The position numbers were made by a program, and so were the translations under genes. Below the pieces are notes generated by a model. That model ran no database searches and was not told where the DNA came from. It saw only the letters and a program-made list of their open reading frames with translations. A DNA stretch of 56,829 bases from Bacillus sp. J33 (GTDB taxonomy: Bacteria > Bacillota > Bacilli > Bacillales > Cytobacillaceae). Position 1 is the first letter of the stretch; every line of letters begins with the position of its first letter. Location: positions 1 through 56,829 of the forward strand of contig NZ_JAEL01000025.1 in NCBI RefSeq assembly GCF_000518885.1, in the 5' to 3' direction. Positions 1 through 56,829 of this stretch are shown piece after piece.

Positions 1-105
1 GACAAAGCTCATTGGATTAGCACAACAATGGATAGTAGAACAAAGACAAGCCTAACTTTTTGTTTAGCTGAGCCCTTAAGCTAATTCAGCAATCGGCGGA
101 GCGAA

Positions 106-231
106 CTCTTGACAAACCGAACTTGCCAATGGTTTAAAATGGAAACAACCAAGGGCTTATTTGGTATGCCTTCTTTTGTTCCCTTCGCCCTTGTTAAACA
201 ATCCTCAAACCATTGGCGTGTTTGTCAAGAG
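106..231. repeat. Large imperfect inverted repeat (about 45-nt arms)
   Basis: The left arm starts CTCTTGACAAAC at 106-117 and the right arm ends GTTTGTCAAGAG at 220-231. Further in, GCCAATGGTTT pairs with AAACCATTGGC, and CAAGGGC pairs with GCCCTTG. The arms are interrupted but clearly complementary, with a loop of about 35 nt. This could be a short MITE or two abutting inverted ends of an insertion sequence. A long RNA hairpin is the other reading. Confidence 0.65.
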
Positions 232-339
232 CGATTGCGGCGCATCTCCATCCAGTAAATAGGAGAGAAACTAACCCTTTAGGTAGTTTTCATAAATCTT
301 TTGACACTACCTATATTTTAGTATTTAATGTGACTAGAT

Positions 340-505
340 TGTGAATTTGCGTTGCAGGCACTCAAGCTTTCCGAGGGCCTCTGAAACTCTCGGTGCTTTT
401 AATCTGAGGGGTCACCCTTAGGTATGCTTTCCCGCAGGACTTTGAATAAGCTTCACCTCTCGAAGAAAATGTTTTTTGAGCATCTAGCACCTTCGTCTGT
501 AATCA
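340..505. repeat. Decayed GC-rich Bacillaceae intergenic repeat, copy 1
   Basis: This stretch carries the phrases GGCACTCAAGCTTTCCGAGG and TTTCCCGCAGGAC, and resembles the copy at 5645-5735 (GGCACACAAGCTTTCCGCGG). It is more GC-rich than its AT-rich surroundings and has no coding potential. Copies of this element are common between genes in Bacillaceae; this one is strongly diverged. Confidence 0.45.
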
Positions 506-584
506 AAACGAGCTAAATACCATTAACCTTTACACAACAAAAAACTTATTTACTGTATTAATGTTGTTATCTATACAAAAAAAT

Positions 585-1694
585 TTATGTTCTAACTGCC
601 CACTTCGGGCGTTTCATATGGGAAAAGAAGCTGTTTCGGCGTGTACGAGCCTCTATGCGATTCTCGCAGAACTGGTTGGATGCTTCCACAGTTGTAATTC
701 CATTTGCTTCTGCATGTTCGTAGATGTTTAGAAGAGAATTGTAGATAGCCTTTGTTTTGCGTAGTACCCTTTCTTTATTAGGCGTATAAAGCTCATCAGC
801 AACCTGAATTAATCCGCCTGCATTAACAATATAATCCGGAGCATATAAAATGCCCTTCTCTCTCAAAATTTGTCCATGTCGTATTTCCAGCAGCTGATTA
901 TTGGCTGAACCTACTATCGCTTTGACTTTCAATTGGCCGATCGTTTCATCATTTATGATTCCACCCATCGCACATGGAACAAAAACATCTGCTTGAGCGC
1001 TGTAAATTTCATTGCTCGATAAAACCTTAACCCCCGCACCTATATCTCTCGCTTTGGTGAGCAGCTGGTCGATTGCATGCTGGTTGATATCCGTCACATA
1101 TAAATCAGCCCCTTCTTCCAGCAGCCTTTCAGCCACTTTAAAGCCAACTTTTCCTAGCCCTTGAATAGAGTAGCTTTTGCCCGAAAGGTCATCAGAACCA
1201 GTAAGAGCTTTATTTGTTGCCTGTAATCCGTAAATGACACCTTGTGCGGTTGGAACAGAAGAATCGCCGCTGCCGCCGTATACCTCATCAACACCAACAA
1301 TGCAATTGGTTTCTTTTAATGCATGGACAAAATCTTCAGTTGAAGTTCCCATGTCTGTTCCTGTATAAAAGCGCCCATTCAATGATTCAACAAATTGGCC
1401 GAAAGCACGGAACAATTCAGGGGTCTTATCCTTTGAAGGGTCGCCGATAATAACTGCCTTTCCTCCTCCAAAATCCACATCTGCGGCCGCACATTTATAT
1501 GTCATGCCTTTCGATAACCGGAGGACATCTTTAAGCGCATCATCTACACTGCTGTAAGGAAACATGCGGCACCCTCCCAATGCAGGCCCCAATCTGGTAC
1601 TGTGAATGGCTATAATCGCCTTTAAACCAGTTGATTCATCATTGCAGAAAACGACTTGTTCATGATCTTTTATTTTTTGGAACATATCCGTCAT
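585..1694 (-). CDS. pdh: Phenylalanine dehydrogenase (Glu/Leu/Phe/Val dehydrogenase family)
   Basis: This NAD-dependent oxidative deaminase should convert L-phenylalanine to phenylpyruvate and ammonia in the cytoplasm. The 369-residue protein has the family's catalytic lysines at K67 and K79 (GGGKAVI), D114 in TGTDMGT, and a Rossmann GLGKVG motif at about 179-184. GGSGDSS at 140-146 and the C-terminal ending RPKWAVRT resemble Bacillus badius and L. sphaericus phenylalanine dehydrogenases rather than leucine dehydrogenase; this judgement is from remembered family sequences. Start: ATG 7-8 nt after AAAGGGGAG. It lies downstream of the thioesterase and importer genes, with a cre-like site in its leader (1715-1728). 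With the paa cluster next door, a role in feeding phenylalanine to the phenylacetate pathway is inferred. Substrate choice against leucine needs an assay. Confidence 0.85.
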
Positions 1695-1714
1695 TTCATT
1701 CTCCCCTTTACTAA

Positions 1715-1728
1715 TGATAGCGCTTACA
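1715..1728. promoter_or_regulatory. Candidate CcpA cre site upstream of pdh
   Basis: TGATAGCGCTTACA is a near-palindrome close to the cre consensus (TGWAANCGNTNWCA), with one position off. It lies 21 nt upstream of the pdh start codon, where CcpA binding would block transcription. Carbon-catabolite repression of an amino-acid catabolic gene is plausible but inferred. Confidence 0.55.
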
Positions 1729-1783
1729 ATATATTTTAATAAAAATGCCTATTTTTTAGGCCGGCTCTCAAACTTACAATCTT

Positions 1784-2173
1784 CTACTCTTGTTTTAATA
1801 TCTCGGCAATCTTGCTCTTGGGCAGAATTACCTGTTTGACATCACCTTTGCCAACTAGCTTATCTCCATTATGGACGGTTACAATTGTATATACTGAATT
1901 TCCTTCAAGCTTATCAACTGTAGCTGTAATCGTTAGGAAAGATCCTTCCGGTGAAGGGGATAAATGACTGGCGGACACAGCCCCTCCCATCCCCTCTTCT
2001 TCTTCATCGAGATAGGGAAGAATCAGCAAACGGGAAGCCCACTCCATATGATAAATCATGGTTACTGTTGAGTATGCCCTGTGGACGATTTCCCCCTCAA
2101 ACTGCGCAAACATTTCTGGGGTGACAACAGCATGAACAACCGCTTGATTTCCAATACTCAGCCCAGGTTTCAT
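1784..2173 (-). CDS. Hot-dog fold acyl-CoA thioesterase, FlK (fluoroacetyl-CoA thioesterase) type
   Basis: The 129-residue protein matches the FlK-like single hot-dog family. The FlK catalytic triad (Thr42, Glu50, His76) has exact counterparts at T36, E44 and H70, with the same spacing of 8 and 26. The YHMEWASR motif is at 41-48. It probably hydrolyses a short or aromatic acyl-CoA in the cytoplasm. In other paa clusters the hot-dog thioesterase PaaI removes stalled intermediates, and this enzyme could fill that role, which is inference. Start: ATG after AGGAGGGATATT. It is followed 89 nt later by pdh and has its own promoter with the island's shared operator. The true substrate is unknown. 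Confidence 0.75.
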   Translation of the reverse strand: MKPGLSIGNQAVVHAVVTPEMFAQFEGEIVHRAYSTVTMIYHMEWASRLLILPYLDEEEEGMGGAVSASHLSPSPEGSFLTITATVDKLEGNSVYTIVTVHNGDKLVGKGDVKQVILPKSKIAEILKQE

Positions 2174-2204
2174 AATATCCCTCCTGTGCTCAACAATAAT
2201 ATGT

Positions 2205-2253
2205 ATGACGTTTATTTAACGATATAATACCATTACGTTAAATAAATAGTCAA
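2205..2253 (-). promoter_or_regulatory. Promoter with shared CG-N9-CG operator for thioesterase-pdh
   Basis: On the minus strand TTGACT (2253-2248) is followed after 18 nt by TATTAT (2229-2224). The element with CG at 2220-2221 and CG at 2209-2210 (offset 11) starts in the -10 box. The same layout recurs at 5527, 8585 and 17434. A longer perfect inverted repeat is superimposed: TTTATTTAACG at 2211-2221 against CGTTAAATAAA at 2236-2246. Confidence 0.65.
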
Positions 2254-2279
2254 TAAATTGTAAAAAGTTTAAATATTCT

Positions 2280-2400
2280 TTTGGGGTGCGGGAGCAAAGT
2301 AATAGCTGGAGCGGTCCGCATCCATCGTCGGAGCTTGCACACTCTGTGCGTCGTCCGAGCTTAGGTGAGGATAGCCCGCCCGAAAAGCAGCAAACTTTAC
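2280..2400. repeat. Decayed GC-rich Bacillaceae intergenic repeat, copy 2
   Basis: This GC-rich non-coding stretch, read on the minus strand, begins GTTTGCTGCTTTTCGGGCGG and ends with a CCGCTCCAGC phrase, the two ends expected of the element. It contains a spurious 62-codon minus-strand open frame with no ribosome-binding site. Confidence 0.4.
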
Positions 2401-2416
2401 TCATACAGCCTTATAT

Positions 2417-2450
2417 AAAAAAGGATTAACCAGCTGGCTAATCCTTTTTT
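2417..2450 (-). terminator. Rho-independent terminator after the ABC ATPase gene
   Basis: AAAAAAGGATTA pairs with TAATCCTTTTTT around a 10-nt loop, just past the stop codon of the minus-strand ATPase gene. It separates the importer operon from the thioesterase promoter. Confidence 0.85.
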
Positions 2451-2456
2451 ATTATT

Positions 2457-3251
2457 CTATGAAAGAAGTGCACGATCACTTGCCATTTTTGTTCCGCGAA
2501 TTCGCTGAAATTCATTTAGCAGCTGTTCTATTGTTAATTGCTTTTTATGTTCCTCATCTACTTCAAGAATAATCTGGCCTTTGTCCATCATGATCAGCCT
2601 ATTGCCCAAGTCCAATGCCTGCTGCATATTATGGGTAACCATTAAAGTTGTTAAATTATATTTTTCTACAATCTCCTTTGTCAGGCTGGTGATAAGCTCG
2701 GCTCGGGCCGGATCAAGTGCAGCGGTGTGCTCATCAAGCAGCAGAATGGAAGGCTCAGTAAAAGTCGCCATCAACAATGACAACGCCTGCCTTTCACCTC
2801 CAGATAATAATCCAACCTTCGCATTCAGACGATTTTCAAGGCCAAGGTGAAGCGTTTCAAGCACTTCACGGAAATAGTCTTTACGCTTTTTCGTAACCCC
2901 TTTTCTTAATGTCCTTGTTTTATTCCTTGAAAATGCCATTGCGAGATTTTCCTCAATGGTCATGGAAGGAGCGGTCCCAGCCATCGGATCCTGGAAAACC
3001 CGTCCAATGAGTTTTGCGCGTTTGTATTCTGACATGCCTGTTACATTCTGACTGTCAATATAAACAGCTCCTACATCTGGAATCATTACCCCGGAGATGA
3101 TATTCATTAGAGTCGATTTTCCAGCTCCATTACTTCCAATTACCGTGACAAAGTCACCTTCATTTAATGTTAGGTTAATGGTATCAAGTGCAATTTTTTC
3201 ATCCGGTGTCCCTTCGTTAAAAACTTTATGAATCTGATTTAATTGCAGCAC
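2457..3251 (-). CDS. ABC transporter ATP-binding protein (TrpY/Z-type amino-acid or aromatic-compound importer)
   Basis: This is the cytoplasmic ATPase of the three-gene importer. It has a Walker A motif GSNGAGKST about 40 residues in, the signature LSGGERQ and a Walker B LLLDEH. The length, about 264 residues, is normal for the family. The first possible start (GTG 3260) has almost no spacing from the AAAGG ribosome-binding site, so GTG 3251 (giving MLQLNQIHKVF), 5-6 nt after AAGGGTGA, is preferred. It overlaps the 3' end of the permease gene, so the two are translationally coupled. The group belongs to the PF04392/COG1101/COG4120 type, some members of which bind tryptophan in streptococci. 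Its place beside pdh and paa suggests an aromatic substrate here, which is inference. Confidence 0.85.
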   Translation of the reverse strand: MLQLNQIHKVFNEGTPDEKIALDTINLTLNEGDFVTVIGSNGAGKSTLMNIISGVMIPDVGAVYIDSQNVTGMSEYKRAKLIGRVFQDPMAGTAPSMTIEENLAMAFSRNKTRTLRKGVTKKRKDYFREVLETLHLGLENRLNAKVGLLSGGERQALSLLMATFTEPSILLLDEHTAALDPARAELITSLTKEIVEKYNLTTLMVTHNMQQALDLGNRLIMMDKGQIILEVDEEHKKQLTIEQLLNEFQRIRGTKMASDRALLS

Positions 3252-4257
3252 CGGCTTCACCCTTTCTGCCTGACGGCAATTCGCTTAAAGACACACTTTC
3301 TGCCAGCCTTTTTGCTTTACGCTTTTTCTCTTTTGTACGGTCAATCACTTTCGGCATAATTAATGCAAGAATGACGATCGTGGCTGTAATCAGCTTCATA
3401 TCTCCAGGTTCAAGAAACTCTACCCGCAATGCCATTGTTACCACGATCCTGTAAATGATTGCCCCTCCAATTACGGCTAAAGTAGTTCTTGCAATTGTTT
3501 TTGTGCCAAATAACGCTTCCCCAATGATGACTGAGGCAAGACCGATAATAATCATTCCGATCCCCATCCCAACATCGGCAAAACCGCCCTGCTGGGCAAT
3601 AAGAGCTCCCGAAAAAGCAACCATGGCATTTGACAGGCCCAATCCAAGAATAACCATTAGGTTGGTATTTGCAGAAAGGCTCCGGATCATTCTTTTGTTG
3701 TCACCTGTAGCCCGCAAGGCCAATCCAATTTCAGTTTGGAGAAAACGATCAGTTAAGAATTTAATCGTAAATGTAACCAGTACCATAAAGAGAAGGATGC
3801 CCCATGTCCTTGGGAGGCTTTCGCCTAATCCAACCATGGATAAAATGCTGTTGAAAAAAGAATCAATTCCTGTTTGATCCCAAAAATCCCTCACATGTGT
3901 CATAGCCGTTTCCGTATTCAGCAAAGGGACGTTCGATTTCCCCATTATCCGAAGATTTATCGAATATAGAGCAATCATCATTAAGATCCCGGATAGGAGG
4001 GCATTAATTTTTCCGAAAGTATGGATAATTCCTGTGAGACAGCCTGCAATAAACCCTGCGAACAAAGCAATAACCGTAGCCATGAAAGGATTAACCCCAT
4101 TGAAAATCATTGTTGCTGCTACAGCAGCTCCAGTTACAAAGCTTCCATCAACAGTTAAATCGGGAAAATCGAGTACCCTAAACGATAAATACACTCCAAG
4201 TGCCATAATTGCGTAAATAATTCCAGATTCGAACGCACCGAATATGGCTGTAAACAC
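3226..4257 (-). CDS. ABC transporter permease (TrpY/COG4120 type)
   Basis: This 343-residue integral membrane protein has about eight to nine hydrophobic segments and a basic C-terminal tail (KEKKRKAKR). It matches the permease of the PF04392-linked importers, related to branched-chain amino-acid permeases. Start: GTG 4257 after AAAGGGTGTGA with 6-nt spacing. It lies between the binding-protein gene, from which it is separated by a strong hairpin, and the overlapping ATPase gene. It would form the membrane channel of the importer. The substrate cannot be read from the sequence. Confidence 0.85.
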   Translation of the reverse strand: MFTAIFGAFESGIIYAIMALGVYLSFRVLDFPDLTVDGSFVTGAAVAATMIFNGVNPFMATVIALFAGFIAGCLTGIIHTFGKINALLSGILMMIALYSINLRIMGKSNVPLLNTETAMTHVRDFWDQTGIDSFFNSILSMVGLGESLPRTWGILLFMVLVTFTIKFLTDRFLQTEIGLALRATGDNKRMIRSLSANTNLMVILGLGLSNAMVAFSGALIAQQGGFADVGMGIGMIIIGLASVIIGEALFGTKTIARTTLAVIGGAIIYRIVVTMALRVEFLEPGDMKLITATIVILALIMPKVIDRTKEKKRKAKRLAESVSLSELPSGRKGEAGAAIKSDS

Positions 4258-4318
4258 TAAGAATCACACCCTTTTTTTAATGAAATCTTTCTTAGCAGTT
4301 TTTCAAAGTGAAGAGCAT

Positions 4319-4357
4319 CCGGCAGGAGACCTACCAATAAACGGCTTGCCCTGCCGG
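4319..4357 (-). other. Intercistronic mRNA hairpin between binding protein and permease genes
   Basis: CCGGCAGG at 4319-4326 pairs with CCTGCCGG at 4350-4357, with no run of U after it on the minus-strand transcript. Hairpins like this often protect the upstream mRNA segment, so the binding protein is made in excess over the membrane parts. That function is inferred. Confidence 0.55.
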
Positions 4358-4374
4358 TAAAACATTAGCTCTTT

Positions 4375-5385
4375 CTATTCTTCATGGAACTCTGCAATAT
4401 CTGACCATTCTTCTTTTACTTCCAGCCCCTGCTGTTCGGCTGCTTTTTTATTAATGACCAGCTTAAGGCTGCTGGGAAGCTCAACAGGAATTTCAGATGG
4501 TTTTTTATTCCCTTTTAATACTTCAGCTGCCATTTTGCCGGTTTGGTATCCAAGGTCGTAGTAGCTGAATCCGCTAGCTGCAATGGCCCCGCGTTTCATT
4601 GAGTCTAACTCGCCGACAAACAGCGGAATCTTTTTACTGTTAGCAACCGAAATAACTGATTCCAGCGCCGAAACCACAGTATTATCTGTAGGAATATAGA
4701 TGGCATCCACTCTGCCTACCAGAGAATCTGCAGCCTGTTTGACTTCTGCAGAAGTTGAAACAGATGCTTCTATTATCTTTGCTCCTTTTGGCTCAGCCAG
4801 TTCCTTTACCTGCTTTACCTGGACTTCCGAGTTTTGCTCTCCGGAGTTATAAATAATGCCAATATTCTGGACATCCGCTTCATTAATCATAAAATCAATA
4901 GTCTTTGAAGTTCCTTCCGGGTGGTTATCTGTTGTACCAGTGATATTGTCTCCTGGCTTGTCAAAGGATTCAACCAGTCCAGCCCCAACAGGGTCTGTCA
5001 CTGATGTAAACAATATAGGAATATCCTTCGTTGCATTTAAGGCGCTGACAGCACTGGGTGTAGCATTGGCAAAGATCATATCGACTTTGTCACCGACAAA
5101 ATTATTGGCAATTGTCTGTGTATTATTCATATCTGCCTGTGCATTTTGAAAGTCAAATTTAACATTTTCACCTTCTTTGAATCCTTCATCCTCTAAAGCT
5201 TTTTTAAACCCCTCAGTTGCTGCATCTAAAGATGGATGCTCAACAAATTGGGTAATCCCAATTGTGTACTGCTTTTTTTCATTTCCATCTGCAGAGGAAC
5301 CATTGGATGCCTCCTGTCCACAGCCGCTTAAAACGAGCATGCCAGCAGCTATTAGCAAAGATAAAGCCTTTAACGATTTTTTCAT
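4375..5385 (-). CDS. ABC transporter substrate-binding lipoprotein (PF04392, TrpX-like)
   Basis: This 336-residue lipoprotein has a signal peptide and lipobox LVLSGC with the lipidated cysteine at C22, followed by a Ser/Asn-rich linker. The mature part is an ABC_sub_bind (PF04392) two-lobe fold (YTIGITQFVEHPSLD near the N-terminus; FTSVTDPVGAGLV in the middle). It is anchored outside the membrane and delivers ligand to the permease. Streptococcal TrpX of this family binds tryptophan. Here the shared regulation and location with pdh and paa genes point to phenylalanine or a related aromatic. First gene of the importer operon; start ATG after TTGGGGGAA. Confidence 0.85.
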   Translation of the reverse strand: MKKSLKALSLLIAAGMLVLSGCGQEASNGSSADGNEKKQYTIGITQFVEHPSLDAATEGFKKALEDEGFKEGENVKFDFQNAQADMNNTQTIANNFVGDKVDMIFANATPSAVSALNATKDIPILFTSVTDPVGAGLVESFDKPGDNITGTTDNHPEGTSKTIDFMINEADVQNIGIIYNSGEQNSEVQVKQVKELAEPKGAKIIEASVSTSAEVKQAADSLVGRVDAIYIPTDNTVVSALESVISVANSKKIPLFVGELDSMKRGAIAASGFSYYDLGYQTGKMAAEVLKGNKKPSEIPVELPSSLKLVINKKAAEQQGLEVKEEWSDIAEFHEE

Positions 5386-5443
5386 ACCGTTTCCCCCAAT
5401 TCTAAATATTGACTGCCAGAACCCCTGATAGTAATAACCTTTA

Positions 5444-5457
5444 TGTATGCGCTTACA
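5444..5457. promoter_or_regulatory. Candidate CcpA cre site in the importer operon leader
   Basis: TGTATGCGCTTACA fits the cre consensus at 13 of 14 positions (T instead of A at position 5). It sits about 90 nt downstream of the predicted start site, a usual place for roadblock repression. Confidence 0.55.
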
Positions 5458-5526
5458 TCATGTTGTAATAAAACGGCGATAAGTTTTCTCAAAGGTGTTT
5501 TAAACATTTATATGATATTTACTTTG

Positions 5527-5576
5527 AATATCGTAAATACAACGTTATATTATCACCAGACTCATCTGAGTGTCAA
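5527..5576 (-). promoter_or_regulatory. Promoter with shared CG-N9-CG operator for the ABC importer
   Basis: On the minus strand a consensus TTGACA (5576-5571) is followed after 18 nt by TAATAT (5552-5547). The element AATATCG-N9-CGTTATAT (plus-strand reading, 5527-5550) overlaps the -10 box. It has the same CG-to-CG offset of 11 as the elements before paaX, paaK and the thioesterase gene. Occupancy would block RNA polymerase, so a repressor is expected. Confidence 0.7.
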
Positions 5577-5644
5577 TAATATTCCAAAAATTTAATATTT
5601 TTAGACAAGTAGGGCTGTTTAACGTTTATAAAAGCTCTGTATCT

Positions 5645-5735
5645 GCCCATTTTTTTACAGGCACACAAGCTTTCCGCGGGGAGGAATGAAAACCTCCTCG
5701 CCTTCGTCTGTGTGGGGTTTGCCACCCGAAAACAT
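5645..5735. repeat. Decayed GC-rich Bacillaceae intergenic repeat, copy 3
   Basis: It contains GGCACACAAGCTTTCCGCGG followed by GAGGA...TCCTCG and GCCTTCGTCTGTGTGGGG, the core of the common element. It is non-coding and lies between the importer promoter and the flavoprotein terminator. Confidence 0.5.
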
Positions 5736-5744
5736 AGCCTAAAT

Positions 5745-5776
5745 AAAAAACATGCAGGCTGATCACAACCTGCATG
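5745..5776 (-). terminator. Terminator after the nitronate monooxygenase-like gene
   Basis: CATGCAGG pairs with CCTGCATG, with AAAAAA on the plus strand (U-run on the minus-strand transcript). It directly follows the stop codon. Confidence 0.8.
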
Positions 5777-6727
5777 CTAGTCTAATAGCTCTTTTGCTTT
5801 TTGAAGCTGATGATTTGCTTCAACTACCATTTTATCTAAAAGTTCCTTTACACTCGGGAGATCAGCAATCAGCCCTGATATTTGGCCGCTATTCATAAAC
5901 CCTTTATCCCCATTGCCCTCTATAGCACCAATTTTATGATAATCCTCTGTTGTCAAAGAATTAAAATCATCAAGACTGATTCCCTCTTTCTCAAGATCAA
6001 GAAGCTTATGGGCAAAGCCGGTGGACAGAACTCTCCTGATCCTGCCAACTGACCGGCCGATAATTACTGTTTCATGGTCAGATGCTTCAATAATTTTCTT
6101 TTTATATTCAGGATGAAATGGAGCTTCTTTTGTAGCTATAAACCTTGTACCCATTTGTATGCCGCTTGCCCCTAGAGCCAGCATAGCCGCAAGTCCTTTT
6201 CCATCCCCAATTCCACCGGCAGCAACCACAGGAACAGAAACCTTATTGATGATTTGAGGGATTAATGCGAGTGTTGTTGTTTCCAGTGAAGAATTTATTC
6301 CAGCGGCTTCATAGCCCTCAGCTGCAATGATATCCGCACCTGCGGACTCTGCCTTCACTGCCTGCCTGACGGATGCTGCAACAGTTATTACCTTTATTCC
6401 ATTTTCATGCAGTTTCGGTATAAAAGGAGCAGGGTTTCCAGCAGATAGGGATACGACAGGTACCTTATGTTTAATGACATGAGACAATATTTCTTTTACA
6501 TAGGGAGAGACACTCAGTGCCACATTGACGGCAAATGGCTTGTCAGTGCGGCTTTTTGTTTCCAGAATGATCTTATCGACCTCATCTGGCGGCATTGTCC
6601 CTGCCCCAATTGTGCCAAGTCCGCCTGCTTCTGATACTGCTGATGTTAAAATGGCATTGCTTATATTCCCCATCCCCCCCTGGATAATCGGATATTTTAT
6701 ATCCAAAATGCTCGTTAACATATTCAA
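5777..6727 (-). CDS. Nitronate monooxygenase / FabK-like FMN flavoprotein
   Basis: This 316-residue TIM-barrel flavoprotein has the family start (YPIIQGGMG), the phosphate-binding AAGGIGDGKGL and GIQMGTRFIATKEA, and a C-terminal SGQISGLI. The family includes nitronate monooxygenases, which oxidise alkyl nitronates with FMN and O2, and FabK enoyl-ACP reductases. The sequence alone does not decide between them. Start: TTG 6727, 6-7 nt after GGGGGAA, rather than the ATG two codons later. It is transcribed away from the PaaY-like gene and has a weak copy of the island operator in its leader, so a role linked to acyl or aromatic catabolism is possible. Confidence 0.75.
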   Translation of the reverse strand: MNMLTSILDIKYPIIQGGMGNISNAILTSAVSEAGGLGTIGAGTMPPDEVDKIILETKSRTDKPFAVNVALSVSPYVKEILSHVIKHKVPVVSLSAGNPAPFIPKLHENGIKVITVAASVRQAVKAESAGADIIAAEGYEAAGINSSLETTTLALIPQIINKVSVPVVAAGGIGDGKGLAAMLALGASGIQMGTRFIATKEAPFHPEYKKKIIEASDHETVIIGRSVGRIRRVLSTGFAHKLLDLEKEGISLDDFNSLTTEDYHKIGAIEGNGDKGFMNSGQISGLIADLPSVKELLDKMVVEANHQLQKAKELLD

Positions 6728-6739
6728 TTAAATTCCCCC

Positions 6740-6761
6740 TTCGTTAAAATAATGTTATACT
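6740..6761 (-). promoter_or_regulatory. Weak copy of the shared CG-N9-CG operator before the flavoprotein gene
   Basis: On the minus strand TATAACA-N9-CGA keeps the half-site spacing of the four stronger copies, but one CG has become CA. It lies directly upstream of the GGGGGAA ribosome-binding site. Confidence 0.35.
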
Positions 6762-6819
6762 AATTTTAATAGTTTGACAATTAAGAGTTTGTTCACTTTT
6801 AAAATCAGGGGGAATCTCA

Positions 6820-7365
6820 ATGCTATTATCTTACACTGAACATAAACCTAGGGTACATCAGTCTGTCTTTTTGGCACCAGGATGCTATGTAATAGGCGAT
6901 GTGGAAGTTGGGGAAGAGTCAAGTATATGGTTTAATGCCGTACTGAGGGGTGATGAAGATGCCATAAAAATTGGGAAGCGCTGCAGCATTCAAGATAATG
7001 TGACTTGCCACCTATACGAAGGCTCTCCACTTGTTATCGAAGACGAGGTAACCGTAGGTCATAACGCTATTTTGCATGGCTGCACGATCAGAAAGAGAAC
7101 TATTGTTGGAATGGGTTCAACCATATTGGATGGTGCAGAGATCGGGGAAGAATGTATTATAGGGGCAAATATACTTATTCCAGCAGGCAAAAAAATCCCC
7201 CCTCGTTCACTTGTTATAGGCTCCCCTGGTAAGGTTGCCAGAGAGCTGGCTGAGAAAGATTTGGACCTCATTCAGCTGTCAATCGATACTTATATTCAGA
7301 AAGGCAAGGAATATAAGAGCAATCTTACAGAAGTAGTTAATGCAAGGAATATTAAAAAATATTGA
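6820..7365 (+). CDS. Gamma-carbonic anhydrase-like hexapeptide protein (PaaY-like)
   Basis: This 181-residue left-handed beta-helix protein is made of hexapeptide repeats. The three metal-binding histidines of gamma-carbonic anhydrases are present at H64, H81 and H86 (CHLYE, VGHNAILHGC), as are R43, D45 and Q58. It should form a trimer with metal sites at the subunit interfaces. In E. coli the homologue PaaY sits next to paaX and acts as a CoA thioesterase in phenylacetate metabolism. The neighbouring paaX here supports that, but ordinary Bacillus proteins such as YtoA are also similar. Start: ATG 6-7 nt after AGGGGGAA. It is the only plus-strand gene in the island. Confidence 0.75.
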   Translation: MLLSYTEHKPRVHQSVFLAPGCYVIGDVEVGEESSIWFNAVLRGDEDAIKIGKRCSIQDNVTCHLYEGSPLVIEDEVTVGHNAILHGCTIRKRTIVGMGSTILDGAEIGEECIIGANILIPAGKKIPPRSLVIGSPGKVARELAEKDLDLIQLSIDTYIQKGKEYKSNLTEVVNARNIKKY

Positions 7366-7368
7366 AAG

Positions 7369-7392
7369 AAGCCGTTTAACAGCGGCTTTTTT
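7369..7392 (+). terminator. Terminator after the PaaY-like gene
   Basis: AAGCCG pairs with CGGCTT around a short loop, followed by TTTTTT. It starts 3 nt after the stop codon. Confidence 0.85.
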
Positions 7393-7428
7393 CCAGGTTT
7401 AAGGAGGTATTATGAATTCCATTGGTCG

Positions 7429-7676
7429 TCATTCCGTCAAAACAGATTCAATTACCCAGTCTGCACGCTCTTTATCGAACTTTCCGATTAGAGAAGTGCT
7501 TTAGTCTTTTTCCAAACTGTAATCAAGGGAATGGAAAGTGCCTGTATCAATTGGTTTCACATCCATCAGCATGACCATTTAGCCTTGCAGCTTGCCTTCT
7601 TCATCATGGATGGGAGAATATACTACAATCCAAAAAATAATAGCCATCAGTACCCATTGGCACAATGATGGCTCTT
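7429..7676 (-). pseudogene. Decayed coding remnant downstream of paaX
   Basis: Read on the minus strand this stretch gives protein-like text: PMGTDGYY, then after a one-base shift WIVVYSPIHDEEGKL, a stop, MVMLMDVKPIDTG, another stop, and GKFDKERADWVIESVL before a final TGA. Two internal stops and one frameshift make a working gene unlikely. The composition looks like an old cytoplasmic protein, possibly a sensor domain, but the family is not recognised. It begins right after the paaX stop codon on the same strand. Confidence 0.35.
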
Positions 7677-7678
7677 CA

Positions 7679-8554
7679 TTACTCTACCATATATGGATGA
7701 TTAAGAACGTCATAATCGGCATCCCGATTCTTCAGTTCATTCCCCTCCCTAAATACACTTTCAAAAAATCTGGAAGCCGGTTCTGCCAGTTCTTTATAAT
7801 AATCACTGAATAAAGCAGCAGCATGACTGCCAAGCCACTTATCAGGGAGAAGTTCTTCGGGAAGCCCCGGATCGACAAAAAGGAATTTTCTGTATTCATG
7901 CACAAGCTTTGTTCTTTCCACGAAGCATTCTGCATCACTCATATTCCCCTTTTGAATTTTATTTTTATCAATTATATATTTTTGGCTGTACTCAGAAATA
8001 AATTCCTGGTATCTGTCATTTATTTCTTGAAGGTTCCAGCTTTTTTCGACAATCTCAATATTTTTATGCGGACCTGCATATTTCGCAATAAAGAAATCGA
8101 CATAGTTAGCGATATCATATTTTTCTATAAGGTCAAATACTTGTTTTTCCAGATTATTTGCAGAAATCCAGCAGCTGCTGGACATGGATCCAAAGCCGCT
8201 CCAAACAAGCTCCTTCCGCAATTCATCCCGTATATTGCGAATCTCTTCAGGAATGGTATACATTAAAATGCGCCATTGACCATCCCATCCTTCAGGCTTT
8301 AATTTAAAAATGCGCTTAGCAGCTTCCTCAATTCTTTTCTGCCCTCTTGAAGTTAAAGAATAGTAGCTTTTATTGCCAATCTTTTCAGCCTGGACCCATC
8401 CCTGCTTATTCATTCTTGAAATAGCCGCTCTTACAGATTGATCGTTATGGCCAAATTCGCTTAATAGCTTAATTAGGCTGCCAATCCAGATTTTGCTTCC
8501 GTAATGTGAAATATAATCTCCATAAAGTGTAAAAATCATTGACCTTGTATTCAA
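7679..8554 (-). CDS. paaX: PaaX-family transcriptional repressor of phenylacetate catabolism
   Basis: This 291-residue protein has an N-terminal winged-helix domain (about 1-75, with HNDQSVRAAISRMNKQGWV) followed by the PaaX middle and C-terminal domains (EGWDGQWRILMYTIPEE; LPDKWLGSHAAALF). In E. coli PaaX represses paa operons and is released by phenylacetyl-CoA, the product of PaaK. A TTG start at 8554 after GAGGATGGAAGCAAG is the best choice, as an in-frame ATG only comes several codons later. Its own upstream region carries the shared operator (8585-8610), consistent with autoregulation. It is the only paa-type regulator visible here, so it is the best candidate to bind all the elements. 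Confidence 0.9.
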   Translation of the reverse strand: MNTRSMIFTLYGDYISHYGSKIWIGSLIKLLSEFGHNDQSVRAAISRMNKQGWVQAEKIGNKSYYSLTSRGQKRIEEAAKRIFKLKPEGWDGQWRILMYTIPEEIRNIRDELRKELVWSGFGSMSSSCWISANNLEKQVFDLIEKYDIANYVDFFIAKYAGPHKNIEIVEKSWNLQEINDRYQEFISEYSQKYIIDKNKIQKGNMSDAECFVERTKLVHEYRKFLFVDPGLPEELLPDKWLGSHAAALFSDYYKELAEPASRFFESVFREGNELKNRDADYDVLNHPYMVE

Positions 8555-8584
8555 CTTGCTTCCATCCTCATTTCATTAAGTGGG

Positions 8585-8610
8585 TTATACGGAAAAAATA
8601 CGTTATATAA
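8585..8610 (-). promoter_or_regulatory. Shared CG-N9-CG operator upstream of paaX
   Basis: TTATACG-N9-CGTTATATAA has the CG-to-CG offset of 11 found in the other copies. It overlaps an AT-rich -10-like stretch 31 nt and more upstream of the paaX start. A -35/-10 pair is less clear here than at the importer and thioesterase promoters. Confidence 0.6.
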
Positions 8611-8682
8611 TGATTGTACTAAAATTAGGCGAATTTGAAAAATACTTTTTAGAAAAGCTAAATACTTTGGTGTGCAGCTGGT

Positions 8683-8715
8683 AAAAAACCATAGAGAATA
8701 GGTCTCTATGGTTTT
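8683..8715 (-). terminator. Terminator after paaJ
   Basis: AAAAAACCATAGAGA pairs with TCTCTATGGTTTT around a short loop. It ends the paaH-paaJ transcript before the paaX promoter. Confidence 0.85.
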
Positions 8716-8720
8716 GGCAT

Positions 8721-9926
8721 TCAGCAGTCATCTCGCTCAACGATTGTGGAAATCCCCTGGCCCACACCTACACACATAGCAGCGAGGCCATATTTTGAAT
8801 TTCTCCGTTTCATTTCATGAAGAAGAGTAGTGAGGATCCGTGCACCGCTTGCACCAAGCGGATGCCCAAATGCTATCGCCCCGCCATTAACATTTACTTG
8901 TTCTGGCGCAGCTTCAAGCTCTCTAATGCACGCAAGAGACTGAGAAGCAAATGCTTCATTCAGCTCTGTCAAATCAATATCCTTCATAGTAAGCCCTGCC
9001 CTATTTAATGCTTTTCTTGTTGAATAAACAGGACCTACTCCCATTATCGAAGGTTCAAGTCCTGCTGTTGCAGAAACAACATAGTTCCCAAGAGGCTTTA
9101 GTCCAAGCTCCTTGGCTTTTTGAGCTGACATCAGAAGCAAGGCAGCTGCCCCGTCATTTACCCCTGAAGCATTTCCGGCTGTTACGGATCCCCCCTTGAA
9201 AATCGGCCTTAATACTGAAAGCTTTTCATAGGTAGTTTCCGGTCGGGGATGTTCATCACAGGCAACTATGAGTTCATTTCCTTTTTTATCCTTGTAAACC
9301 ACAGGAATGATTTCATCTTCGAAAAGCCCTTTTTCCAAAGCCGCTTTAGCTTTCATCTGGCTCTTCAAAGCAAACTCGTCCTGCTCCTCACGAGTGATTC
9401 CAAACTTTTCAGCAACATTCTCTGCAGTCTGCGGCATACTTTCAGCACCATACATTTCTTCCAGCCTGCTATTTGTAAAACGCCAGCCGATTGTTGTATC
9501 ATACATTTCCATATTCCCTCTTGGGAACTCATTACTTGGCTTAGCCATGACAAAAGGTGCCCGGGTCATGCTTTCAGTGCCGCCTGCAATAAAAATTTCC
9601 CCTTCCCCTGCCAATATAGCCCGCGCAGCATAGTTAACGGCGTCTAATCCAGAACCGCAGAGCCGGTTAACGGTTGATGCTGCCACCCCGACTGGCAAAC
9701 CGGCAAGAAGAGCTGACATCCTGGCAACATTACGATTATCTTCGCCTGCCTGGTTGGCATTCCCCATTATAACTTCTTCTATTTCATGAGGGTTAACATT
9801 GGGATTTCTGTTAAGCAGCCCTTTGATAACAATGGCCCCTAAATCATCAGGACGTATGTCCTTTAAAGCACCTTTATATTTTCCAATTGGAGTCCTGACC
9901 GCATCAACTATAACAACTTTCCTCAT
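8721..9926 (-). CDS. paaJ: Acetyl-CoA acyltransferase, probable 3-oxoadipyl-CoA thiolase PaaJ
   Basis: This 401-residue thiolase has the acyl-accepting cysteine at C90 ([11 protein letters not shown]), the catalytic histidine in [10 protein letters not shown] near 358, and the second cysteine in [10 protein letters not shown] near 386. In the phenylacetate pathway it cleaves 3-oxoadipyl-CoA to acetyl-CoA and succinyl-CoA (and an earlier 3-oxo-5,6-dehydrosuberyl-CoA). Its start ATG overlaps the stop of paaH (ATGA), so the two are coupled. A fatty-acid thiolase is the alternative, but the operon context favours PaaJ. Confidence 0.88.
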
Positions 9927-10789
9927 TGTGCAGCTTCCTCTTTGGAAGAATAATCATATACACCTCTGCCTGATTTGCGGCCAAGCCTGCCTGCTTTCAC
10001 ATATTGTTCAAGCAGCGGTGCAGGACGGTACTTTTCCCCCAGCTTGCTGTGAAGATATTTTAAATTGTTAAGGCGTGTATCAAGTCCGACGAGGTCCCCC
10101 AGCTCAAATGGACCCATAGGATAATTTAATCCAAGCCTTATAGCTTTATCAATTTCTTCAGGAGTGCCAACCCCCTCCTGCAGCATATAAAATGCCTCAT
10201 TTCCGACAAGCGCGCTGATTCTGCTTGTTACGAACCCCGGAAACTCATTAATGATGACCGTTTCCTTACCCATTTGCTCGGCAGCTCTTTTAATTGCAAC
10301 TGCTGTTTCTTCACTCGTTTCAAGCCCTTTTATGATTTCCACAAGGGGCATCTTATGGACAGGATTAAAAAAATGCATGGCGATTACTTTATCAGGCCGT
10401 TTTGTATAAGATCCAATCTCTGTCGGACTCATCGTAGAAGTATTCGATGCAAAATAACAGGTTTCTGGAGCGTGCTGGTCAATCACTTCAAAGATATTTT
10501 TCTTAATGTCCATCACTTCTGGGACTGCCTCAATAACAAGGTCTGCTTCTTTCACATGCTGCGCAAGACTTATTGAATAATGAAGACGGCTTTTGCTTTC
10601 TTCCATATCTGCAATCGTCAGTTTATTTCTGGCAATTCCTTTTTCGAAAATGCTATTAATCTCTTTTTCTGCAAGGGCTAATTGTTCCTGGCTAATGTCA
10701 ACCAAAGTAGTATGAAAGCCTCCAACTGCACTGACATACGCGATTCCTCGCCCCATTACACCGGATCCGACCACAACAAGATTTTTCAA
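9923..10789 (-). CDS. paaH: 3-hydroxyacyl-CoA dehydrogenase PaaH
   Basis: This 288-residue NAD-dependent dehydrogenase has a Rossmann GSGVMG at 8-13 and the catalytic motif [15 protein letters not shown] (His near 139). The C-terminal 3HCDH domain ends with [13 protein letters not shown]. In the phenylacetate pathway it oxidises 3-hydroxyadipyl-CoA to 3-oxoadipyl-CoA. Start: TTG after TAGGGGGC with 6-nt spacing. It overlaps paaJ by four bases. A 3-hydroxybutyryl-CoA role is also possible, as the same fold serves both. Confidence 0.88.
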
Positions 10790-11026
10790 TTTAAAGCCCC
10801 CTAATGCAAATTTTTTTAGAGTTAACGTCGAGTTCTAAGCGGAGGAGCAATTCCCCGTAAATGACCGATTTGTTCAACTAACCATCAATGAAAAAACCTC
10901 GATGATAGTTAGTTTCCCTTATAAAAAGACGAGCACTCGGCACGAGATGCTCGCAAGAAAAACATTTATAGGGGAAATATTTTTACTTGCGCTCCGGACC
11001 TTACTATGGTTCTGGGCTATGTGTAT
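10790..11026. other. Intergenic region with two hairpins between paaG and paaH
   Basis: This 237-nt gap breaks an otherwise tight operon. AACTAACCATCA (10876-10887) pairs with TGATAGTTAGTT (10903-10914) with one mismatch, and CGAGCA (10930-10935) pairs with TGCTCG (10948-10953). Neither has a clear U-run on the minus strand, so they may be processing or stability hairpins. No promoter stands out. Confidence 0.4.
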
Positions 11027-11800
11027 CTACTTTCCCTGAAATACAGGCTTCCGCTTCTCGATAAAAGCTTTGACGCCTTCTTTATGGTCAAAAGTAAGGC
11101 CCGCAATGCGCTGTCCCTGTGCATCCCTTTCCAGACTCTCCTCCAATGTGGATTCCCAGCTCGCCTTCAGGTTCTTCTTTATAAGGCCAATAGCAGCTGT
11201 CGGCATACTCGCTAGCCTTTCAGCAAAAGCCATTACCTCATCATGCCACTGTTCTGCTGGAATTACTTTAGTAGCCAATCCCAGGCCCTTCGCTTCCTGG
11301 GCAGATATCTTTTCCCCCAGCACTGCCAGCTCCATTGCTTTCGCATGACCTATGAGCTTTGGCAGAAAATAAAGGTTTCCTGCATCAGGCACTAACCCCA
11401 CGTGGATAAAAGCCTCTAAAAAGCTGGCTTTTTCAGAGAGAAGCCTGAAGTCGCATGCCAATGCAAGGCTCATGCCTGCTCCTGCTGCCACACCATTAAC
11501 AGCTGCAATGACCGGCTTCTCACATTTATGCAGCTCCATCACCATCGGATTATAGAACTTACGGAGCACTTGGCCATGGTCCATGTCTTCATTTACACCC
11601 TGGAGATCCTGGCCGGAACAAAAGGCGCGCCCTTCACCAGTAATAACGAGGCAGCGGACCTCTTTGTCCCTGCTAGCCTGTTTAATTGACTGCTGGACCT
11701 CTTTATTTAATTGCTCAGTGAACGCGTTCAGTTTATCCGGGCGGTTTAATGTAATCCAGGCAATACCCTTTGCTGCTTCATATTTCACCGTTTCGAACAT
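11027..11800 (-). CDS. paaG: Enoyl-CoA hydratase/isomerase PaaG (ring 1,2-epoxyphenylacetyl-CoA isomerase)
   Basis: This 257-residue crotonase-fold protein has the oxyanion-hole segments GRAFCSGQDL (about 58-67) and AAVNGVAAGAGMSLALACD, and the PaaG-type SFLEAFIHVGLVPDAGN with an aspartate where the isomerase catalytic acid is expected. PaaG turns the ring epoxide of phenylacetyl-CoA into an oxepin and later shifts a double bond. Start: ATG after AGAGGAGGTGTACATAGCAA. It follows paaF on the same strand with an 18-nt gap. The aspartate-containing motif separates it from the true hydratase next door. Confidence 0.87.
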   Translation of the reverse strand: MFETVKYEAAKGIAWITLNRPDKLNAFTEQLNKEVQQSIKQASRDKEVRCLVITGEGRAFCSGQDLQGVNEDMDHGQVLRKFYNPMVMELHKCEKPVIAAVNGVAAGAGMSLALACDFRLLSEKASFLEAFIHVGLVPDAGNLYFLPKLIGHAKAMELAVLGEKISAQEAKGLGLATKVIPAEQWHDEVMAFAERLASMPTAAIGLIKKNLKASWESTLEESLERDAQGQRIAGLTFDHKEGVKAFIEKRKPVFQGK

Positions 11801-11818
11801 TTGCTATGTACACCTCCT

Positions 11819-12595
11819 CTATTTCCCTTTAAATTGAGGTTTTCGCTTTTCAATAAATGCCTGCATACCCTCTTTTTGATCTTCTGTAGAGAATAATAGA
11901 TAAAAATTCTTGCGTTCAAATTCCATTCCTTCATTTAAAGGGCTGTCCACCGCTTTGAGAACGGCTTCTTTAATAAGTCTGATTGAAATAGGTGCTTGAT
12001 TGGCTATCAGCTCAGCTGCTTTTATCGTTTCTTCCATTAGAAGTTCCTTTGAAATCAGGCTGTTGACAATCCCATGTTGGAGTGCTTCGCGGGCAGTTAT
12101 CCTTTTACCCGTAAAAAGCCATTCCATTGCCTTCGTTTTTCCAACGAGCTTGGTAAGGCGCTGCGTGCCGCCAGCCCCAGGCATAACACCCAAATTCACC
12201 TCCGGGAACCCGAATTCGGCATCATCCGCTGCATAGAGCAGATCACAGCATAAAGCAAGCTCGAAGCCTCCCCCAAGTGCGAAGCCCTGAACGGCTCCTA
12301 TAATCGGTTTCTTGATCATGGCAAGGCGGTCCCAATCCTTGAATTGGTTGCGAAGCTCAAAATCAATTGTGTTATCGTCCGCCATTTCATCGATATCTGC
12401 TCCGGCAGCGAAAGCCCTGCCCCTGCCGCTAATAACAATTGCCCGAATGCTGCTGTCTGCCTCAAAGCCTTCCATAGCTTCCAAAATCTCTGAAACCATT
12501 GGCCTATTAATGGCGTTCAGCACACTAGGCCGATTTAAAGCAATTAAACCTAGCTTCTCTTGCTTTGTAACATCAATATATTCATATTTACTCAT
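11819..12595 (-). CDS. paaF: Enoyl-CoA hydratase PaaF (2,3-dehydroadipyl-CoA hydratase)
   Basis: This 258-residue crotonase-fold hydratase has GRAFAAGADI for the oxyanion hole and EFGFPEVNLGVMPGAGGTQR with the catalytic glutamates of classical enoyl-CoA hydratases. In the pathway it hydrates 2,3-dehydroadipyl-CoA to 3-hydroxyadipyl-CoA for PaaH. Its ATG overlaps the last codons of the EthD-like gene, with GAGGAAG as ribosome-binding site, so the two are coupled. A general fatty-acid role cannot be excluded from the sequence. Confidence 0.87.
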   Translation of the reverse strand: MSKYEYIDVTKQEKLGLIALNRPSVLNAINRPMVSEILEAMEGFEADSSIRAIVISGRGRAFAAGADIDEMADDNTIDFELRNQFKDWDRLAMIKKPIIGAVQGFALGGGFELALCCDLLYAADDAEFGFPEVNLGVMPGAGGTQRLTKLVGKTKAMEWLFTGKRITAREALQHGIVNSLISKELLMEETIKAAELIANQAPISIRLIKEAVLKAVDSPLNEGMEFERKNFYLLFSTEDQKEGMQAFIEKRKPQFKGK

Positions 12596-12896
12596 CTACT
12601 TCCTCACCGATCATAAGCGTGATTAAATCACCGGCAAACTTCATTGCGTCTTTCCCGGAAGCTTTTCCTTCATCTGTTTTCATGGCAGTTTGCAAAGCTT
12701 CATGGCTGTCATAATACATTTCACACATTAAGTAGTACTTCCCTTCGCCCCCCATAGGACTGCCAACAATTTTTGTAACCTCCATCTTGCGGAGACCCGG
12801 AATTTTGGCTGTAAGCGGCGCGTGCGTATTAAAATAATGGTCATCAAATGCCTCCTTATTTTCAGGATGCTTATAAAGCGCGATTAATTTTACCAT
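12588..12896 (-). CDS. EthD-family small dimeric ferredoxin-like protein
   Basis: This 102-residue protein has the EthD signature: MVKLIALYKHPENKEAFDDHYFNTHAPL near the start, with D19, H20, Y21, N23, H25 and P27 as the conserved cluster. Members of the dimeric alpha-beta barrel family assist ring-oxidising or decarboxylating systems, but most have no assigned reaction. It is the first gene after paaD and overlaps paaF, so it is co-expressed with the epoxidase. Start: ATG after GAAAGGAAG. A role in the paa pathway is inferred from position only. Confidence 0.75.
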   Translation of the reverse strand: MVKLIALYKHPENKEAFDDHYFNTHAPLTAKIPGLRKMEVTKIVGSPMGGEGKYYLMCEMYYDSHEALQTAMKTDEGKASGKDAMKFAGDLITLMIGEEVDE

Positions 12897-13004
12897 TTGG
12901 TCAACTTCCTTTCGGGTTTATAGTAAATGAGTACATTTAATAGTATTCCTGGAGAAGAAATCATATGTTAATTGGTCAATCGGAAATGATTTTGATTCAC
13001 AAGG

Positions 13005-13121
13005 ATTTATCTGGCATATTTATTCGTTTTTCAACAACCTATTAGATTTATCTAGCAATCTCATGAATTTATCTGGCATATTCTCTGATTTATCTTGCAT
13101 CATTTAAATTTTATCTGGCAT
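13005..13121. repeat. Array of ATTTATCTGGCAT phrases at 21-bp spacing
   Basis: Close copies of ATTTATCTGGCAT start at 13005, 13046, 13067, 13088 and 13109. The last four are exactly 21 bp apart and the first is 41 bp before the second, as if one unit had decayed. The bases between units are not conserved. It fills the 300-nt gap between paaD and the EthD-like gene, which otherwise shows no gene or clear promoter. Confidence 0.7.
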
Positions 13122-13195
13122 TGTAAACAATTTGACCGCTAATCAAGAAAACGGCTATGTTTTTCTGAGTATTGGCAACTTTGGCAATCTATCAG

Positions 13196-13693
13196 CTACA
13201 TCATTGTCGATACCGGCTTCATTGCTTCAAATGGGTTTCTGCATGATTTGCAGTATAAAATACTGCGGCAGGCGGTTGGCCCAAAAAGGTTATCCATTGT
13301 CGTATATGCCGATCCGCAAAACGGGCATTCAACATGCCATTCACCCGTCTCATTAATCCGTTCAGGGGGAGGGGCAATCCCAAATTTTTTTAACTGTTTT
13401 CGTCCCTTTTCTGTAACCCTATCAGAGGTCCATGGAGGATGATAGATAAACTGGATTTCTATTTTTTCAAAAACGCCTGATTTCCCTAATTCTGCCTCAG
13501 CATTTTTTCGAATAATATCGAGCGCCGGACAGCCCATAAAAGTTGGCAAAAGTTTAACATGAACGGACTTGCCCTCAACTTCGAGATGCTCAACCATACC
13601 CAGATCAACAATTGAAATGGAATCTATTTCGGGGTCCTTCACATTTTGAAGCGCTTCCAACGCTGTTTTTTCCAATATTTGATCCTGCGCCAT
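13196..13693 (-). CDS. paaD: Phenylacetyl-CoA epoxidase maturation subunit PaaD
   Basis: This roughly 165-residue protein has an N-terminal MIP18/DUF59 domain (ALQNVKDPEIDSISIVDLGM) and a C-terminal four-cysteine cluster (CPFCGSAY and YCKSC). PaaD is needed for epoxidase activity and probably helps assemble the metal centre or iron-sulfur cofactor. ATG 13693 (MAQDQ), 7-8 nt after AGAAGGGTGA, is preferred over the GTG three codons earlier, which overlaps the ribosome-binding site. It follows paaC by about 20 nt. Confidence 0.9.
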   Translation of the reverse strand: MAQDQILEKTALEALQNVKDPEIDSISIVDLGMVEHLEVEGKSVHVKLLPTFMGCPALDIIRKNAEAELGKSGVFEKIEIQFIYHPPWTSDRVTEKGRKQLKKFGIAPPPERINETGEWHVECPFCGSAYTTMDNLFGPTACRSILYCKSCRNPFEAMKPVSTMM

Positions 13694-13715
13694 AACTATC
13701 ACCCTTCTGAAAAAC

Positions 13716-14531
13716 TTACCAGCTTGCAGCTGGAATTGCGTTATACACTTCGCTTAAAGTGGTTAACGCTGCATCAAGGTCGGCTGTATGCTCCCCTTTG
13801 CGGCCATCTCCATTTTTCATTGCGAAGTCTGCCTCTGAGACTGTTAGATTGACAGATTCAAAGACAGGTTTCATCACCAAAAGCCAGCGCTGCTTTAATA
13901 TTTCTTCCGTTTCGATGAGCCCGTTATCTGCCATTTCCTTTGCAGCCGGACCCAATGTAAGGACCCCTTCAAAATCGGATAGAACCTCTTTAACGGCAGC
14001 CTCCATCCTTGACCTTGCTTCGCCGCCTGCCTGCATTAGCTGGACAAACCATGTTCTCCAATGAAGGAGATGGTAATATAGCTCCATATTTACCTTTAAT
14101 GCCACATTGGCTAACGGCTGATAAGTTGAATTTTTTAGTGAATCCATTCGAACTTTCTTCGATTGAACGTAAAAATAGTTTCTCACTATGGCGAAGGCCC
14201 AGTCGTATTGCGCTGTAGATAAATAATGCCCAGGACCGTTTACCATTTCTAAGAGAACGGCATTTTTTCGCTCCGCAGCTTCCCTTCCATGGGCAAGATG
14301 ATCAACATTTCCTTCGCCGAGATCCTCCAGCAGCTGATATAGCATTGCCGCATGGCCCATTGTATCCTGACTGATTGATGAGAAGGCTACATCCTCCTCA
14401 ATATGCGGTGCAAGGCCAAGCCATTCCGAGCCGCGATAGGCAAGGATGAAGTCATCGTCAGCCAGCTGGTATAATAAAGAGGTAAGTGCTGAGTTCATTG
14501 AATCGCTTGGCTTTCTTTCAGGGTTACTCAC
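13716..14531 (-). CDS. paaC: Phenylacetyl-CoA epoxidase structural subunit PaaC
   Basis: This 271-residue, all-helical, ferritin-like protein begins the fold with LTSLLYQLADDDFILAYRGSEW and keeps ISQDTMGHAAMLYQLLEDLG in place of a full metal site. PaaC pairs with catalytic PaaA and is the structural partner in the PaaAC core of this multicomponent oxygenase. The GTG start overlaps the end of paaB; the ribosome-binding site GGGAGGG lies inside paaB. The order paaA-B-C-D is as in other clusters. Confidence 0.9.
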   Translation of the reverse strand: MSNPERKPSDSMNSALTSLLYQLADDDFILAYRGSEWLGLAPHIEEDVAFSSISQDTMGHAAMLYQLLEDLGEGNVDHLAHGREAAERKNAVLLEMVNGPGHYLSTAQYDWAFAIVRNYFYVQSKKVRMDSLKNSTYQPLANVALKVNMELYYHLLHWRTWFVQLMQAGGEARSRMEAAVKEVLSDFEGVLTLGPAAKEMADNGLIETEEILKQRWLLVMKPVFESVNLTVSEADFAMKNGDGRKGEHTADLDAALTTLSEVYNAIPAASW

Positions 14532-14874
14532 TTTTCTTCATCCCTCCCCATGACAAGATTTCCTTTTCATCAAGCATTTCCTGCTCATAGTGACGCCATT
14601 TTTTCTTCAAATATCCATACCCTTTAGTGGTTCGATACTCTTTGTTATCCAAGCGCTGCAATGATTGTTTTTCTTCTAATGTCATCTTTCGGATATCTGA
14701 TCGTTTAACCACCCAAATATCAGCTACCGGCTCTCTCCTCATAAAATTCTCCTGAGCCATCACGAGGGCAAGCTCCCGATTTGGTGCCAGCAGAGAAAAT
14801 TGATATTGGAGAGGAGAGGCGTCGGTTCGTTTGCTAAAGACTTCAAACTCCTGATAAAACCCTTTGCTTCCCAA
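14524..14874 (-). CDS. paaB: Phenylacetyl-CoA epoxidase bridging subunit PaaB
   Basis: This roughly 116-residue protein matches PaaB: YQEFEVFSKRTDASPLQYQFSLLAPNREL and LAMAQENFMRRE-like text (here LVMAQENFMRREPV), ending in a basic tail. PaaB links PaaAC dimers into the active complex. TTG 14874 (MGSKGFYQEF) lies 5-6 nt after a GGGAGGG site and is preferred. The ATG at 14889 would overlap that site and has no good site of its own. It overlaps paaC by eight bases and follows paaA by a short gap. Confidence 0.88.
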   Translation of the reverse strand: MGSKGFYQEFEVFSKRTDASPLQYQFSLLAPNRELALVMAQENFMRREPVADIWVVKRSDIRKMTLEEKQSLQRLDNKEYRTTKGYGYLKKKWRHYEQEMLDEKEILSWGGMKKSE

Positions 14875-14898
14875 ATTGTTCCCTCCCATCTCGTCATT

Positions 14899-15858
14899 TT
14901 AATTTGTTGTATTAAGGGCATCTCGCACCCATTTGTTCGTATCGTAAGCTGTGCGGCGCAGTCCTAGTCGCTCTTTGGATTTCGGCCCGTTATTTTTAAT
15001 AATATCCTTAAACTTGTTCCAATCGGGCTCTTTATACACCCATAGATTCTTTTCCTGATCAAAATGCATTGTTTCATCCGGAATTGTTAGGCCAAGGGAA
15101 AGAACCCGCGGTATATATTTTGTAAAGAAGTCCTGCCTCAGCTCTTCGTTCGTCTTACTCCTGATCTTATACTTTATGGTTGTATCCTGTTTGGAAGTTC
15201 CTGTAGCAGTTGCATCCCCAGGTCCGAAAAACATTAGTAAAGCTTCCCACCAGCGGTTAACAGCATCCTGAACCATCGCTTTTTGCTCATCAGTTCCTTC
15301 AGCCAAGGCCATGATAATTGCTTCACCATGCTGAGCATGGAAAACCTCTTCGGCACAAATTCGTTTTAGTGCCCGGGCATATGGACCGTAAGAGGCATTA
15401 AGCATATTGGTCTGTGTAATAATAGCCGCACCGTCAACCAGCCAGCCAATCAAGCCTGCATCCCCCCAAGTTGGCGCCTCCATATGGAAGACGTTGTGGA
15501 ACTTAAGCCTGCCGCTGAATAGATCCTGCATAATATCTTCACGCGTTTTGCCGAGTGGCTTCATTAAATCCTCAGCAACACGGAGCAGCAGCTGCCCGTG
15601 ACCCATCTCATCCTGTACCTTTGCCATGATCCCAAGCTTTCGTTTTAATGAAGGAGCTTTAGGCACCCACTCTTTTTCAGGCAGCGCCCCCATGATTTCA
15701 CTAATGCCATGCATCGAAATCAATTTAATCAATGTCATTCGGTAATCTTCCGGCATCCAATCATCCGCCTCGATTTTTTCACCTGCATCAATGCGTTTCA
15801 TAAAATGCTCATATTTTTGCTCTTCTGTCCATTCCTGATATGAAATTACTCCAGACAT
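14899..15858 (-). CDS. paaA: Phenylacetyl-CoA epoxidase catalytic subunit PaaA
   Basis: This roughly 319-residue diiron protein is the oxygenase that makes the 1,2-epoxide of phenylacetyl-CoA. Diiron ligand motifs are visible: VQDEMGHGQLLLR (E and H of helix 2) and CAEEVFHAQHGEAI (E, E and H of the second pair). The C-terminal DWNKFKDIIKNNGPKSKERL is typical of PaaA. ATG 15858 (MSGVISYQ), 5-6 nt after GGGGGTGAAA, is preferred over the GTG three codons earlier. It heads paaABCD; the reductase gene paaE that usually completes the set is not found. Confidence 0.92.
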   Translation of the reverse strand: MSGVISYQEWTEEQKYEHFMKRIDAGEKIEADDWMPEDYRMTLIKLISMHGISEIMGALPEKEWVPKAPSLKRKLGIMAKVQDEMGHGQLLLRVAEDLMKPLGKTREDIMQDLFSGRLKFHNVFHMEAPTWGDAGLIGWLVDGAAIITQTNMLNASYGPYARALKRICAEEVFHAQHGEAIIMALAEGTDEQKAMVQDAVNRWWEALLMFFGPGDATATGTSKQDTTIKYKIRSKTNEELRQDFFTKYIPRVLSLGLTIPDETMHFDQEKNLWVYKEPDWNKFKDIIKNNGPKSKERLGLRRTAYDTNKWVRDALNTTN

Positions 15859-15914
15859 AAGTTTCACCCCCAGTGAAATAAAACTCTTTTATCATAATTG
15901 TTGGTTTGCTTATA

Positions 15915-16070
15915 TATCTTGCCCGTTGATGTCCGCTGCGGGGAGAGATGGCAGCCTCCCCGGCTTCGCCAGTGGGGTCCCTTACCTCCCTCTATTCCCG
16001 CACGAAGAAAATACGAATCCATTTTCGCGGAGTCAAGTACCCTCCGCTCCAATCAACTCAGCCAGGTAAA
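15915..16070. repeat. Decayed GC-rich Bacillaceae intergenic repeat, copy 4
   Basis: It begins GTTGATGTCCGCTGCGGGGA, contains CCTCCCCGGCTTCGCC and TATTCCCGCA, and ends CTCCGCTCCAATCAAC, the classical end phrase of this element. It lies between paaK and paaA on their transcript. Its arms can fold, so it may act on transcript structure. Confidence 0.6.
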
Positions 16071-16082
16071 CTAAGTTCGCCT

Positions 16083-17390
16083 TCAGGTAACCGTATTTTC
16101 CTTTATGCGATTCACAATACGTACAGCTTTGCCTTCCGATCTTGGCAAGGCATTCAGCGGATGAATTTCAAGCCCGATACTGATAAAGCAATGCTGTTTC
16201 AACGCTTGATGAATTTTCTTTTTTACCAATTCGGTTTCTTTCATATTCCGATAAAACCCTTCGCTCCATTCAGCGTGAAGTTCCAGCGATTTTAAGCTTC
16301 CTCCTTGAAGCACATGAATTTGATAGTGCGGAGCGAGTTCCGGTATCTGCAAAATGCATCGCTCAATTTCGGAAGGGAAAACGTTAACTCCATTTACATT
16401 CAGCATATCATCTATCCGGCCTTTTACACGGCTCATGCGAATAGTAGTCCGGCCGCACCGGCATTTTTCTTTCGAAATGGAGGCTATGTCGCCGGTACGA
16501 TATCGAATCACTGGAAAAGCCTCCTTGGTTAAACTTGTGAAAACCAATTCTCCTTCTTCACCACTTGGAAGCGGTTTCATTTCTGCAGGATCAATAACCT
16601 CTACATAAAAATGGTCTTCGGCAATGTGAAGCCCATTTTGGGCTTCATGGCACTCCATGGCTACTCCCGGCCCCAGCACTTCACTAAGCCCATAAATATC
16701 GCATGCTTTAATTCCTAGTTTTTCTTCCAAAGTATTCCTCATCTCTTCCGACCAAGGTTCAGCGCCGAAAATGCCATACTTTAATGAAGTCTTTGCTGGA
16801 TCGATCCCCTGGTATTCCATCTTTTCAGCCAGATTCAAGATATAGGAAGGAGTTCCGCAAATGACTTCAGGCTGAAAGTCTTGTATAAGCATAATTTGCC
16901 TATCTGTATTCCCTCCAGATATAGGGACGGTTGCCATACCAAGCTTTTCACTTCCATAATGGAGCCCCAGACCCCCGGTAAAAAGACCATATCCATAGGC
17001 ATTATGCAAGGTCTGACCCGGAAGTCCTCCTCCAATCGTGATGGCCCTGGCTATGAGATTGCCCCACATTTCAATGTCATTGCGGGTATACCCGACAACA
17101 GTCGGCTTTCCGCTTGTACCTGAGGAAGCGTGAAGCCGGACAATATCCTTTTTACCCACAGCAAAAAGCCCGAATGGGTAATGTTCACGCAGATCTGCTT
17201 TAACGGTAAATGGCAGCTTTTCAATATCATCCAGGCTGTTTATATCTTCAGGTGTAATATTACTTTCCAAAAACGTTTTCCGGTAAAAAGGCACTTTGTT
17301 AAATACTCTGTTCACTGTCTGCTTGAGCCGATTCAACTGCAGCTTTTCTATATAATCGCGGCTTTCCGTTTCAACATCATGCAGAATCAA
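16083..17390 (-). CDS. paaK: Phenylacetate-CoA ligase PaaK
   Basis: This 435-residue adenylate-forming enzyme makes phenylacetyl-CoA from phenylacetate, CoA and ATP in the cytoplasm, the first committed step. The AMP-binding motif SSGTSGKPTVVGYT is at about 89-102, followed by YGLSEVLGPGVAMEC and the hinge region RMSRVKGRIDDMLNVNGVNVFPSEIE. A GGGAGGT site lies inside the longest open frame (17403-17397), 7 nt before TTG 17390 (start MILHDVETES). That start is therefore preferred over ATG 17417, which has no site. It is the first gene of the catabolic operon; its promoter carries the best copy of the shared operator. Confidence 0.9.
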   Translation of the reverse strand: MILHDVETESRDYIEKLQLNRLKQTVNRVFNKVPFYRKTFLESNITPEDINSLDDIEKLPFTVKADLREHYPFGLFAVGKKDIVRLHASSGTSGKPTVVGYTRNDIEMWGNLIARAITIGGGLPGQTLHNAYGYGLFTGGLGLHYGSEKLGMATVPISGGNTDRQIMLIQDFQPEVICGTPSYILNLAEKMEYQGIDPAKTSLKYGIFGAEPWSEEMRNTLEEKLGIKACDIYGLSEVLGPGVAMECHEAQNGLHIAEDHFYVEVIDPAEMKPLPSGEEGELVFTSLTKEAFPVIRYRTGDIASISKEKCRCGRTTIRMSRVKGRIDDMLNVNGVNVFPSEIERCILQIPELAPHYQIHVLQGGSLKSLELHAEWSEGFYRNMKETELVKKKIHQALKQHCFISIGLEIHPLNALPRSEGKAVRIVNRIKENTVT

Positions 17391-17433
17391 GGCAAGACCT
17401 CCCAGGTTCATTATCATTTTAGAATAATATTTT

Positions 17434-17485
17434 ATATAACGTTTATATATCGTTATATTTAATATGTGTCATATATTTAACACAA
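17434..17485 (-). promoter_or_regulatory. paaK promoter with perfect shared operator
   Basis: ATATAACG-N9-CGTTATAT (17434-17458) is a perfect 8-bp inverted repeat and the strongest copy in the island. On the minus strand a TTGTGT (17485-17480), 17-nt spacer and TTAAAT (17462-17457) fit a promoter whose -10 box touches the operator. This is the expected target for repression of the paa genes by PaaX. Confidence 0.7.
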
Positions 17486-17594
17486 AGATACCGTGTTAAT
17501 AGGAAAAAGTCAACTTATTTTCTGAAAATTTACTAATTTATTTTAATGAAAAAATTAAATAACATTAGCACCTTTTAGTGTATGGGTTTGTCTA

Positions 17595-17757
17595 CACTTC
17601 ATTGTTGGCTTCCGCTGCGGACGCTCAGGCGAACCGCGGGGTCTCCCCCGTATTCGCTCTTCTGGCTGGACTTTAATTAAGCTTACCCGAGTAAATAACC
17701 TGCGGAGGAAATACGAACGCATGAGTAAGGATCTCGTGCCTCCAGCTCCAATTAACA
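17595..17757. repeat. Decayed GC-rich Bacillaceae intergenic repeat, copy 5
   Basis: It begins GTTGGCTTCCGCTGCGGACG and ends GCCTCCAGCTCCAATTAAC, and shares GGAAATACGAA with copy 4. It sits between the paaK promoter and the terminator at 17849. With copies 3 and 4 it brackets parts of the paa island. Confidence 0.55.
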
Positions 17758-17848
17758 CGGTGCTAAATCAATACAGCTTTAACACTATTTACTGCACCGA
17801 TTTCCAAAGAGGTTATATAAAAGCAATTCCTTCATTCAAAAAACCCCA

Positions 17849-17875
17849 AAAAGCCCGCGGGATCGCGGGCTTTTA
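17849..17875 (-). terminator. Terminator after the large membrane protein gene
   Basis: AAAGCCCGCG and CGCGGGCTTTT form a GC-rich stem around GGAT, one base past the gene's end, with A/T runs on both sides. Confidence 0.85.
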
Positions 17876-20800
17876 TTATTGCCATTCCTTTAATTTCTTC
17901 ACAATGCTATTTTTCCATTTCGATAGAAAAGTTTCTTCTCCTTTGGCTGTCTTTTGTTTCTGCCATTCGTTATAGCTGGCAATGGTGATGAGAAGCGAGC
18001 CCGCTATTAAAAGGTAAGCCCACCAAGGGAGATTGCCCCAATATGGCCTTGTCTGCAGAAGAACGTTTAGCAGAAGTACACCTGACCCGACAAAGAAATA
18101 TGATTTTATTCTGCAGAAAGTACCTGCCAGCATAGATAGGAGCGAAAGTGTACCGACAATCAGCGCATCATATACTGTGTTGCTTGTAAGACCATCCTGT
18201 ACAAGCAGCAAGGAAACCATGATGAGGACAATCCACTGTAGCCTATTAGTCAGCATTCCGTATCTCCCTTTAAGTGTTTTCTTTGCAAAAATAATCAGGG
18301 CAACCCATGGCAGCACATATAGTTCCCTCGCTATCAGTAATGGTATCTCGACATTGCGTAATACCGTATAATAAGGATCCAGTAAAATAACTCCAGAAAG
18401 CAAACCTGGCAGCCAGAAATAGTGGGAGGCAATTCTCTGACGCTGCAAGAAGACGAGCATGCTAACTAATAAGCCAGGGAGTGCCTTTGCCCATAAAGAC
18501 GCTACAGGGATAAGATACATTGAAAGACAGAACAACAAGGCTGTAAAGGTATAGCTGTCTGCCTCTCTTTTCTTTCCTTCAATTAGGAATATCCCGCTGT
18601 ATATGGATTTGCCGATAAAGCTCAGTACTAACCCTATGCCAGCCGCAACTAAAACTTTATAATCGGCTGAGAGCTGATTTATAAACAGAAACTTCATCGT
18701 ACCAGCATAAATGAATACCAGCGGAATTCCTGCCAATAAATCCAGCTTCAACTTATGCAAAAAGATTAGAAATCCAACCGCATATACTATTAAGATAAAA
18801 AAGGTCGAATATCCAAATGGATAAGCTGAAAAAAATGCCAAAATGCCAAGCACAGACCATGGAATAAGAAAGTATACGCTTCTTTCCCTATCAGCCTGCT
18901 CAGCAAATAGCCAAAAAACAAATATGCAGCAGCTTACAAGAAGAAAGGCATACTTACTGAAACCGCTATCCCATACTTGATCCATCCCCATCAGGACAGC
19001 CATGAAGAGTGCAAGGAATGAGCTGTAAAGGAAGAATTTCACTTTCCATTCGCTTTTCGGGACTCTTGAGCTGATCCAATAAATAATAACTGCTACTGCA
19101 AATGCCCATTGGCTGTCTTCACCATGCAGAATAAGGGTGAGGAACAATGAAATAGGCATGAAAATATGGCCAACCCATGAAAAGCCTCCTGCCAAAATTG
19201 CGTCCCTTTTTAATATAAAGAAAGAAGCTATGAGGAGAACCCACGTGCCAAACGGAAGCTGAATCCACAGGAAGAATTGAAGGTCAAATCCTAATTGTGC
19301 CACTCCATTTAAAATAGAAAGGTATGTGAGCAAAGAAACTGCTGCTGAGGTAAACGGGACCCATTTTTGTTTTATAGCATGATATAGAAACAGATACATA
19401 GCTGCTCCGCCCATAAGCACTGCCGGCCTCATCCAGACTTCATTGATAGGCAAAACGATTGCAGAAAATATAGAAATTGTGTAAAAGCCCTGGGCAATGA
19501 AAAAAGAATTTCGCGCTTCCCCTTTTTTTGCTTTTAAAACGAAAGTTATAAACAGGAGTACAGCACTTGCCAGAACTGTGTTCATAGTCATTCCCAATGC
19601 GTCATGATAAAAGGAAAAATTCCTCCTCATTTCTTCTCCGAAGAACATAAAAGCAAACCCGAACGATAAAGGTATGGCCCATGGGATCGATTCCGTATAG
19701 AAGGCCCTTTTTTCCTCTTTATTCATCAGTAACATTGCAATGCTGAAAATTAACAGCATTAAACCAGCTTCCAGCCAATCAAGGAGGCCAATAGATATCA
19801 GTGCAGAAAATAACATAATAGCATTCCCTACATCGCGGGAGCTCAGTGTTATAACATTTAATAGCGGATGCTTCACAAAATAGCCAAAACTTATAAATAG
19901 CAAGAAGCCGATAAAGAATATTGGCAGAGTAAAATGATTGAAGTTAAGTATCTGGTTAATCATCAGGAAAACTTCATAAAGCGCAGAAGCTATAAAGATG
20001 GGAGCCAAATAAGCAAAAAGCCCATTAGCCATTGTTTTTGCCAGATGGATAAACTGGGTCGCTATTATGATATAGGCTAATAGCAGTGCAGCCGATGGTT
20101 CATTTATCTTAAGAAGTATTCCTTCTGCCGAAATATAGAGAAACACCAAGATAGAGACAGCCGCACTCGTAATCCTGAATACATGCTTCCAAGGATATTG
20201 GTTATCCAATAAATTAGGGACCAGCAGAAAGCCTGCTCCAACCAGCGCATAGATTACCGGACCCGCTGCATCTAAAATAGAATGCTCTGGTAAGCACCAT
20301 ATACAATCAGCAAACTGAAAACAAAATGATATTCCTCTTTGCCGGTAACAAAGACCATCGATAAATAAACGGCTGCAGTCACCAGAATATTTACGCTGTA
20401 AAAAACATGGCTATTAAAGAAAGCAAGCATCAAAATCGTTGAAAGCACTAAATTAATTTGTGCAAAATAGACCAGTTCCTTTGAAAATAATTTAAAGTTT
20501 TCACGTTTTTTAATCCGGTGATAAGCTGCTCCAAGCATAGCATTAAAAAGCATGATCCCTAAATAAAAGCCGTCCCTTTCAAGTTTGAATGCTGCCAAGG
20601 TATAACCGGCACCAGTGGTCAATGCGATAAATGAAAACCAAACAAAAAAACGCGAACGAAATTTTTGGGCAAGGAAACTGTATATCGGTACAATTAGAAA
20701 ACTCCCTGCCGCTCCAAGAATAAACCGTCCATCTCCATTGAAAGAAAAGTACGGGCCAAGAAGTTCAAACCATCCAACCGATAAGATAAAGATTGGTAGG

Positions 20801-21267
20801 AATAAACTGCCGAGAACAATGAAAGCAAAAGAGGTTCTCTCAATTTTTAAGATTTTATTAGATAAATAAGCCATTCCATAGAAAAGAAGCGAAACAAAAG
20901 CAATCGAACCGCTCTTCATCCAGTTGGCCATCGTTTCCCAGTTGCTTGTTGCGACAAATAGACCGCTGATCAGAAGCAGGATTACTCCAACATTCAGCAG
21001 CCACGAAATATTTCTTTCACGTATTTCTTCAGTGGATAATTTCTTTTTTACAGGTTTTATAGCCTGCTTAGTCGGCTGATTATCCTTTTCAGTTTGCGCA
21101 GCAGAATGAGCTGCTGCCATTCTTTTCTCCTCCAAGTCTGAGTAATACTTTTTATGAGCATTCATAGTGATTTCAAAGTGTTCTTCTGATAGATACTCTT
21201 TTTCTTTAAGTTTTGCCAGTTCAAATTGGAAAATACTTTTATGATATGCTTCAGTTTTTGAGTCCAT
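17876..21267 (-). pseudogene. Large polytopic membrane protein (SCO7613-like), broken by a frameshift
   Basis: One gene of roughly 1,130 codons is split into two open frames: 21267-20272 (N-terminal part) and 20209-17876 (C-terminal part). Before the internal TTG used by the second frame, that frame stays open upstream as SILDAAGPVIYALVGAGF, which meets the first frame ending YQSILF-stop near 20270-20285. One missing base there explains both. The N-terminal 100 residues are soluble and charged (zinc-less, HEFxI-like EEHFEITMNAHKKYY), then more than 25 hydrophobic segments follow (NISWLLNVGVILLLISGLF onward). The function is unknown; similar Bacillaceae proteins are called SCO7613 C-terminal domain proteins. 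Start: ATG 21267 after AAGAGGTGATGAC. It could be a true lesion or a sequencing error. Confidence 0.7.
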
Positions 21268-21731
21268 GTCATCACCTCTTGGCATCAAATGAAATTTCAT
21301 CCAAATTCTACAATTAGTGTAATTTTACACATTTTAACCCTTTTATTCAATACCTCATTGGCAAAATTTTAAAATTCTTTAAAGGCTTTTTTAGTAATGT
21401 GTGGCATTAAGTGGACTTTACATGCAGGAAATTATTTTAGAACTACGAATGGTATAAGAAAGAATTGTTAAATTTGCAGAAATGCGATTAAATTATTTTT
21501 ATAAAAATGCAGGCAAATATGGTTAAAGAAGGAAATTATCATTTTTCTCAGAGTAAATTGTTTTATGCCCCTTGCGTAATCCCCTTTAAAATCAGCATTT
21601 TGTAGTCCAATCTTCCTAATAAAAAATCCTAATATTATATCCGATAAATTTCTGAATAACAATTCTATCCGAAAAATATTTTTTACCTTATATTATTCTA
21701 GAAATTATTATCTACGACGGAGGAATCACCC
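21268..21731. other. AT-rich intergenic region between divergent genes
   Basis: This 464-nt stretch separates the minus-strand membrane gene and the plus-strand surface protein. A 64-codon minus-strand open frame (21468-21662) has no ribosome-binding site and is AT-rich, and is not taken as a gene. No convincing hairpin, riboswitch or operator was seen. Promoters for both flanking genes must lie here. Confidence 0.4.
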
Positions 21732-22919
21732 TTGAAAAAACTGCAAATATTCTTAATGGCTATTTTATTATTCGGTTCGTTCCCTCTTGCAGGCTACGCA
21801 GCTCCAAACGAGAAGGACCTGGATGCATTTTTGGAAGAAACAAATTGGGATGCTGAAGGTTTGAATGATCATCTAGAGTATTTTTGGGATTATAGCATTG
21901 AAGATTTTGATACGATCAAAGAATTAATAGAGTTCCTTGGTGAGCCAATTACGGAAGAAAACCTGCAGCAGCTATTGACTGATTATGGTTTTGTGAACGA
22001 GGAAGAATTAATTGCACTGCTTGTGGAAAATGGTGAAATGGAAGAAACTGAGGATGTTCGTAAGGTATTCAGATACATAGATGCATTGGATGTTACTGCT
22101 TCTTTTCTAACATATACAGGCACGGAAATTAATGATGAAACACTTAAGCAGCTCCTTGAAGACTACGATCTTACCCTGGAAGAACTAAATGCACTGCTTG
22201 AAGAAAATGAAGATTCCCTGGAAAACTACGATTATATTGAAGATCTTGACATCATGGTATCCATTTATCTTGGTGTTGATGAAATGCCAGGCGAAGATGA
22301 GCTGACTCAAATGTTAGCCGATATTGGCCTTACTGAGGAAGAGCTTGAAGCATTAATGACACATTTTTTAAGTTTGGATTTAGAAGACCAAGCCTTTATT
22401 GACAAAATGCTGGACCTTGAAAACCGCTTAATGGCTTTTGGCGATTTCGAAAGCGCTGAAGACCTAACTGAAGAAGAAATAGCAGAGCTTATTAGCATTA
22501 TGCAGGAAATGATGGATCTCTTTCAGCTAAATGCAGAATTTTATCTGGTGAATGATCAAGGGGAAAAGAGTCATTTAAAAACAGAAGAAATGATTGCTTT
22601 GGAAGAAACCAATGGCTATGACCTTCTAATTGAACTATACAATACTGAAAGCGTATTTCTGGCTGACATCATTATTACTGCTGATATGTTCAGTTCAGAA
22701 TTAATTAAAGACACAGCTGGTGATCTAGACCACGCAGAAACTGTTATAAAAAAACAGGGACCTGTTAAAGCAAAGCCAGCTCCAAAGAGCATAAAAACTA
22801 TAAAAGGCGGAAAGCTGCCAAATACTGCCGGAAACTATACAGAAGGTGCACTTGGAGGAGTCGCTATGATTTTATTAGGGGCAGTCATTATTCGTAAACG
22901 GAAAGTGAAGTCTGCGTGA
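21732..22919 (+). CDS. Acidic cell-wall surface protein with LPNTA sorting signal
   Basis: This 395-residue secreted protein has a signal peptide (about 1-23, ending AGYAA), a very acidic helical body and a C-terminal sorting signal: LPNTA at 362-366, a hydrophobic stretch and RKRKVKSA. The body has repeated units of the form LxxLLxDYxLxxEELxALLxE (near residues 71-92, 137-158 and 193-214), reminiscent of paired helices. It matches what is annotated in Bacillus as processed acidic surface protein. LPNTA is the substrate motif of class D sortases, and such a sortase is encoded next, overlapping by four bases. Start: TTG after GGAGGAATCACCC. The biological role is unknown. Confidence 0.85.
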   Translation: MKKLQIFLMAILLFGSFPLAGYAAPNEKDLDAFLEETNWDAEGLNDHLEYFWDYSIEDFDTIKELIEFLGEPITEENLQQLLTDYGFVNEEELIALLVENGEMEETEDVRKVFRYIDALDVTASFLTYTGTEINDETLKQLLEDYDLTLEELNALLEENEDSLENYDYIEDLDIMVSIYLGVDEMPGEDELTQMLADIGLTEEELEALMTHFLSLDLEDQAFIDKMLDLENRLMAFGDFESAEDLTEEEIAELISIMQEMMDLFQLNAEFYLVNDQGEKSHLKTEEMIALEETNGYDLLIELYNTESVFLADIIITADMFSSELIKDTAGDLDHAETVIKKQGPVKAKPAPKSIKTIKGGKLPNTAGNYTEGALGGVAMILLGAVIIRKRKVKSA

Positions 22920-23512
22920 TCAAAATTAAAAAAATTCTTGGACTGGCCGTGATTATTATTGGCATTTGGCTGGTTATATCGAATATAAAGCCCTTTTTCC
23001 CTGCTAATAAAACCACTGCCCAAAGTGACCAAAAACCAATTGAGCAACAAAGCCTGCTACATGACGTGAAAAGTCAAAATCCGCAGGAATCTGCCTTGTA
23101 CCCTAAACGACCTTCTATTGGGGAAGAGATTGGGGAACTTACCATACCAAAAATATCTGCCAGCCTTCCCATTTTTCACGGAACTGACGAAGATGAACTG
23201 GAAAAAGGAGTTGGCCATTTTGCAGGAAGTGTCCTTCCAGGTGAAAATGATAATTCGGTTCTTTCAGGCCATCGTGATACGGTATTCCGTAAACTGGGCG
23301 ATGTTACAGTAGGCGACTTGCTGGTTGTAAACACTTCTGCAGGAGAGTTTACGTACAAAGTACGAAAAGTACGGATTGTTGATGCAGATGATCGAACCGT
23401 TATTGTGCCAAAACCGAGAGCTACACTGACTGTTACTACCTGTTACCCTTTTGATTATATTGGGGATGCACCACAGCGTTATATTTTAGTTGGCGATTTA
23501 GTAAGAAAATAG
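22916..23512 (+). CDS. srtD: Class D sortase
   Basis: This 198-residue membrane-anchored transpeptidase has one N-terminal transmembrane segment (about 8-24) and the sortase beta-barrel with catalytic H119 (LSGHRDT), C176 (TVTTCYPFDY) and R188 (PQRYILVGD). It should cleave the neighbouring protein's LPNTA motif between T and A and attach it to the cell wall. Its start overlaps the substrate gene's stop, so the pair is co-translated. It is followed by a strong terminator shared with the convergent small gene. Confidence 0.9.
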   Translation: MIKIKKILGLAVIIIGIWLVISNIKPFFPANKTTAQSDQKPIEQQSLLHDVKSQNPQESALYPKRPSIGEEIGELTIPKISASLPIFHGTDEDELEKGVGHFAGSVLPGENDNSVLSGHRDTVFRKLGDVTVGDLLVVNTSAGEFTYKVRKVRIVDADDRTVIVPKPRATLTVTTCYPFDYIGDAPQRYILVGDLVRK

Positions 23513-23540
23513 AATTCCTCCGCTTTTTTAAGCGAAAAAC

Positions 23541-23574
23541 AAAAAGGAAGGCCTATCCTCGAGGCCTTCCTTTT
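23541..23574. terminator. Bidirectional terminator between srtD and the 63-residue gene
   Basis: AAAAAGGAAGGCC pairs with GGCCTTCCTTTT around an 8-nt loop. A-run and T-run flank both sides, so it serves both converging transcripts. Confidence 0.9.
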
Positions 23575-23764
23575 ATTCAGTAATTGTCACCAGTTTTACG
23601 TCTGCAAAATCAAATCGATGGTATTTATCATCAGAATCTGTAATTTCAACGAATCCTTCCAGATCCTTAACTTTTCCAATTACCTCGGATTTGTTTTCTG
23701 CTTTTACTGCTTCAGTAACTGCTACATCTTTTTCAAAAGTATAAATAATTTTATACGACTTCAT
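23573..23764 (-). CDS. Conserved small hypothetical protein (63 aa)
   Basis: The protein starts MKSYKIIYTFEKDVAVTEAV and is mixed alpha/beta with many charged residues and no membrane segment. The ATG follows GGAGAGTTTGACAGC, and the gene ends at a bidirectional terminator, so it is a real single-gene unit. The family is not recognised. It may be a small soluble regulator or binding protein, but nothing in the sequence says which. Confidence 0.65.
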   Translation of the reverse strand: MKSYKIIYTFEKDVAVTEAVKAENKSEVIGKVKDLEGFVEITDSDDKYHRFDFADVKLVTITE

Positions 23765-23922
23765 GCTGTCAAACTCTCCTTTCGCTATTTATCTTCCCGT
23801 ATTTGGAGGATCTAAACTAATAATTTTTTAAAACGGGCAGATTCAAAACCCTGATAAAAAAGGGATAGGGAGATGAGCAGCATATTTATAGCAATTGCTA
23901 GCAAAATGCTATTCGACAAATA

Positions 23923-26238
23923 TCAACTAATATCAGCACAGTTATAAGTGCTTTCTTCCAATTCTTCTATAAATGGACAATCTTCGCCAAGTGAGAGTAA
24001 CCTTAAGCTATGCATGGCTCTGGTGCAGGCTGTATAAAAGAGCTTCCTTTCCCTTTCTTTTCTGTATTCAGAAGCATTGAAGATGATGACCGCATCAAAT
24101 TCAATCCCTTTAGCCAGATAGGATGGTATTACGACAATACCGCCCTCATAGGAAACCGTACCTTTTTCAATTAGCCTTGCATTTACTTTTTCCTTTAAGA
24201 TTGCAAAAGCTTCTTGGCTTTCCTTGGCTGTTTTGCATATAACTGCTATGGTTTTATGACCCTTATTTCTAAGTGTTTCAATTTCCTTCTGAAGCTGCAA
24301 ATTACGGACTTCTCTGCTGCCAGTTTTAACTACAACGGGCTGGTCTCCGCTGCGATTAAATACTTCTATATTTTCTCCGCCTGGAATTATGCCTCGTGTA
24401 AATTCTACGATTTGTTTAGTTGAACGATAGCTTTTCATGAGCAGGAGTGTTTCTTTTTCATATTCCTCGACAGTCTGATAAATGGTTGAATTGCCGTCCT
24501 GCTGCAAATAAATAGCCTGGTTTATATCTCCTAGGAGCGTCATTTTGCTATACGGGAAAAGTTCGCGAATATATGCAAACTGAAATGCAGAATAATCCTG
24601 CGCTTCATCAATAAATACATGTCGGATTGAAGTGTTGGATTTTTTGCCTTCAATTTTATCCTTTAAATACAAAAAAGGGGTTGCATCTTCATAAGGCATT
24701 TGAGCATTTTTTACTTTATTGATGGTTTGTTTGCTTATTTCATCCCAGCTATCAGAAGTTCTTCCTAAAAAATGCTTATAGAAACTCTCATAAATAGCAG
24801 GCATATCTATGAATTTATACTGTTTTATTTTCTTCTTAACGGGTTTGAATGTTTTGCTGACAATCATTTTTGCCAAATATTTTTCTTCCATCTCATGGTC
24901 GTCAAAAGTATAATCCTCTTCCCCTTGTTTTCTTTGGCGCTGTTTAAAAGCTTCCAAATAAACTTCCTTATCCAGGTAGCCGATCGCTTCTTCTACCCAT
25001 TCCTTTTTGCGTTCCCTCTTTTCCTGTAGTCTAATCTGACTCAGAAGCCAATCCTGAAGAAGTTGAATCCTATTCGGAATCGGATTGGAAGAGTCGAGCG
25101 AATAAAATTGTTCAGATATTTGCCGGCTTGTTACGAGGACCTTCCCTTTTAAAACGATATCCCTAAAAACAAGACCCCCTTCAGATAAATGGAGCAAATA
25201 TTGATCAATCTTCTCTTTAAAATTTAAATCGGATTTTACTTTGATTCCTTTCATCCTTATTTGTGTTATTGAATCATCACTGGATGTAAGGATTTCCTCA
25301 AGCTGTGTAAACGGATCCTCTACCTGAAAATCATCTCCAAGCCGATGTGTTAAATATTCCTGGAATGTTGTTTGTCTCATGCTTTCTTCCCCGAGCTCTG
25401 GAAGGACTGTCGCTACGTAACTATTGAAAAGCGGATTGGGTGAAAAAAGCATGATATTTTCGGAATTTAAAGTATCTCGGTATCTATATAGAAGGAATGC
25501 CGCACGCTGAAGTGCAGCGGACGTTTTACCGCTGCCTGCAACACCTTGCACAACAAGAATTTTGCTGCGTTCATTCCGAATGATCTCATTCTGCTCTTTT
25601 TGGATGGTCGCAACGATACTCTTCATCTGAGAATTTGCCTGATTTCCAAGCACCTCCTGAAGCATCTGGTCCCCAATCGTTACACCTGTATCAAACATTC
25701 CTTGTATTACACCATTTCTTATGATAAATTGACGTTTTAAAGTCATTTCACCGTGAATCGTTCCGGTTGGTGTCCGATATTCAGCCATACCTGGCGAGTA
25801 ATCATAATAAAGGCTTGAAATGGGAGCACGCCAATCGTATATGAGAAAATTTTCATCTCTCTCATCCATAAAAGAAGCTATGCCCAGATAAATCGGCTCC
25901 GTTACCCTTTCACCTTCCTCTTTAAAGTCGATGCGCCCAAAATATGGCGATTTTTCAAGCCGGCCAAGCACTCTTAGCTGTTTATCCAAATGCCCCTTGC
26001 TTCTTTCACGTTCGGAGAGCAATTCTGCCTGTTGCTTGATGCTGGTAAAAGTCTCAATAACATCATCAGGTTCATCAAGGTTGACTGTTACATCATCCCA
26101 AAACGTTTGGCGTATTTCCAGTGCCTGAGAACCAACATTCTGAGTCTTTTCCATGTAGGAGCTTTTCTTCACCTTGATTAAGTCAATAATTGAATCTACT
26201 CTATTCTGTTCTGCAGCTTTGTTTTGCAACTCACTCAT
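23923..26238 (-). CDS. helD: RNA polymerase-recycling helicase-like ATPase HelD
   Basis: This 771-residue superfamily 1 (UvrD/Rep-like) motor protein frees stalled RNA polymerase from DNA in Bacillus. It has an N-terminal charged coiled-coil arm (about 1-120), Walker A GVAGSGKTSAAL, helicase motifs VFIDEAQDYS, LLGDINQAIY and LMKSYRSTKQI, and a late VIPSYLAKGIEFDAVII motif. Its length is close to the 774 residues of B. subtilis HelD. Start: ATG after CGGGGAGTGG. It is monocistronic. Confidence 0.9.
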   Translation of the reverse strand: MSELQNKAAEQNRVDSIIDLIKVKKSSYMEKTQNVGSQALEIRQTFWDDVTVNLDEPDDVIETFTSIKQQAELLSERERSKGHLDKQLRVLGRLEKSPYFGRIDFKEEGERVTEPIYLGIASFMDERDENFLIYDWRAPISSLYYDYSPGMAEYRTPTGTIHGEMTLKRQFIIRNGVIQGMFDTGVTIGDQMLQEVLGNQANSQMKSIVATIQKEQNEIIRNERSKILVVQGVAGSGKTSAALQRAAFLLYRYRDTLNSENIMLFSPNPLFNSYVATVLPELGEESMRQTTFQEYLTHRLGDDFQVEDPFTQLEEILTSSDDSITQIRMKGIKVKSDLNFKEKIDQYLLHLSEGGLVFRDIVLKGKVLVTSRQISEQFYSLDSSNPIPNRIQLLQDWLLSQIRLQEKRERKKEWVEEAIGYLDKEVYLEAFKQRQRKQGEEDYTFDDHEMEEKYLAKMIVSKTFKPVKKKIKQYKFIDMPAIYESFYKHFLGRTSDSWDEISKQTINKVKNAQMPYEDATPFLYLKDKIEGKKSNTSIRHVFIDEAQDYSAFQFAYIRELFPYSKMTLLGDINQAIYLQQDGNSTIYQTVEEYEKETLLLMKSYRSTKQIVEFTRGIIPGGENIEVFNRSGDQPVVVKTGSREVRNLQLQKEIETLRNKGHKTIAVICKTAKESQEAFAILKEKVNARLIEKGTVSYEGGIVVIPSYLAKGIEFDAVIIFNASEYRKERERKLFYTACTRAMHSLRLLSLGEDCPFIEELEESTYNCADIS

Positions 26239-26273
26239 AAAACCACTCCCCGAAAAAAATTGCGGTCTTTACA

Positions 26274-26302
26274 TTGACATCCCTATTTTGGTGTGTTAAT
26301 AT
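26274..26302 (+). promoter_or_regulatory. Plus-strand promoter-like element with no gene downstream
   Basis: TTGACA (26274-26279) is followed after 17 nt by TAATAT (26297-26302). The next downstream plus-strand feature is the hairpin at 26493-26533, so a transcript of about 220 nt without an open frame would result. It may be chance in AT-rich DNA. Confidence 0.3.
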
Positions 26303-26492
26303 TATAATAGGGATAAATTCATTAATTTATTATAGATAAAATAATGAACCGCGTTTACCATTTTATCATGACATGTATGCCTTCACAACATTTTTATGTA
26401 GATAATTGATTATTCATGTGTCTTTAAATCAGGACGCATAATTATTTAAAATACTTGTTTACATAATATTATTATATGATACATTAACATTT

Positions 26493-26533
26493 AAAAAAGG
26501 AGTCTATCATTAAATTAATGTAGACTCCTTTTT
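26493..26533. terminator. Terminator after yeeI
   Basis: AAAAAAGGAGTCTA pairs with TAGACTCCTTTTT around a 14-nt AT loop. It follows the minus-strand yeeI gene and could stop transcription in both directions. Confidence 0.85.
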
Positions 26534-26538
26534 CTTTT

Positions 26539-27258
26539 TTATTCCCCTAAATCAACATTATGGTAAACTCGCTGAACGTCTTCTAAATCCTCAAGTGCAT
26601 CAATCAGCTTTTCAAATTGTTCCTTAGCGTCTGGATCCAGCGTTACTTCATTTTGAGGAAGCATTGTTAATTCGGCAACTGTAAATTCAGTGATGCCCGC
26701 TCCCTTAAAAGCTTCCTGAACCGCATGAAACTGATCTGGCTCTGCGTAAACAATGACCGTTTCATCTTCCTCTATAATATCCCGGGCGTCCACGTCTGCT
26801 TCCATTAAGAGTTCCAGCACCTCTTCTTCAGATTTGCCTTCTACACCTATTACCGCTGTCGAATCAAACATATATGATACAGATCCGCTTACTCCCATAT
26901 TACCGCCATTTTTTCCAAAAGCAGCCCGAACATTTGAAGCAGTTCTGTTTACATTATTGGTCAATGCATCAACAATTAGCATGGAGCCGCTCGGCCCGAA
27001 TCCTTCATATCGAAGCTCATCATAATTTTCCTCTGCTCCGCCTTTTGCTTTCTCAATCGCACGGTCGATGATATTCTTTGGCACATTATATGTCTTTGCT
27101 CGTTCAAGCACAAATTTTAAAGCTTGGTTTGCTTCAGGATCAGGCTCGCCCTGTTTGGCAACCACATATATTTCAAGTGCAAACTTGGAATATATACGGC
27201 TCGTATTTGCATCTTTTGAAGCTTTCTTTTCTTTAATATTGTTCCATTTACGGCCCAT
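26539..27258 (-). CDS. yeeI: YebC/PmpR-family protein YeeI
   Basis: This roughly 239-residue protein begins [20 protein letters not shown] and ends [12 protein letters not shown], almost identical in wording to B. subtilis YeeI as I remember it. YebC proteins were first seen as DNA-binding regulators; recent work assigns YebC/YeeI members to relieving ribosome stalling at proline runs, and the exact job of this copy is not settled. The ATG at 27258 (MGRK) is chosen over one three codons earlier, as it matches the family and follows GAGAGTGGGAC. Single gene. Confidence 0.9.
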
Positions 27259-27550
27259 ATGTCCCACTCTCTTTCAACTTTGGATCTATAAAAATCAATT
27301 ATATGTATTGGAATTCTTCTTCACTTTGAAGAATCTCATACCCCATTATTATACATTAAGTGCCGGGGATATTTCGAGTATATGTTTTCAATTGCAATAA
27401 TTAAGGAATCAAGGGGATTCTTAAAATGAAATTAGCTGGGATTCTGCCATTATGGCCATATACCCGCCTTCTTTTTTATATCGCCATATGAAAATGTCTC
27501 CTGAGTGATCATCGTCTTTTTAGCAATAGCAATCCTAAAAATTTCAAAAT
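27259..27550. other. Intergenic region upstream of yeeI
   Basis: This is AT-rich sequence with no gene taken. A 21-codon plus-strand frame at 27426-27491 follows AAGGGGA and encodes a short hydrophobic peptide (MKLAGILPLWPY...). It is too short to support without conservation. Confidence 0.3.
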
Positions 27551-27573
27551 AAAAAACCTCTTAACAAAAGAGG
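27551..27573 (-). terminator. Terminator after the coiled-coil gene
   Basis: CCTCTT and AAGAGG form a short stem, with AAAAAA on the plus strand giving a U-run on the minus-strand transcript. Confidence 0.75.
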
Positions 27574-27589
27574 CCAAAATGGATTATAT

Positions 27590-27964
27590 TTAGACAGCTT
27601 TGGATGATATTTTGCCTTCCATCATAAGAATCGCTTCTTCATTTTTAGCAATCTTCGTCAATTGTGCATCTAGCCTTAGATGGATTTGATGAATTTCTTC
27701 ACATATCATTTGCTTTAGTGCAGTCTCTTTTATGATCTCCAAAAAATCCTTCATTTCTTCTCTCTGGAAAGAATCCATTTTTTCAACAATTTCCTTAATA
27801 TCTGTCAAATCTATTTGGTTTACCATAACACGATGTTCTATGCTGTCAACCTTTTCTAGGCGATTCAGTCTATGTTCAAGCATTTTGACGTTTTTGTCAA
27901 TTTGGATCAGCTGATTCTTAATATCATTGTTGATTTCCAGCACCTGCTTTAAAAGCTCCTCCAT
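27590..27964 (-). CDS. Hypothetical coiled-coil protein (124 aa)
   Basis: The whole 124-residue protein is predicted helical with heptad-like spacing of I, L and M (VLEINNDIKNQLIQIDKNV), and is rich in Lys and Glu, with no signal or membrane segment. It is likely an oligomeric cytoplasmic protein. Start: ATG after GGGGAGAGATTATA. It is a single gene with its own terminator. The family is not recognised, although similar small coiled-coil proteins are common in Bacillus. Confidence 0.7.
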   Translation of the reverse strand: MEELLKQVLEINNDIKNQLIQIDKNVKMLEHRLNRLEKVDSIEHRVMVNQIDLTDIKEIVEKMDSFQREEMKDFLEIIKETALKQMICEEIHQIHLRLDAQLTKIAKNEEAILMMEGKISSKAV

Positions 27965-28185
27965 TATAATCTCTCCCCGTCATTTTGTTAGACTCATTTT
28001 ATCATTTCCAGTTTTCTCAAAGCTGTGGATATTTCGTTACAAATGACTGCATTTGAAAATAACAAATTCGAGCCACAAATTAATTTATGGCTCGCAGACC
28101 AGCCTTCTGTATCTATAACATGTTTTAGATTGCAAAAAACGGATAAATAAATCTTACTTTTTAAAAACTTTAGGGGGAATAGTAT

Positions 28186-30006
28186 TTGCTTGAATCTATC
28201 TGGTTTACTTTCATTTCTTGTGCTTTTTTTATGGGCTTTGCTGCTTGGATCGCGTATTTGAAAACAAAAGGGGAAGCCAGTAATTCTGCTGGATACTTTT
28301 TAGCAGGCCGTGGGTTGACGGGAGGATTTATTGCAGGTTCTCTTTTATTAACAAACCTATCTGCTGAACAGCTAATCGGGTTGAATGGACAGGCATATCG
28401 AACAAATTTATCCAATATGGCATGGGAGGTAACTGCAGCTTTTGCCATCATTATTATGGCTCTTTACCTTCTTCCAAAATATCTGGGCGGAAGCTTTACG
28501 ACACTTCCGGAATTTTTAAGCAAGCGGTTTGATGAAGGAGTCAGAAGATATACAGTCATACTATTTATGCTTGGATACATACTTGTTACAATTCCTTCTA
28601 TGCTATATTCAGGTGCCTTGGCAGTACTAAAATTATTCGATGTACCTGAACTGTTTGGGCTTTCTTATGTGTCGTCAGTCTGGCTGGTCATCTGGGTTAT
28701 CGGAATTATTGGCGCTATTTATGCCATTTTTGGCGGTTTAAAAGCCGTAGCTGTTTCCGATACAATCACTGGGATAGGGTTATTGATGATCGGCGTTCTT
28801 GTGCCTGTATTAGGTTTCATCGCTCTCGGTGAAGGTAATATGTTTTCAGGAATGAAGGAAATTGCCGTGAGCCATCCTGAAAAATTGAATTCGATAGGCT
28901 CAAAAGATGACTCTGTACCGTTTGGAACTATTTTTACGGGTATGATCTTTGCAAACCTATTTTATTGGTCTTCCAACCAATATGTCATTCAGCGGACATT
29001 AGGGGCAAAGAATCTTGCTGAAGGCCAAAAAGGCGTTCTGATCTCAGGAGTGTATAAGCTTCTTGTTCCTATGTTTATGATGATTCCAGGGGTAATAGCT
29101 TTTCATCTATATGGTGATTCTCTCCAATCAGTGGACCTGGCCTATCCTGCGTTAATTTCAGATGTATTACCTTCATATTTATCAGGGTTCTTCTTGGCAG
29201 TCCTGCTCGGAGCTGTTTTCAGTTCTTTTAATTCCTTATTAAATAGTGCAGCAACCTTGTTTGCGCTTGATATTTATAAACCTCGTATAAATCCGGATGC
29301 GGATGACCAGAAACTGATTACTGTCAGCAAATGGTTTGGAACCTTGCTTGCCATTGTCTCCTTATTCATTTCCCCTATGCTAATGAACGCTTCAGATGGC
29401 TTATGGGATTTAATCAGGAGATTCACAGGATTCTTTAATATCCCAATTATCGTGATTGTCCTTGTTGGCATTTTCACCAAATACGTTCCTGCTGTTGCTG
29501 CCAAGGTCGTTATAATCTTTCATGTGATCACCTATTATATGCTTGTATGGGGAACTGGGCATTTATTTGGCCATACTGTGCCAATTCATTTTATCCATAT
29601 CTATGCCATCATGTTTGCCATTGAGGCTGCTATCATGCTGGTCATCGGAAAAATAAAACCAAGAGAAATCGCCTATCGGTTTAAGGCGGACCCCAAAGTA
29701 GTGATGGTCCCTTGGAAATATGCTCTTCCTCTATCAATTGTTCTCCTTTCACTTGTAGCCATCACTTTTGTAACTTTCTCTCCGATCGGCCTTGCATATG
29801 ACAATGGGATTGTATCTCCTGCCTTTTGGGCCATTATAGGAGGAATTGTGTTAATTACTGCTGTCCTATACTGGTTTGCACTTAAGGTTTGGGCTAAGAA
29901 ATATGAAAACTATTTGAATATACAAAACTCAGGAATGGCCGAAAGCAAATGCGCGAAGCTCGCACTCCAGGCTGTAAACATGAAGAAATCACAGCTTAAT
30001 AAATAG
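28186..30006 (+). CDS. Sodium:solute symporter family (SSS) transporter
   Basis: This 606-residue membrane protein has about 14 hydrophobic segments. FLAGRGLTGGFIAGSLLLTNLSAEQLIGLNGQAYR near the start is typical of SGLT-like members, and the LGAVFSSFNSLLNSAATLFALDIYKP motif matches the sodium-site region of the family. It probably imports a sugar or other organic solute with Na+. The substrate is unknown, although the motif wording is closest to bacterial sugar (galactose-type) members. Start: TTG after AGGGGGAA. There is no adjacent catabolic gene to guide the substrate. Confidence 0.85.
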   Translation: MLESIWFTFISCAFFMGFAAWIAYLKTKGEASNSAGYFLAGRGLTGGFIAGSLLLTNLSAEQLIGLNGQAYRTNLSNMAWEVTAAFAIIIMALYLLPKYLGGSFTTLPEFLSKRFDEGVRRYTVILFMLGYILVTIPSMLYSGALAVLKLFDVPELFGLSYVSSVWLVIWVIGIIGAIYAIFGGLKAVAVSDTITGIGLLMIGVLVPVLGFIALGEGNMFSGMKEIAVSHPEKLNSIGSKDDSVPFGTIFTGMIFANLFYWSSNQYVIQRTLGAKNLAEGQKGVLISGVYKLLVPMFMMIPGVIAFHLYGDSLQSVDLAYPALISDVLPSYLSGFFLAVLLGAVFSSFNSLLNSAATLFALDIYKPRINPDADDQKLITVSKWFGTLLAIVSLFISPMLMNASDGLWDLIRRFTGFFNIPIIVIVLVGIFTKYVPAVAAKVVIIFHVITYYMLVWGTGHLFGHTVPIHFIHIYAIMFAIEAAIMLVIGKIKPREIAYRFKADPKVVMVPWKYALPLSIVLLSLVAITFVTFSPIGLAYDNGIVSPAFWAIIGGIVLITAVLYWFALKVWAKKYENYLNIQNSGMAESKCAKLALQAVNMKKSQLNK

Positions 30007-30187
30007 GCGTTAGAAAATCTCCAGCAGCTGTTGAAGGGAATTTTTTAGTTTCTATTCATCCACCTCCATCTGCATTTTGAAGGTAAAATTGAGCTTTAAT
30101 TTGAATTATACAGGCCAAAATATGGATAGAAAATCATGAAGTGGCAATCCTATAAAGTAACAATACCTTTATGAGGAGGTGTAATCA

Positions 30188-30409
30188 TTGAACCTGGATA
30201 AAGATATGCAGTTTGAAATTAAGAGCTGTTTTGCTCCCAACCTTAGCCGTTCCCAGACCCTTAAGATATTGGAGGTAACACCTAACAGTGTTGTCATTCA
30301 AATGGACCGATCCAGCGGCCGGGGTGTTTTTCCTGCAGAGAACTTTCATTACTGGATAAAAAGAGGCTCCCTCATCAAACTGAATGATTACCATAGAAGG
30401 ACATCCTAA
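30188..30409 (+). CDS. Small hypothetical protein (73 aa)
   Basis: This 73-residue protein starts MNLDKDMQFEIKSCFAPNLS and is basic and soluble, with beta-strand-like middle text (SVVIQMDRSSGRGVFPAENF). The TTG start follows a strong GAGGAGGTG site, and a terminator follows the stop, so it is probably a real single gene. The family is not recognised. Confidence 0.6.
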   Translation: MNLDKDMQFEIKSCFAPNLSRSQTLKILEVTPNSVVIQMDRSSGRGVFPAENFHYWIKRGSLIKLNDYHRRTS

Positions 30410-30440
30410 AACACTGGTTTATAGCCAGTGTTCTTTATTT
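30409..30440 (+). terminator. Terminator after the 73-residue gene
   Basis: ACACTGG pairs with CCAGTGT around a short loop, followed by a T-rich run. It begins at the stop codon. Confidence 0.8.
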
Positions 30441-30464
30441 AATGGCTCTGCTAACCTTGCCTGT

Positions 30465-30570
30465 TATTTTCGCTTCAGGCTGGCGCTCCGACACTCCTCG
30501 GCGCCCTTTGAATCCGGGCTTTCAAGGGAGGCGCGCTCCTTCTGCTCCGGCATAATCAACATTGGGCATT
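30465..30570. repeat. Decayed GC-rich Bacillaceae intergenic repeat, copy 6
   Basis: It contains CGCTTCAGGCTGGCGCTCCG at one end and CTTCTGCTCCGGCATAATCA at the other, a diverged version of the end phrase in copies 4 and 5. It is GC-rich in an AT-rich gap and non-coding. Confidence 0.45.
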
Positions 30571-30639
30571 AATATAGCCTATTTAATTTTTGCCTGCTAA
30601 GGTTTAAACACGTAAATTCCTGTTAATTATTCAAAATAG

Positions 30640-30825
<186 letters not shown>

Positions 30826-30835
30826 TACAGAAACG

Positions 30836-30864
30836 AGCCTGCAATTAGAATGCAGGCTGTTTTG
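30836..30864 (+). terminator. Terminator after the P450 scar
   Basis: AGCCTGCA pairs with TGCAGGCT around a 7-nt loop, followed by GTTTTG. It lies 10 nt after the stop codon of the scar. Confidence 0.8.
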
Positions 30865-30925
30865 AATTGGATAAAAGTGAAATAAAAGGCTGCTTAGCTT
30901 GGAAGAGATTAACTATATTGTGAAC

Positions 30926-31038
30926 TTAGCTAATAAACTGCTATTTTAGAGAACAAATTGTTTAAATTAGCGAACAAACATCTTAAATTAGCGAAGAATT
31001 AAGAAATCTAGCGAAGAAACGCTGAATTTCAGCTAACA
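30926..31038. repeat. Array of AATTAGCGAA phrases at about 21-bp spacing
   Basis: The AG of the phrase TTAGCGAA falls at 30928, 30948, 30969, 30990, 31010 and 31031, a spacing of 20, 21, 21, 20 and 21 bp. Three central units read TTAGCGAAC, TTAGCGAAG and CTAGCGAAG; outer ones are diverged (TTAGCTAAT, TTAGAGAAC, CAGCTAAC). The spacer bases vary. It lies between the P450 scar and the nuclease gene, with no gene in it. Confidence 0.7.
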
Positions 31039-31135
31039 ATAATACGCTGCCTGAGATTTCAATCTAAAATTAGACAAGAAATGAATAGCTTAATCAAATA
31101 ATCCGGCTTTTAAAAAAGAGCCGGACTGCTTTTCT

Positions 31136-32290
31136 CTATCGTTCACAGGCATAATTGTCCTTATCCCGATCATGTTTTGCTTCATAAGCAGGATGTGTCG
31201 ATGGAACACCGTTTGGGTATACCTTTCTTAACTCCGTACAGTTTTTATAAGATTCAGAACCAGTTCCTGAAGAAGCTGGTTCACTGGAGGATGAATTACT
31301 GCTGGAGCTTGACCCGCCGGCAGTGCTTGGATCCCCTGAACTAGATGATGATCCGCTGGCATCGCTGCTGCTGCCAGCGGATGAATCCAGATCACCTCTG
31401 GTTGTACCTTCTTTACCATACACCCAGAGACCTTTATTGGCATCTCTTGCTTCCCGGCCAAATTTTCTGAAGAATTCGCTGTATTTTACATCCGGGTTAT
31501 AGGTGGAGGGTTCAGCATAGCCATTCAAAACTAAATGGGCGTTGAACATTTTGGTGCGAATCTCGTTTTCGTCCATATCATCTGAAGGGATATCCAGCCA
31601 AATGATTCTTAGCAAACGCCCATAGCGGTCTGTATCGGAAACATCTTTTTGCATCCATACTTTTTTCCCTGTTAATTGGGACGAAGTATATTGGCTTGCC
31701 TCCTTCCCGTATTCTTCAACCCTTGTTGTCGCCTCCGGGGTATTTACCCCAATCAGACGGACTTTTTTCCGATCTGATGTTTCAATCGTGTCCCCATCAA
31801 CTGCTCTGCCAACTGTTACGAGCTCAAGCCCCAAACTGGCAGCTTTCTTTACCTCTGCCTTTTGCTGTCTCTCTTCTTCTTGCTTTTCTTTTTCTGCCTT
31901 TTCAGCTTCTAGTCTTTCTTTTTCCTCAGCCTGCTTTTTCGCTTCCTCTTGCTTGGTCTTTTCCTCAGCTAGCTTGTCTTCTTGTGCTTTTTCTCCGGCT
32001 TTCTGCTCTTCCATTAATTCTTCGTGTTTAGAAGTGTCTTCTATTTCCGGATCAGTTGCTGTATCGGTCGTATCTGTCAATGCAACAGCCAATACAATGG
32101 ACAAAAATAGCCCAGCTGCCATAATCCAGCCGGATTTATTAAAATTGGTTTTATAACGGCGGTACTGCTTGTTTAGAAATAACCCAATAAAAAAAACCGC
32201 TAACCCGATTAAAGCTGCCGGCGCTGCCAGACTTAAAACCAACATAAATAATATGGCAGTAGTAATAAAAATCCCGCTTAAAACCTTCAA
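31136..32290 (-). CDS. Membrane-anchored thermonuclease (SNase) with C-terminal Excalibur domain
   Basis: This 384-residue protein has two N-terminal membrane segments (about 5-40 and 53-70), a long Glu/Lys-rich helical stalk (about 85-150), a staphylococcal-nuclease-like domain (about 152-285: VDGDTIET, VRLIGVNTPE, TDRYGRLLR with catalytic D, R, E and R), a Ser/Gly-rich linker, and an Excalibur calcium-binding end with DRDKDNYACER. It should degrade DNA or RNA outside the membrane with Ca2+. The order membrane-stalk-nuclease-Excalibur is common in Bacillus. Single gene. Confidence 0.87.
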   Translation of the reverse strand: MKVLSGIFITTAILFMLVLSLAAPAALIGLAVFFIGLFLNKQYRRYKTNFNKSGWIMAAGLFLSIVLAVALTDTTDTATDPEIEDTSKHEELMEEQKAGEKAQEDKLAEEKTKQEEAKKQAEEKERLEAEKAEKEKQEEERQQKAEVKKAASLGLELVTVGRAVDGDTIETSDRKKVRLIGVNTPEATTRVEEYGKEASQYTSSQLTGKKVWMQKDVSDTDRYGRLLRIIWLDIPSDDMDENEIRTKMFNAHLVLNGYAEPSTYNPDVKYSEFFRKFGREARDANKGLWVYGKEGTTRGDLDSSAGSSSDASGSSSSSGDPSTAGGSSSSSNSSSSEPASSGTGSESYKNCTELRKVYPNGVPSTHPAYEAKHDRDKDNYACER

Positions 32291-32378
32291 TCTCTTATTC
32301 TCTCCCCTTTAAAATCCTTGTTAAGTATATCGAAAAACGTCCCATCAACTACATCCGATTTATGGAATAAATCAAATA

Positions 32379-32405
32379 ACACCAATCCTCTATCAGAATT
32401 GGTGT
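32379..32405 (-). terminator. Hairpin terminator after sdaAA
   Basis: ACACCAAT pairs with ATTGGTGT around an 11-nt loop. It follows the minus-strand sdaAA stop at 32430; the U-run is weak. Confidence 0.6.
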
Positions 32406-32429
32406 CATCAACGATATTACTTAAGATAG

Positions 32430-33308
32430 TTATTTCTTTTTACCGAAAATTTGTTCCTGCAGTCTTCTTCCAGTCGGAGTAGCAGCCAATCCGCCTTCAG
32501 CCGTTTCTCTTAGGGCAGATGGCATTGTTTGGCCAATCTGGAACATGGCATGGATCACTTCGTCGCATGGGATTCTGCTCGTGATTCCGGCAAGTGCCAT
32601 GTCAGCTGCTGTCATGGCGTTGGAAGCACCCATTGCATTTCTCTTCACACATGGAACTTCCACTAAGCCAGCAACTGGATCACAAACCAGCCCCAGCATG
32701 TTTTTCAGTGTAATGGCCATAGCTTCCGCTGCCTGGCTTGGTGTGCCGCCAGCCATTTCAACGATGGAAGCAGCGGCCATACCGCTTGCAGAGCCAACCT
32801 CAGCCTGGCATCCGCCTGCTGCCCCTGAGATAGAAGCATTATTTGCTACCACAAAACCAAACGCAGCAGAAGTAAACAGGAATTCAATCATTTCCTGACG
32901 TGTTGGATTCAACACTTCTTTTACAGCAAACAACGTTCCTGGCACCACTCCGGCAGAACCTGCTGTCGGTGTTGCACAAATCGTTCCCATTGCTGCATTT
33001 ACTTCATTAGTCGCGACCGCTTTGCTGACGGCATCTAATAAAATATTGCCTGATAATGCCTTACCGCTTTTAATATATTTTTGCAGAAGGACTGCATCTC
33101 CTCCTGTTAAGCCTGTAACTGATGTGACTCCATTCAGGCCGCGCTCAACTGCCTGCTCCATAACTGTCAGATTACGGTCCATCTTTTCAATAATTTCTTC
33201 ACGTGTCCGGCCAGTAACCTCTATTTCCTGCTGAATCATAATTTCAGCGATTTTAACCCCTTTATTTTCAGCGAGCTCAACAAGCTCGGCAACGTTTCTA
33301 AATAGCAT
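32430..33308 (-). CDS. sdaAA: L-serine ammonia-lyase, iron-sulfur-dependent, alpha subunit
   Basis: This 292-residue subunit has the cysteines that hold the 4Fe-4S cluster (GTICATPTAGSAG and GLVCDPVAGLVEVPCVKRN). With the beta subunit it converts L-serine to pyruvate and ammonia. It follows sdaAB by 29 nt on the same strand with AGGAGGG as ribosome-binding site. The length matches the Bacillus two-subunit type. Confidence 0.92.
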   Translation of the reverse strand: MLFRNVAELVELAENKGVKIAEIMIQQEIEVTGRTREEIIEKMDRNLTVMEQAVERGLNGVTSVTGLTGGDAVLLQKYIKSGKALSGNILLDAVSKAVATNEVNAAMGTICATPTAGSAGVVPGTLFAVKEVLNPTRQEMIEFLFTSAAFGFVVANNASISGAAGGCQAEVGSASGMAAASIVEMAGGTPSQAAEAMAITLKNMLGLVCDPVAGLVEVPCVKRNAMGASNAMTAADMALAGITSRIPCDEVIHAMFQIGQTMPSALRETAEGGLAATPTGRRLQEQIFGKKK

Positions 33309-33337
33309 ACGTTTTCCCTCCTGATGCCCAGCGACAA

Positions 33338-34000
33338 TTAGTCAACCATCCTGATAATTTGCGTAATATTCGGAAGCCCTTCCAGCTCGGCCATCACTTC
33401 CTGGTCTATCTTCTGATCGACTTCAATAACCATGATCGCCATTTTTCCTTTTTCCTTACGGGACACTTCCATATGTCCAATGTTGATTTGGTGTTTAGAT
33501 AGGATATTCGTTACAGCCGAAATAACACCAAACTGATCGTTATGGACAACTAAAATGGCAGGGTGTTCACCTGACAATTTCAGCTCAAATGAATTCAGCT
33601 CCGTAATTTCAATTGTACCTCCGCCGATGGAAATTCCGACTAGCTCGAGATCGCGATCTCCTTCAGTAAGCTTGATTCTTACTGTATTAGGATGGTCTGT
33701 CACTGTCTCTTCGACTGTAAAAATAACTTCAATCCCTGCCTCTTCTGCTAACTGCAAGGCAGATGGGATACGCTCATCAAAAGTATCAAAGTCAAGAATT
33801 CCCCCAACTATCGCCACATCTGTGCCATGGCCTTTATATGTCTTTGCGAAAGAACCATATAAGGAAATCTCAGCTTTAGCTGGCTGCTTGCCAAATAGGG
33901 TGCGGGCAACACGGCCAATTCGCGCAGCACCAGCTGTATGTGAACTTGATGGTCCGATCATAACCGGACCGATAATATCAAACGCAGATCTGTATTTCAT
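33338..34000 (-). CDS. sdaAB: L-serine ammonia-lyase, iron-sulfur-dependent, beta subunit
   Basis: This 220-residue subunit begins with MIGPSSSHTAGAARIGRVAR, the serine-dehydratase beta signature, and ends in an ACT domain (about 148-218, HPAILVVHNDQFGVISAVT), which probably senses serine. It forms the active enzyme with SdaAA. It lies downstream of the YheO-type regulator gene, with a 134-nt gap, so the three may share control. Confidence 0.92.
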   Translation of the reverse strand: MKYRSAFDIIGPVMIGPSSSHTAGAARIGRVARTLFGKQPAKAEISLYGSFAKTYKGHGTDVAIVGGILDFDTFDERIPSALQLAEEAGIEVIFTVEETVTDHPNTVRIKLTEGDRDLELVGISIGGGTIEITELNSFELKLSGEHPAILVVHNDQFGVISAVTNILSKHQINIGHMEVSRKEKGKMAIMVIEVDQKIDQEVMAELEGLPNITQIIRMVD

Positions 34001-34134
34001 TTTGTATGCCCCTTTACTCTATTGTTCATACTCTATTTTTTAGCGGCAAAAGTAAATTGTAACAGTTTTATATTAAGATTAAAATATTTTTCACAGTGCC
34101 TATATTGATTATATTCATTCAGAAAAAACTTTCC

Positions 34135-34809
34135 TTATTTATGCTCCGAAACTGCTTCGGGATGCAGATCATTGATGGTCCTGATTTTTTGCAGATAATT
34201 ATAAATTGTAAATTTCGACACGCCCAAAACAGAAGCTACATAGTCTGTTGCTCCCTTAATAAGGAAAGTGCCTTTATCCTCAAGCTGTCTTACACACTCA
34301 ACTTTTTCATCGAGCGTCATAAGCGAAGGCGCTTTTTTGAACCCCTGAAGGACTTGCTCAACCATTTCGTGGATGACGTCCTGGACAGTGTTAAAAAAGT
34401 TTTCAGATTTGGCATGGTTATCATCAAAGCTTATAAACTCTTCAATTTCCCCGCCAAATTGCATAAGCAGACTGATATCATAATTTAGGCAAAGAGCCCC
34501 TATTACCTTATTTTCATCATCACGAAGAAAAATCGTGGATGATTTCATGACATTTCCCTTTTTTGATTGTGTTTTATAATTTGCTATATCGTTAACATCG
34601 TTTTCATGCTTGGCTAATTCATTTAACACGAGATCGGTAATCGGTGAACCTATTTTCCTGTCGGTTATATCCCCGGCAATATGGATAAGCGATTTTTTTA
34701 AGTCGCTGAAATCGTGTACAGCCACTTCACAGCGTGAGCCAAACATTCTTACGAGCATATCGGCAGTCCGGATCGCCAAATCAAAAACCGGCCTATGGCT
34801 TCCCTTCAA
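34135..34809 (-). CDS. YheO-type PAS/HTH transcriptional regulator
   Basis: This 224-residue protein has an N-terminal YheO/PAS-like sensing domain (about 5-120: ADMLVRMFGSRCEVAVHDF) and a C-terminal helix-turn-helix (GATDYVASVLGVSKFTIYNYLQKI). The family includes DauR, which senses amino acids. Its place next to sdaAB-sdaAA suggests control of serine dehydratase, which is inference. The start is TTG 34809; an in-frame stop six bases upstream leaves no earlier choice, although the spacing from AAAGGAA is short. A perfect cre site lies just upstream. Confidence 0.75.
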   Translation of the reverse strand: MKGSHRPVFDLAIRTADMLVRMFGSRCEVAVHDFSDLKKSLIHIAGDITDRKIGSPITDLVLNELAKHENDVNDIANYKTQSKKGNVMKSSTIFLRDDENKVIGALCLNYDISLLMQFGGEIEEFISFDDNHAKSENFFNTVQDVIHEMVEQVLQGFKKAPSLMTLDEKVECVRQLEDKGTFLIKGATDYVASVLGVSKFTIYNYLQKIRTINDLHPEAVSEHK

Positions 34810-34826
34810 TTCCTTTCACACCCCTC

Positions 34827-34840
34827 TGTAATCGCTTACA
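34827..34840. promoter_or_regulatory. CcpA cre site upstream of the YheO-type regulator and sda genes
   Basis: TGTAATCGCTTACA matches the cre consensus TGWAANCGNTNWCA at every fixed position. It sits 18 nt upstream of the start codon, in the likely promoter region, so glucose repression of serine breakdown is expected. The downstream stretch 34929-34960 holds a separate GC-rich hairpin without an assigned role. Confidence 0.7.
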
Positions 34841-35077
34841 TTATTATACTACTCTATATTTCTCAATAATTGAATCATAACATAAAATGAAAAGAATTAA
34901 AATAAAATTTTAATAGATACAAAAAAATTGGCAGGCTGCTATTAGAAAGCAGACTGCCCATTACGTTTTCTTTTTTCCGGAGCAGAATATCGCAATTGCC
35001 CCCCAGCCAAGAAACAGTGCAAGTGTTTTTTATTTCTCTATTTCAATTTCGTATCCCGCCCACATCCTTAAAACACG

Positions 35078-35104
35078 AAAAATGCCAGGGGGACCTGGCA
35101 TTTT
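35078..35104 (-). terminator. Terminator after the 77-residue gene
   Basis: AAAAATGCCAGG pairs with CCTGGCATTTT around GGGA, just past the stop codon of the minus-strand gene at 35110. Confidence 0.85.
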
Positions 35105-35109
35105 AGAAA

Positions 35110-35343
35110 TTATACATTTTTTAATACAAGAGATAGCCTGTTTAAACGTTCGCTCTTTTCTTTGTCGGATGCAAGGTCAAACTTTTTTAAAAGATGAAAG
35201 ACCTCATTTAATAAATCCTGTGCATGCTCTTTCTGAAAAAAAGTTTGAAATAACCGTTTCATATCATCTGGCAGGAATTGTTCCTGCTGTTCATATTTCT
35301 TTTGTACGTCTTCCAGTGAATGGTCCAGTTTGCATTTGCTCAT
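35110..35343 (-). CDS. Small conserved hypothetical protein (77 aa)
   Basis: The protein starts MSKCKLDHSLEDVQKKYEQQ and is helical, charged and soluble. The ATG at 35343 follows a perfect AGGAGGGATATTA site. The open frame extends further upstream to 35781, but that part runs antisense to a histidine kinase gene and has no start signal, so it is excluded. The family is not recognised. It has its own terminator. Confidence 0.7.
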   Translation of the reverse strand: MSKCKLDHSLEDVQKKYEQQEQFLPDDMKRLFQTFFQKEHAQDLLNEVFHLLKKFDLASDKEKSERLNRLSLVLKNV

Positions 35344-35491
35344 TAATATCCCTCCTGAATAACAGCCTTTATAATAGCATTCGGCACCCGATTCTATTTT
35401 ACCTTCCCTAAGGAAGATTAAAACATCCATTTGCTTCTGCATAGATTCTTCAAACTTTTCGAATATAATAGAGGTAATTGAATTGAAATGA

Positions 35492-36874
35492 GTGAGAACT
35501 TTGAAGAAGCTTTCCTTAAAATTGGGTATGCTGTTTTTCCTGATTCTGTTCGGGCTTGAAACGTTTATGTTTTTCTTTTTGCATAGTACTCTCGTAGAAT
35601 CACGAGTGGAAGAAGAGCTTATTTCCCTGCAGACCAGGGGAAATTCGCATCGTGCTATCCTTGAAAGGCACTTTGATAATAATACCATTTCCCATGTAGC
35701 CTTGATGGAGTCCGAAGCAAATACAGATGTTGTCATAACAAATTTGAATAAAGATATTCTTGGTTCTTCTGTCAAAAGCAATCAAATCCAGGAATATATA
35801 GAGAGACCTATTCCATCTGTTCCAAGAGAAGGGCAAACAATCGGGGACAAATGGCAGGAAGAGAATTATATTTCTACTGTGAGTCCTATTGAACAAGATG
35901 GCCAGATAATTGGTTATGTTTATATGTTTCAGGATACCGCATGGATTCAGTCCCTCATTGCCCGCTTAAATGAACAATTTCTTTTTGCTGGAATCATTGC
36001 TGTCATTTTTACCATTACAATCATTATCTTCTTATCCAAGGCACTGGCAAAGCCATTAATTAAAATGAAGGAAGTCACCTCGCAAATCAGCAAAGGCGAT
36101 TTCTCCGTTACCCTTCCTAAAACAGGAGACGATGAACTTGGGGATTTGGCCCAATCGATTCAGTTATTGGCCAATGACCTGAGCTACCTAAAGGAAGAAC
36201 GCAGCGATTTTTTGTCCAGCATTTCTCATGAACTTCGCACTCCCCTAACCTATATAAAAGGGTATGCCGATATTGTTCAAAAGCGAAACCTGACTTCAGA
36301 TGAAAGAAATCAGTATTTAACCATTATCCTCGAGGAAACAAACCGGTTATCAGAAATGGTTAAAAACCTTTTTGATTTGGCGAAAATCGATAAAAATACT
36401 TTTGATATAAAAAAAACACCTATTGATCTGCATGATTTCACTATTAAAATAAAAGCGAAATTTGCCCCTGCCTTTATCGAAAATGGGATGCAGCTTGAGG
36501 TGAATTGTCCTGAGGGCATATTCTTAAATGCTGATGCGGCCCGCCTTGAACAGATCATTTTTAATCTATTGGACAACAGCATTAAGTACTCCTCTCCTGG
36601 TGATCAAACAGCTGTTGCTGTAGAACAGTTTAATAAACATATATTTATAAGAATAAAAGATACAGGGAAAGGAATTCCCACACATGAATTGCCATATATT
36701 TTTAACCGCTTTTATAGAGTGGATAAATCGCGTACAAGGGCACTTGGCGGGACAGGCCTTGGGCTTGCCATTGTAAAGGAGCTTATCCATGCCCATGGAG
36801 GAACTATTAGTGTTAAGAGCTTAGAAAATGAAGGAACTGAGTTTGAAATGGTTTTTAAGGGAGATTTAGAATGA
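35492..36874 (+). CDS. Two-component sensor histidine kinase
   Basis: This 460-residue membrane kinase has a first membrane segment at about 8-28, an extracellular sensor domain, a second segment at about 158-180, HAMP (about 182-232), the H-box FLSSISHELRTPLTYIKGYAD with the phosphorylated His near 245, N-box NLLDNSIKYSS and G-boxes DTGKGI and GGTGLGLAI. GTG 35492 is the longest start and has only a weak site; TTG 35501 is possible. It overlaps its response regulator gene by four bases. The stimulus is unknown. Confidence 0.85.
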   Translation: MRTLKKLSLKLGMLFFLILFGLETFMFFFLHSTLVESRVEEELISLQTRGNSHRAILERHFDNNTISHVALMESEANTDVVITNLNKDILGSSVKSNQIQEYIERPIPSVPREGQTIGDKWQEENYISTVSPIEQDGQIIGYVYMFQDTAWIQSLIARLNEQFLFAGIIAVIFTITIIIFLSKALAKPLIKMKEVTSQISKGDFSVTLPKTGDDELGDLAQSIQLLANDLSYLKEERSDFLSSISHELRTPLTYIKGYADIVQKRNLTSDERNQYLTIILEETNRLSEMVKNLFDLAKIDKNTFDIKKTPIDLHDFTIKIKAKFAPAFIENGMQLEVNCPEGIFLNADAARLEQIIFNLLDNSIKYSSPGDQTAVAVEQFNKHIFIRIKDTGKGIPTHELPYIFNRFYRVDKSRTRALGGTGLGLAIVKELIHAHGGTISVKSLENEGTEFEMVFKGDLE

Positions 36875-37551
36875 TGAAAACGATACTGCTTGTTGATGAT
36901 GAGACAAGAATGCTTGATTTAATTTCTTTATATTTAACGCCCCGCGGCTACAATTGCGTGAAATTAACTTCAGGTGCTGATGCTTTGCAATACTTGGAAT
37001 CTAACACTCCAGACCTCATACTTCTGGATGTCATGATGCCTGATATGGATGGCTGGACAGCATGCAGAGAAATAAAGAAATTTTGGGACGTTCCAATCAT
37101 TATGCTTACGGCCAAAAGCGAGAAACCGGATATCGTCAAAGGACTTAATATCGGAGCAGATGATTACATCTTGAAGCCCTTTGATGAAGATGAGCTGGTT
37201 GCCAGAATCGAAGCGGTTCTTAGAAGAAGCAAAGCTGACGGAAGAACATTAACGTTTAAAGGACTAGTATTAAAAGAAGATTCTTTTGAACTCCTATTTA
37301 AGAATAAAGAAATTCTTTTAACTCCTAAAGAATTTTCAATGCTAAAGTTATTTCTCGCTAATCCGAACAGAGTATTTTCCCGCGATCATTTGATAGGCTC
37401 TGTTTGGGGCTATGGAGTGTCAATTGAGGATCGGACGATCGACTCACATGTCCGCAATTTGCGTGAAAAATTAAGGAAAGCCGGTTTCCCGGCAGATGAC
37501 TATCTGATGACTGTCTGGGGTGTTGGCTACAAGTGGACCGGAAAGGATTAA
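36871..37551 (+). CDS. OmpR-family response regulator
   Basis: This 226-residue regulator has a receiver domain with the acidic pocket at D9-D10 and phosphorylation site D53 (LLLDVMMPDMDGW), K about 105, and a winged-helix DNA-binding domain (about 130-224: SRDHLIGSVWGYG, DRTIDSHVRNLREKL). It is the partner of the kinase just upstream, an order (kinase first) less usual than the reverse. The VTT membrane gene starts three bases after it and may be in its operon. Confidence 0.9.
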   Translation: MMKTILLVDDETRMLDLISLYLTPRGYNCVKLTSGADALQYLESNTPDLILLDVMMPDMDGWTACREIKKFWDVPIIMLTAKSEKPDIVKGLNIGADDYILKPFDEDELVARIEAVLRRSKADGRTLTFKGLVLKEDSFELLFKNKEILLTPKEFSMLKLFLANPNRVFSRDHLIGSVWGYGVSIEDRTIDSHVRNLREKLRKAGFPADDYLMTVWGVGYKWTGKD

Positions 37552-37554
37552 CAT

Positions 37555-38118
37555 ATGTTTGCTGATATTCTAGAATGGCTATCGGGACAGCCTTTATATG
37601 CAGCACTTTTCAGTATTTTAATGAATATAGCGGTAGCCATCACAGGCGTCCTTCCTAGTGCCTTTATAACTGCCGGCACGGTGGCTGTGCTAGGAATGAA
37701 TTTGGGATTATTGATATTAATTGCTGGAGAAGCTGCTGGAGCGGTCATAAGTTTTATTCTTTACCGCAAGGGACTCTCTAAAATCCACTCCACGTTTCCG
37801 AAGGTTAAAAATAAAGAAAATAAATTTTTGCATAAACTAATAACAACTAAAGGGGCTGATGCATTCTTTCTTGTCATCTTTCTAAGAATCCTGCCCTTCG
37901 TGCCATCTGGCGCTGTAACACTGACGGCTGCCTTGAGCAAAATGGGATTGCTGTCTTTTAGCATCGCCAGCACACTTGGAAAAATTCCTGCTTTATTTAT
38001 TGAAGCTTTTACGATTTCTCACGCACTTCAATTAAAAACAGGAATGCAAATCGCCATTATATTGTTGGCTGCAGGATTATTTTTACTCTATTTTATCTGG
38101 AAAAAAAGAGTATCTTAA
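37555..38118 (+). CDS. VTT/DedA-like membrane protein
   Basis: This 187-residue protein has about five hydrophobic segments and the VTT-family features: a re-entrant GVLPSAFITAGTVAVLG near 32-49 and the FLRILPFVPSGAVTLTAALSKM segment near 119-140. Relatives (TVP38/DedA) are thought to move lipids across membranes. It begins three bases after the response regulator gene, so it is probably the third gene of that operon and may be its target. The exact substrate is not known. Confidence 0.75.
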   Translation: MFADILEWLSGQPLYAALFSILMNIAVAITGVLPSAFITAGTVAVLGMNLGLLILIAGEAAGAVISFILYRKGLSKIHSTFPKVKNKENKFLHKLITTKGADAFFLVIFLRILPFVPSGAVTLTAALSKMGLLSFSIASTLGKIPALFIEAFTISHALQLKTGMQIAIILLAAGLFLLYFIWKKRVS

Positions 38119-38173
38119 AGGACAGCGGAAAACTTATAAAAGATTGTGAGCTGAGCGCTATTTCCTGCTATTT

Positions 38174-38799
38174 TCATATAGTTTTAGAGCGTAAATTTTC
38201 AATCCCATACCTATTCACGAACTCATGGAATGCTTCTCTTTTCTTGCCGTTTTGCTGATAAATGTCTATAAGTTTACAAATTGCTGTGTATAATTGATCT
38301 GGGAAAGGCTCTCCCCAAAAAAGCATTCCTGCTTCAGAGTCCTTTCCTTTTGATTTTCCCCCTATATATAAATCATAAACAGCTTTTATCTTCATGATGC
38401 CAATATCCATTCATTAACGGCTCCCCACATCCAACCGGACAGCCAGTATAGGCTGGTTTTAATGTGAATGGAACTGGCTTGCCGGCAATTCGCTTATTTA
38501 TTTCCTTTGCAGCTGGCATTCCTTCTTCTTCTCCCTTGCAAAAATTGCAGGTCCGCAGACTCTTTACGAAGCTTCCGACTGGATAACAATGCAAGCCTGT
38601 TTGTTCAAATTCTTTAATGATTTCTTCTTTCCTTTCAGCATCGATTTCGATGTAAAGCTGCTGAAAGGTCGTTACCTCCAGCTGATCGTTTTTGTCCATA
38701 TATTTCGCTATAACCATCAGCTGCCTGGGAGGATAACTTGGCTCCAAAGCTTATTTCCCCGTTTATGGCAATCATTACTTTTCCATTGGTTTCTCGCAT
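38174..38799 (-). pseudogene. Nitrite/sulfite reductase-like protein gene with two frameshifts
   Basis: Three overlapping minus-strand frames together make one protein: MRETNGKVMIAINGEISFGA then RQLMVIAKYMDKNDQLEV then, after GCGEPLMN, DIGIMKIKAVYDLYIGGKSK to the end. An extra base near 38740 (after AAGTTATCC) and an extra G near 38410 (AATGGATATT) explain both shifts. The text FQQLYIEI, LRTCNFCKG and TGCPVGCGEP matches the siroheme and 4Fe-4S region of nitrite/sulfite reductases, in a short single-domain form of about 205 residues. The start ATG follows a good GGGGAGG. Function if intact would be redox or siroheme-linked; the exact reaction is unclear. Confidence 0.7.
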
Positions 38800-38893
38800 A
38801 AAACCTCCCCTTTGCTCAGTGAATCCTTTTCCTTCTGCAAATCCATTATACATTCCCCCAGGAATACCTTAAGCGAAATTTTTCCAATCAAGC

Positions 38894-38927
38894 AAAAAGA
38901 GCCTACTCCCTGTTGATGTAAGCTCTT
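38894..38927 (-). terminator. Hairpin terminator after ydhK
   Basis: AAAAAGAGCC on the left pairs with GGCTCTT-like GCTCTT on the right, with AAAAA on the plus strand giving a U-run on the minus transcript. The stem is imperfect. Confidence 0.6.
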
Positions 38928-38944
38928 ATCCACCTGATACATCA

Positions 38945-39550
38945 TTATTCAGCATGGGACAGCTCGGTTTCTGTAACCCATAAATGATTTTTAACTTTCT
39001 GTCCATCTGCCGTAGTAAAATCTACCATATAAACAGTCATTTCCTGAACAGAATCAATTTCAGCAGCTGCTCCTTCCATGCCCTCCATATGGCTTGCATT
39101 TACTTTAACTTCGTCACCTTCCTTAAATGGTGCCTCTCCGGCATCGGCAATTTCCTCGTGTACAACCCATTTATGATTTTCAACTCTTTCCCCGCCAGTG
39201 GTTGGTGTATAGGAAATACTATAAACGGTTGTATCATAAGCTCCCGCGATGGTTGCTTCAGCACCCTTCATTCCTTCCATGTGTCCATGTGTAATAATAG
39301 CTTTGCTGCCAACTTTATACTTTGGATTTTCAGCTTCTTTTAACCCTTCAGGAACCTCTCCTGAACCGGAATGGTCCATGCCAGAGTGATCTCCAGAGTG
39401 TCCATTGCTGACTTCATTGTTTGTCGTCCTTTCTTCTGTATTTGTGTGCTCTTTCGGGCTGGCCTCCTCATCATTTCTGCCGCAAGCAGATATTGTTAGA
39501 ACTGTTACTAAAGAGAAAACACAGATTGCAAATTTGTTTCTTTTCAGCAT
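38945..39550 (-). CDS. ydhK: YdhK-family lipoprotein
   Basis: This 201-residue lipoprotein has a lipobox ISAC at about 20-23, a charged and His/Met-rich linker (HSGDHSGMDHSGSG) and two repeats of the YdhK/DUF1541 domain (about 76-140 and 142-198), each with a HMEGM motif. The histidine and methionine cluster suggests metal, perhaps copper, binding outside the membrane. The neighbouring copper-binding genes support this. Start: ATG after AAGGAGGATTTAAAA. Single gene. Confidence 0.8.
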   Translation of the reverse strand: MLKRNKFAICVFSLVTVLTISACGRNDEEASPKEHTNTEERTTNNEVSNGHSGDHSGMDHSGSGEVPEGLKEAENPKYKVGSKAIITHGHMEGMKGAEATIAGAYDTTVYSISYTPTTGGERVENHKWVVHEEIADAGEAPFKEGDEVKVNASHMEGMEGAAAEIDSVQEMTVYMVDFTTADGQKVKNHLWVTETELSHAE

Positions 39551-39692
39551 TTTTAAATCCTCCTTGTAGTTTTATAGATATTATGGCAAGTAAATGTGCA
39601 GAAAATATGGAGCAGCTGAAAAAGAAAATCCCTAAAAGATTGGCTTACTGAGATGAAAAATAGATAGAATAGGAGGAGTAAAATACTATATT

Positions 39693-39726
39693 AAAAAACA
39701 GGAGCAGCATAACTAAGCTCCTGTTT
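39693..39726 (-). terminator. Terminator after the CcdA-like gene
   Basis: AAACAGGAGC pairs with GCTCCTGTTT around an 11-nt loop, with a further A-run on the plus strand. Confidence 0.85.
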
Positions 39727-39748
39727 CCAACTGCAATGCATATTATTG

Positions 39749-40486
39749 CTAAAGACTCCAATAGGTAATTGTGTCAAGCAGTCCCAGCAAAATCATGAAA
39801 GCTCCGGTAAGTTTTTGAACAAAAGTACCAAGTTTTCTTCCATTCTTCTTCATTAACTTTCCTGCGAGACCAAAATACCATATCAAGAAAATAGCAAGGA
39901 TAAGAGGGCTTGAAGTTCCAATGGCGAAAACCGCTGGCAAAACCGGTCCATACCCCACAGCCAATGCCATTGGCATGAGAGTAATGAAAAATAAGACAAA
40001 CATTGTTGGGCAGAAACCCAGCGTAAAGCTAACCCCCATAAAAAAAGCACCTAGAGGTCCTTTCCTTTGCAAACTCTCCGGAATGCTTCCCAATGTAAAA
40101 CCCTTTCGAAATTTGATAACTCCCAGCAAAAATAACCCGATTAAAATAAAAAATGGACCAACAATTTTTCTAAACCATGGAAAATAAGCCGTTAAAGTTG
40201 ATTTTATTTCCATACCAAGCATCCATACGAGCAAGCCTAAACCAGTAAAAACAAAGACTTTGCCCAGAATAAAAAACAGAACCTCATTCCAGGCTGCCTT
40301 TTTTTGAAGAGACTGATTTCCATAAATGGTAATGGCGCCAAGATTTCCGGTGAATTGGCAGGGAGCCAATGCTCCTACAAGCCCCAGGAAAAAGGCAGAA
40401 AGGATTGGGATTCCTTTTGTATTAAGACCTATATTTATGAGTGGCTGGCTAACAAAATTGCTGATTTGGCTGAAAAAATCGTACAT
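39749..40486 (-). CDS. CcdA/DsbD-like or sulfite-exporter-like membrane protein
   Basis: This roughly 245-residue protein has six hydrophobic segments. Cysteines in GALAPCQFTGNLG (segment 1) and LGFCPTMFVLFF (segment 4) are placed as in CcdA, which carries reducing power across the membrane. ATG 40486 (MYDFFSQ), after AGGAGAAATATGT, is preferred to the longer frame from 40561, whose first 25 residues are not membrane-like. It lies between ydhK and the copper-binding Csp gene, so it may help with copper or thiol handling outside the cell. TauE-type export is the alternative. Confidence 0.75.
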   Translation of the reverse strand: MYDFFSQISNFVSQPLINIGLNTKGIPILSAFFLGLVGALAPCQFTGNLGAITIYGNQSLQKKAAWNEVLFFILGKVFVFTGLGLLVWMLGMEIKSTLTAYFPWFRKIVGPFFILIGLFLLGVIKFRKGFTLGSIPESLQRKGPLGAFFMGVSFTLGFCPTMFVLFFITLMPMALAVGYGPVLPAVFAIGTSSPLILAIFLIWYFGLAGKLMKKNGRKLGTFVQKLTGAFMILLGLLDTITYWSL

Positions 40487-40570
40487 ACATATTTCTCCTA
40501 TATTCAATCTGCATATTTCATTTGTAACATGAAAATGTGAAGAAATTAAGGAGATTTTCAAAAGCCGCAG

Positions 40571-40599
40571 AAAAAAACAGACACCCGGACTGGTGCCTG
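40571..40599 (-). terminator. Terminator after the Csp gene
   Basis: CAGACACC pairs with GGTGCCTG with one mismatch around a 6-nt loop, and AAAAAAA precedes it on the plus strand. Confidence 0.75.
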
Positions 40600-40619
40600 C
40601 CGGTATTTTTTACTTGTTA

Positions 40620-40949
40620 TTAAGACGCCATCTTACGGCACTCTTCAGCACAGTTAAAGCATCCCTCAGCACATTTTTGACAATGTTCATAGTCATGCTT
40701 CTTGCATTCATTTCCGCATGCCTCACAAATTTCTGCACATAGGCTGCAAATCTGCCTGGCAAATGGGCTATTCGATTGCATAGACATAGCAGCAAATGCA
40801 CAGATGTCTGCGCATTCTCTGTCCATGCGAATGCAGTCAGCCATCATCTTAACATTTTCTTCATTTAAGCAGGCATCAAAGCATACATTACAAGCTTCCA
40901 TACATTCCAGGCAAACCTGTATACATTGTTCATAGGATTGGCTGTACAT
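40620..40949 (-). CDS. Four-helix-bundle copper storage protein (Csp/YhjQ type)
   Basis: This 109-residue protein has 19 cysteines in helical CxxxC patterns (CIQVCLECMEACNVC, CSLCAEICEACGNEC, CQKCAEGCFNCAEEC), typical of Csp proteins, which hold many Cu(I) ions inside a four-helix bundle. No signal peptide is present, so it is a cytosolic Csp3-like form. ATG 40949 (MYSQSYEQ), 8 nt after AAGGAAGG, is preferred over the GTG three codons earlier, which overlaps that site. The CcdA-like and YdhK genes beside it support metal handling. Confidence 0.88.
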   Translation of the reverse strand: MYSQSYEQCIQVCLECMEACNVCFDACLNEENVKMMADCIRMDRECADICAFAAMSMQSNSPFARQICSLCAEICEACGNECKKHDYEHCQKCAEGCFNCAEECRKMAS

Positions 40950-41131
40950 ATTTCTCACCTTCCTTTTGATTTTTCATATTACTAATCTTACCCTGCCGCT
41001 GATGGAGTAAACGGAATATTTTCTGCCTGCTCTGCAGTAACCATTACTGCCAATTCAAATCTTTTGAAAATCCTGTTATAGATTTTTAATATCGGCAAGC
41101 TATATGTATATTTACTAAATCGGACAAAAAT

Positions 41132-41164
41132 AACGGAATGCGGGTTAGCCTCGCATTCCGTTTT
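41132..41164 (-). terminator. Terminator after the BNR-type lipoprotein gene
   Basis: AACGGAATGCG pairs with CGCATTCCGTT around an 8-10-nt loop, then TTTT. It directly follows the stop codon at 41170. Confidence 0.85.
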
Positions 41165-41169
41165 CCTGC

Positions 41170-42168
41170 TTACTTAAGATTTCCTGCCTCAACAATAAGA
41201 TCCCAAATGCTCCCCCCATCTTTTGAATAATAAATATTGCCATTAAACGAAACAATAGTCATATCCTGTTCGTCCTGCGGATTTTGCGCAAAATACATCA
41301 CTGCATCCTCCTTCATCTCAGGCAAAGTGATTTCCGTTTCCGCTTGATCAGAGAGGGAATGCTTTATTAGCTTCGCACTTCCATCATAAGTTCCATATAC
41401 CAGGCTGTCATTTGTAAAAAATACCGACGTGCCCTGTCCCTTATCTGATATCTTTACAAAGTTTTCTCCTTTATCTTCTGAAAGATAAATACCTTGCTGT
41501 CCGGCAGCTGCGAGGAAATCCGATTTTTGCGGGTGAACAGCAACACTGATTAAGGTATCCTCAAGGCCGGTGGCTTGGACTTCCTGCCAAGTATTTGCAT
41601 TGTCCTCACTCAGATAATATTTCTCTGTTTCCATGATGGAATTTTTATGCGGATTCAGAACAAAAATCGCCTTATTCTCATATCCAACGCCCATAATATG
41701 AAAGTCGGTTTCCCCTTCAAGCACCAGGCTTTCCAGTGTTCTTCCGTTATCGTCGCTCTTTTGAATTCCTATTGGGTTTGGAAGATTGGAATCCTCGCCT
41801 GGATGTCCGCTTGTATAAAAGCCATCATTTGTAGCATTGAATCCCATATAATCGTTGTTTTGCTCTTTGGTTTTATACCATTTGCCGTTTTCATATACTT
41901 TTAAGCCATCGTGTGTGGCATAGAATGGAACGCCTTGATCCCCCGCAAAGCCCGCTCCATGAATATGATCGATTTTCCCATCAAACGATTCAAAAAACTC
42001 ATGTTTTGCTATGAGCTCTTTGTTATCTTCTTTATTCTCTTTATCTGCCTGTTCATTCTGCTCCTCAACTGCGTTTTCCTCTTCCGTTACTTTTGGCTCC
42101 TCATTTTGTCCACAAGCGGTTAAACCCAATGTGAGCCCTGCCGCTGCTACAATCCATAACTTTTTCAA
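41170..42168 (-). CDS. BNR-repeat lipoprotein (F510_1955 family)
   Basis: This roughly 332-residue lipoprotein has a lipobox LTACG near residues 16-20, a Glu/Asn-rich linker and a beta-propeller with repeated blades of the BNR/sialidase type (SDDNGRTLESL, SEDNANTWQEV, SEDKGENFVKI, SKDGGSIWDLI). It matches proteins annotated as F510_1955 family glycosylhydrolase. An enzymatic activity is not proved by the motifs, which may only fold the propeller. TTG 42168, after GGAGTGAG, is preferred over the GTG three codons earlier. It sits beside the Csp gene, as seen with metal genes elsewhere. Confidence 0.75.
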   Translation of the reverse strand: MKKLWIVAAAGLTLGLTACGQNEEPKVTEEENAVEEQNEQADKENKEDNKELIAKHEFFESFDGKIDHIHGAGFAGDQGVPFYATHDGLKVYENGKWYKTKEQNNDYMGFNATNDGFYTSGHPGEDSNLPNPIGIQKSDDNGRTLESLVLEGETDFHIMGVGYENKAIFVLNPHKNSIMETEKYYLSEDNANTWQEVQATGLEDTLISVAVHPQKSDFLAAAGQQGIYLSEDKGENFVKISDKGQGTSVFFTNDSLVYGTYDGSAKLIKHSLSDQAETEITLPEMKEDAVMYFAQNPQDEQDMTIVSFNGNIYYSKDGGSIWDLIVEAGNLK

Positions 42169-42357
42169 CTTTCTCACTCCAACATTCTTTTTAAGTGTTT
42201 AAAATAACAGCTGGCTACTCAAAAACAAGGCGAAAATGCACCTTTAAGCCTTAAAAGCTGATCCCATAATAGACAATACCAAAAACTTATGCAAAAAGTG
42301 TGCAAAAATCCTCTTCATAAATCACCGAAAAGAAAAACCTTTCCTAAAAATTTTTAA

Positions 42358-42452
42358 GGCTCTTTTCTCATAAATTGTTGTTTTAGTTTAAAAAGTTTGC
42401 CCGGTGATTAAGCTAACCCCTTCAAAAAGCAACAAACATTACGAAAAGAGCC
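42358..42452. repeat. Candidate MITE, 95 bp, with GGCTCTTTTC terminal inverted repeats
   Basis: GGCTCTTTTC starts at 42358 and GAAAAGAGCC ends at 42452. Inward, TTGTTGTTTT is matched by AAAAAGCAACAA, giving imperfect 28-29-nt inverted ends. There is no coding content. A target-site duplication is not clear. It lies in the gap before the ltaS terminator. Confidence 0.55.
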
Positions 42453-42464
42453 ATTAAAAAAACA

Positions 42465-42490
42465 AGAGCGGAGAATCATCTCTCCGCTCT
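42465..42490 (-). terminator. Terminator after ltaS
   Basis: AGAGCGGAGA pairs with TCTCCGCTCT around a 6-nt loop, preceded on the plus strand by an A-rich run. Confidence 0.88.
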
Positions 42491-42497
42491 CTTTCTA

Positions 42498-44465
42498 TTA
42501 CTTTTGAATGCCAGGACCATTTCTTTCCTCTTTAAAAGGCACTTCTTTTTTCACATATGAATAGTCATTTCGGTTAATTGGCACAAACCCTTCCGGCTGA
42601 TAGAAGCGGAGGAGGTCTTTGTAAACAATGTTATCCGACATTTCAAGCTCTTTCTTTGCCTGCTCCGATAATGGTGCACACGCACTTGCTTCAGCTATTT
42701 CACCTGTTTCAGTATAGTAGCATGTTTCTTCAACTTGTGTAAATTCGGGTGAAATGAAGTCTCCGTTTCGGAATGGAACAACTTCACGGTGCTTTTTAGA
42801 TAACAGGTCTGAGCCCATTTCCAAATAATCCTTACTATCAATTCCAAGCAAATGCAATAATGTCGGCCTTATGTCTACCTGTCCGCCAAAATTGTGTTTT
42901 ACGCCGCCATCCACCCCGGGTACATGAATAAATACCGGCACCCTTTGAAGCTGAGCATATTCAAAAGGTGTAATTTCTTTTCCGATTACCTCTGCCATCG
43001 CCTCATTATGATTTTCAGAAATCCCATAGTGGTCACCATAAAGGACAACAACAGTATTATCGTATAACCCTGATTCTTTTAAGTCGTTAAAGAATTGCTC
43101 AAGCGCCTGATCCATATAGTTGGCAGACTGGAAATAGTGGTTAACCACACTGTTATCTGTTTCTGCTGCCGGGAAGTCAGTATCCCATTCATCCATTTTA
43201 AACGGAAAATGATTGGATAACGTGATGAATTTTGCATAAAATGGCTGCGGAAGGCTAGTCAGCAGCGGCATGGATTCTTTAAAAAACGGCTTGTCTTTCA
43301 ATCCATAGTTCTTAGTATTTTCATCACTCATATTATAGTACTCTGCATCAAAAAACTTGTCATAGCCCATCGTTTTATACATTTCATTCCGGTTCCAGAA
43401 GGTCTTGTAGTTGCCATGGAAGGAAGCCGACGTATATCCGCGGGATTTTAAAATGGCCGGTGTGCCATGAAAGGTATTCTGAGCTTTTGTCACATAAACT
43501 GCACCTTGAGACATCGGATATAAAGAGGTATCCATGATGAACTCCGCGTCAGAAGTCTTGCCCTGGCCAGTCTGATTAATAATGTTATCAAAATAAAATG
43601 TCTTTCCATCATGTGCAAGAGAGTTTAAAAATGGCGTTACTTCCTTCCCATTAAGTTTGTAATCAATAATAAACGTTTGCAGAGACTCCATGGAAACGAA
43701 AATTACATTCATGCCTTCCGCTTTTCCAAAGAATTCAGGGTTTGGCGGGGCATACTTCGCTTTCACGTAGTTTTCCACTTCCGTTACATCATTGTTATCG
43801 GCCAGCGCTCTTTGGCTTGCAGATTTGGCGTTTTGAACAATATCGTAAATTGTAAAGTTGTAAGCACCAAGATACTTAACTAAATAATTGCGGTCAAACG
43901 AGCGAGTCAGCAGTTCGGGCCGATCATTTTCAGCAATGTGCAGGTTAACGAAAAATACAATGACTCCAGCTGCAATTACAGCAAGAGCAGGCTTTCTGCT
44001 TATTTTCTTTCCAGGTTTGTACCATTTCTTCACTGTAAGTAAAATCAGCAAAATGGTATCAGTAAAATAGAAAATATCGAGTGGTGACATTAGTGAAAGA
44101 GCACTGTCGCCAAGCTGTCCCCCATTAACCTTTGCCTGCATCAAAACTGGCACTGTAATAAAGTCATTAAAGAAGCGGTAATAAACAACATTGGCATACA
44201 GCAAAAAGGATAAGAAAAAGTTTAATCCGATCAGCATTCCAGATTGAACCTTTCCTTTAAAAAACAGGGCAAATCCCAATAATACGAGAGTAGAGCTTAA
44301 GGGATTTAAAAAAAGCAGAAATCTTTGGACATCATTATTAATTCCTAAATTAAATTCAATTCGGTAGGCAGAATACGTTTTAAGCCAAAAAAGAATAACT
44401 GCCAGAAAGAAAATAGCCAGCCTGTTTTTAGCAAGCTTTTTAGAAGATTTCAAAAGCTTTCCCAT
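42498..44465 (-). CDS. ltaS: Lipoteichoic acid synthase family protein (LtaS type)
   Basis: This 655-residue protein has five N-terminal membrane segments (about 13-200) and an extracellular sulfatase-like domain. The metal-site glutamate lies in IFVSMES, the catalytic threonine in TGQGKTSDAEF and a metal-binding D-H pair in YGDHYG. It transfers glycerol phosphate from phosphatidylglycerol to build lipoteichoic acid. Such enzymes are often cut after an A-x-A site before the catalytic part. Start: ATG after AAGAGGTGAAACATT. Whether it is the main LtaS or a stress paralogue (YfnI, YqgS, YvgJ type) cannot be told. Confidence 0.88.
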   Translation of the reverse strand: MGKLLKSSKKLAKNRLAIFFLAVILFWLKTYSAYRIEFNLGINNDVQRFLLFLNPLSSTLVLLGFALFFKGKVQSGMLIGLNFFLSFLLYANVVYYRFFNDFITVPVLMQAKVNGGQLGDSALSLMSPLDIFYFTDTILLILLTVKKWYKPGKKISRKPALAVIAAGVIVFFVNLHIAENDRPELLTRSFDRNYLVKYLGAYNFTIYDIVQNAKSASQRALADNNDVTEVENYVKAKYAPPNPEFFGKAEGMNVIFVSMESLQTFIIDYKLNGKEVTPFLNSLAHDGKTFYFDNIINQTGQGKTSDAEFIMDTSLYPMSQGAVYVTKAQNTFHGTPAILKSRGYTSASFHGNYKTFWNRNEMYKTMGYDKFFDAEYYNMSDENTKNYGLKDKPFFKESMPLLTSLPQPFYAKFITLSNHFPFKMDEWDTDFPAAETDNSVVNHYFQSANYMDQALEQFFNDLKESGLYDNTVVVLYGDHYGISENHNEAMAEVIGKEITPFEYAQLQRVPVFIHVPGVDGGVKHNFGGQVDIRPTLLHLLGIDSKDYLEMGSDLLSKKHREVVPFRNGDFISPEFTQVEETCYYTETGEIAEASACAPLSEQAKKELEMSDNIVYKDLLRFYQPEGFVPINRNDYSYVKKEVPFKEERNGPGIQK

Positions 44466-44805
44466 AATGTTTCACCTCTTAAATTGTAAACAAGCGAAAA
44501 ACTTAGCATCAGCTAAGTTTTTATTATTTTTTAGTAAATATGTAAAGCTTATGTTAATGATTGGTGAATGAATGTAAAATACTATAGCACAGTTTTAATC
44601 TAATGAAAACTAATATCCCTGCTATAATTTTCGCCTTTTTCCTTCAAAAACCTACAAATTTATAATACTCTCCATAAAAAATTCTCTTTAAAGCTAATGA
44701 TGATAATGGTAAAATAAATTTTCCCTTCATAATCTTACTCCTGGGTGAGTAATGATTGTAAAAGGGTACAAGCTAAAATTAACTACAAATGATTGGAGAA
44801 TCATC
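44466..44805. other. AT-rich intergenic region with a hairpin in the ltaS leader
   Basis: AAAAACTTAGC and GCTAAGTTTTT (44497-44522) form a stem with U-runs on both sides, inside the ltaS 5' region. It could act as an attenuator for ltaS or a terminator of a short transcript. The rest is AT-rich with no gene. Confidence 0.5.
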
Positions 44806-45432
44806 ATGAAGGAACGTTTTTTATTTTTTACTGCGGGGCTTCTTATTCTAACAATGGGTGTCGCCCTTATCATTAAGTCCAATCTTGGTGCTTCCGCATG
44901 GGATGCGTTAGCTGTTGGTGAATCCCAAATGTTTAACTTAACGGTTGGCACCTTTGTGTTTATAAATGGAGTGGTTCTTATCTTTCTTAATGCTTTTTTA
45001 ATGAAAAAAAAACCTGAGGTGCTTGCAGCCATTTCAATACTTGTTATTGGGGCTCTAATTGACTTTTGGCTTTTGATTATTTTTAATGATCTTTCACCGC
45101 AATCATTGGCAGGACAATCAATTGCTTTATTGACAGGCATTCTGGCGATGGGGATTGGAGTAGCCATCTACCTTCAGGCCAAATTTCCGGCAAGTCCAAT
45201 GGATACCTTAATGGTAGCCATTCATACCCGTTTTGGATTAAATCTTAGAAATTCCCGTATTATTAGCGAAAGCTTTGCCCTTTTGCTTGCCTTTTTATTT
45301 AGAGGTGCAATTGGTGTTGGGACGATAGTCGTAACATTAACTTTAGGTTTAGTAGTCCAATTTTTTTATCCAAGATTTGAAAAAATGCTTGAAAAAATCC
45401 AAACTCCAAAAAAGCCGATTTTCACCGAATAA
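44806..45432 (+). CDS. YczE/YyaS/YitT-family membrane protein
   Basis: This 208-residue membrane protein has about six hydrophobic segments and the family features LGASAWDALAVGESQMF (about 27-43) and KFPASPMDTLMVAIHTRFGLNLRNSR. Members are unassigned integral membrane proteins; B. subtilis YczE affects secondary-metabolite production. ATG 44806 after GGAGAATCATC is preferred over the longer frame from 44752. It ends in a terminator shared with the convergent helicase gene. Confidence 0.78.
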   Translation: MKERFLFFTAGLLILTMGVALIIKSNLGASAWDALAVGESQMFNLTVGTFVFINGVVLIFLNAFLMKKKPEVLAAISILVIGALIDFWLLIIFNDLSPQSLAGQSIALLTGILAMGIGVAIYLQAKFPASPMDTLMVAIHTRFGLNLRNSRIISESFALLLAFLFRGAIGVGTIVVTLTLGLVVQFFYPRFEKMLEKIQTPKKPIFTE

Positions 45433-45464
45433 AAACAGCCGGATTCCAAATCTGGCTGTTTTTT
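45431..45464. terminator. Bidirectional terminator after the YczE-type gene
   Basis: AAAAACAGCC and GGCTGTTTTTT form a stem with a short mismatch, with A-run and T-run on both sides. It serves both converging genes. Confidence 0.85.
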
Positions 45465-47757
45465 AATTCTGCAATACTTTATAGTCCTTCCATTCTTCAG
45501 GAAGGAGAGCTTGATATTTTTTATTCAAATAGCGGTCATCTATTAAGACAATTGTTCCGTGATCTTTTTCAGAACGAATCAGCCTGCCTCCAGCCTGCAG
45601 AACTTTGTTCATCCCTGGATAGGTGTACGCATAATCATATCCATTCTTATTTTGATGGCGGAAATAATTTTTTATTATATCACGCTCTAATCCGATTTGA
45701 GGAAGCCCAACACCAACCACAAATACTCCATTTAGCCTGTCACCTTGCAGGTCAATGCCTTCCGAAAAAATTCCGCCCATAACTGCGAAGCCAAGAAGTG
45801 TATCACCGGCATCTGGCCTAAAAGCTTCGAGGAAAGCTTCCCTTTCTTCTTCTTTCATACCGGTTCTCTGGATAATTGTTTTAATAGGCAGATCTCTACC
45901 CTTAAACTGCTTGTAGACGTCCTCCATGTACTGATAGGATGGAAAGAAAATAAGATAATTGCCTGTATGTCCTGTGAGCATTTCCTTGATTATATCAACA
46001 ATGGGCTGGAGAGATTCACCGCGATCACGAAACCTTGTTGACAGAGGCTTTATATATACTTCGGCCTGTCCTTTTGAAAAGGGTGATGGAATAGAAATGG
46101 TATAATCATCTGGCTTAAAGCCGAGCATGTCTTTAAAATAGTTTAGGGGCTGCAGTGTTGCAGAGAAAAATATCCTTGATTTAAAGCCTTTTCCTGCTTT
46201 CTGCAGCAGGTTTGAAGGATCCAGGCAGAACATTTTGATATGGAAATCATTTCTCTGCTTTTGAAAATAAGTAATAAATCTTTCATCATAAAGCTGGCTG
46301 ATTCGAATAAAGCTTTGAACGGCAAAGTATGTTTCCAGCAATTCTTCCGCCCCTGTTTTATCCTTGTTCAGGACTAAATATTTTTCTGCATAGGCCATGA
46401 AATCTCTGAACTCTTGAACAAGTTCTTCCGGATCATCCTTCTCCACAAATGCGGGTTGTTATCCGTACTTCTTTTTCAGAGCTACAAACATTTCGTTTAC
46501 ACGTTTAGCGCTTTTCTGGATACCCTCGTCCTTTCCCTTAAAAATTCTGCTTAACTGGAGAAAAGATGACTTGTTCAATGCAGCTGAATACATCTCCCTC
46601 CCGCGGTCTACCAGATTATGGGCTTCATCAGTCAGAAGAACCGTTTTCTTTTTCTCCTCTTCAATAAAACGCTTTAAAGAGATACGGGGATCGAAAACAT
46701 AATTATAATCGGCAATTATGGCATCCGCTGCATATGCTGCATCCAAAGAAAACTCAAAGGGGCATACTCTATGTTTATGTGCATATTTTTCAATGGCGGT
46801 TCTGTTTATCATATTCTCATGTTTCAGGAGGTCAAGTATAGCCCCGTTCACCCTGTCATAATAGCCATTGGCAAATTCACAGTACTCTTTTTGGCATCTG
46901 GTCTCATCCTTAAAGCAGATTTTGTCCTTGGCAGTAACCGTCACGGCTTTTAGCTCCAGACCGCTTTTCTGCATCATGGCTAATGCCTCTTCAGCAGCTT
47001 GGCGCGTAATTGTTTTTGCCGTCAAATAAAAAATACGCTGTATTTCCCCTTCACCGATGGCTTTTACAGCCGGAAAAAGAGTCGAAATGGTTTTTCCGAT
47101 TCCAGTAGGAGCATTAGCATACAAGCTTTTTCCCTCTGAAATGGTTTTATAGACTGCACCGGCAAGTTTTCTCTGGCCGAGTCGATAATTTGGAAAAGGA
47201 AAGCTTAATTCATTTATGCTCTTCATCATTTCTATTCTGTGCGAAACCCTCATTTCCGCATAAGGAACGTAAGATTTAAGCAGTTCTCTCATAAACCTTT
47301 CAAGATGTTCATATGAAAAAGTTTGCTCAAACCTTTTTTCCTCTAACGTATCGCTTTGCACATAAGTTAATTGCACAATCATTTGCTTCAAATCATGATT
47401 CATCATAAAAATATAGGCATAGCATTTAGCCTGGGCCCAGTGCACAGGAAATGTTTCCTCTCCTATTTCTGCAAGAGGACGGCTAACGGATTTAATCTCA
47501 TCTATAATGAAGCTGTTATTCCGCTGAAGCAATCCGTCACACCGGCCTTCCAAAATAAATTCCAGCCCCCCGCAAGAGATATTTGCAAGCAATGGCACTT
47601 CCTTTTGGTCTTTTTCCCCATATTGTTTTTGAATGTTCTGATGCAGTCTCGTTCCCTCCGAAAGACTAACCGAAGAGCGAAATCCTGTTTCAATGCTGCC
47701 GCTTCTGTATATATATTCAACTAAAGCTCTTACAGATATTTTTACCTTATTTTGCAT
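45463..47757 (-). pseudogene. XPD/DinG-type DNA helicase with Cas4/RecB-like nuclease domain, cut by an in-frame TAA
   Basis: The two open frames 47757-46459 and 46446-45463 are in the same reading frame, separated only by TAA (46461-46459) and the codons for QPAF, so one base change (for example GAA to TAA) explains the break. The whole would be about 764 residues. The N-terminal 1-100 carries H39, D74 and E87-I-K89, the RecB/Cas4-type nuclease pattern. Walker A ANAPTGIGKT is at 213-222, iron-sulfur cysteines at C280, C287, C292 and C331, and DEAH at 376-379. The second half holds helicase motifs V-VI (GILFSEGID-like GGIFSEGIDL and QAGGRLIRSEKD). It is probably a DNA-repair helicase, now likely inactive. 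Start: ATG after AAAAGGAGCC. Confidence 0.75.
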
Positions 47758-47913
47758 TGAAACGGCTCCTTTTAATGTTGATTTCTTTATTATAGCACAT
47801 ATGTTCTGCTATTAAGAAATATTTGCAAAATCCGGAAAGCCCGTTTTACAATTAATATAGAAAAAGTCAAAAGGGGTGTGGATGGTTTTGTTCCTTTTCG
47901 GACAAAGCATAAA

Positions 47914-48345
47914 ATGATGAAAAAAATAATACTATGGACCATGTCTGCATGCGCTTTGTCTTTCCTTGGGTTCCTGGTATATTTGGCATCAATGGATATG
48001 ATTTCTGAAAAAGTGATGTCTGAAGTTGCCGGAAGCTTTAACGAAAAAGATATTGAAGCACTCGAAAATGACCCTGCTGTTAAAGATTTAATTGAACGGC
48101 ATTCAGGCGACTTATCTGGGGTCGATTTAAAAAAGTCCTCTTTGCCTATCACGACAAAGGAAGAAGCTGTAAAAAAAATCTCAAAAGATTTCACTGTTAA
48201 AGAAATCCGTGAGGTAGCATCTAAAGCAAAAGGCGGCTTTACTCCAGATGAGCAAAAAGAAATTTATTCCCTCTTGACTGACCGATTAACAGAAGAAGAA
48301 CTTACCGCTTTAAAAATGATCGCCATCCAGGAATTAGAAAAATAA
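47914..48345 (+). CDS. Hypothetical membrane-anchored protein (about 143 aa)
   Basis: The protein has one N-terminal hydrophobic segment (about 3-24, MMKKIILWTMSACALSF) and a charged helical domain outside the membrane (EVASKAKGGFTPDEQKEIYS). ATG 47914 is taken; the frame opens at GTG 47878, which sits almost on top of an AAAAGGGGT site and would add 12 poor-quality residues. The family is seen in Bacillus but no function is known, and some database names for it (a tRNA synthetase) are not supported by the sequence. Confidence 0.65.
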   Translation: MMKKIILWTMSACALSFLGFLVYLASMDMISEKVMSEVAGSFNEKDIEALENDPAVKDLIERHSGDLSGVDLKKSSLPITTKEEAVKKISKDFTVKEIREVASKAKGGFTPDEQKEIYSLLTDRLTEEELTALKMIAIQELEK

Positions 48346-48475
48346 GTTATCCAAAAATTACAAGCCTATCATCCTACTAAAGAACTGTTTATCGCCAATT
48401 CAGAAAATTCGTGACATTAGACTAAGGCAAACTGGGTTCCTCCTCATATTTTAATTAGTGAAGGAGGGATCAATC

Positions 48476-48661
48476 ATGTATCAATTGGCTTTATTATATT
48501 TAGCATGCATGCTGGCTGGCTATGGACTGACAATGGTGCCCGCAACCGCAGTCATTACTTCAGGTATTACCAGCTTCTTTACGATTGTCGGCGGCCTGGC
48601 CATGCTTGTTTTCGGTCTAGCTATTCTTTATCTCGGAATAAAAGCATTACTCGGCAAATAG
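48476..48661 (+). CDS. Small membrane protein (61 aa)
   Basis: The 61-residue protein MYQLALLYLACMLAGYGLTM... has two hydrophobic segments (about 1-26 and 33-57) and ends IKALLGK. ATG 48476 follows a strong GAAGGAGGG site. A GC-rich terminator follows. The family is not recognised; it is a typical tiny two-pass membrane protein. Confidence 0.72.
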   Translation: MYQLALLYLACMLAGYGLTMVPATAVITSGITSFFTIVGGLAMLVFGLAILYLGIKALLGK

Positions 48662-48671
48662 GATTACATTT

Positions 48672-48706
48672 GACTCGCATCGGCCAAAGCCGACGCGAGT
48701 CTTTTT
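48672..48706 (+). terminator. Terminator after the 61-residue gene
   Basis: GACTCGC, TCGGC and their complements form a long GC-rich stem around CAAA, followed by TTTTT. Confidence 0.9.
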
Positions 48707-48808
48707 CTGCCTTGACAGCAGTTCACCTGACTCTAAAGGCACATCTCTTTTTCACAGTTCAGCACAATGATATAATAATTGAAAAATGAAGCCATGGAGG
48801 ATTATAAT

Positions 48809-49648
48809 TTGCAATCTTTAAAAGACATCGGGCAGGAACTTATTAGTAAAAAGCTTGAAATAACCAAGGAATTCAATGAACTTTTGGAAGAAGGCTATGT
48901 GAAGCGCTTAAGTGCTTCACAGCGAAATCTGGATGAAATAAATGAATGGAGATCCCAGCTGATCGGTTTTTTGGGAGAAGCGATCATAGCCGGAGATTCA
49001 GAGTCTGTAGGAGAAAAAGTGTCTGAATGGGCAAGGATAACCGGCGAAGGAGCAGTTGAAAGCCAGCTTCCGTTGGATAAAGCGCTAAAAACAATCAGTG
49101 CATATCGTTCCCTGACATGGAAAGTGATTAAAGAATATGTAAAAACTCACTCTGTTGATCCAATGGAACTAATTGAGGTATCTGATATTATCGACCCTAT
49201 TTTAGATAACGCAGCATCCGTATTCAGCTCATCCTACGTAAAGGACCATAAACGTTCACTGGATTTAGCCAAAGAAGCAATTCAGGAACTATCCGTACCT
49301 GTTATTGCGTTAACTAAAGATGTAGCTATTTTGCCATTGATCGGCGAGCTCGATACATATCGTTCAAAGGTTCTGATTGAAAAATCACTTCAAAAATGCT
49401 CAGAGCTCAAGGTGAATACGCTGATTATTGATATGTCTGGAGTAGCGATCATTGATACAATGGTGGGTCATGAAATTTTCCAGGTTGTTAGGGCATTAAA
49501 TCTGATTGGTGTCAAAACCATCCTTACAGGCTTAAGGCCAGAAATTGCGCAATCTGTAGTTCAGCTGGGGGTTAGCTTCTCAAATATCCAGATAATGAGC
49601 AATCTTCAATCCGTAATTTCACAAATGTCCAAAGAAAACAGCATTTAA
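48809..49648 (+). CDS. RsbR-family co-antagonist (STAS domain protein)
   Basis: This 279-residue protein has an N-terminal globin-like sensor (about 1-150) and a C-terminal STAS domain (about 155-275). The phosphorylation region reads DMSGVAIIDTMVGHEIFQV, with the kinase-target threonine in DT, and a second in KTILTGLRPEI. In Bacillus, RsbR proteins with RsbS and RsbT form the stressosome that turns on sigma-B. No rsbS or rsbT lies beside it, so this is a stand-alone paralogue. A strong GGAGG 8 nt before TTG 48809 decides the start; the ATG at 48779 has no site. Confidence 0.85.
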   Translation: MQSLKDIGQELISKKLEITKEFNELLEEGYVKRLSASQRNLDEINEWRSQLIGFLGEAIIAGDSESVGEKVSEWARITGEGAVESQLPLDKALKTISAYRSLTWKVIKEYVKTHSVDPMELIEVSDIIDPILDNAASVFSSSYVKDHKRSLDLAKEAIQELSVPVIALTKDVAILPLIGELDTYRSKVLIEKSLQKCSELKVNTLIIDMSGVAIIDTMVGHEIFQVVRALNLIGVKTILTGLRPEIAQSVVQLGVSFSNIQIMSNLQSVISQMSKENSI

Positions 49649-49652
49649 AGAA

Positions 49653-49688
49653 AGCCAGGCAGCATATTCATGGTAGTGCTGCCTGGCT
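49653..49688. terminator. Bidirectional terminator between the RsbR-like and MscS genes
   Basis: AGCCAGGCAGCA pairs perfectly with TGCTGCCTGGCT around a 12-nt loop, between converging genes. The U-runs are short. Confidence 0.75.
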
Positions 49689-49697
49689 CCAAATAAA

Positions 49698-50765
49698 TTA
49701 AACCTCTTTTTCGGCAGGAAACATCTGCGGGACAGCAAGTTCTATCCCATTTTTATAAAAAGTGTCTGCTATCCGATGCCGGAGACGGCTCTCAAATTTC
49801 TGCTTCGCTGCAAAATGGGCAACAGGCACTTCAACAAGAAAGTCCATTGCCTTATTGCGGAAATCGACAAAGCGGATATCGGGTTCAGGATTAAGCAATA
49901 TCCCCTCTGTTTTTGAAATTTCCCCTTCTACAACTTCTATTAGAAGCTCTTCCACCTTTTCTGTATCTGTACCATAAGCAACACTAATTAGCACTTGTGC
50001 AAGCATTTCCGAACCAGTCCGGTTTTTAATGATTTGTTCAATAAAATATTGATTTGGAACGATTAATGTCCCCTCTTTGGCTGTCCGGACAATGGTCGAC
50101 CTTAAACGAATACTCTCAATTTTCCCTATCTTATTATTGATCTCAATCATTTCTCCAATTTCAACCGGCCGTTCAAAAAGAATGATAATGCCTGAAATAA
50201 AGTTGCCGGCAATGTTTCTCATGCCAAAACCAATCCCTATTCCAAGCACTCCCAAAATGGCAGCCGCAGCGCTTAAATCCACCCCGACAGTTGTTAAGCT
50301 TATGGCAAGCGCTGCAATCATGACCGAATAATAAACCATTCGATTAAAGGAATAACCCAGCCCCCGATCGACCCCGTAGAATTCATATACAGATGTTAGC
50401 ACGTATTTGGTTACTACCTGTACCAGCCGATGTGCAAGCGAAATAATTAAAAAAGCGACAATGAGTAATTTGAGAGTCACATCAACTTCTCCAGCTGTGA
50501 ACAAAACGTAGGACAGCCAATTCTCCCTTGAAAAAAACAGTAAAAAGAGGATGATAATTCCATAAAAAACAGCCCAATTTACCAATGAAGCAACGCCTTT
50601 CAGAATACGCTCGTTTTGAATTGAATTCCTTTTCCCCGTCTTATTAAAGGCCATATTTATAGCCCATTTTGCAGTCAAAATAATCCCAGCAAAAAAGAGA
50701 AAAAGTGCAGCTTCTTTTAGGGTTACATTTTTAACTAATAGTATAGTCACATTCAATTCTTCCAT
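49698..50765 (-). CDS. MscS-family mechanosensitive ion channel
   Basis: This 355-residue membrane protein has five hydrophobic segments. The pore-lining helix 3 region is AAAAILGVLGIGIGFGMRNIAGNFISGI, followed by the MscS beta domain (FERPVEIGEMIEINNKIGKIESI) and a cytoplasmic C-terminal domain (EVPVAHFAAKQKFESRLRHRI). It opens on sudden drop in osmolarity to release solutes. Start: ATG 50765 after AGGTGAGTGTTAA. Its length is between E. coli MscS (286) and longer MscS-like proteins. Confidence 0.9.
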   Translation of the reverse strand: MEELNVTILLVKNVTLKEAALFLFFAGIILTAKWAINMAFNKTGKRNSIQNERILKGVASLVNWAVFYGIIILFLLFFSRENWLSYVLFTAGEVDVTLKLLIVAFLIISLAHRLVQVVTKYVLTSVYEFYGVDRGLGYSFNRMVYYSVMIAALAISLTTVGVDLSAAAAILGVLGIGIGFGMRNIAGNFISGIIILFERPVEIGEMIEINNKIGKIESIRLRSTIVRTAKEGTLIVPNQYFIEQIIKNRTGSEMLAQVLISVAYGTDTEKVEELLIEVVEGEISKTEGILLNPEPDIRFVDFRNKAMDFLVEVPVAHFAAKQKFESRLRHRIADTFYKNGIELAVPQMFPAEKEV

Positions 50766-50915
50766 TTAACACTCACCTGTTTAACTTCTGTTTTTTATCT
50801 ATTCCTTGTTTTCAGGATTGCTAAACAGAAAAAACATAAACCATCCTGGTGTTTAACAAAGATAAAAAAAGGAAAGGTGAATATAAAATACAAAATGCAA
50901 GGTTGGGGTATGTAA

Positions 50916-51986
50916 ATGTGGATGAACAAGCCGTTCTTCAAATATGCAACAGGCATTATTTTACTATTGATCATCATTTATTTATTAGGAAAAATTGATT
51001 GCTTTCTTTGGCCAATCAGGGCTTTAATTGCTTCGATTTTTTTTCCGATCTTGCTTTCGGGCGTACTGTATTATATTTTAAGGCCCATGGTAAGACTGGT
51101 TTCCAAGGCTTTGCCCAAGACTATAAGCATATTCGTAATATTCACTGCAGTTCTTGGTTTGGGCTGCGCTGGCTTTCAATTAATAGGAAATACTGCTGGA
51201 AGCCAATTAACGGAACTTACAGGAAATTTGCCAAATAAAATGAAGGAGCTATCAGATGAAACGGAAAAAGTTGTTGAAGAAAACAATATGGGAATGTTCT
51301 CCTATGATAATGTAAAAAATAACATTTTATCCTTTTTGAAATCTCTTCTATCAGGTGCCGGAGAAAATATTATGAAGGTTTTCTCCGCTATTACCAGTGT
51401 TGTAACGGTTTTAGCAGTTGTGCCTTTCATCCTTTTCTATTTTCTCAAAGATGACCACAAACTCAGGCCATTTCTTTTAAAACACCTACCTGACAAACAT
51501 GCAGAAGAAGGCAACAGAATTTTGGGAGATATTGATAATACACTGTTTTCGTATGTTACTGGTCAGTTTATCGTCGCAGTGGCGGATGGTGTCTTAATGT
51601 ATATCGGATATTTAATTATTGGGCTTGACTATTCTTTAATACTAGCTATTTTTGCAATGTTCCTGACCGTTGTCCCTTTTCTCGGACCCATACTGGGAAT
51701 CATTCCGGCAGTCTTTATTGGCTTAATGCAGGGACCAGATATGGTAATAAAAATTATCCTGGTACTGATTGCTGTCCAGCTGCTTGAAAGCAACCTTGTT
51801 TCACCCCGTGTAATGGGGAAAAGGCTTAACCTGCATCCTTTAACCGTCATTATCATTTTGATGGCAGCCGGCTCCCTCTATGGATTTATAGGGATACTAA
51901 TTGCTATCCCGCTTTACTCTGTAATTAAGGTCCTTGTGAAGGATTTCAGAAAATTTTACAGGCTCAGAACGACAAAGAGCATCTGA
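50916..51986 (+). CDS. AI-2E family transporter
   Basis: This 356-residue membrane protein has about eight hydrophobic segments in the AI-2E (PF01594) pattern, with RPMVRLVSKALPKTISIF near the start, and GLDYSLILAIFAMFLTVVPFLGPILGIIPA and VSPRVMGKRLNLHPLTVI toward the end. Members export small molecules or ions; a role in Na+(Li+)/H+ antiport is known for some, and the AI-2 link is not general. Start: ATG after GGTTGGGGT. Single gene. Confidence 0.85.
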   Translation: MWMNKPFFKYATGIILLLIIIYLLGKIDCFLWPIRALIASIFFPILLSGVLYYILRPMVRLVSKALPKTISIFVIFTAVLGLGCAGFQLIGNTAGSQLTELTGNLPNKMKELSDETEKVVEENNMGMFSYDNVKNNILSFLKSLLSGAGENIMKVFSAITSVVTVLAVVPFILFYFLKDDHKLRPFLLKHLPDKHAEEGNRILGDIDNTLFSYVTGQFIVAVADGVLMYIGYLIIGLDYSLILAIFAMFLTVVPFLGPILGIIPAVFIGLMQGPDMVIKIILVLIAVQLLESNLVSPRVMGKRLNLHPLTVIIILMAAGSLYGFIGILIAIPLYSVIKVLVKDFRKFYRLRTTKSI

Positions 51987-52109
51987 TCCGAAGAGTAAAA
52001 GGCTTCCTGCCCGACAGCATTTTTTGTGAGAAATAAGAATAATATGATTCTTCGTAAATCAAACAGTATAATAAGAATTGTGCGGAAATATTTTGAGAGG
52101 AGTATTATC

Positions 52110-53159
52110 ATGACTTACCCCAACACAAAAGAAACAATTAGTTTGTTAAAAGAAATTGTTTCCATTCCGAGTCCTTCCGGAAATACAAAAGAAGTGATTA
52201 CATATGTAGAAAAGTTTCTGAATGAGCTTAATGTTGAAACAAGACGGAACCGCAAAGGCGGCTTGATCGCTACACTTCCTGGAAAGGATGATGCAAATCA
52301 CAGGATGCTGACAGCACATGTTGATACACTTGGTGCGATCGTTAAAGAAATTAAGCCGAGCGGCCGCCTTAAGATCGACCTGATCGGCGGTTTTAAATAC
52401 AACTCTATTGAAGGCGAATATTGTGAAATTGAAACGTCTGCCGGCAAAAAATACACGGGAACGATTCTTATGCATCAAACATCAGTCCATGTATACAAAG
52501 ATGCTGGAAAGGCTGAAAGAAATCAGGAGAATATGGAAGTCCGCATTGATGAAAAAGTCCATAATGCAGAAGATGTCCGCGCTCTAGGAATCGAAGTCGG
52601 AGATTTTATTTCTTTTGATCCACGCGTACAAACGACAGCTTCAGGATATATTAAGTCCCGCCATCTGGATGACAAGGCGAGTGTAGCCATTCTTCTTCAG
52701 CTTATTAAACAGTTGATGACTGATAACATTGAGCTGCCATATACTACCCACTTCCTGATCTCCAATAATGAGGAGATTGGCTACGGCGGCAATTCGAATA
52801 TTACACCAGAAACGGTTGAATATCTGGCTGTTGATATGGGAGCAATGGGAGATGGCCAATCTACTGATGAATACACCGTTTCCATCTGTGTGAAAGATGC
52901 GAGCGGTCCCTATCATTATGAACTGCGAAAACGGCTTGTTCAGCTGGCAGAAGACCATCAGATTGAATACAAGCTTGATATTTATCCTTTTTACGGTTCA
53001 GATGCCTCTGCAGCCATCCGTGCAGGCCACGACATCGTCCACGGCTTAATCGGGCCAGGAATCGACTCTTCTCATGCTTTTGAACGCACACATGAAGAAT
53101 CGATTGAAAATACGGCTAAATTGCTGTATCACTATGTTCAATCAAGGATGGTACTCTAA
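52110..53159 (+). CDS. M42-family metallo-aminopeptidase
   Basis: This 349-residue cytoplasmic di-metal peptidase has the M42 features: AHVDTLGAIV (first metal His and Asp), SRHLDDKAS (bridging Asp), NNEEIGYGGNSN (catalytic Glu pair), AVDMGAMGD (metal Asp) and SSHAFERTHEES (metal His). It should trim peptides from the N-terminus and often forms large tetrahedral oligomers. ATG 52110 (MTYPN), after GAGAGGAGTATTATC, is preferred over the frame's first ATG 52026. It ends at a strong terminator. Confidence 0.87.
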   Translation: MTYPNTKETISLLKEIVSIPSPSGNTKEVITYVEKFLNELNVETRRNRKGGLIATLPGKDDANHRMLTAHVDTLGAIVKEIKPSGRLKIDLIGGFKYNSIEGEYCEIETSAGKKYTGTILMHQTSVHVYKDAGKAERNQENMEVRIDEKVHNAEDVRALGIEVGDFISFDPRVQTTASGYIKSRHLDDKASVAILLQLIKQLMTDNIELPYTTHFLISNNEEIGYGGNSNITPETVEYLAVDMGAMGDGQSTDEYTVSICVKDASGPYHYELRKRLVQLAEDHQIEYKLDIYPFYGSDASAAIRAGHDIVHGLIGPGIDSSHAFERTHEESIENTAKLLYHYVQSRMVL

Positions 53160-53163
53160 AAAT

Positions 53164-53202
53164 ACAAAAACTGCACTCCGGCAATGGATGTGCAGTTTTT
53201 GT
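53164..53202. terminator. Bidirectional terminator between M42 and M15 peptidase genes
   Basis: ACAAAAACTGCAC pairs with GTGCAGTTTTTGT around a 13-nt loop. Both transcripts end here. Confidence 0.9.
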
Positions 53203-53205
53203 ATG

Positions 53206-53763
53206 CTATTCAACTTTTTCTGGCGGCCTTTTCCCTCTTTGGAGTTCCCGGATCGAAAGGCCAAAGTCCATTTGCAGGTGAGGATTATCTTTAAAATGCT
53301 TCCAATCCCCTCCCCATTCAAAGCCAAGAACCTTGGCAATCTCGACAACCTCCATCCAATCAGCCTGGCCATTGCCATTTCCATCGTATTTCATGTCCCA
53401 AATGATCTGACCGTTAACAGACAGCAGCGCAAAATCAATTGCAAGTCCAAAATTGTGGTAAGATTCTCCTCCCTTGGCATGAGTTACAATGTTCCCTTCT
53501 TTAGAACGGCCTTTTTCATAAAGGGCGTCCTGCTCTTCAATGCTTCTGAAGCCTTGTGTAATGACCACATTTATACCTTTGTCAGCTGCTTTAGTGATTA
53601 ATTCATCTTTTTTCTCAGCTACGATAGGATGGAGGCTATCAGGAAGTGCACGATCTTTAAGCTCTGGTTCTATTATTTGCTGAATATATTGATAGAGTAT
53701 AAGCCCGATAGTTGTTACCACTAGCAAAAAGAGAATAAACCTGCCTAATTGTTTAAAAAACAA
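53206..53763 (-). CDS. M15-family peptidoglycan peptidase (CwlK/YcdD-like)
   Basis: This 185-residue protein has one N-terminal membrane segment (about 9-28) and an M15 fold with the zinc ligands in SYHNFGLAIDFAL (His and Asp) and GDWKHFKDNPHLQMDF (His), plus the substrate loop ITQGFRSIEEQ. Close relatives cleave the L-alanyl-D-glutamate bond of peptidoglycan. The TTG start at 53763 follows GAAAGGACATAAAACG. It may remodel the wall outside the membrane. Confidence 0.83.
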   Translation of the reverse strand: MFFKQLGRFILFLLVVTTIGLILYQYIQQIIEPELKDRALPDSLHPIVAEKKDELITKAADKGINVVITQGFRSIEEQDALYEKGRSKEGNIVTHAKGGESYHNFGLAIDFALLSVNGQIIWDMKYDGNGNGQADWMEVVEIAKVLGFEWGGDWKHFKDNPHLQMDFGLSIRELQRGKRPPEKVE

Positions 53764-53880
53764 CGTTTTATGTCCTTTCTTTGCTGGTTCTTTGGAAGAT
53801 ACCTATCTTATTTTAGCAAGATTTATCGGAAACTTCACTTTTAGGGATTCATATTTTGCATACTCATAAGCAAAAATAAT

Positions 53881-53910
53881 AAAATACGCCAGCATTGCCG
53901 GCGTATTTTT
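53881..53910 (-). terminator. Terminator after metQ
   Basis: AATACGCC pairs with GGCGTATT around an AGCATTGCC loop region, with flanking A and T runs. It marks the end of the metNIQ operon. Confidence 0.88.
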
Positions 53911-53923
53911 CTGCTATTAATTA

Positions 53924-54754
53924 TTAACGATTTTCCATCCACTCCGGCTTTCCAAAGCCTTTAAACTGTTCATCGATTACTTTTTCAAATTCAGCTGATT
54001 CAACAGCCTCTTTTAGGTCCTTGGCTAATTGGGTTTCTTCATTCTTAGTATCAATTACTACTCTGTTGCGGTACTGGTCAGGCATATTTTCAAGCTGCAA
54101 TGCATCAAGCAGATTCATTTTTGCTGCAAGAGCAAAGTTCCCAGGGACTGCTGATAAATCAACGCTGTCAACTGCACGCGGAAGCTGAGCCGCTTCAATT
54201 GGCTTAAACTGCAGGTTTTTTACATTGTTTTCTACATCTTTCTCAGAAATAGTAAGTGGATCTGCATCTGGGTTTAATGTAATTAGCCCTGTATCCTCAA
54301 GAATTAAAAAAGCACGGGCTGCGTTAGTTGGGTCATTAGGAATCGCTATAGCTGCTCCGTCTTCAATTTCCTCCAGGGAAGCGAATTTTTTTGAATAAAT
54401 GCCCATCGGAGCTGTTGGTACAGATATTACTTCTGATAGCTCAATTTTGTGTTCTTTTGCGAAGGTTTCCATATAAATTTTATGCTGAAAAAGGTTTGCA
54501 TCCAGATCTCCTTTAGAAAGTGCAAGGTTTGGCTGAATATAATCGCTGAATTCAACAACCTTAACCGTATATCCTTTCTCTTCAAGCACTGGCTTAATGG
54601 CCTTGCTTACCATATCACTGTATGGGCCTGACGTAGCTCCGATGCTGATTTCCTTCTTATCGCTTCCTGCTTCAGACGAAGACTTTTCGCTTCCGCAAGC
54701 TGCCAATATCCCTAATGTAAGAACAAGTAATAATGCCAATCCCAATTTTTTCAT
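53924..54754 (-). CDS. metQ: Methionine ABC transporter binding lipoprotein MetQ
   Basis: This 276-residue lipoprotein of the NlpA family has a lipobox LAACGSE (Cys at about 20) and the family text EISIGATSGPYSDMVSKAIKPVLEEKGY, LFQHKIYMETF and PNDPTNAARAFLILEDTGLI. It captures methionine outside the membrane and passes it to MetI-MetN. Last gene of the operon; start ATG after GGGGGAAAAGAAA. Confidence 0.92.
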   Translation of the reverse strand: MKKLGLALLLVLTLGILAACGSEKSSSEAGSDKKEISIGATSGPYSDMVSKAIKPVLEEKGYTVKVVEFSDYIQPNLALSKGDLDANLFQHKIYMETFAKEHKIELSEVISVPTAPMGIYSKKFASLEEIEDGAAIAIPNDPTNAARAFLILEDTGLITLNPDADPLTISEKDVENNVKNLQFKPIEAAQLPRAVDSVDLSAVPGNFALAAKMNLLDALQLENMPDQYRNRVVIDTKNEETQLAKDLKEAVESAEFEKVIDEQFKGFGKPEWMENR

Positions 54755-54781
54755 TTTCTTTTCCCCCTGATGTATAATTTA

Positions 54782-55447
54782 TTATCTTTTATCAACTAAT
54801 CTTGCAATCCTGTCTCCAGCTAATTGGAATAGCTGGACCAGGCAAATTAGAATGATAACAGTTGTAAACATAACTGTATTATCATAACGATAATAACCAA
54901 ATCGGATGGCCAGGTCACCGACTCCCCCGCCGCCGACAATGCCGGCCATTGCTGAGTATGCAACTAGGCTAATGACTGTAATCGTAATCCCCTGGACGAT
55001 TCCCGGTTTTGCCTCTGGGATAAGAACGTCCTTTATAATCATCCATGGCGATGCACCAACTGCCACAGCGGCTTCAATCACACCTTTATCAATTTCGCGC
55101 AAAGACTGTTCAACTATTCTTGCAAAAAACGGAATAGCTGCAACCGAGAGCGAAACCGATGCGGCAGTTGGACCAATGGTAGTGCCAGTTATCAAGTTGG
55201 CCAAAGGCAATAGCGCAATAAGCAAAATGATAAACGGTATGGAACGGATCATATTAACGATGAACCCAACAATGTTTTTAAAAGCTGTATTTTCCAAAAA
55301 TAAACCTTTATCTGTTGCAAATAGCAGAATGCCTGTAGGAAGGCCAGCAATTATCGCTACTGCAATCGATATCCCCACCATATAAATCGTTTCAAAAAAA
55401 GCTTTATTGAGTTCCGGCAGTATGCTTATTAAACTATCAAGCTGCAT
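54782..55447 (-). CDS. metI: Methionine ABC transporter permease MetI
   Basis: This 221-residue membrane protein has five hydrophobic segments and the permease motif EAAVAVGASPWMIIKDVLIPEAKPGIVQGITIT (about 136-168). It forms the channel of the methionine importer. Its ATG overlaps metN's last codons, with TGGAGGTGA as ribosome-binding site. In Bacillus this gene is also called metP. Confidence 0.92.
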   Translation of the reverse strand: MQLDSLISILPELNKAFFETIYMVGISIAVAIIAGLPTGILLFATDKGLFLENTAFKNIVGFIVNMIRSIPFIILLIALLPLANLITGTTIGPTAASVSLSVAAIPFFARIVEQSLREIDKGVIEAAVAVGASPWMIIKDVLIPEAKPGIVQGITITVISLVAYSAMAGIVGGGGVGDLAIRFGYYRYDNTVMFTTVIILICLVQLFQLAGDRIARLVDKR

Positions 55448-56450
55448 TCCGGATCACCTCCAAATTCTTTGTCCGCTCAGTAATGTAATGGATAGCACGT
55501 TCAATTTCAATAGACGCTCCCGTCAATTCCATGACAAAAATCCCAAGCGGCGTATCCTGAATATACTCAATTTTCCCATGAAGGATATTGCCCTTCACTT
55601 TAAATTGCTGAAATACATCCGAAATGACAGATTCCTCGGCGATGCTGCCCTGAAAATAAATCTTGATAATTTTTCCGGTCCGCTCACTTAAAAGCTTATC
55701 CGGCAAATCAAACTGCAGGATGCTGTTTATGAAATCCTTTGTCAGCGGCTTCTGCGGATTTGAGAAGAGATCATACACCTTTCCTTCTTCAATGACTCTG
55801 CCATCCTGCATAACAGCCATCCGGTCACAAATATCTTTAACAACTTCCATCTCGTGTGTGATTAAGACAATGGTTAAGCCGAGTTCTTTATTAATTTTTT
55901 TCAGAAGCCCAAGAATGGATTTCGTTGTGCTCGGATCTAATGCAGAAGTTGCTTCATCACAGAGGAGAACGGATGGATTGTTTGCTAAAGCTCTGGCAAT
56001 GCCAACTCGCTGCTTTTGTCCGCCGCTCAGCTGTGAAGGATACACATCCCTTTTTTCTGTCAGCCCCACCATTTCAAGCAGCTCTTTTACACGTGCATCT
56101 ATTTCTGCCTTTGTTTTATGTGCTGCTTTTAAAGCAAAGGCAATATTTTCATAGACTGTTTTTGAACTAACCAGATGGAAATGCTGAAAAATCATTCCGA
56201 TTTTCAAGCGTGCCTTGCGCAGTTCTTTTTTTCCAAGTGCGGTTAATGACAGGCCATCAATTATTATTTCACCTGAGGTAGGCGTTTCTAATAAGTTTAA
56301 ACATCTAAGCAGGGAGCTTTTGCCTGCACCACTGTATCCTACGATTCCGAATATCTCTCCTTTTTCCACTGTTAGATTTACATGATCTACACCTATTACA
56401 CTGCCTTTTTTCGTTTCATATACTTTTACCAGATCTTTTATCTTTATCAT
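55437..56450 (-). CDS. metN: Methionine ABC transporter ATP-binding protein MetN
   Basis: This 337-residue ATPase has Walker A GYSGAGKSS at about 38-46, the Q-loop IFQHFHLVSS, signature LSGGQKQR, Walker B LLCDEATSALDP, and a C-terminal NIL domain (about 260-335) that binds methionine and slows transport. First gene of metN-metI-metQ. Start: ATG after GGGGGGATATGA. The leader just upstream holds a lone terminator, and its aptamer has been displaced or cut by an IS element. Confidence 0.92.
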   Translation of the reverse strand: MIKIKDLVKVYETKKGSVIGVDHVNLTVEKGEIFGIVGYSGAGKSSLLRCLNLLETPTSGEIIIDGLSLTALGKKELRKARLKIGMIFQHFHLVSSKTVYENIAFALKAAHKTKAEIDARVKELLEMVGLTEKRDVYPSQLSGGQKQRVGIARALANNPSVLLCDEATSALDPSTTKSILGLLKKINKELGLTIVLITHEMEVVKDICDRMAVMQDGRVIEEGKVYDLFSNPQKPLTKDFINSILQFDLPDKLLSERTGKIIKIYFQGSIAEESVISDVFQQFKVKGNILHGKIEYIQDTPLGIFVMELTGASIEIERAIHYITERTKNLEVIRNAA

Positions 56451-56484
56451 TCATATCCCCCCGTTCAATATTCTTTTTGAAATT

Positions 56485-56512
56485 AAAAAACCTCTTTCCA
56501 TTCGGAAAGAGG
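56485..56512 (-). terminator. Leader terminator before metN, probable stump of an S-box riboswitch
   Basis: On the minus strand CCTCTTTCC pairs with GGAAAGAGG around GAAT, followed by TTTTTT, and ends 34 nt upstream of the metN start. A terminator in front of a metNIQ operon is the expression platform expected of a SAM-I (S-box) leader, as with Bacillus metNPQ. The aptamer and antiterminator that should precede it are absent; IS sequence begins within a few bases. Confidence 0.65.
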
Positions 56513-56513
56513 C

Positions 56514-56829
56514 CAGACTGTCGACAAACTCGATGAAAATCGTGCTTGTCTGCAGTCTTTTTTATTTTAAAATAGAAGTAATACAATGCTTGAGGTGATT
56601 TAAATGCTTTCAAAACATAATCCAATTCAACGGGATCAAATTGAAATGGTTGCTTTAGACGAACTTGTACCGGCGGACCATTTGGTCCGCAAAATTGAAG
56701 CGGCGATTAATTTCTCATTCATCTATGACTTGGTAAAAGATAAGTATTCAGAAAAAGGCCGCCCAAGTATTGACCCTGTAATATTAATTAAACTCACATT
56801 TATTCAATATACCTTCGGTATTCGCTCCA
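56514..56829 (+). mobile_element. IS1182-type insertion sequence, left end (cut by window edge)
   Basis: The element begins near 56514 with AGACTGTCGACAAAC. This end also folds as a hairpin, AGACTG pairing with CAGTCT followed by a T-run (56515-56562), which would block transcription entering the element. The transposase gene starts at 56604 and runs off the right edge. The exact terminus and any target duplication cannot be fixed without the other end. Confidence 0.7.
56604..56829 (+). CDS. IS1182-family transposase (partial, N-terminus)
   Basis: The first 75 residues read MLSKHNPIQRDQIEMVALDE, then LVPADHLVRKIEAAINFSFI, YDLVKDKYSEKGRPSIDPV and ILIKLTFIQYTFGIRS, the typical N-terminal region (DUF772-like) of IS1182/IS5-superfamily DDE transposases. 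ATG 56604 follows TTGAGGTGATTTAA. The catalytic DDE residues would lie beyond the window. Whether the full gene is intact is not known. Confidence 0.85.
   Translation, partial: MLSKHNPIQRDQIEMVALDELVPADHLVRKIEAAINFSFIYDLVKDKYSEKGRPSIDPVILIKLTFIQYTFGIRS

Follow-up and report, generated by a model that had tools for sequence, protein, structure and literature searches.

Organization of the locus

The DNA analysed here (the window) comprises 56,829 nt of contig NZ_JAEL01000025.1 of Bacillus sp. J33 (GCF_000518885.1), an organism with a genome of 5.56 Mb. The genes and sites of interest are listed in Table 1. The PaaX of the window passes the curated cut-off of TIGR02277 in a profile search and its gene is linked to the paa gene cluster. 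The dehydrogenase carries Gly and Leu at two positions at which the one leucine dehydrogenase aligned with it has Ala and Val; we take these positions to mark phenylalanine specificity and, on the basis of these two residues, the enzyme probably uses phenylalanine.

Table 1. Genes and operator sites of the paa island (positions in the window)
Feature	Position	Strand	Basis or sequence
Glu/Leu/Phe/Val dehydrogenase, probably phenylalanine dehydrogenase	585..1694	-	PF02812, PF00208
FlK-type hotdog thioesterase	1784..2173	-	PF22636; matches solved thioesterases including FlK
Operator, thioesterase-dehydrogenase operon	2204..2242	-	TTTAAC-N27-GTCATA on gene strand, 11/12; inner CG 11 bp from right arm
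ABC importer ATPase and permease	2457..4257	-	PF00005, PF02653
ABC importer substrate-binding protein, TrpX-like	4375..5385	-	PF04392; NF041285 TrpX 301 bits, under cut-off 390
Operator, importer operon	5511..5549	-	TATAAC-N27-ATCATA, 11/12; inner CG 11 bp from left arm
Nitronate-monooxygenase-like flavoprotein	5777..6727	-	PF03060
Weak single-arm site before flavoprotein gene	6734..6762	-	TATAACA-N9-CG; overlaps possible -10, abuts ribosome-binding site
paaX, presumed repressor	7679..8554	-	TIGR02277 344.2 bits (curated cut-off 264.55); three PaaX Pfam domains
Single-arm site, paaX promoter	8582..8610	-	TATAACG-N9-CG; just downstream of likely -10 TACAAT
paa genes A, B, C, D, EthD-like, F, G, H, J	8721..15867	-	domain/family profile matches
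paaK, phenylacetate-CoA ligase, first gene of paa operon	16083..17417	-	TIGR02155 616 bits, slightly below 646 cut-off
Operator, paaK-led paa operon	17435..17473	-	TATGAC-N27-GTTATA, 12/12

A 39-bp operator in the window

A sequence-only reading of this DNA had described an element with two CG dinucleotides 11 bp apart at the thioesterase, importer, paaX and paaK promoters, and all four pairs are present (2209/2220, 5532/5543, 8590/8601 and 17440/17451). The bare pattern CG-N9-CG occurs 49 times in the window versus 53.3 expected and was rejected as evidence for an element owing to this lack of enrichment; WWAACG-N9-CG is mildly enriched (7 versus 2.9 expected). A control with reversed patterns is unsuitable because reversal turns CG into GC. 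The claim cannot be proved from the window alone and its proof comes from comparison with other genomes. A weight matrix was built from 107 unique sites, all from other genomes. With this matrix, the importer (31.0), paaK (27.5), thioesterase (23.8), paaX (22.0) and flavoprotein (13.5) sites are the best in the window, and the next-best place that does not overlap them scores 3.6.

The element is thus real at the claimed promoters and makes up about half of the operator, which in full is a 39-bp inverted repeat, TATRAC-N27-GTYATA, with the second CG inside it, 11 bp from one arm. The full form is found at three of the five promoters: pairs with a spacing of 27 bp that match at 11/12 or better occur three times in the window, at the thioesterase, importer and paaK promoters. 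At paaK, an extra inner TATAACG forms the perfect 8-bp inverted repeat (ATATAACG-N9-CGTTATAT) that had been noted for this copy. The -10 box was said to touch or overlap the element; this holds at the importer, where the left arm adjoins an extended -10 (TGATAATAT), and not at paaK, where the likely -10 box (TATCTT, as read from the promoter sequence) lies upstream without contact. The paaX and flavoprotein promoters each carry one arm plus the inner CG, and at paaX the second arm is matched at only 3/6 at N27.

When 150 of 2450 first-look candidates in the 5.56-Mb genome were scored, the four main sites ranked first (E of 0.0018–0.017 on the better strand; best other match 0.23); in the same scan the flavoprotein site was missing from the matches up to an E of 10. 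The copy before the flavoprotein gene, which had been called weaker at the outset, is weak and ambiguous. The outer pair by itself is unspecific, with 41 places in the genome at one mismatch or fewer, three of them in the island. Matches on contigs C119 and C34 of the same genome were treated as chance, as neither coincides with an N27 pair; the former lies at the start of an open reading frame and the latter inside one.

Conservation in relatives

In non-window genomes, TATRWCG-N9-CG was found within 400 bp upstream of the importer in 35/35 cases, paaX in 34/62, thioesterase in 26/38, paaA in 20/43, paaK in 10/21 and the flavoprotein in 6/50. At no other spacing between 5 and 13 did any of the 18 gene classes yield more than two occurrences, and ten gene classes inside operons had no site at a matrix score of 12. 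The six flavoprotein orthologs (of 50) with the full TATRACG-N9-CG all belong to one genus.

The spacing of the second arm is fixed to the base. With both arms matching at 5/6 or better, the N27 pair was present in the training genomes at 33/35 importer, 29/29 paaA, 12/13 paaK and 17/27 thioesterase promoters, and in 43 loci of other genomes at 25/30, 23/23, 3/5 and 17/26, respectively; other spacings from 15 to 43 never exceeded 11 in any class. The 43 test loci derive from 51 of 80 loci (L159–L209; the remainder are closer relatives) after removal of eight found to be training genomes, and their independence was checked. Among the 106 unique promoters with a site in these loci, 89 contain an N27 pair that matches at 10 or more of 12 positions, followed by N11 (58) and N14 (46). 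The second arm of the paaX site is absent in all 36 unique training sites and present in 8 of 18 sites of other genomes, and that of the flavoprotein site is absent in 21/21. Motif searches of the genome and its relatives, of the kind proposed in the sequence-only reading, made the claimed promoters stand out, with the four main sites at the top of the genome and the element recurring in relatives.

Association with PaaX

Of the 95 genomes of the family in which PaaX is matched strongly, 82 contain a match to the site model, versus 7 of the 98 others (about five expected by chance), a comparison confounded by kinship and by presence of the paa pathway. Thirteen of the 95 have no model match at E ≤ 0.05, and in three of these (G100, G126 and G128) PaaX is matched only at a paralog-like score. 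Among the seven genomes with a model match and no PaaX match, two (L217 and L218) have sites with low scores, 5.7 and 11.8, under the full 45-bp matrix; G161, which is 85% complete and also has no PaaX match, has a good site before paaA. PaaX had been named as the only matching regulator in the window; among the genes conserved beside the sites it is the only recognizable regulator. Seven further gene families, each present in 8 or more of 98 loci, include no recognizable regulator, and two of them have no Pfam match. In a same-genus genome with paaA–G and no PaaX match, no site in the 19.9-kb locus reaches 7 bits and the genome as a whole has no model match; this paaX loss is a single case, in a genome that is also without several target genes.

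Eight loci encode a paralogous PaaX. A de novo dyad count in these loci was swamped by A/T runs, and a spacing scan resolved the motif: TATTAY-N26-RTAATA occurs 15 times, with at most four occurrences at any other spacing. Each of the 15 copies lies at the start of a reading frame and contains a CG at a distance of 11 bp from one of its arms.

Proposed mechanism and alternatives

We propose that the element is very probably the PaaX operator of Bacillaceae, which would keep the genes off until substrate is available. A PaaX dimer would read the two inverted arms, TATRAC and GTYATA, 27 bp apart; the arm starts are separated by 33 bp, or about three helical turns, so that both arms would lie on one face of the DNA. 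One more contact may be made at the inner CG, which lies 11 bp, or one turn, away from an arm. Once bound, PaaX would cover the -10 box and start region at the importer, thioesterase, paaX and flavoprotein promoters, and the start and early leader at paaK, and so block transcription. Phenylacetyl-CoA, made by PaaK from phenylacetate and in relatives probably also from phenylalanine via the dehydrogenase and a 2-oxoacid dehydrogenase, would release PaaX. The shared operator read by PaaX that had been suggested is thus supported at the sequence level by the association, the neighbouring genes, the E. coli spacing, the sister motif and the loss of sites with paaX. The suggested single regulon for uptake, deamination, thioester hydrolysis and the paa pathway is supported by conserved sites, with a larger operator than described and a doubtful flavoprotein member.

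The sites could belong to another regulator, such as a TetR-type PaaR or an amino-acid sensor encoded far from the island, with PaaX as a mere neighbour and target. TetR-type PaaR controls paa genes in Thermus and others, with AACG/CGTT in its consensus (PMC6651687, PMC9493321), and the sites also precede amino-acid uptake genes. We regard this as improbable: the island lacks a PaaR match with up to two mismatches, PaaX has no recognizable competitor among the gene families conserved beside the sites, the spacing of 27 recurs in E. coli and the paralogous clusters have a sister motif with an identical inner CG. Less probable still, and hardly credible, is that the motif is only a conserved core promoter, consisting of an extended -10 and the start region in an AT-rich context, and has no regulator of its own. 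The flavoprotein site, whose left arm may be a -10 box and whose CG touches the ribosome-binding site, would fit such a reading; it is contradicted by arms downstream of the likely -10 at paaK and paaA, a spacing exact to the base, the empty operon-internal gene classes, the siteless paa operon of the paaX-less genome and the genome-wide rank of the four sites.

An unlikely but more serious variant of the PaaX operator, overlapping with it in odds, is that PaaX recognizes nothing beyond the short element with its 11-bp spacing, the outer arm being an independent second site. The short form is all that the paaX and flavoprotein promoters carry, and N11 pairs are the second commonest; N27 is commoner and fixed to the base, the same spacing is found in E. 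coli (PMC9493321 and the K-12 paaA promoter) and the paralogous motif combines both outer arms with the inner CG in 15/15 copies.

Comparison with known operators

The PaaX regulon itself is known; what is new here is the operator and the wider membership, and no publication on such a site was among those listed by our literature searches. Together they make an operator and a set of target genes available for testing PaaX regulation in Bacillaceae, and they would place amino-acid uptake and deamination under the same signal as phenylacetate breakdown.

The TetR-type PaaR that governs paa genes in Thermus has the consensus AACnAACGTTnGTT, likewise centred on AACG/CGTT (PMC6651687). The controlled phenylacetate genes and these letters are shared; PaaR is of another protein family, however, with adjacent arms rather than arms 27 bp apart, and its consensus is matched once with two mismatches in the window, at a place that is not part of the island, versus 2.0 expected.

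The E. coli PaaX operator is given as TGATTC(N27)GAATCA in a review (PMC9493321). The K-12 paaA promoter contains TGATTC-N27-GAATCG, the paaZ-side candidate is N28 and the paaX promoter has no N27 pair. Both systems have two inverted 6-bp arms, a 27-bp spacing, a site at the paa-operon promoter and a linked PaaX-family gene, whereas the Bacillaceae operator has TATRAC arms that enclose a CG at 11 bp from one of them, and additional targets in the amino-acid importer, the thioesterase-dehydrogenase operon and perhaps the flavoprotein. The E. coli arms have two two-mismatch matches in the window, both inside genes, versus 4.7 expected. A search for pairs of the E. coli type, at 5/6 per arm, was negative in seven intergenic stretches of the paa cluster of Pseudomonas plasmid pSTY and in three actinobacterial PaaX-like loci, each represented by two stretches. 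An Azospira stretch was set aside because it shows no paa genes, and Halomonas because it carries no annotation. Repeats of 7 bp at assorted spacings were seen once at N26 (L214), once at N20 (L211), four times in pSTY and several times in E. coli.

The paralogous PaaX2 clusters of Bacillaceae (L093–L099 and L103) resemble the present system in a PaaX with 45–49% identity and in having, at gene starts, inverted arms that enclose a CG at 11 bp from one of them; they differ in arms (TATTAY/RTAATA), spacing (26) and a linked remote PaaA homologue below the curated cut-off. On balance we lean, by a small margin, towards a PaaX geometry in which the inverted arms share one DNA face at a distance of about 27 bp, and which was kept from Enterobacteria to Bacillaceae while the arm sequences drifted (TGATTC, TATRAC, TATTAY). 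The duplicated PaaX of Bacillaceae would have been insulated from its parent by one arm base and one spacing base with the inner CG kept, and the regulon would have taken in different importers along with a thioesterase, a phenylalanine dehydrogenase and a probable 2-oxoacid dehydrogenase, leading from phenylalanine to central metabolism. The two paralogous repressors with their sister operators offer a natural case for a split in specificity after duplication.

Island layout

The J33 genome consists of 5.56 Mb in 196 contigs, with the window as contig C111 (1-56829). The window PaaX is 97% identical to PaaX of Cytobacillus oceanisediminis records, which makes Cytobacillus the very probable genus of the organism. 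A carbonic-anhydrase-like neighbour is divergent from the flavoprotein gene. A scan of paa-cluster proteins gave no separate PaaE reductase; in PaaD (13196-13702), the C-terminal portion has a weak match to a haloarchaeal PaaE model that stays under the model's cut-off. Feature positions are collected in the table.

Positions of genes, operators and regulator candidates (C111, window; L031, L032, L216 and L221, fetched loci of relatives)
Feature	Location	Remarks
Glu/Leu/Phe/Val dehydrogenase	C111: 585	island end; then, in order, FlK-type thioesterase, ABC importer, nitronate-monooxygenase-like flavoprotein, PaaX, paa genes
paaK	C111: 17417	outermost paa gene
N27 pair, at least 11/12	C111: 2204-2242	
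N27 pair, at least 11/12	C111: 5511-5549	
N27 pair, at least 11/12	C111: 17435-17473	
YebC-like regulator candidate	C111: 26539	outside island
YheO-like regulator candidate	C111: 34135	outside island
OmpR-type regulator candidate	C111: 36871	outside island
2-oxoacid dehydrogenase E1 alpha, E1 beta, E2	L031:1132-3194, L032:18185-19408	near the dehydrogenase
Full operator	L216:3069-3113	239 bp before LIV-type permease gene, away from the paa contig
Operator with weak second arm	L221:2636-2680	before LIV-type permease gene, beside the paa locus

The short element and its ranking

A sequence-only reading had proposed that promoters of the island share an element with two CG dinucleotides 11 bp apart. 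The positions of these CG pairs were borne out on rechecking, but the bare pattern CG-N9-CG shows no enrichment there (49 found in the window, 53.3 expected), and other genomes were therefore brought in. From stretches around paaX and its neighbours, 400 bp of upstream sequence were taken for every recognised ortholog, dropping orthologs with a match starting after residue 15, <49% identity or <150 bp upstream and keeping one stretch per genome and gene. In these non-window genomes TATRWCG-N9-CG occurs upstream of the importer (35/35), paaX (34/62), thioesterase (26/38), paaA (20/43), paaK (10/21) and flavoprotein (6/50) genes. Spacings of 5–13 except 9 occur at most twice each in any of 18 gene classes, and spacing 9 is absent from the other twelve classes save for paaF (3/48) and one case each for paaJ, EthD and paaB. 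At a matrix threshold of 12 the corresponding counts are 35/35, 37/62, 27/38, 26/43, 13/21 and 17/50, with sites also upstream of the carbonic-anhydrase-like neighbour (9/19) and paaJ (3/47) and none in ten other gene classes.

The matrix, built from 107 unique non-window sites and run over both window strands, gives the five claimed sites scores of 31.0, 27.5, 23.8, 22.0 and 13.5; the next-best place that does not overlap them scores 3.6. The whole genome was searched, as the earlier reading had advised, with a sequence-only model built from 74 of the 107 sites, 150 of 2450 first-look candidates being scored. The four main window sites rank first in J33 (E of 0.0018 to 0.017 on the better strand), ahead of the two best other places (E of 0.23 and 0.53), but the flavoprotein copy, which scored 13.5 by the matrix, is absent from this list up to E 10.

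Architecture of the operator

Alignment of orthologous promoters on the site revealed an additional conserved block, which by its spacing is a second arm: TATRAC-N27-GTYATA. This far arm had no role in site selection. With both arms matching at least 5/6, N27 is found in the training genomes at the importer (33/35), paaA (29/29), paaK (12/13) and thioesterase (17/27) promoters, and at none of the paaX (0/36) or flavoprotein (0/17) promoters; the paaA and paaK promoters are alike and hence not independent. In 43 non-training loci (Rossellomorea, Sutcliffiella, Parageobacillus, Jeotgalibacillus, Peribacillus and others), which have no match of at least 500 bp above 93% identity to training loci, the counts are 25/30, 23/23, 3/5, 17/26, 8/18 and 0/4, respectively. 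The best spacing other than N27 within 15–43 reaches 11. Over all classes, 106 unique promoters hold a site; an N27 pair at 10/12 or better is present in 89 of them, compared with 58 for N11, the repeat noted previously, and 46 for N14.

In the window, three N27 pairs match at least 11/12, as do two N11 pairs and at most one at any other spacing; simulated windows hold a mean of 0.35 such pairs per spacing. The outer pair alone is unspecific in the genome (41 places at one mismatch or fewer), and no model hit beyond the four main sites falls on any of these places. Given the second arm, the element described earlier is real yet is not the whole operator: it comprises one arm and, at a distance of 11 bp, an inner CG. 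The perfect 8-bp repeat reported at paaK stands, the inner half there being good enough to form it.

Each of 51 further Bacillaceae loci (1.01 Mb; eight from training genomes) contains at least one site scoring 13 or more, and 141 of the 150 sites lie upstream of a recognised island gene (nine are unassigned). In two genomes operators also precede permease genes of LIV-type importers. These belong to a different family from the importer of the window, and the regulon thus seems to have gained importers of a second family. Beside an actinobacterial PaaX-like gene (L214:12846) lies an inverted repeat with 7-bp arms, ATGTAAC-N26-GTTACAT. The literature searched (open-licence papers only) yielded no paper describing a PaaX site in Bacillaceae.

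Promoters and proposed mechanism

By our reading of the promoter boxes, the importer promoter has TTGAC as −35 and an extended −10 (TGATAATAT) leading directly into the left arm, and one arm lies between TTGACT (−35) and TATTAT (−10) at the thioesterase; the site follows TACAAT at paaX and lies downstream of TATCTT at paaK. From these positions, PaaX bound at the sites would block polymerase and repress transcription.

The window dehydrogenase matches leucine dehydrogenases best; at two positions it has Gly and Leu, where leucine dehydrogenases have Ala and Val, and we take Gly and Leu there to be marks of phenylalanine dehydrogenases. The E1 alpha, E1 beta and E2 families are present in 72, 64 and 34 of 98 loci, respectively. 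Because the E1 genes immediately follow the dehydrogenase in L031, this layout suggests a route from phenylalanine through phenylpyruvate to phenylacetyl-CoA, with direct conversion of phenylpyruvate. No E1 or E2 genes lie next to the dehydrogenase in the window, where the contig stops 584 bp past it. In E. coli, according to a review (PMC9493321), the first pathway intermediate (compound II) inhibits PaaX binding. Compound II is taken to be phenylacetyl-CoA, which by analogy would release PaaX from the operator here.

The protein that reads the operator

Several comparisons point to PaaX as the protein that probably reads the sites. PaaX matches occur in 100 of 193 family genomes; in 95 genomes the PaaX match is strong, and 82 of these have a model hit (E ≤ 0.05), against seven of the 98 remaining genomes (about five expected by chance), as counted without allowing for relatedness. 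All 70 thioesterase-bearing genomes have PaaX. In G057, a genome of the same genus, paaA to paaG are kept and no PaaX or thioesterase match is found; its 19.9-kb locus has no site scoring 7 or more, the whole genome has no model hit, and a stretch (L091) that also keeps two importer genes is without PaaX, flavoprotein, thioesterase and operator. Genome G161, which is 85% complete, has paaA and the site and no PaaX match.

As to another regulator, seven further gene families occur in at least eight of 98 loci; five of them match Pfam families (two E1 subunits, E2, an aldehyde dehydrogenase and a nitroreductase), none of which is regulatory, and two have no Pfam match. Among the window ORFs scanned, no regulator candidate besides PaaX lies inside the island.

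Eight loci (L093-L099, L103) carry a second PaaX (PaaX2; 45–49% identical). They contain TATTAY-N26-RTAATA 15 times, any other spacing occurring at most four times; in all 15 copies the distance between a CG and an arm is exactly 11 bp, and each copy lies at a reading-frame start (14 are 14–42 bp before it and one spans the called start). Because the same build adjoins a different PaaX, this is the strongest sign that PaaX reads the operator. PaaX2 in these loci is accompanied by a remote homologue of PaaA that scores under the curated cut-off. In L094 an amidohydrolase resembling adenine deaminase and a protein of the MBL fold are also present, each scoring under its own cut-off.

Residues of the likely recognition helix differ among PaaX, PaaX2 and E. 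coli PaaX, and these differences appear to parallel the arm sequences. Spacing is a further sign in favour of PaaX: the E. coli PaaX site is given as TGATTC(N27)GAATCA in the review PMC9493321, and the K-12 paaA promoter holds TGATTC-N27-GAATCG. The K-12 paaX promoter has no N27 pair, and the E. coli paaZ-side candidate is N28, both of which count against the spacing argument. The E. coli site has its N27 spacing in common with the Bacillaceae operator and differs in its arms, TGATTC as against TATRAC.
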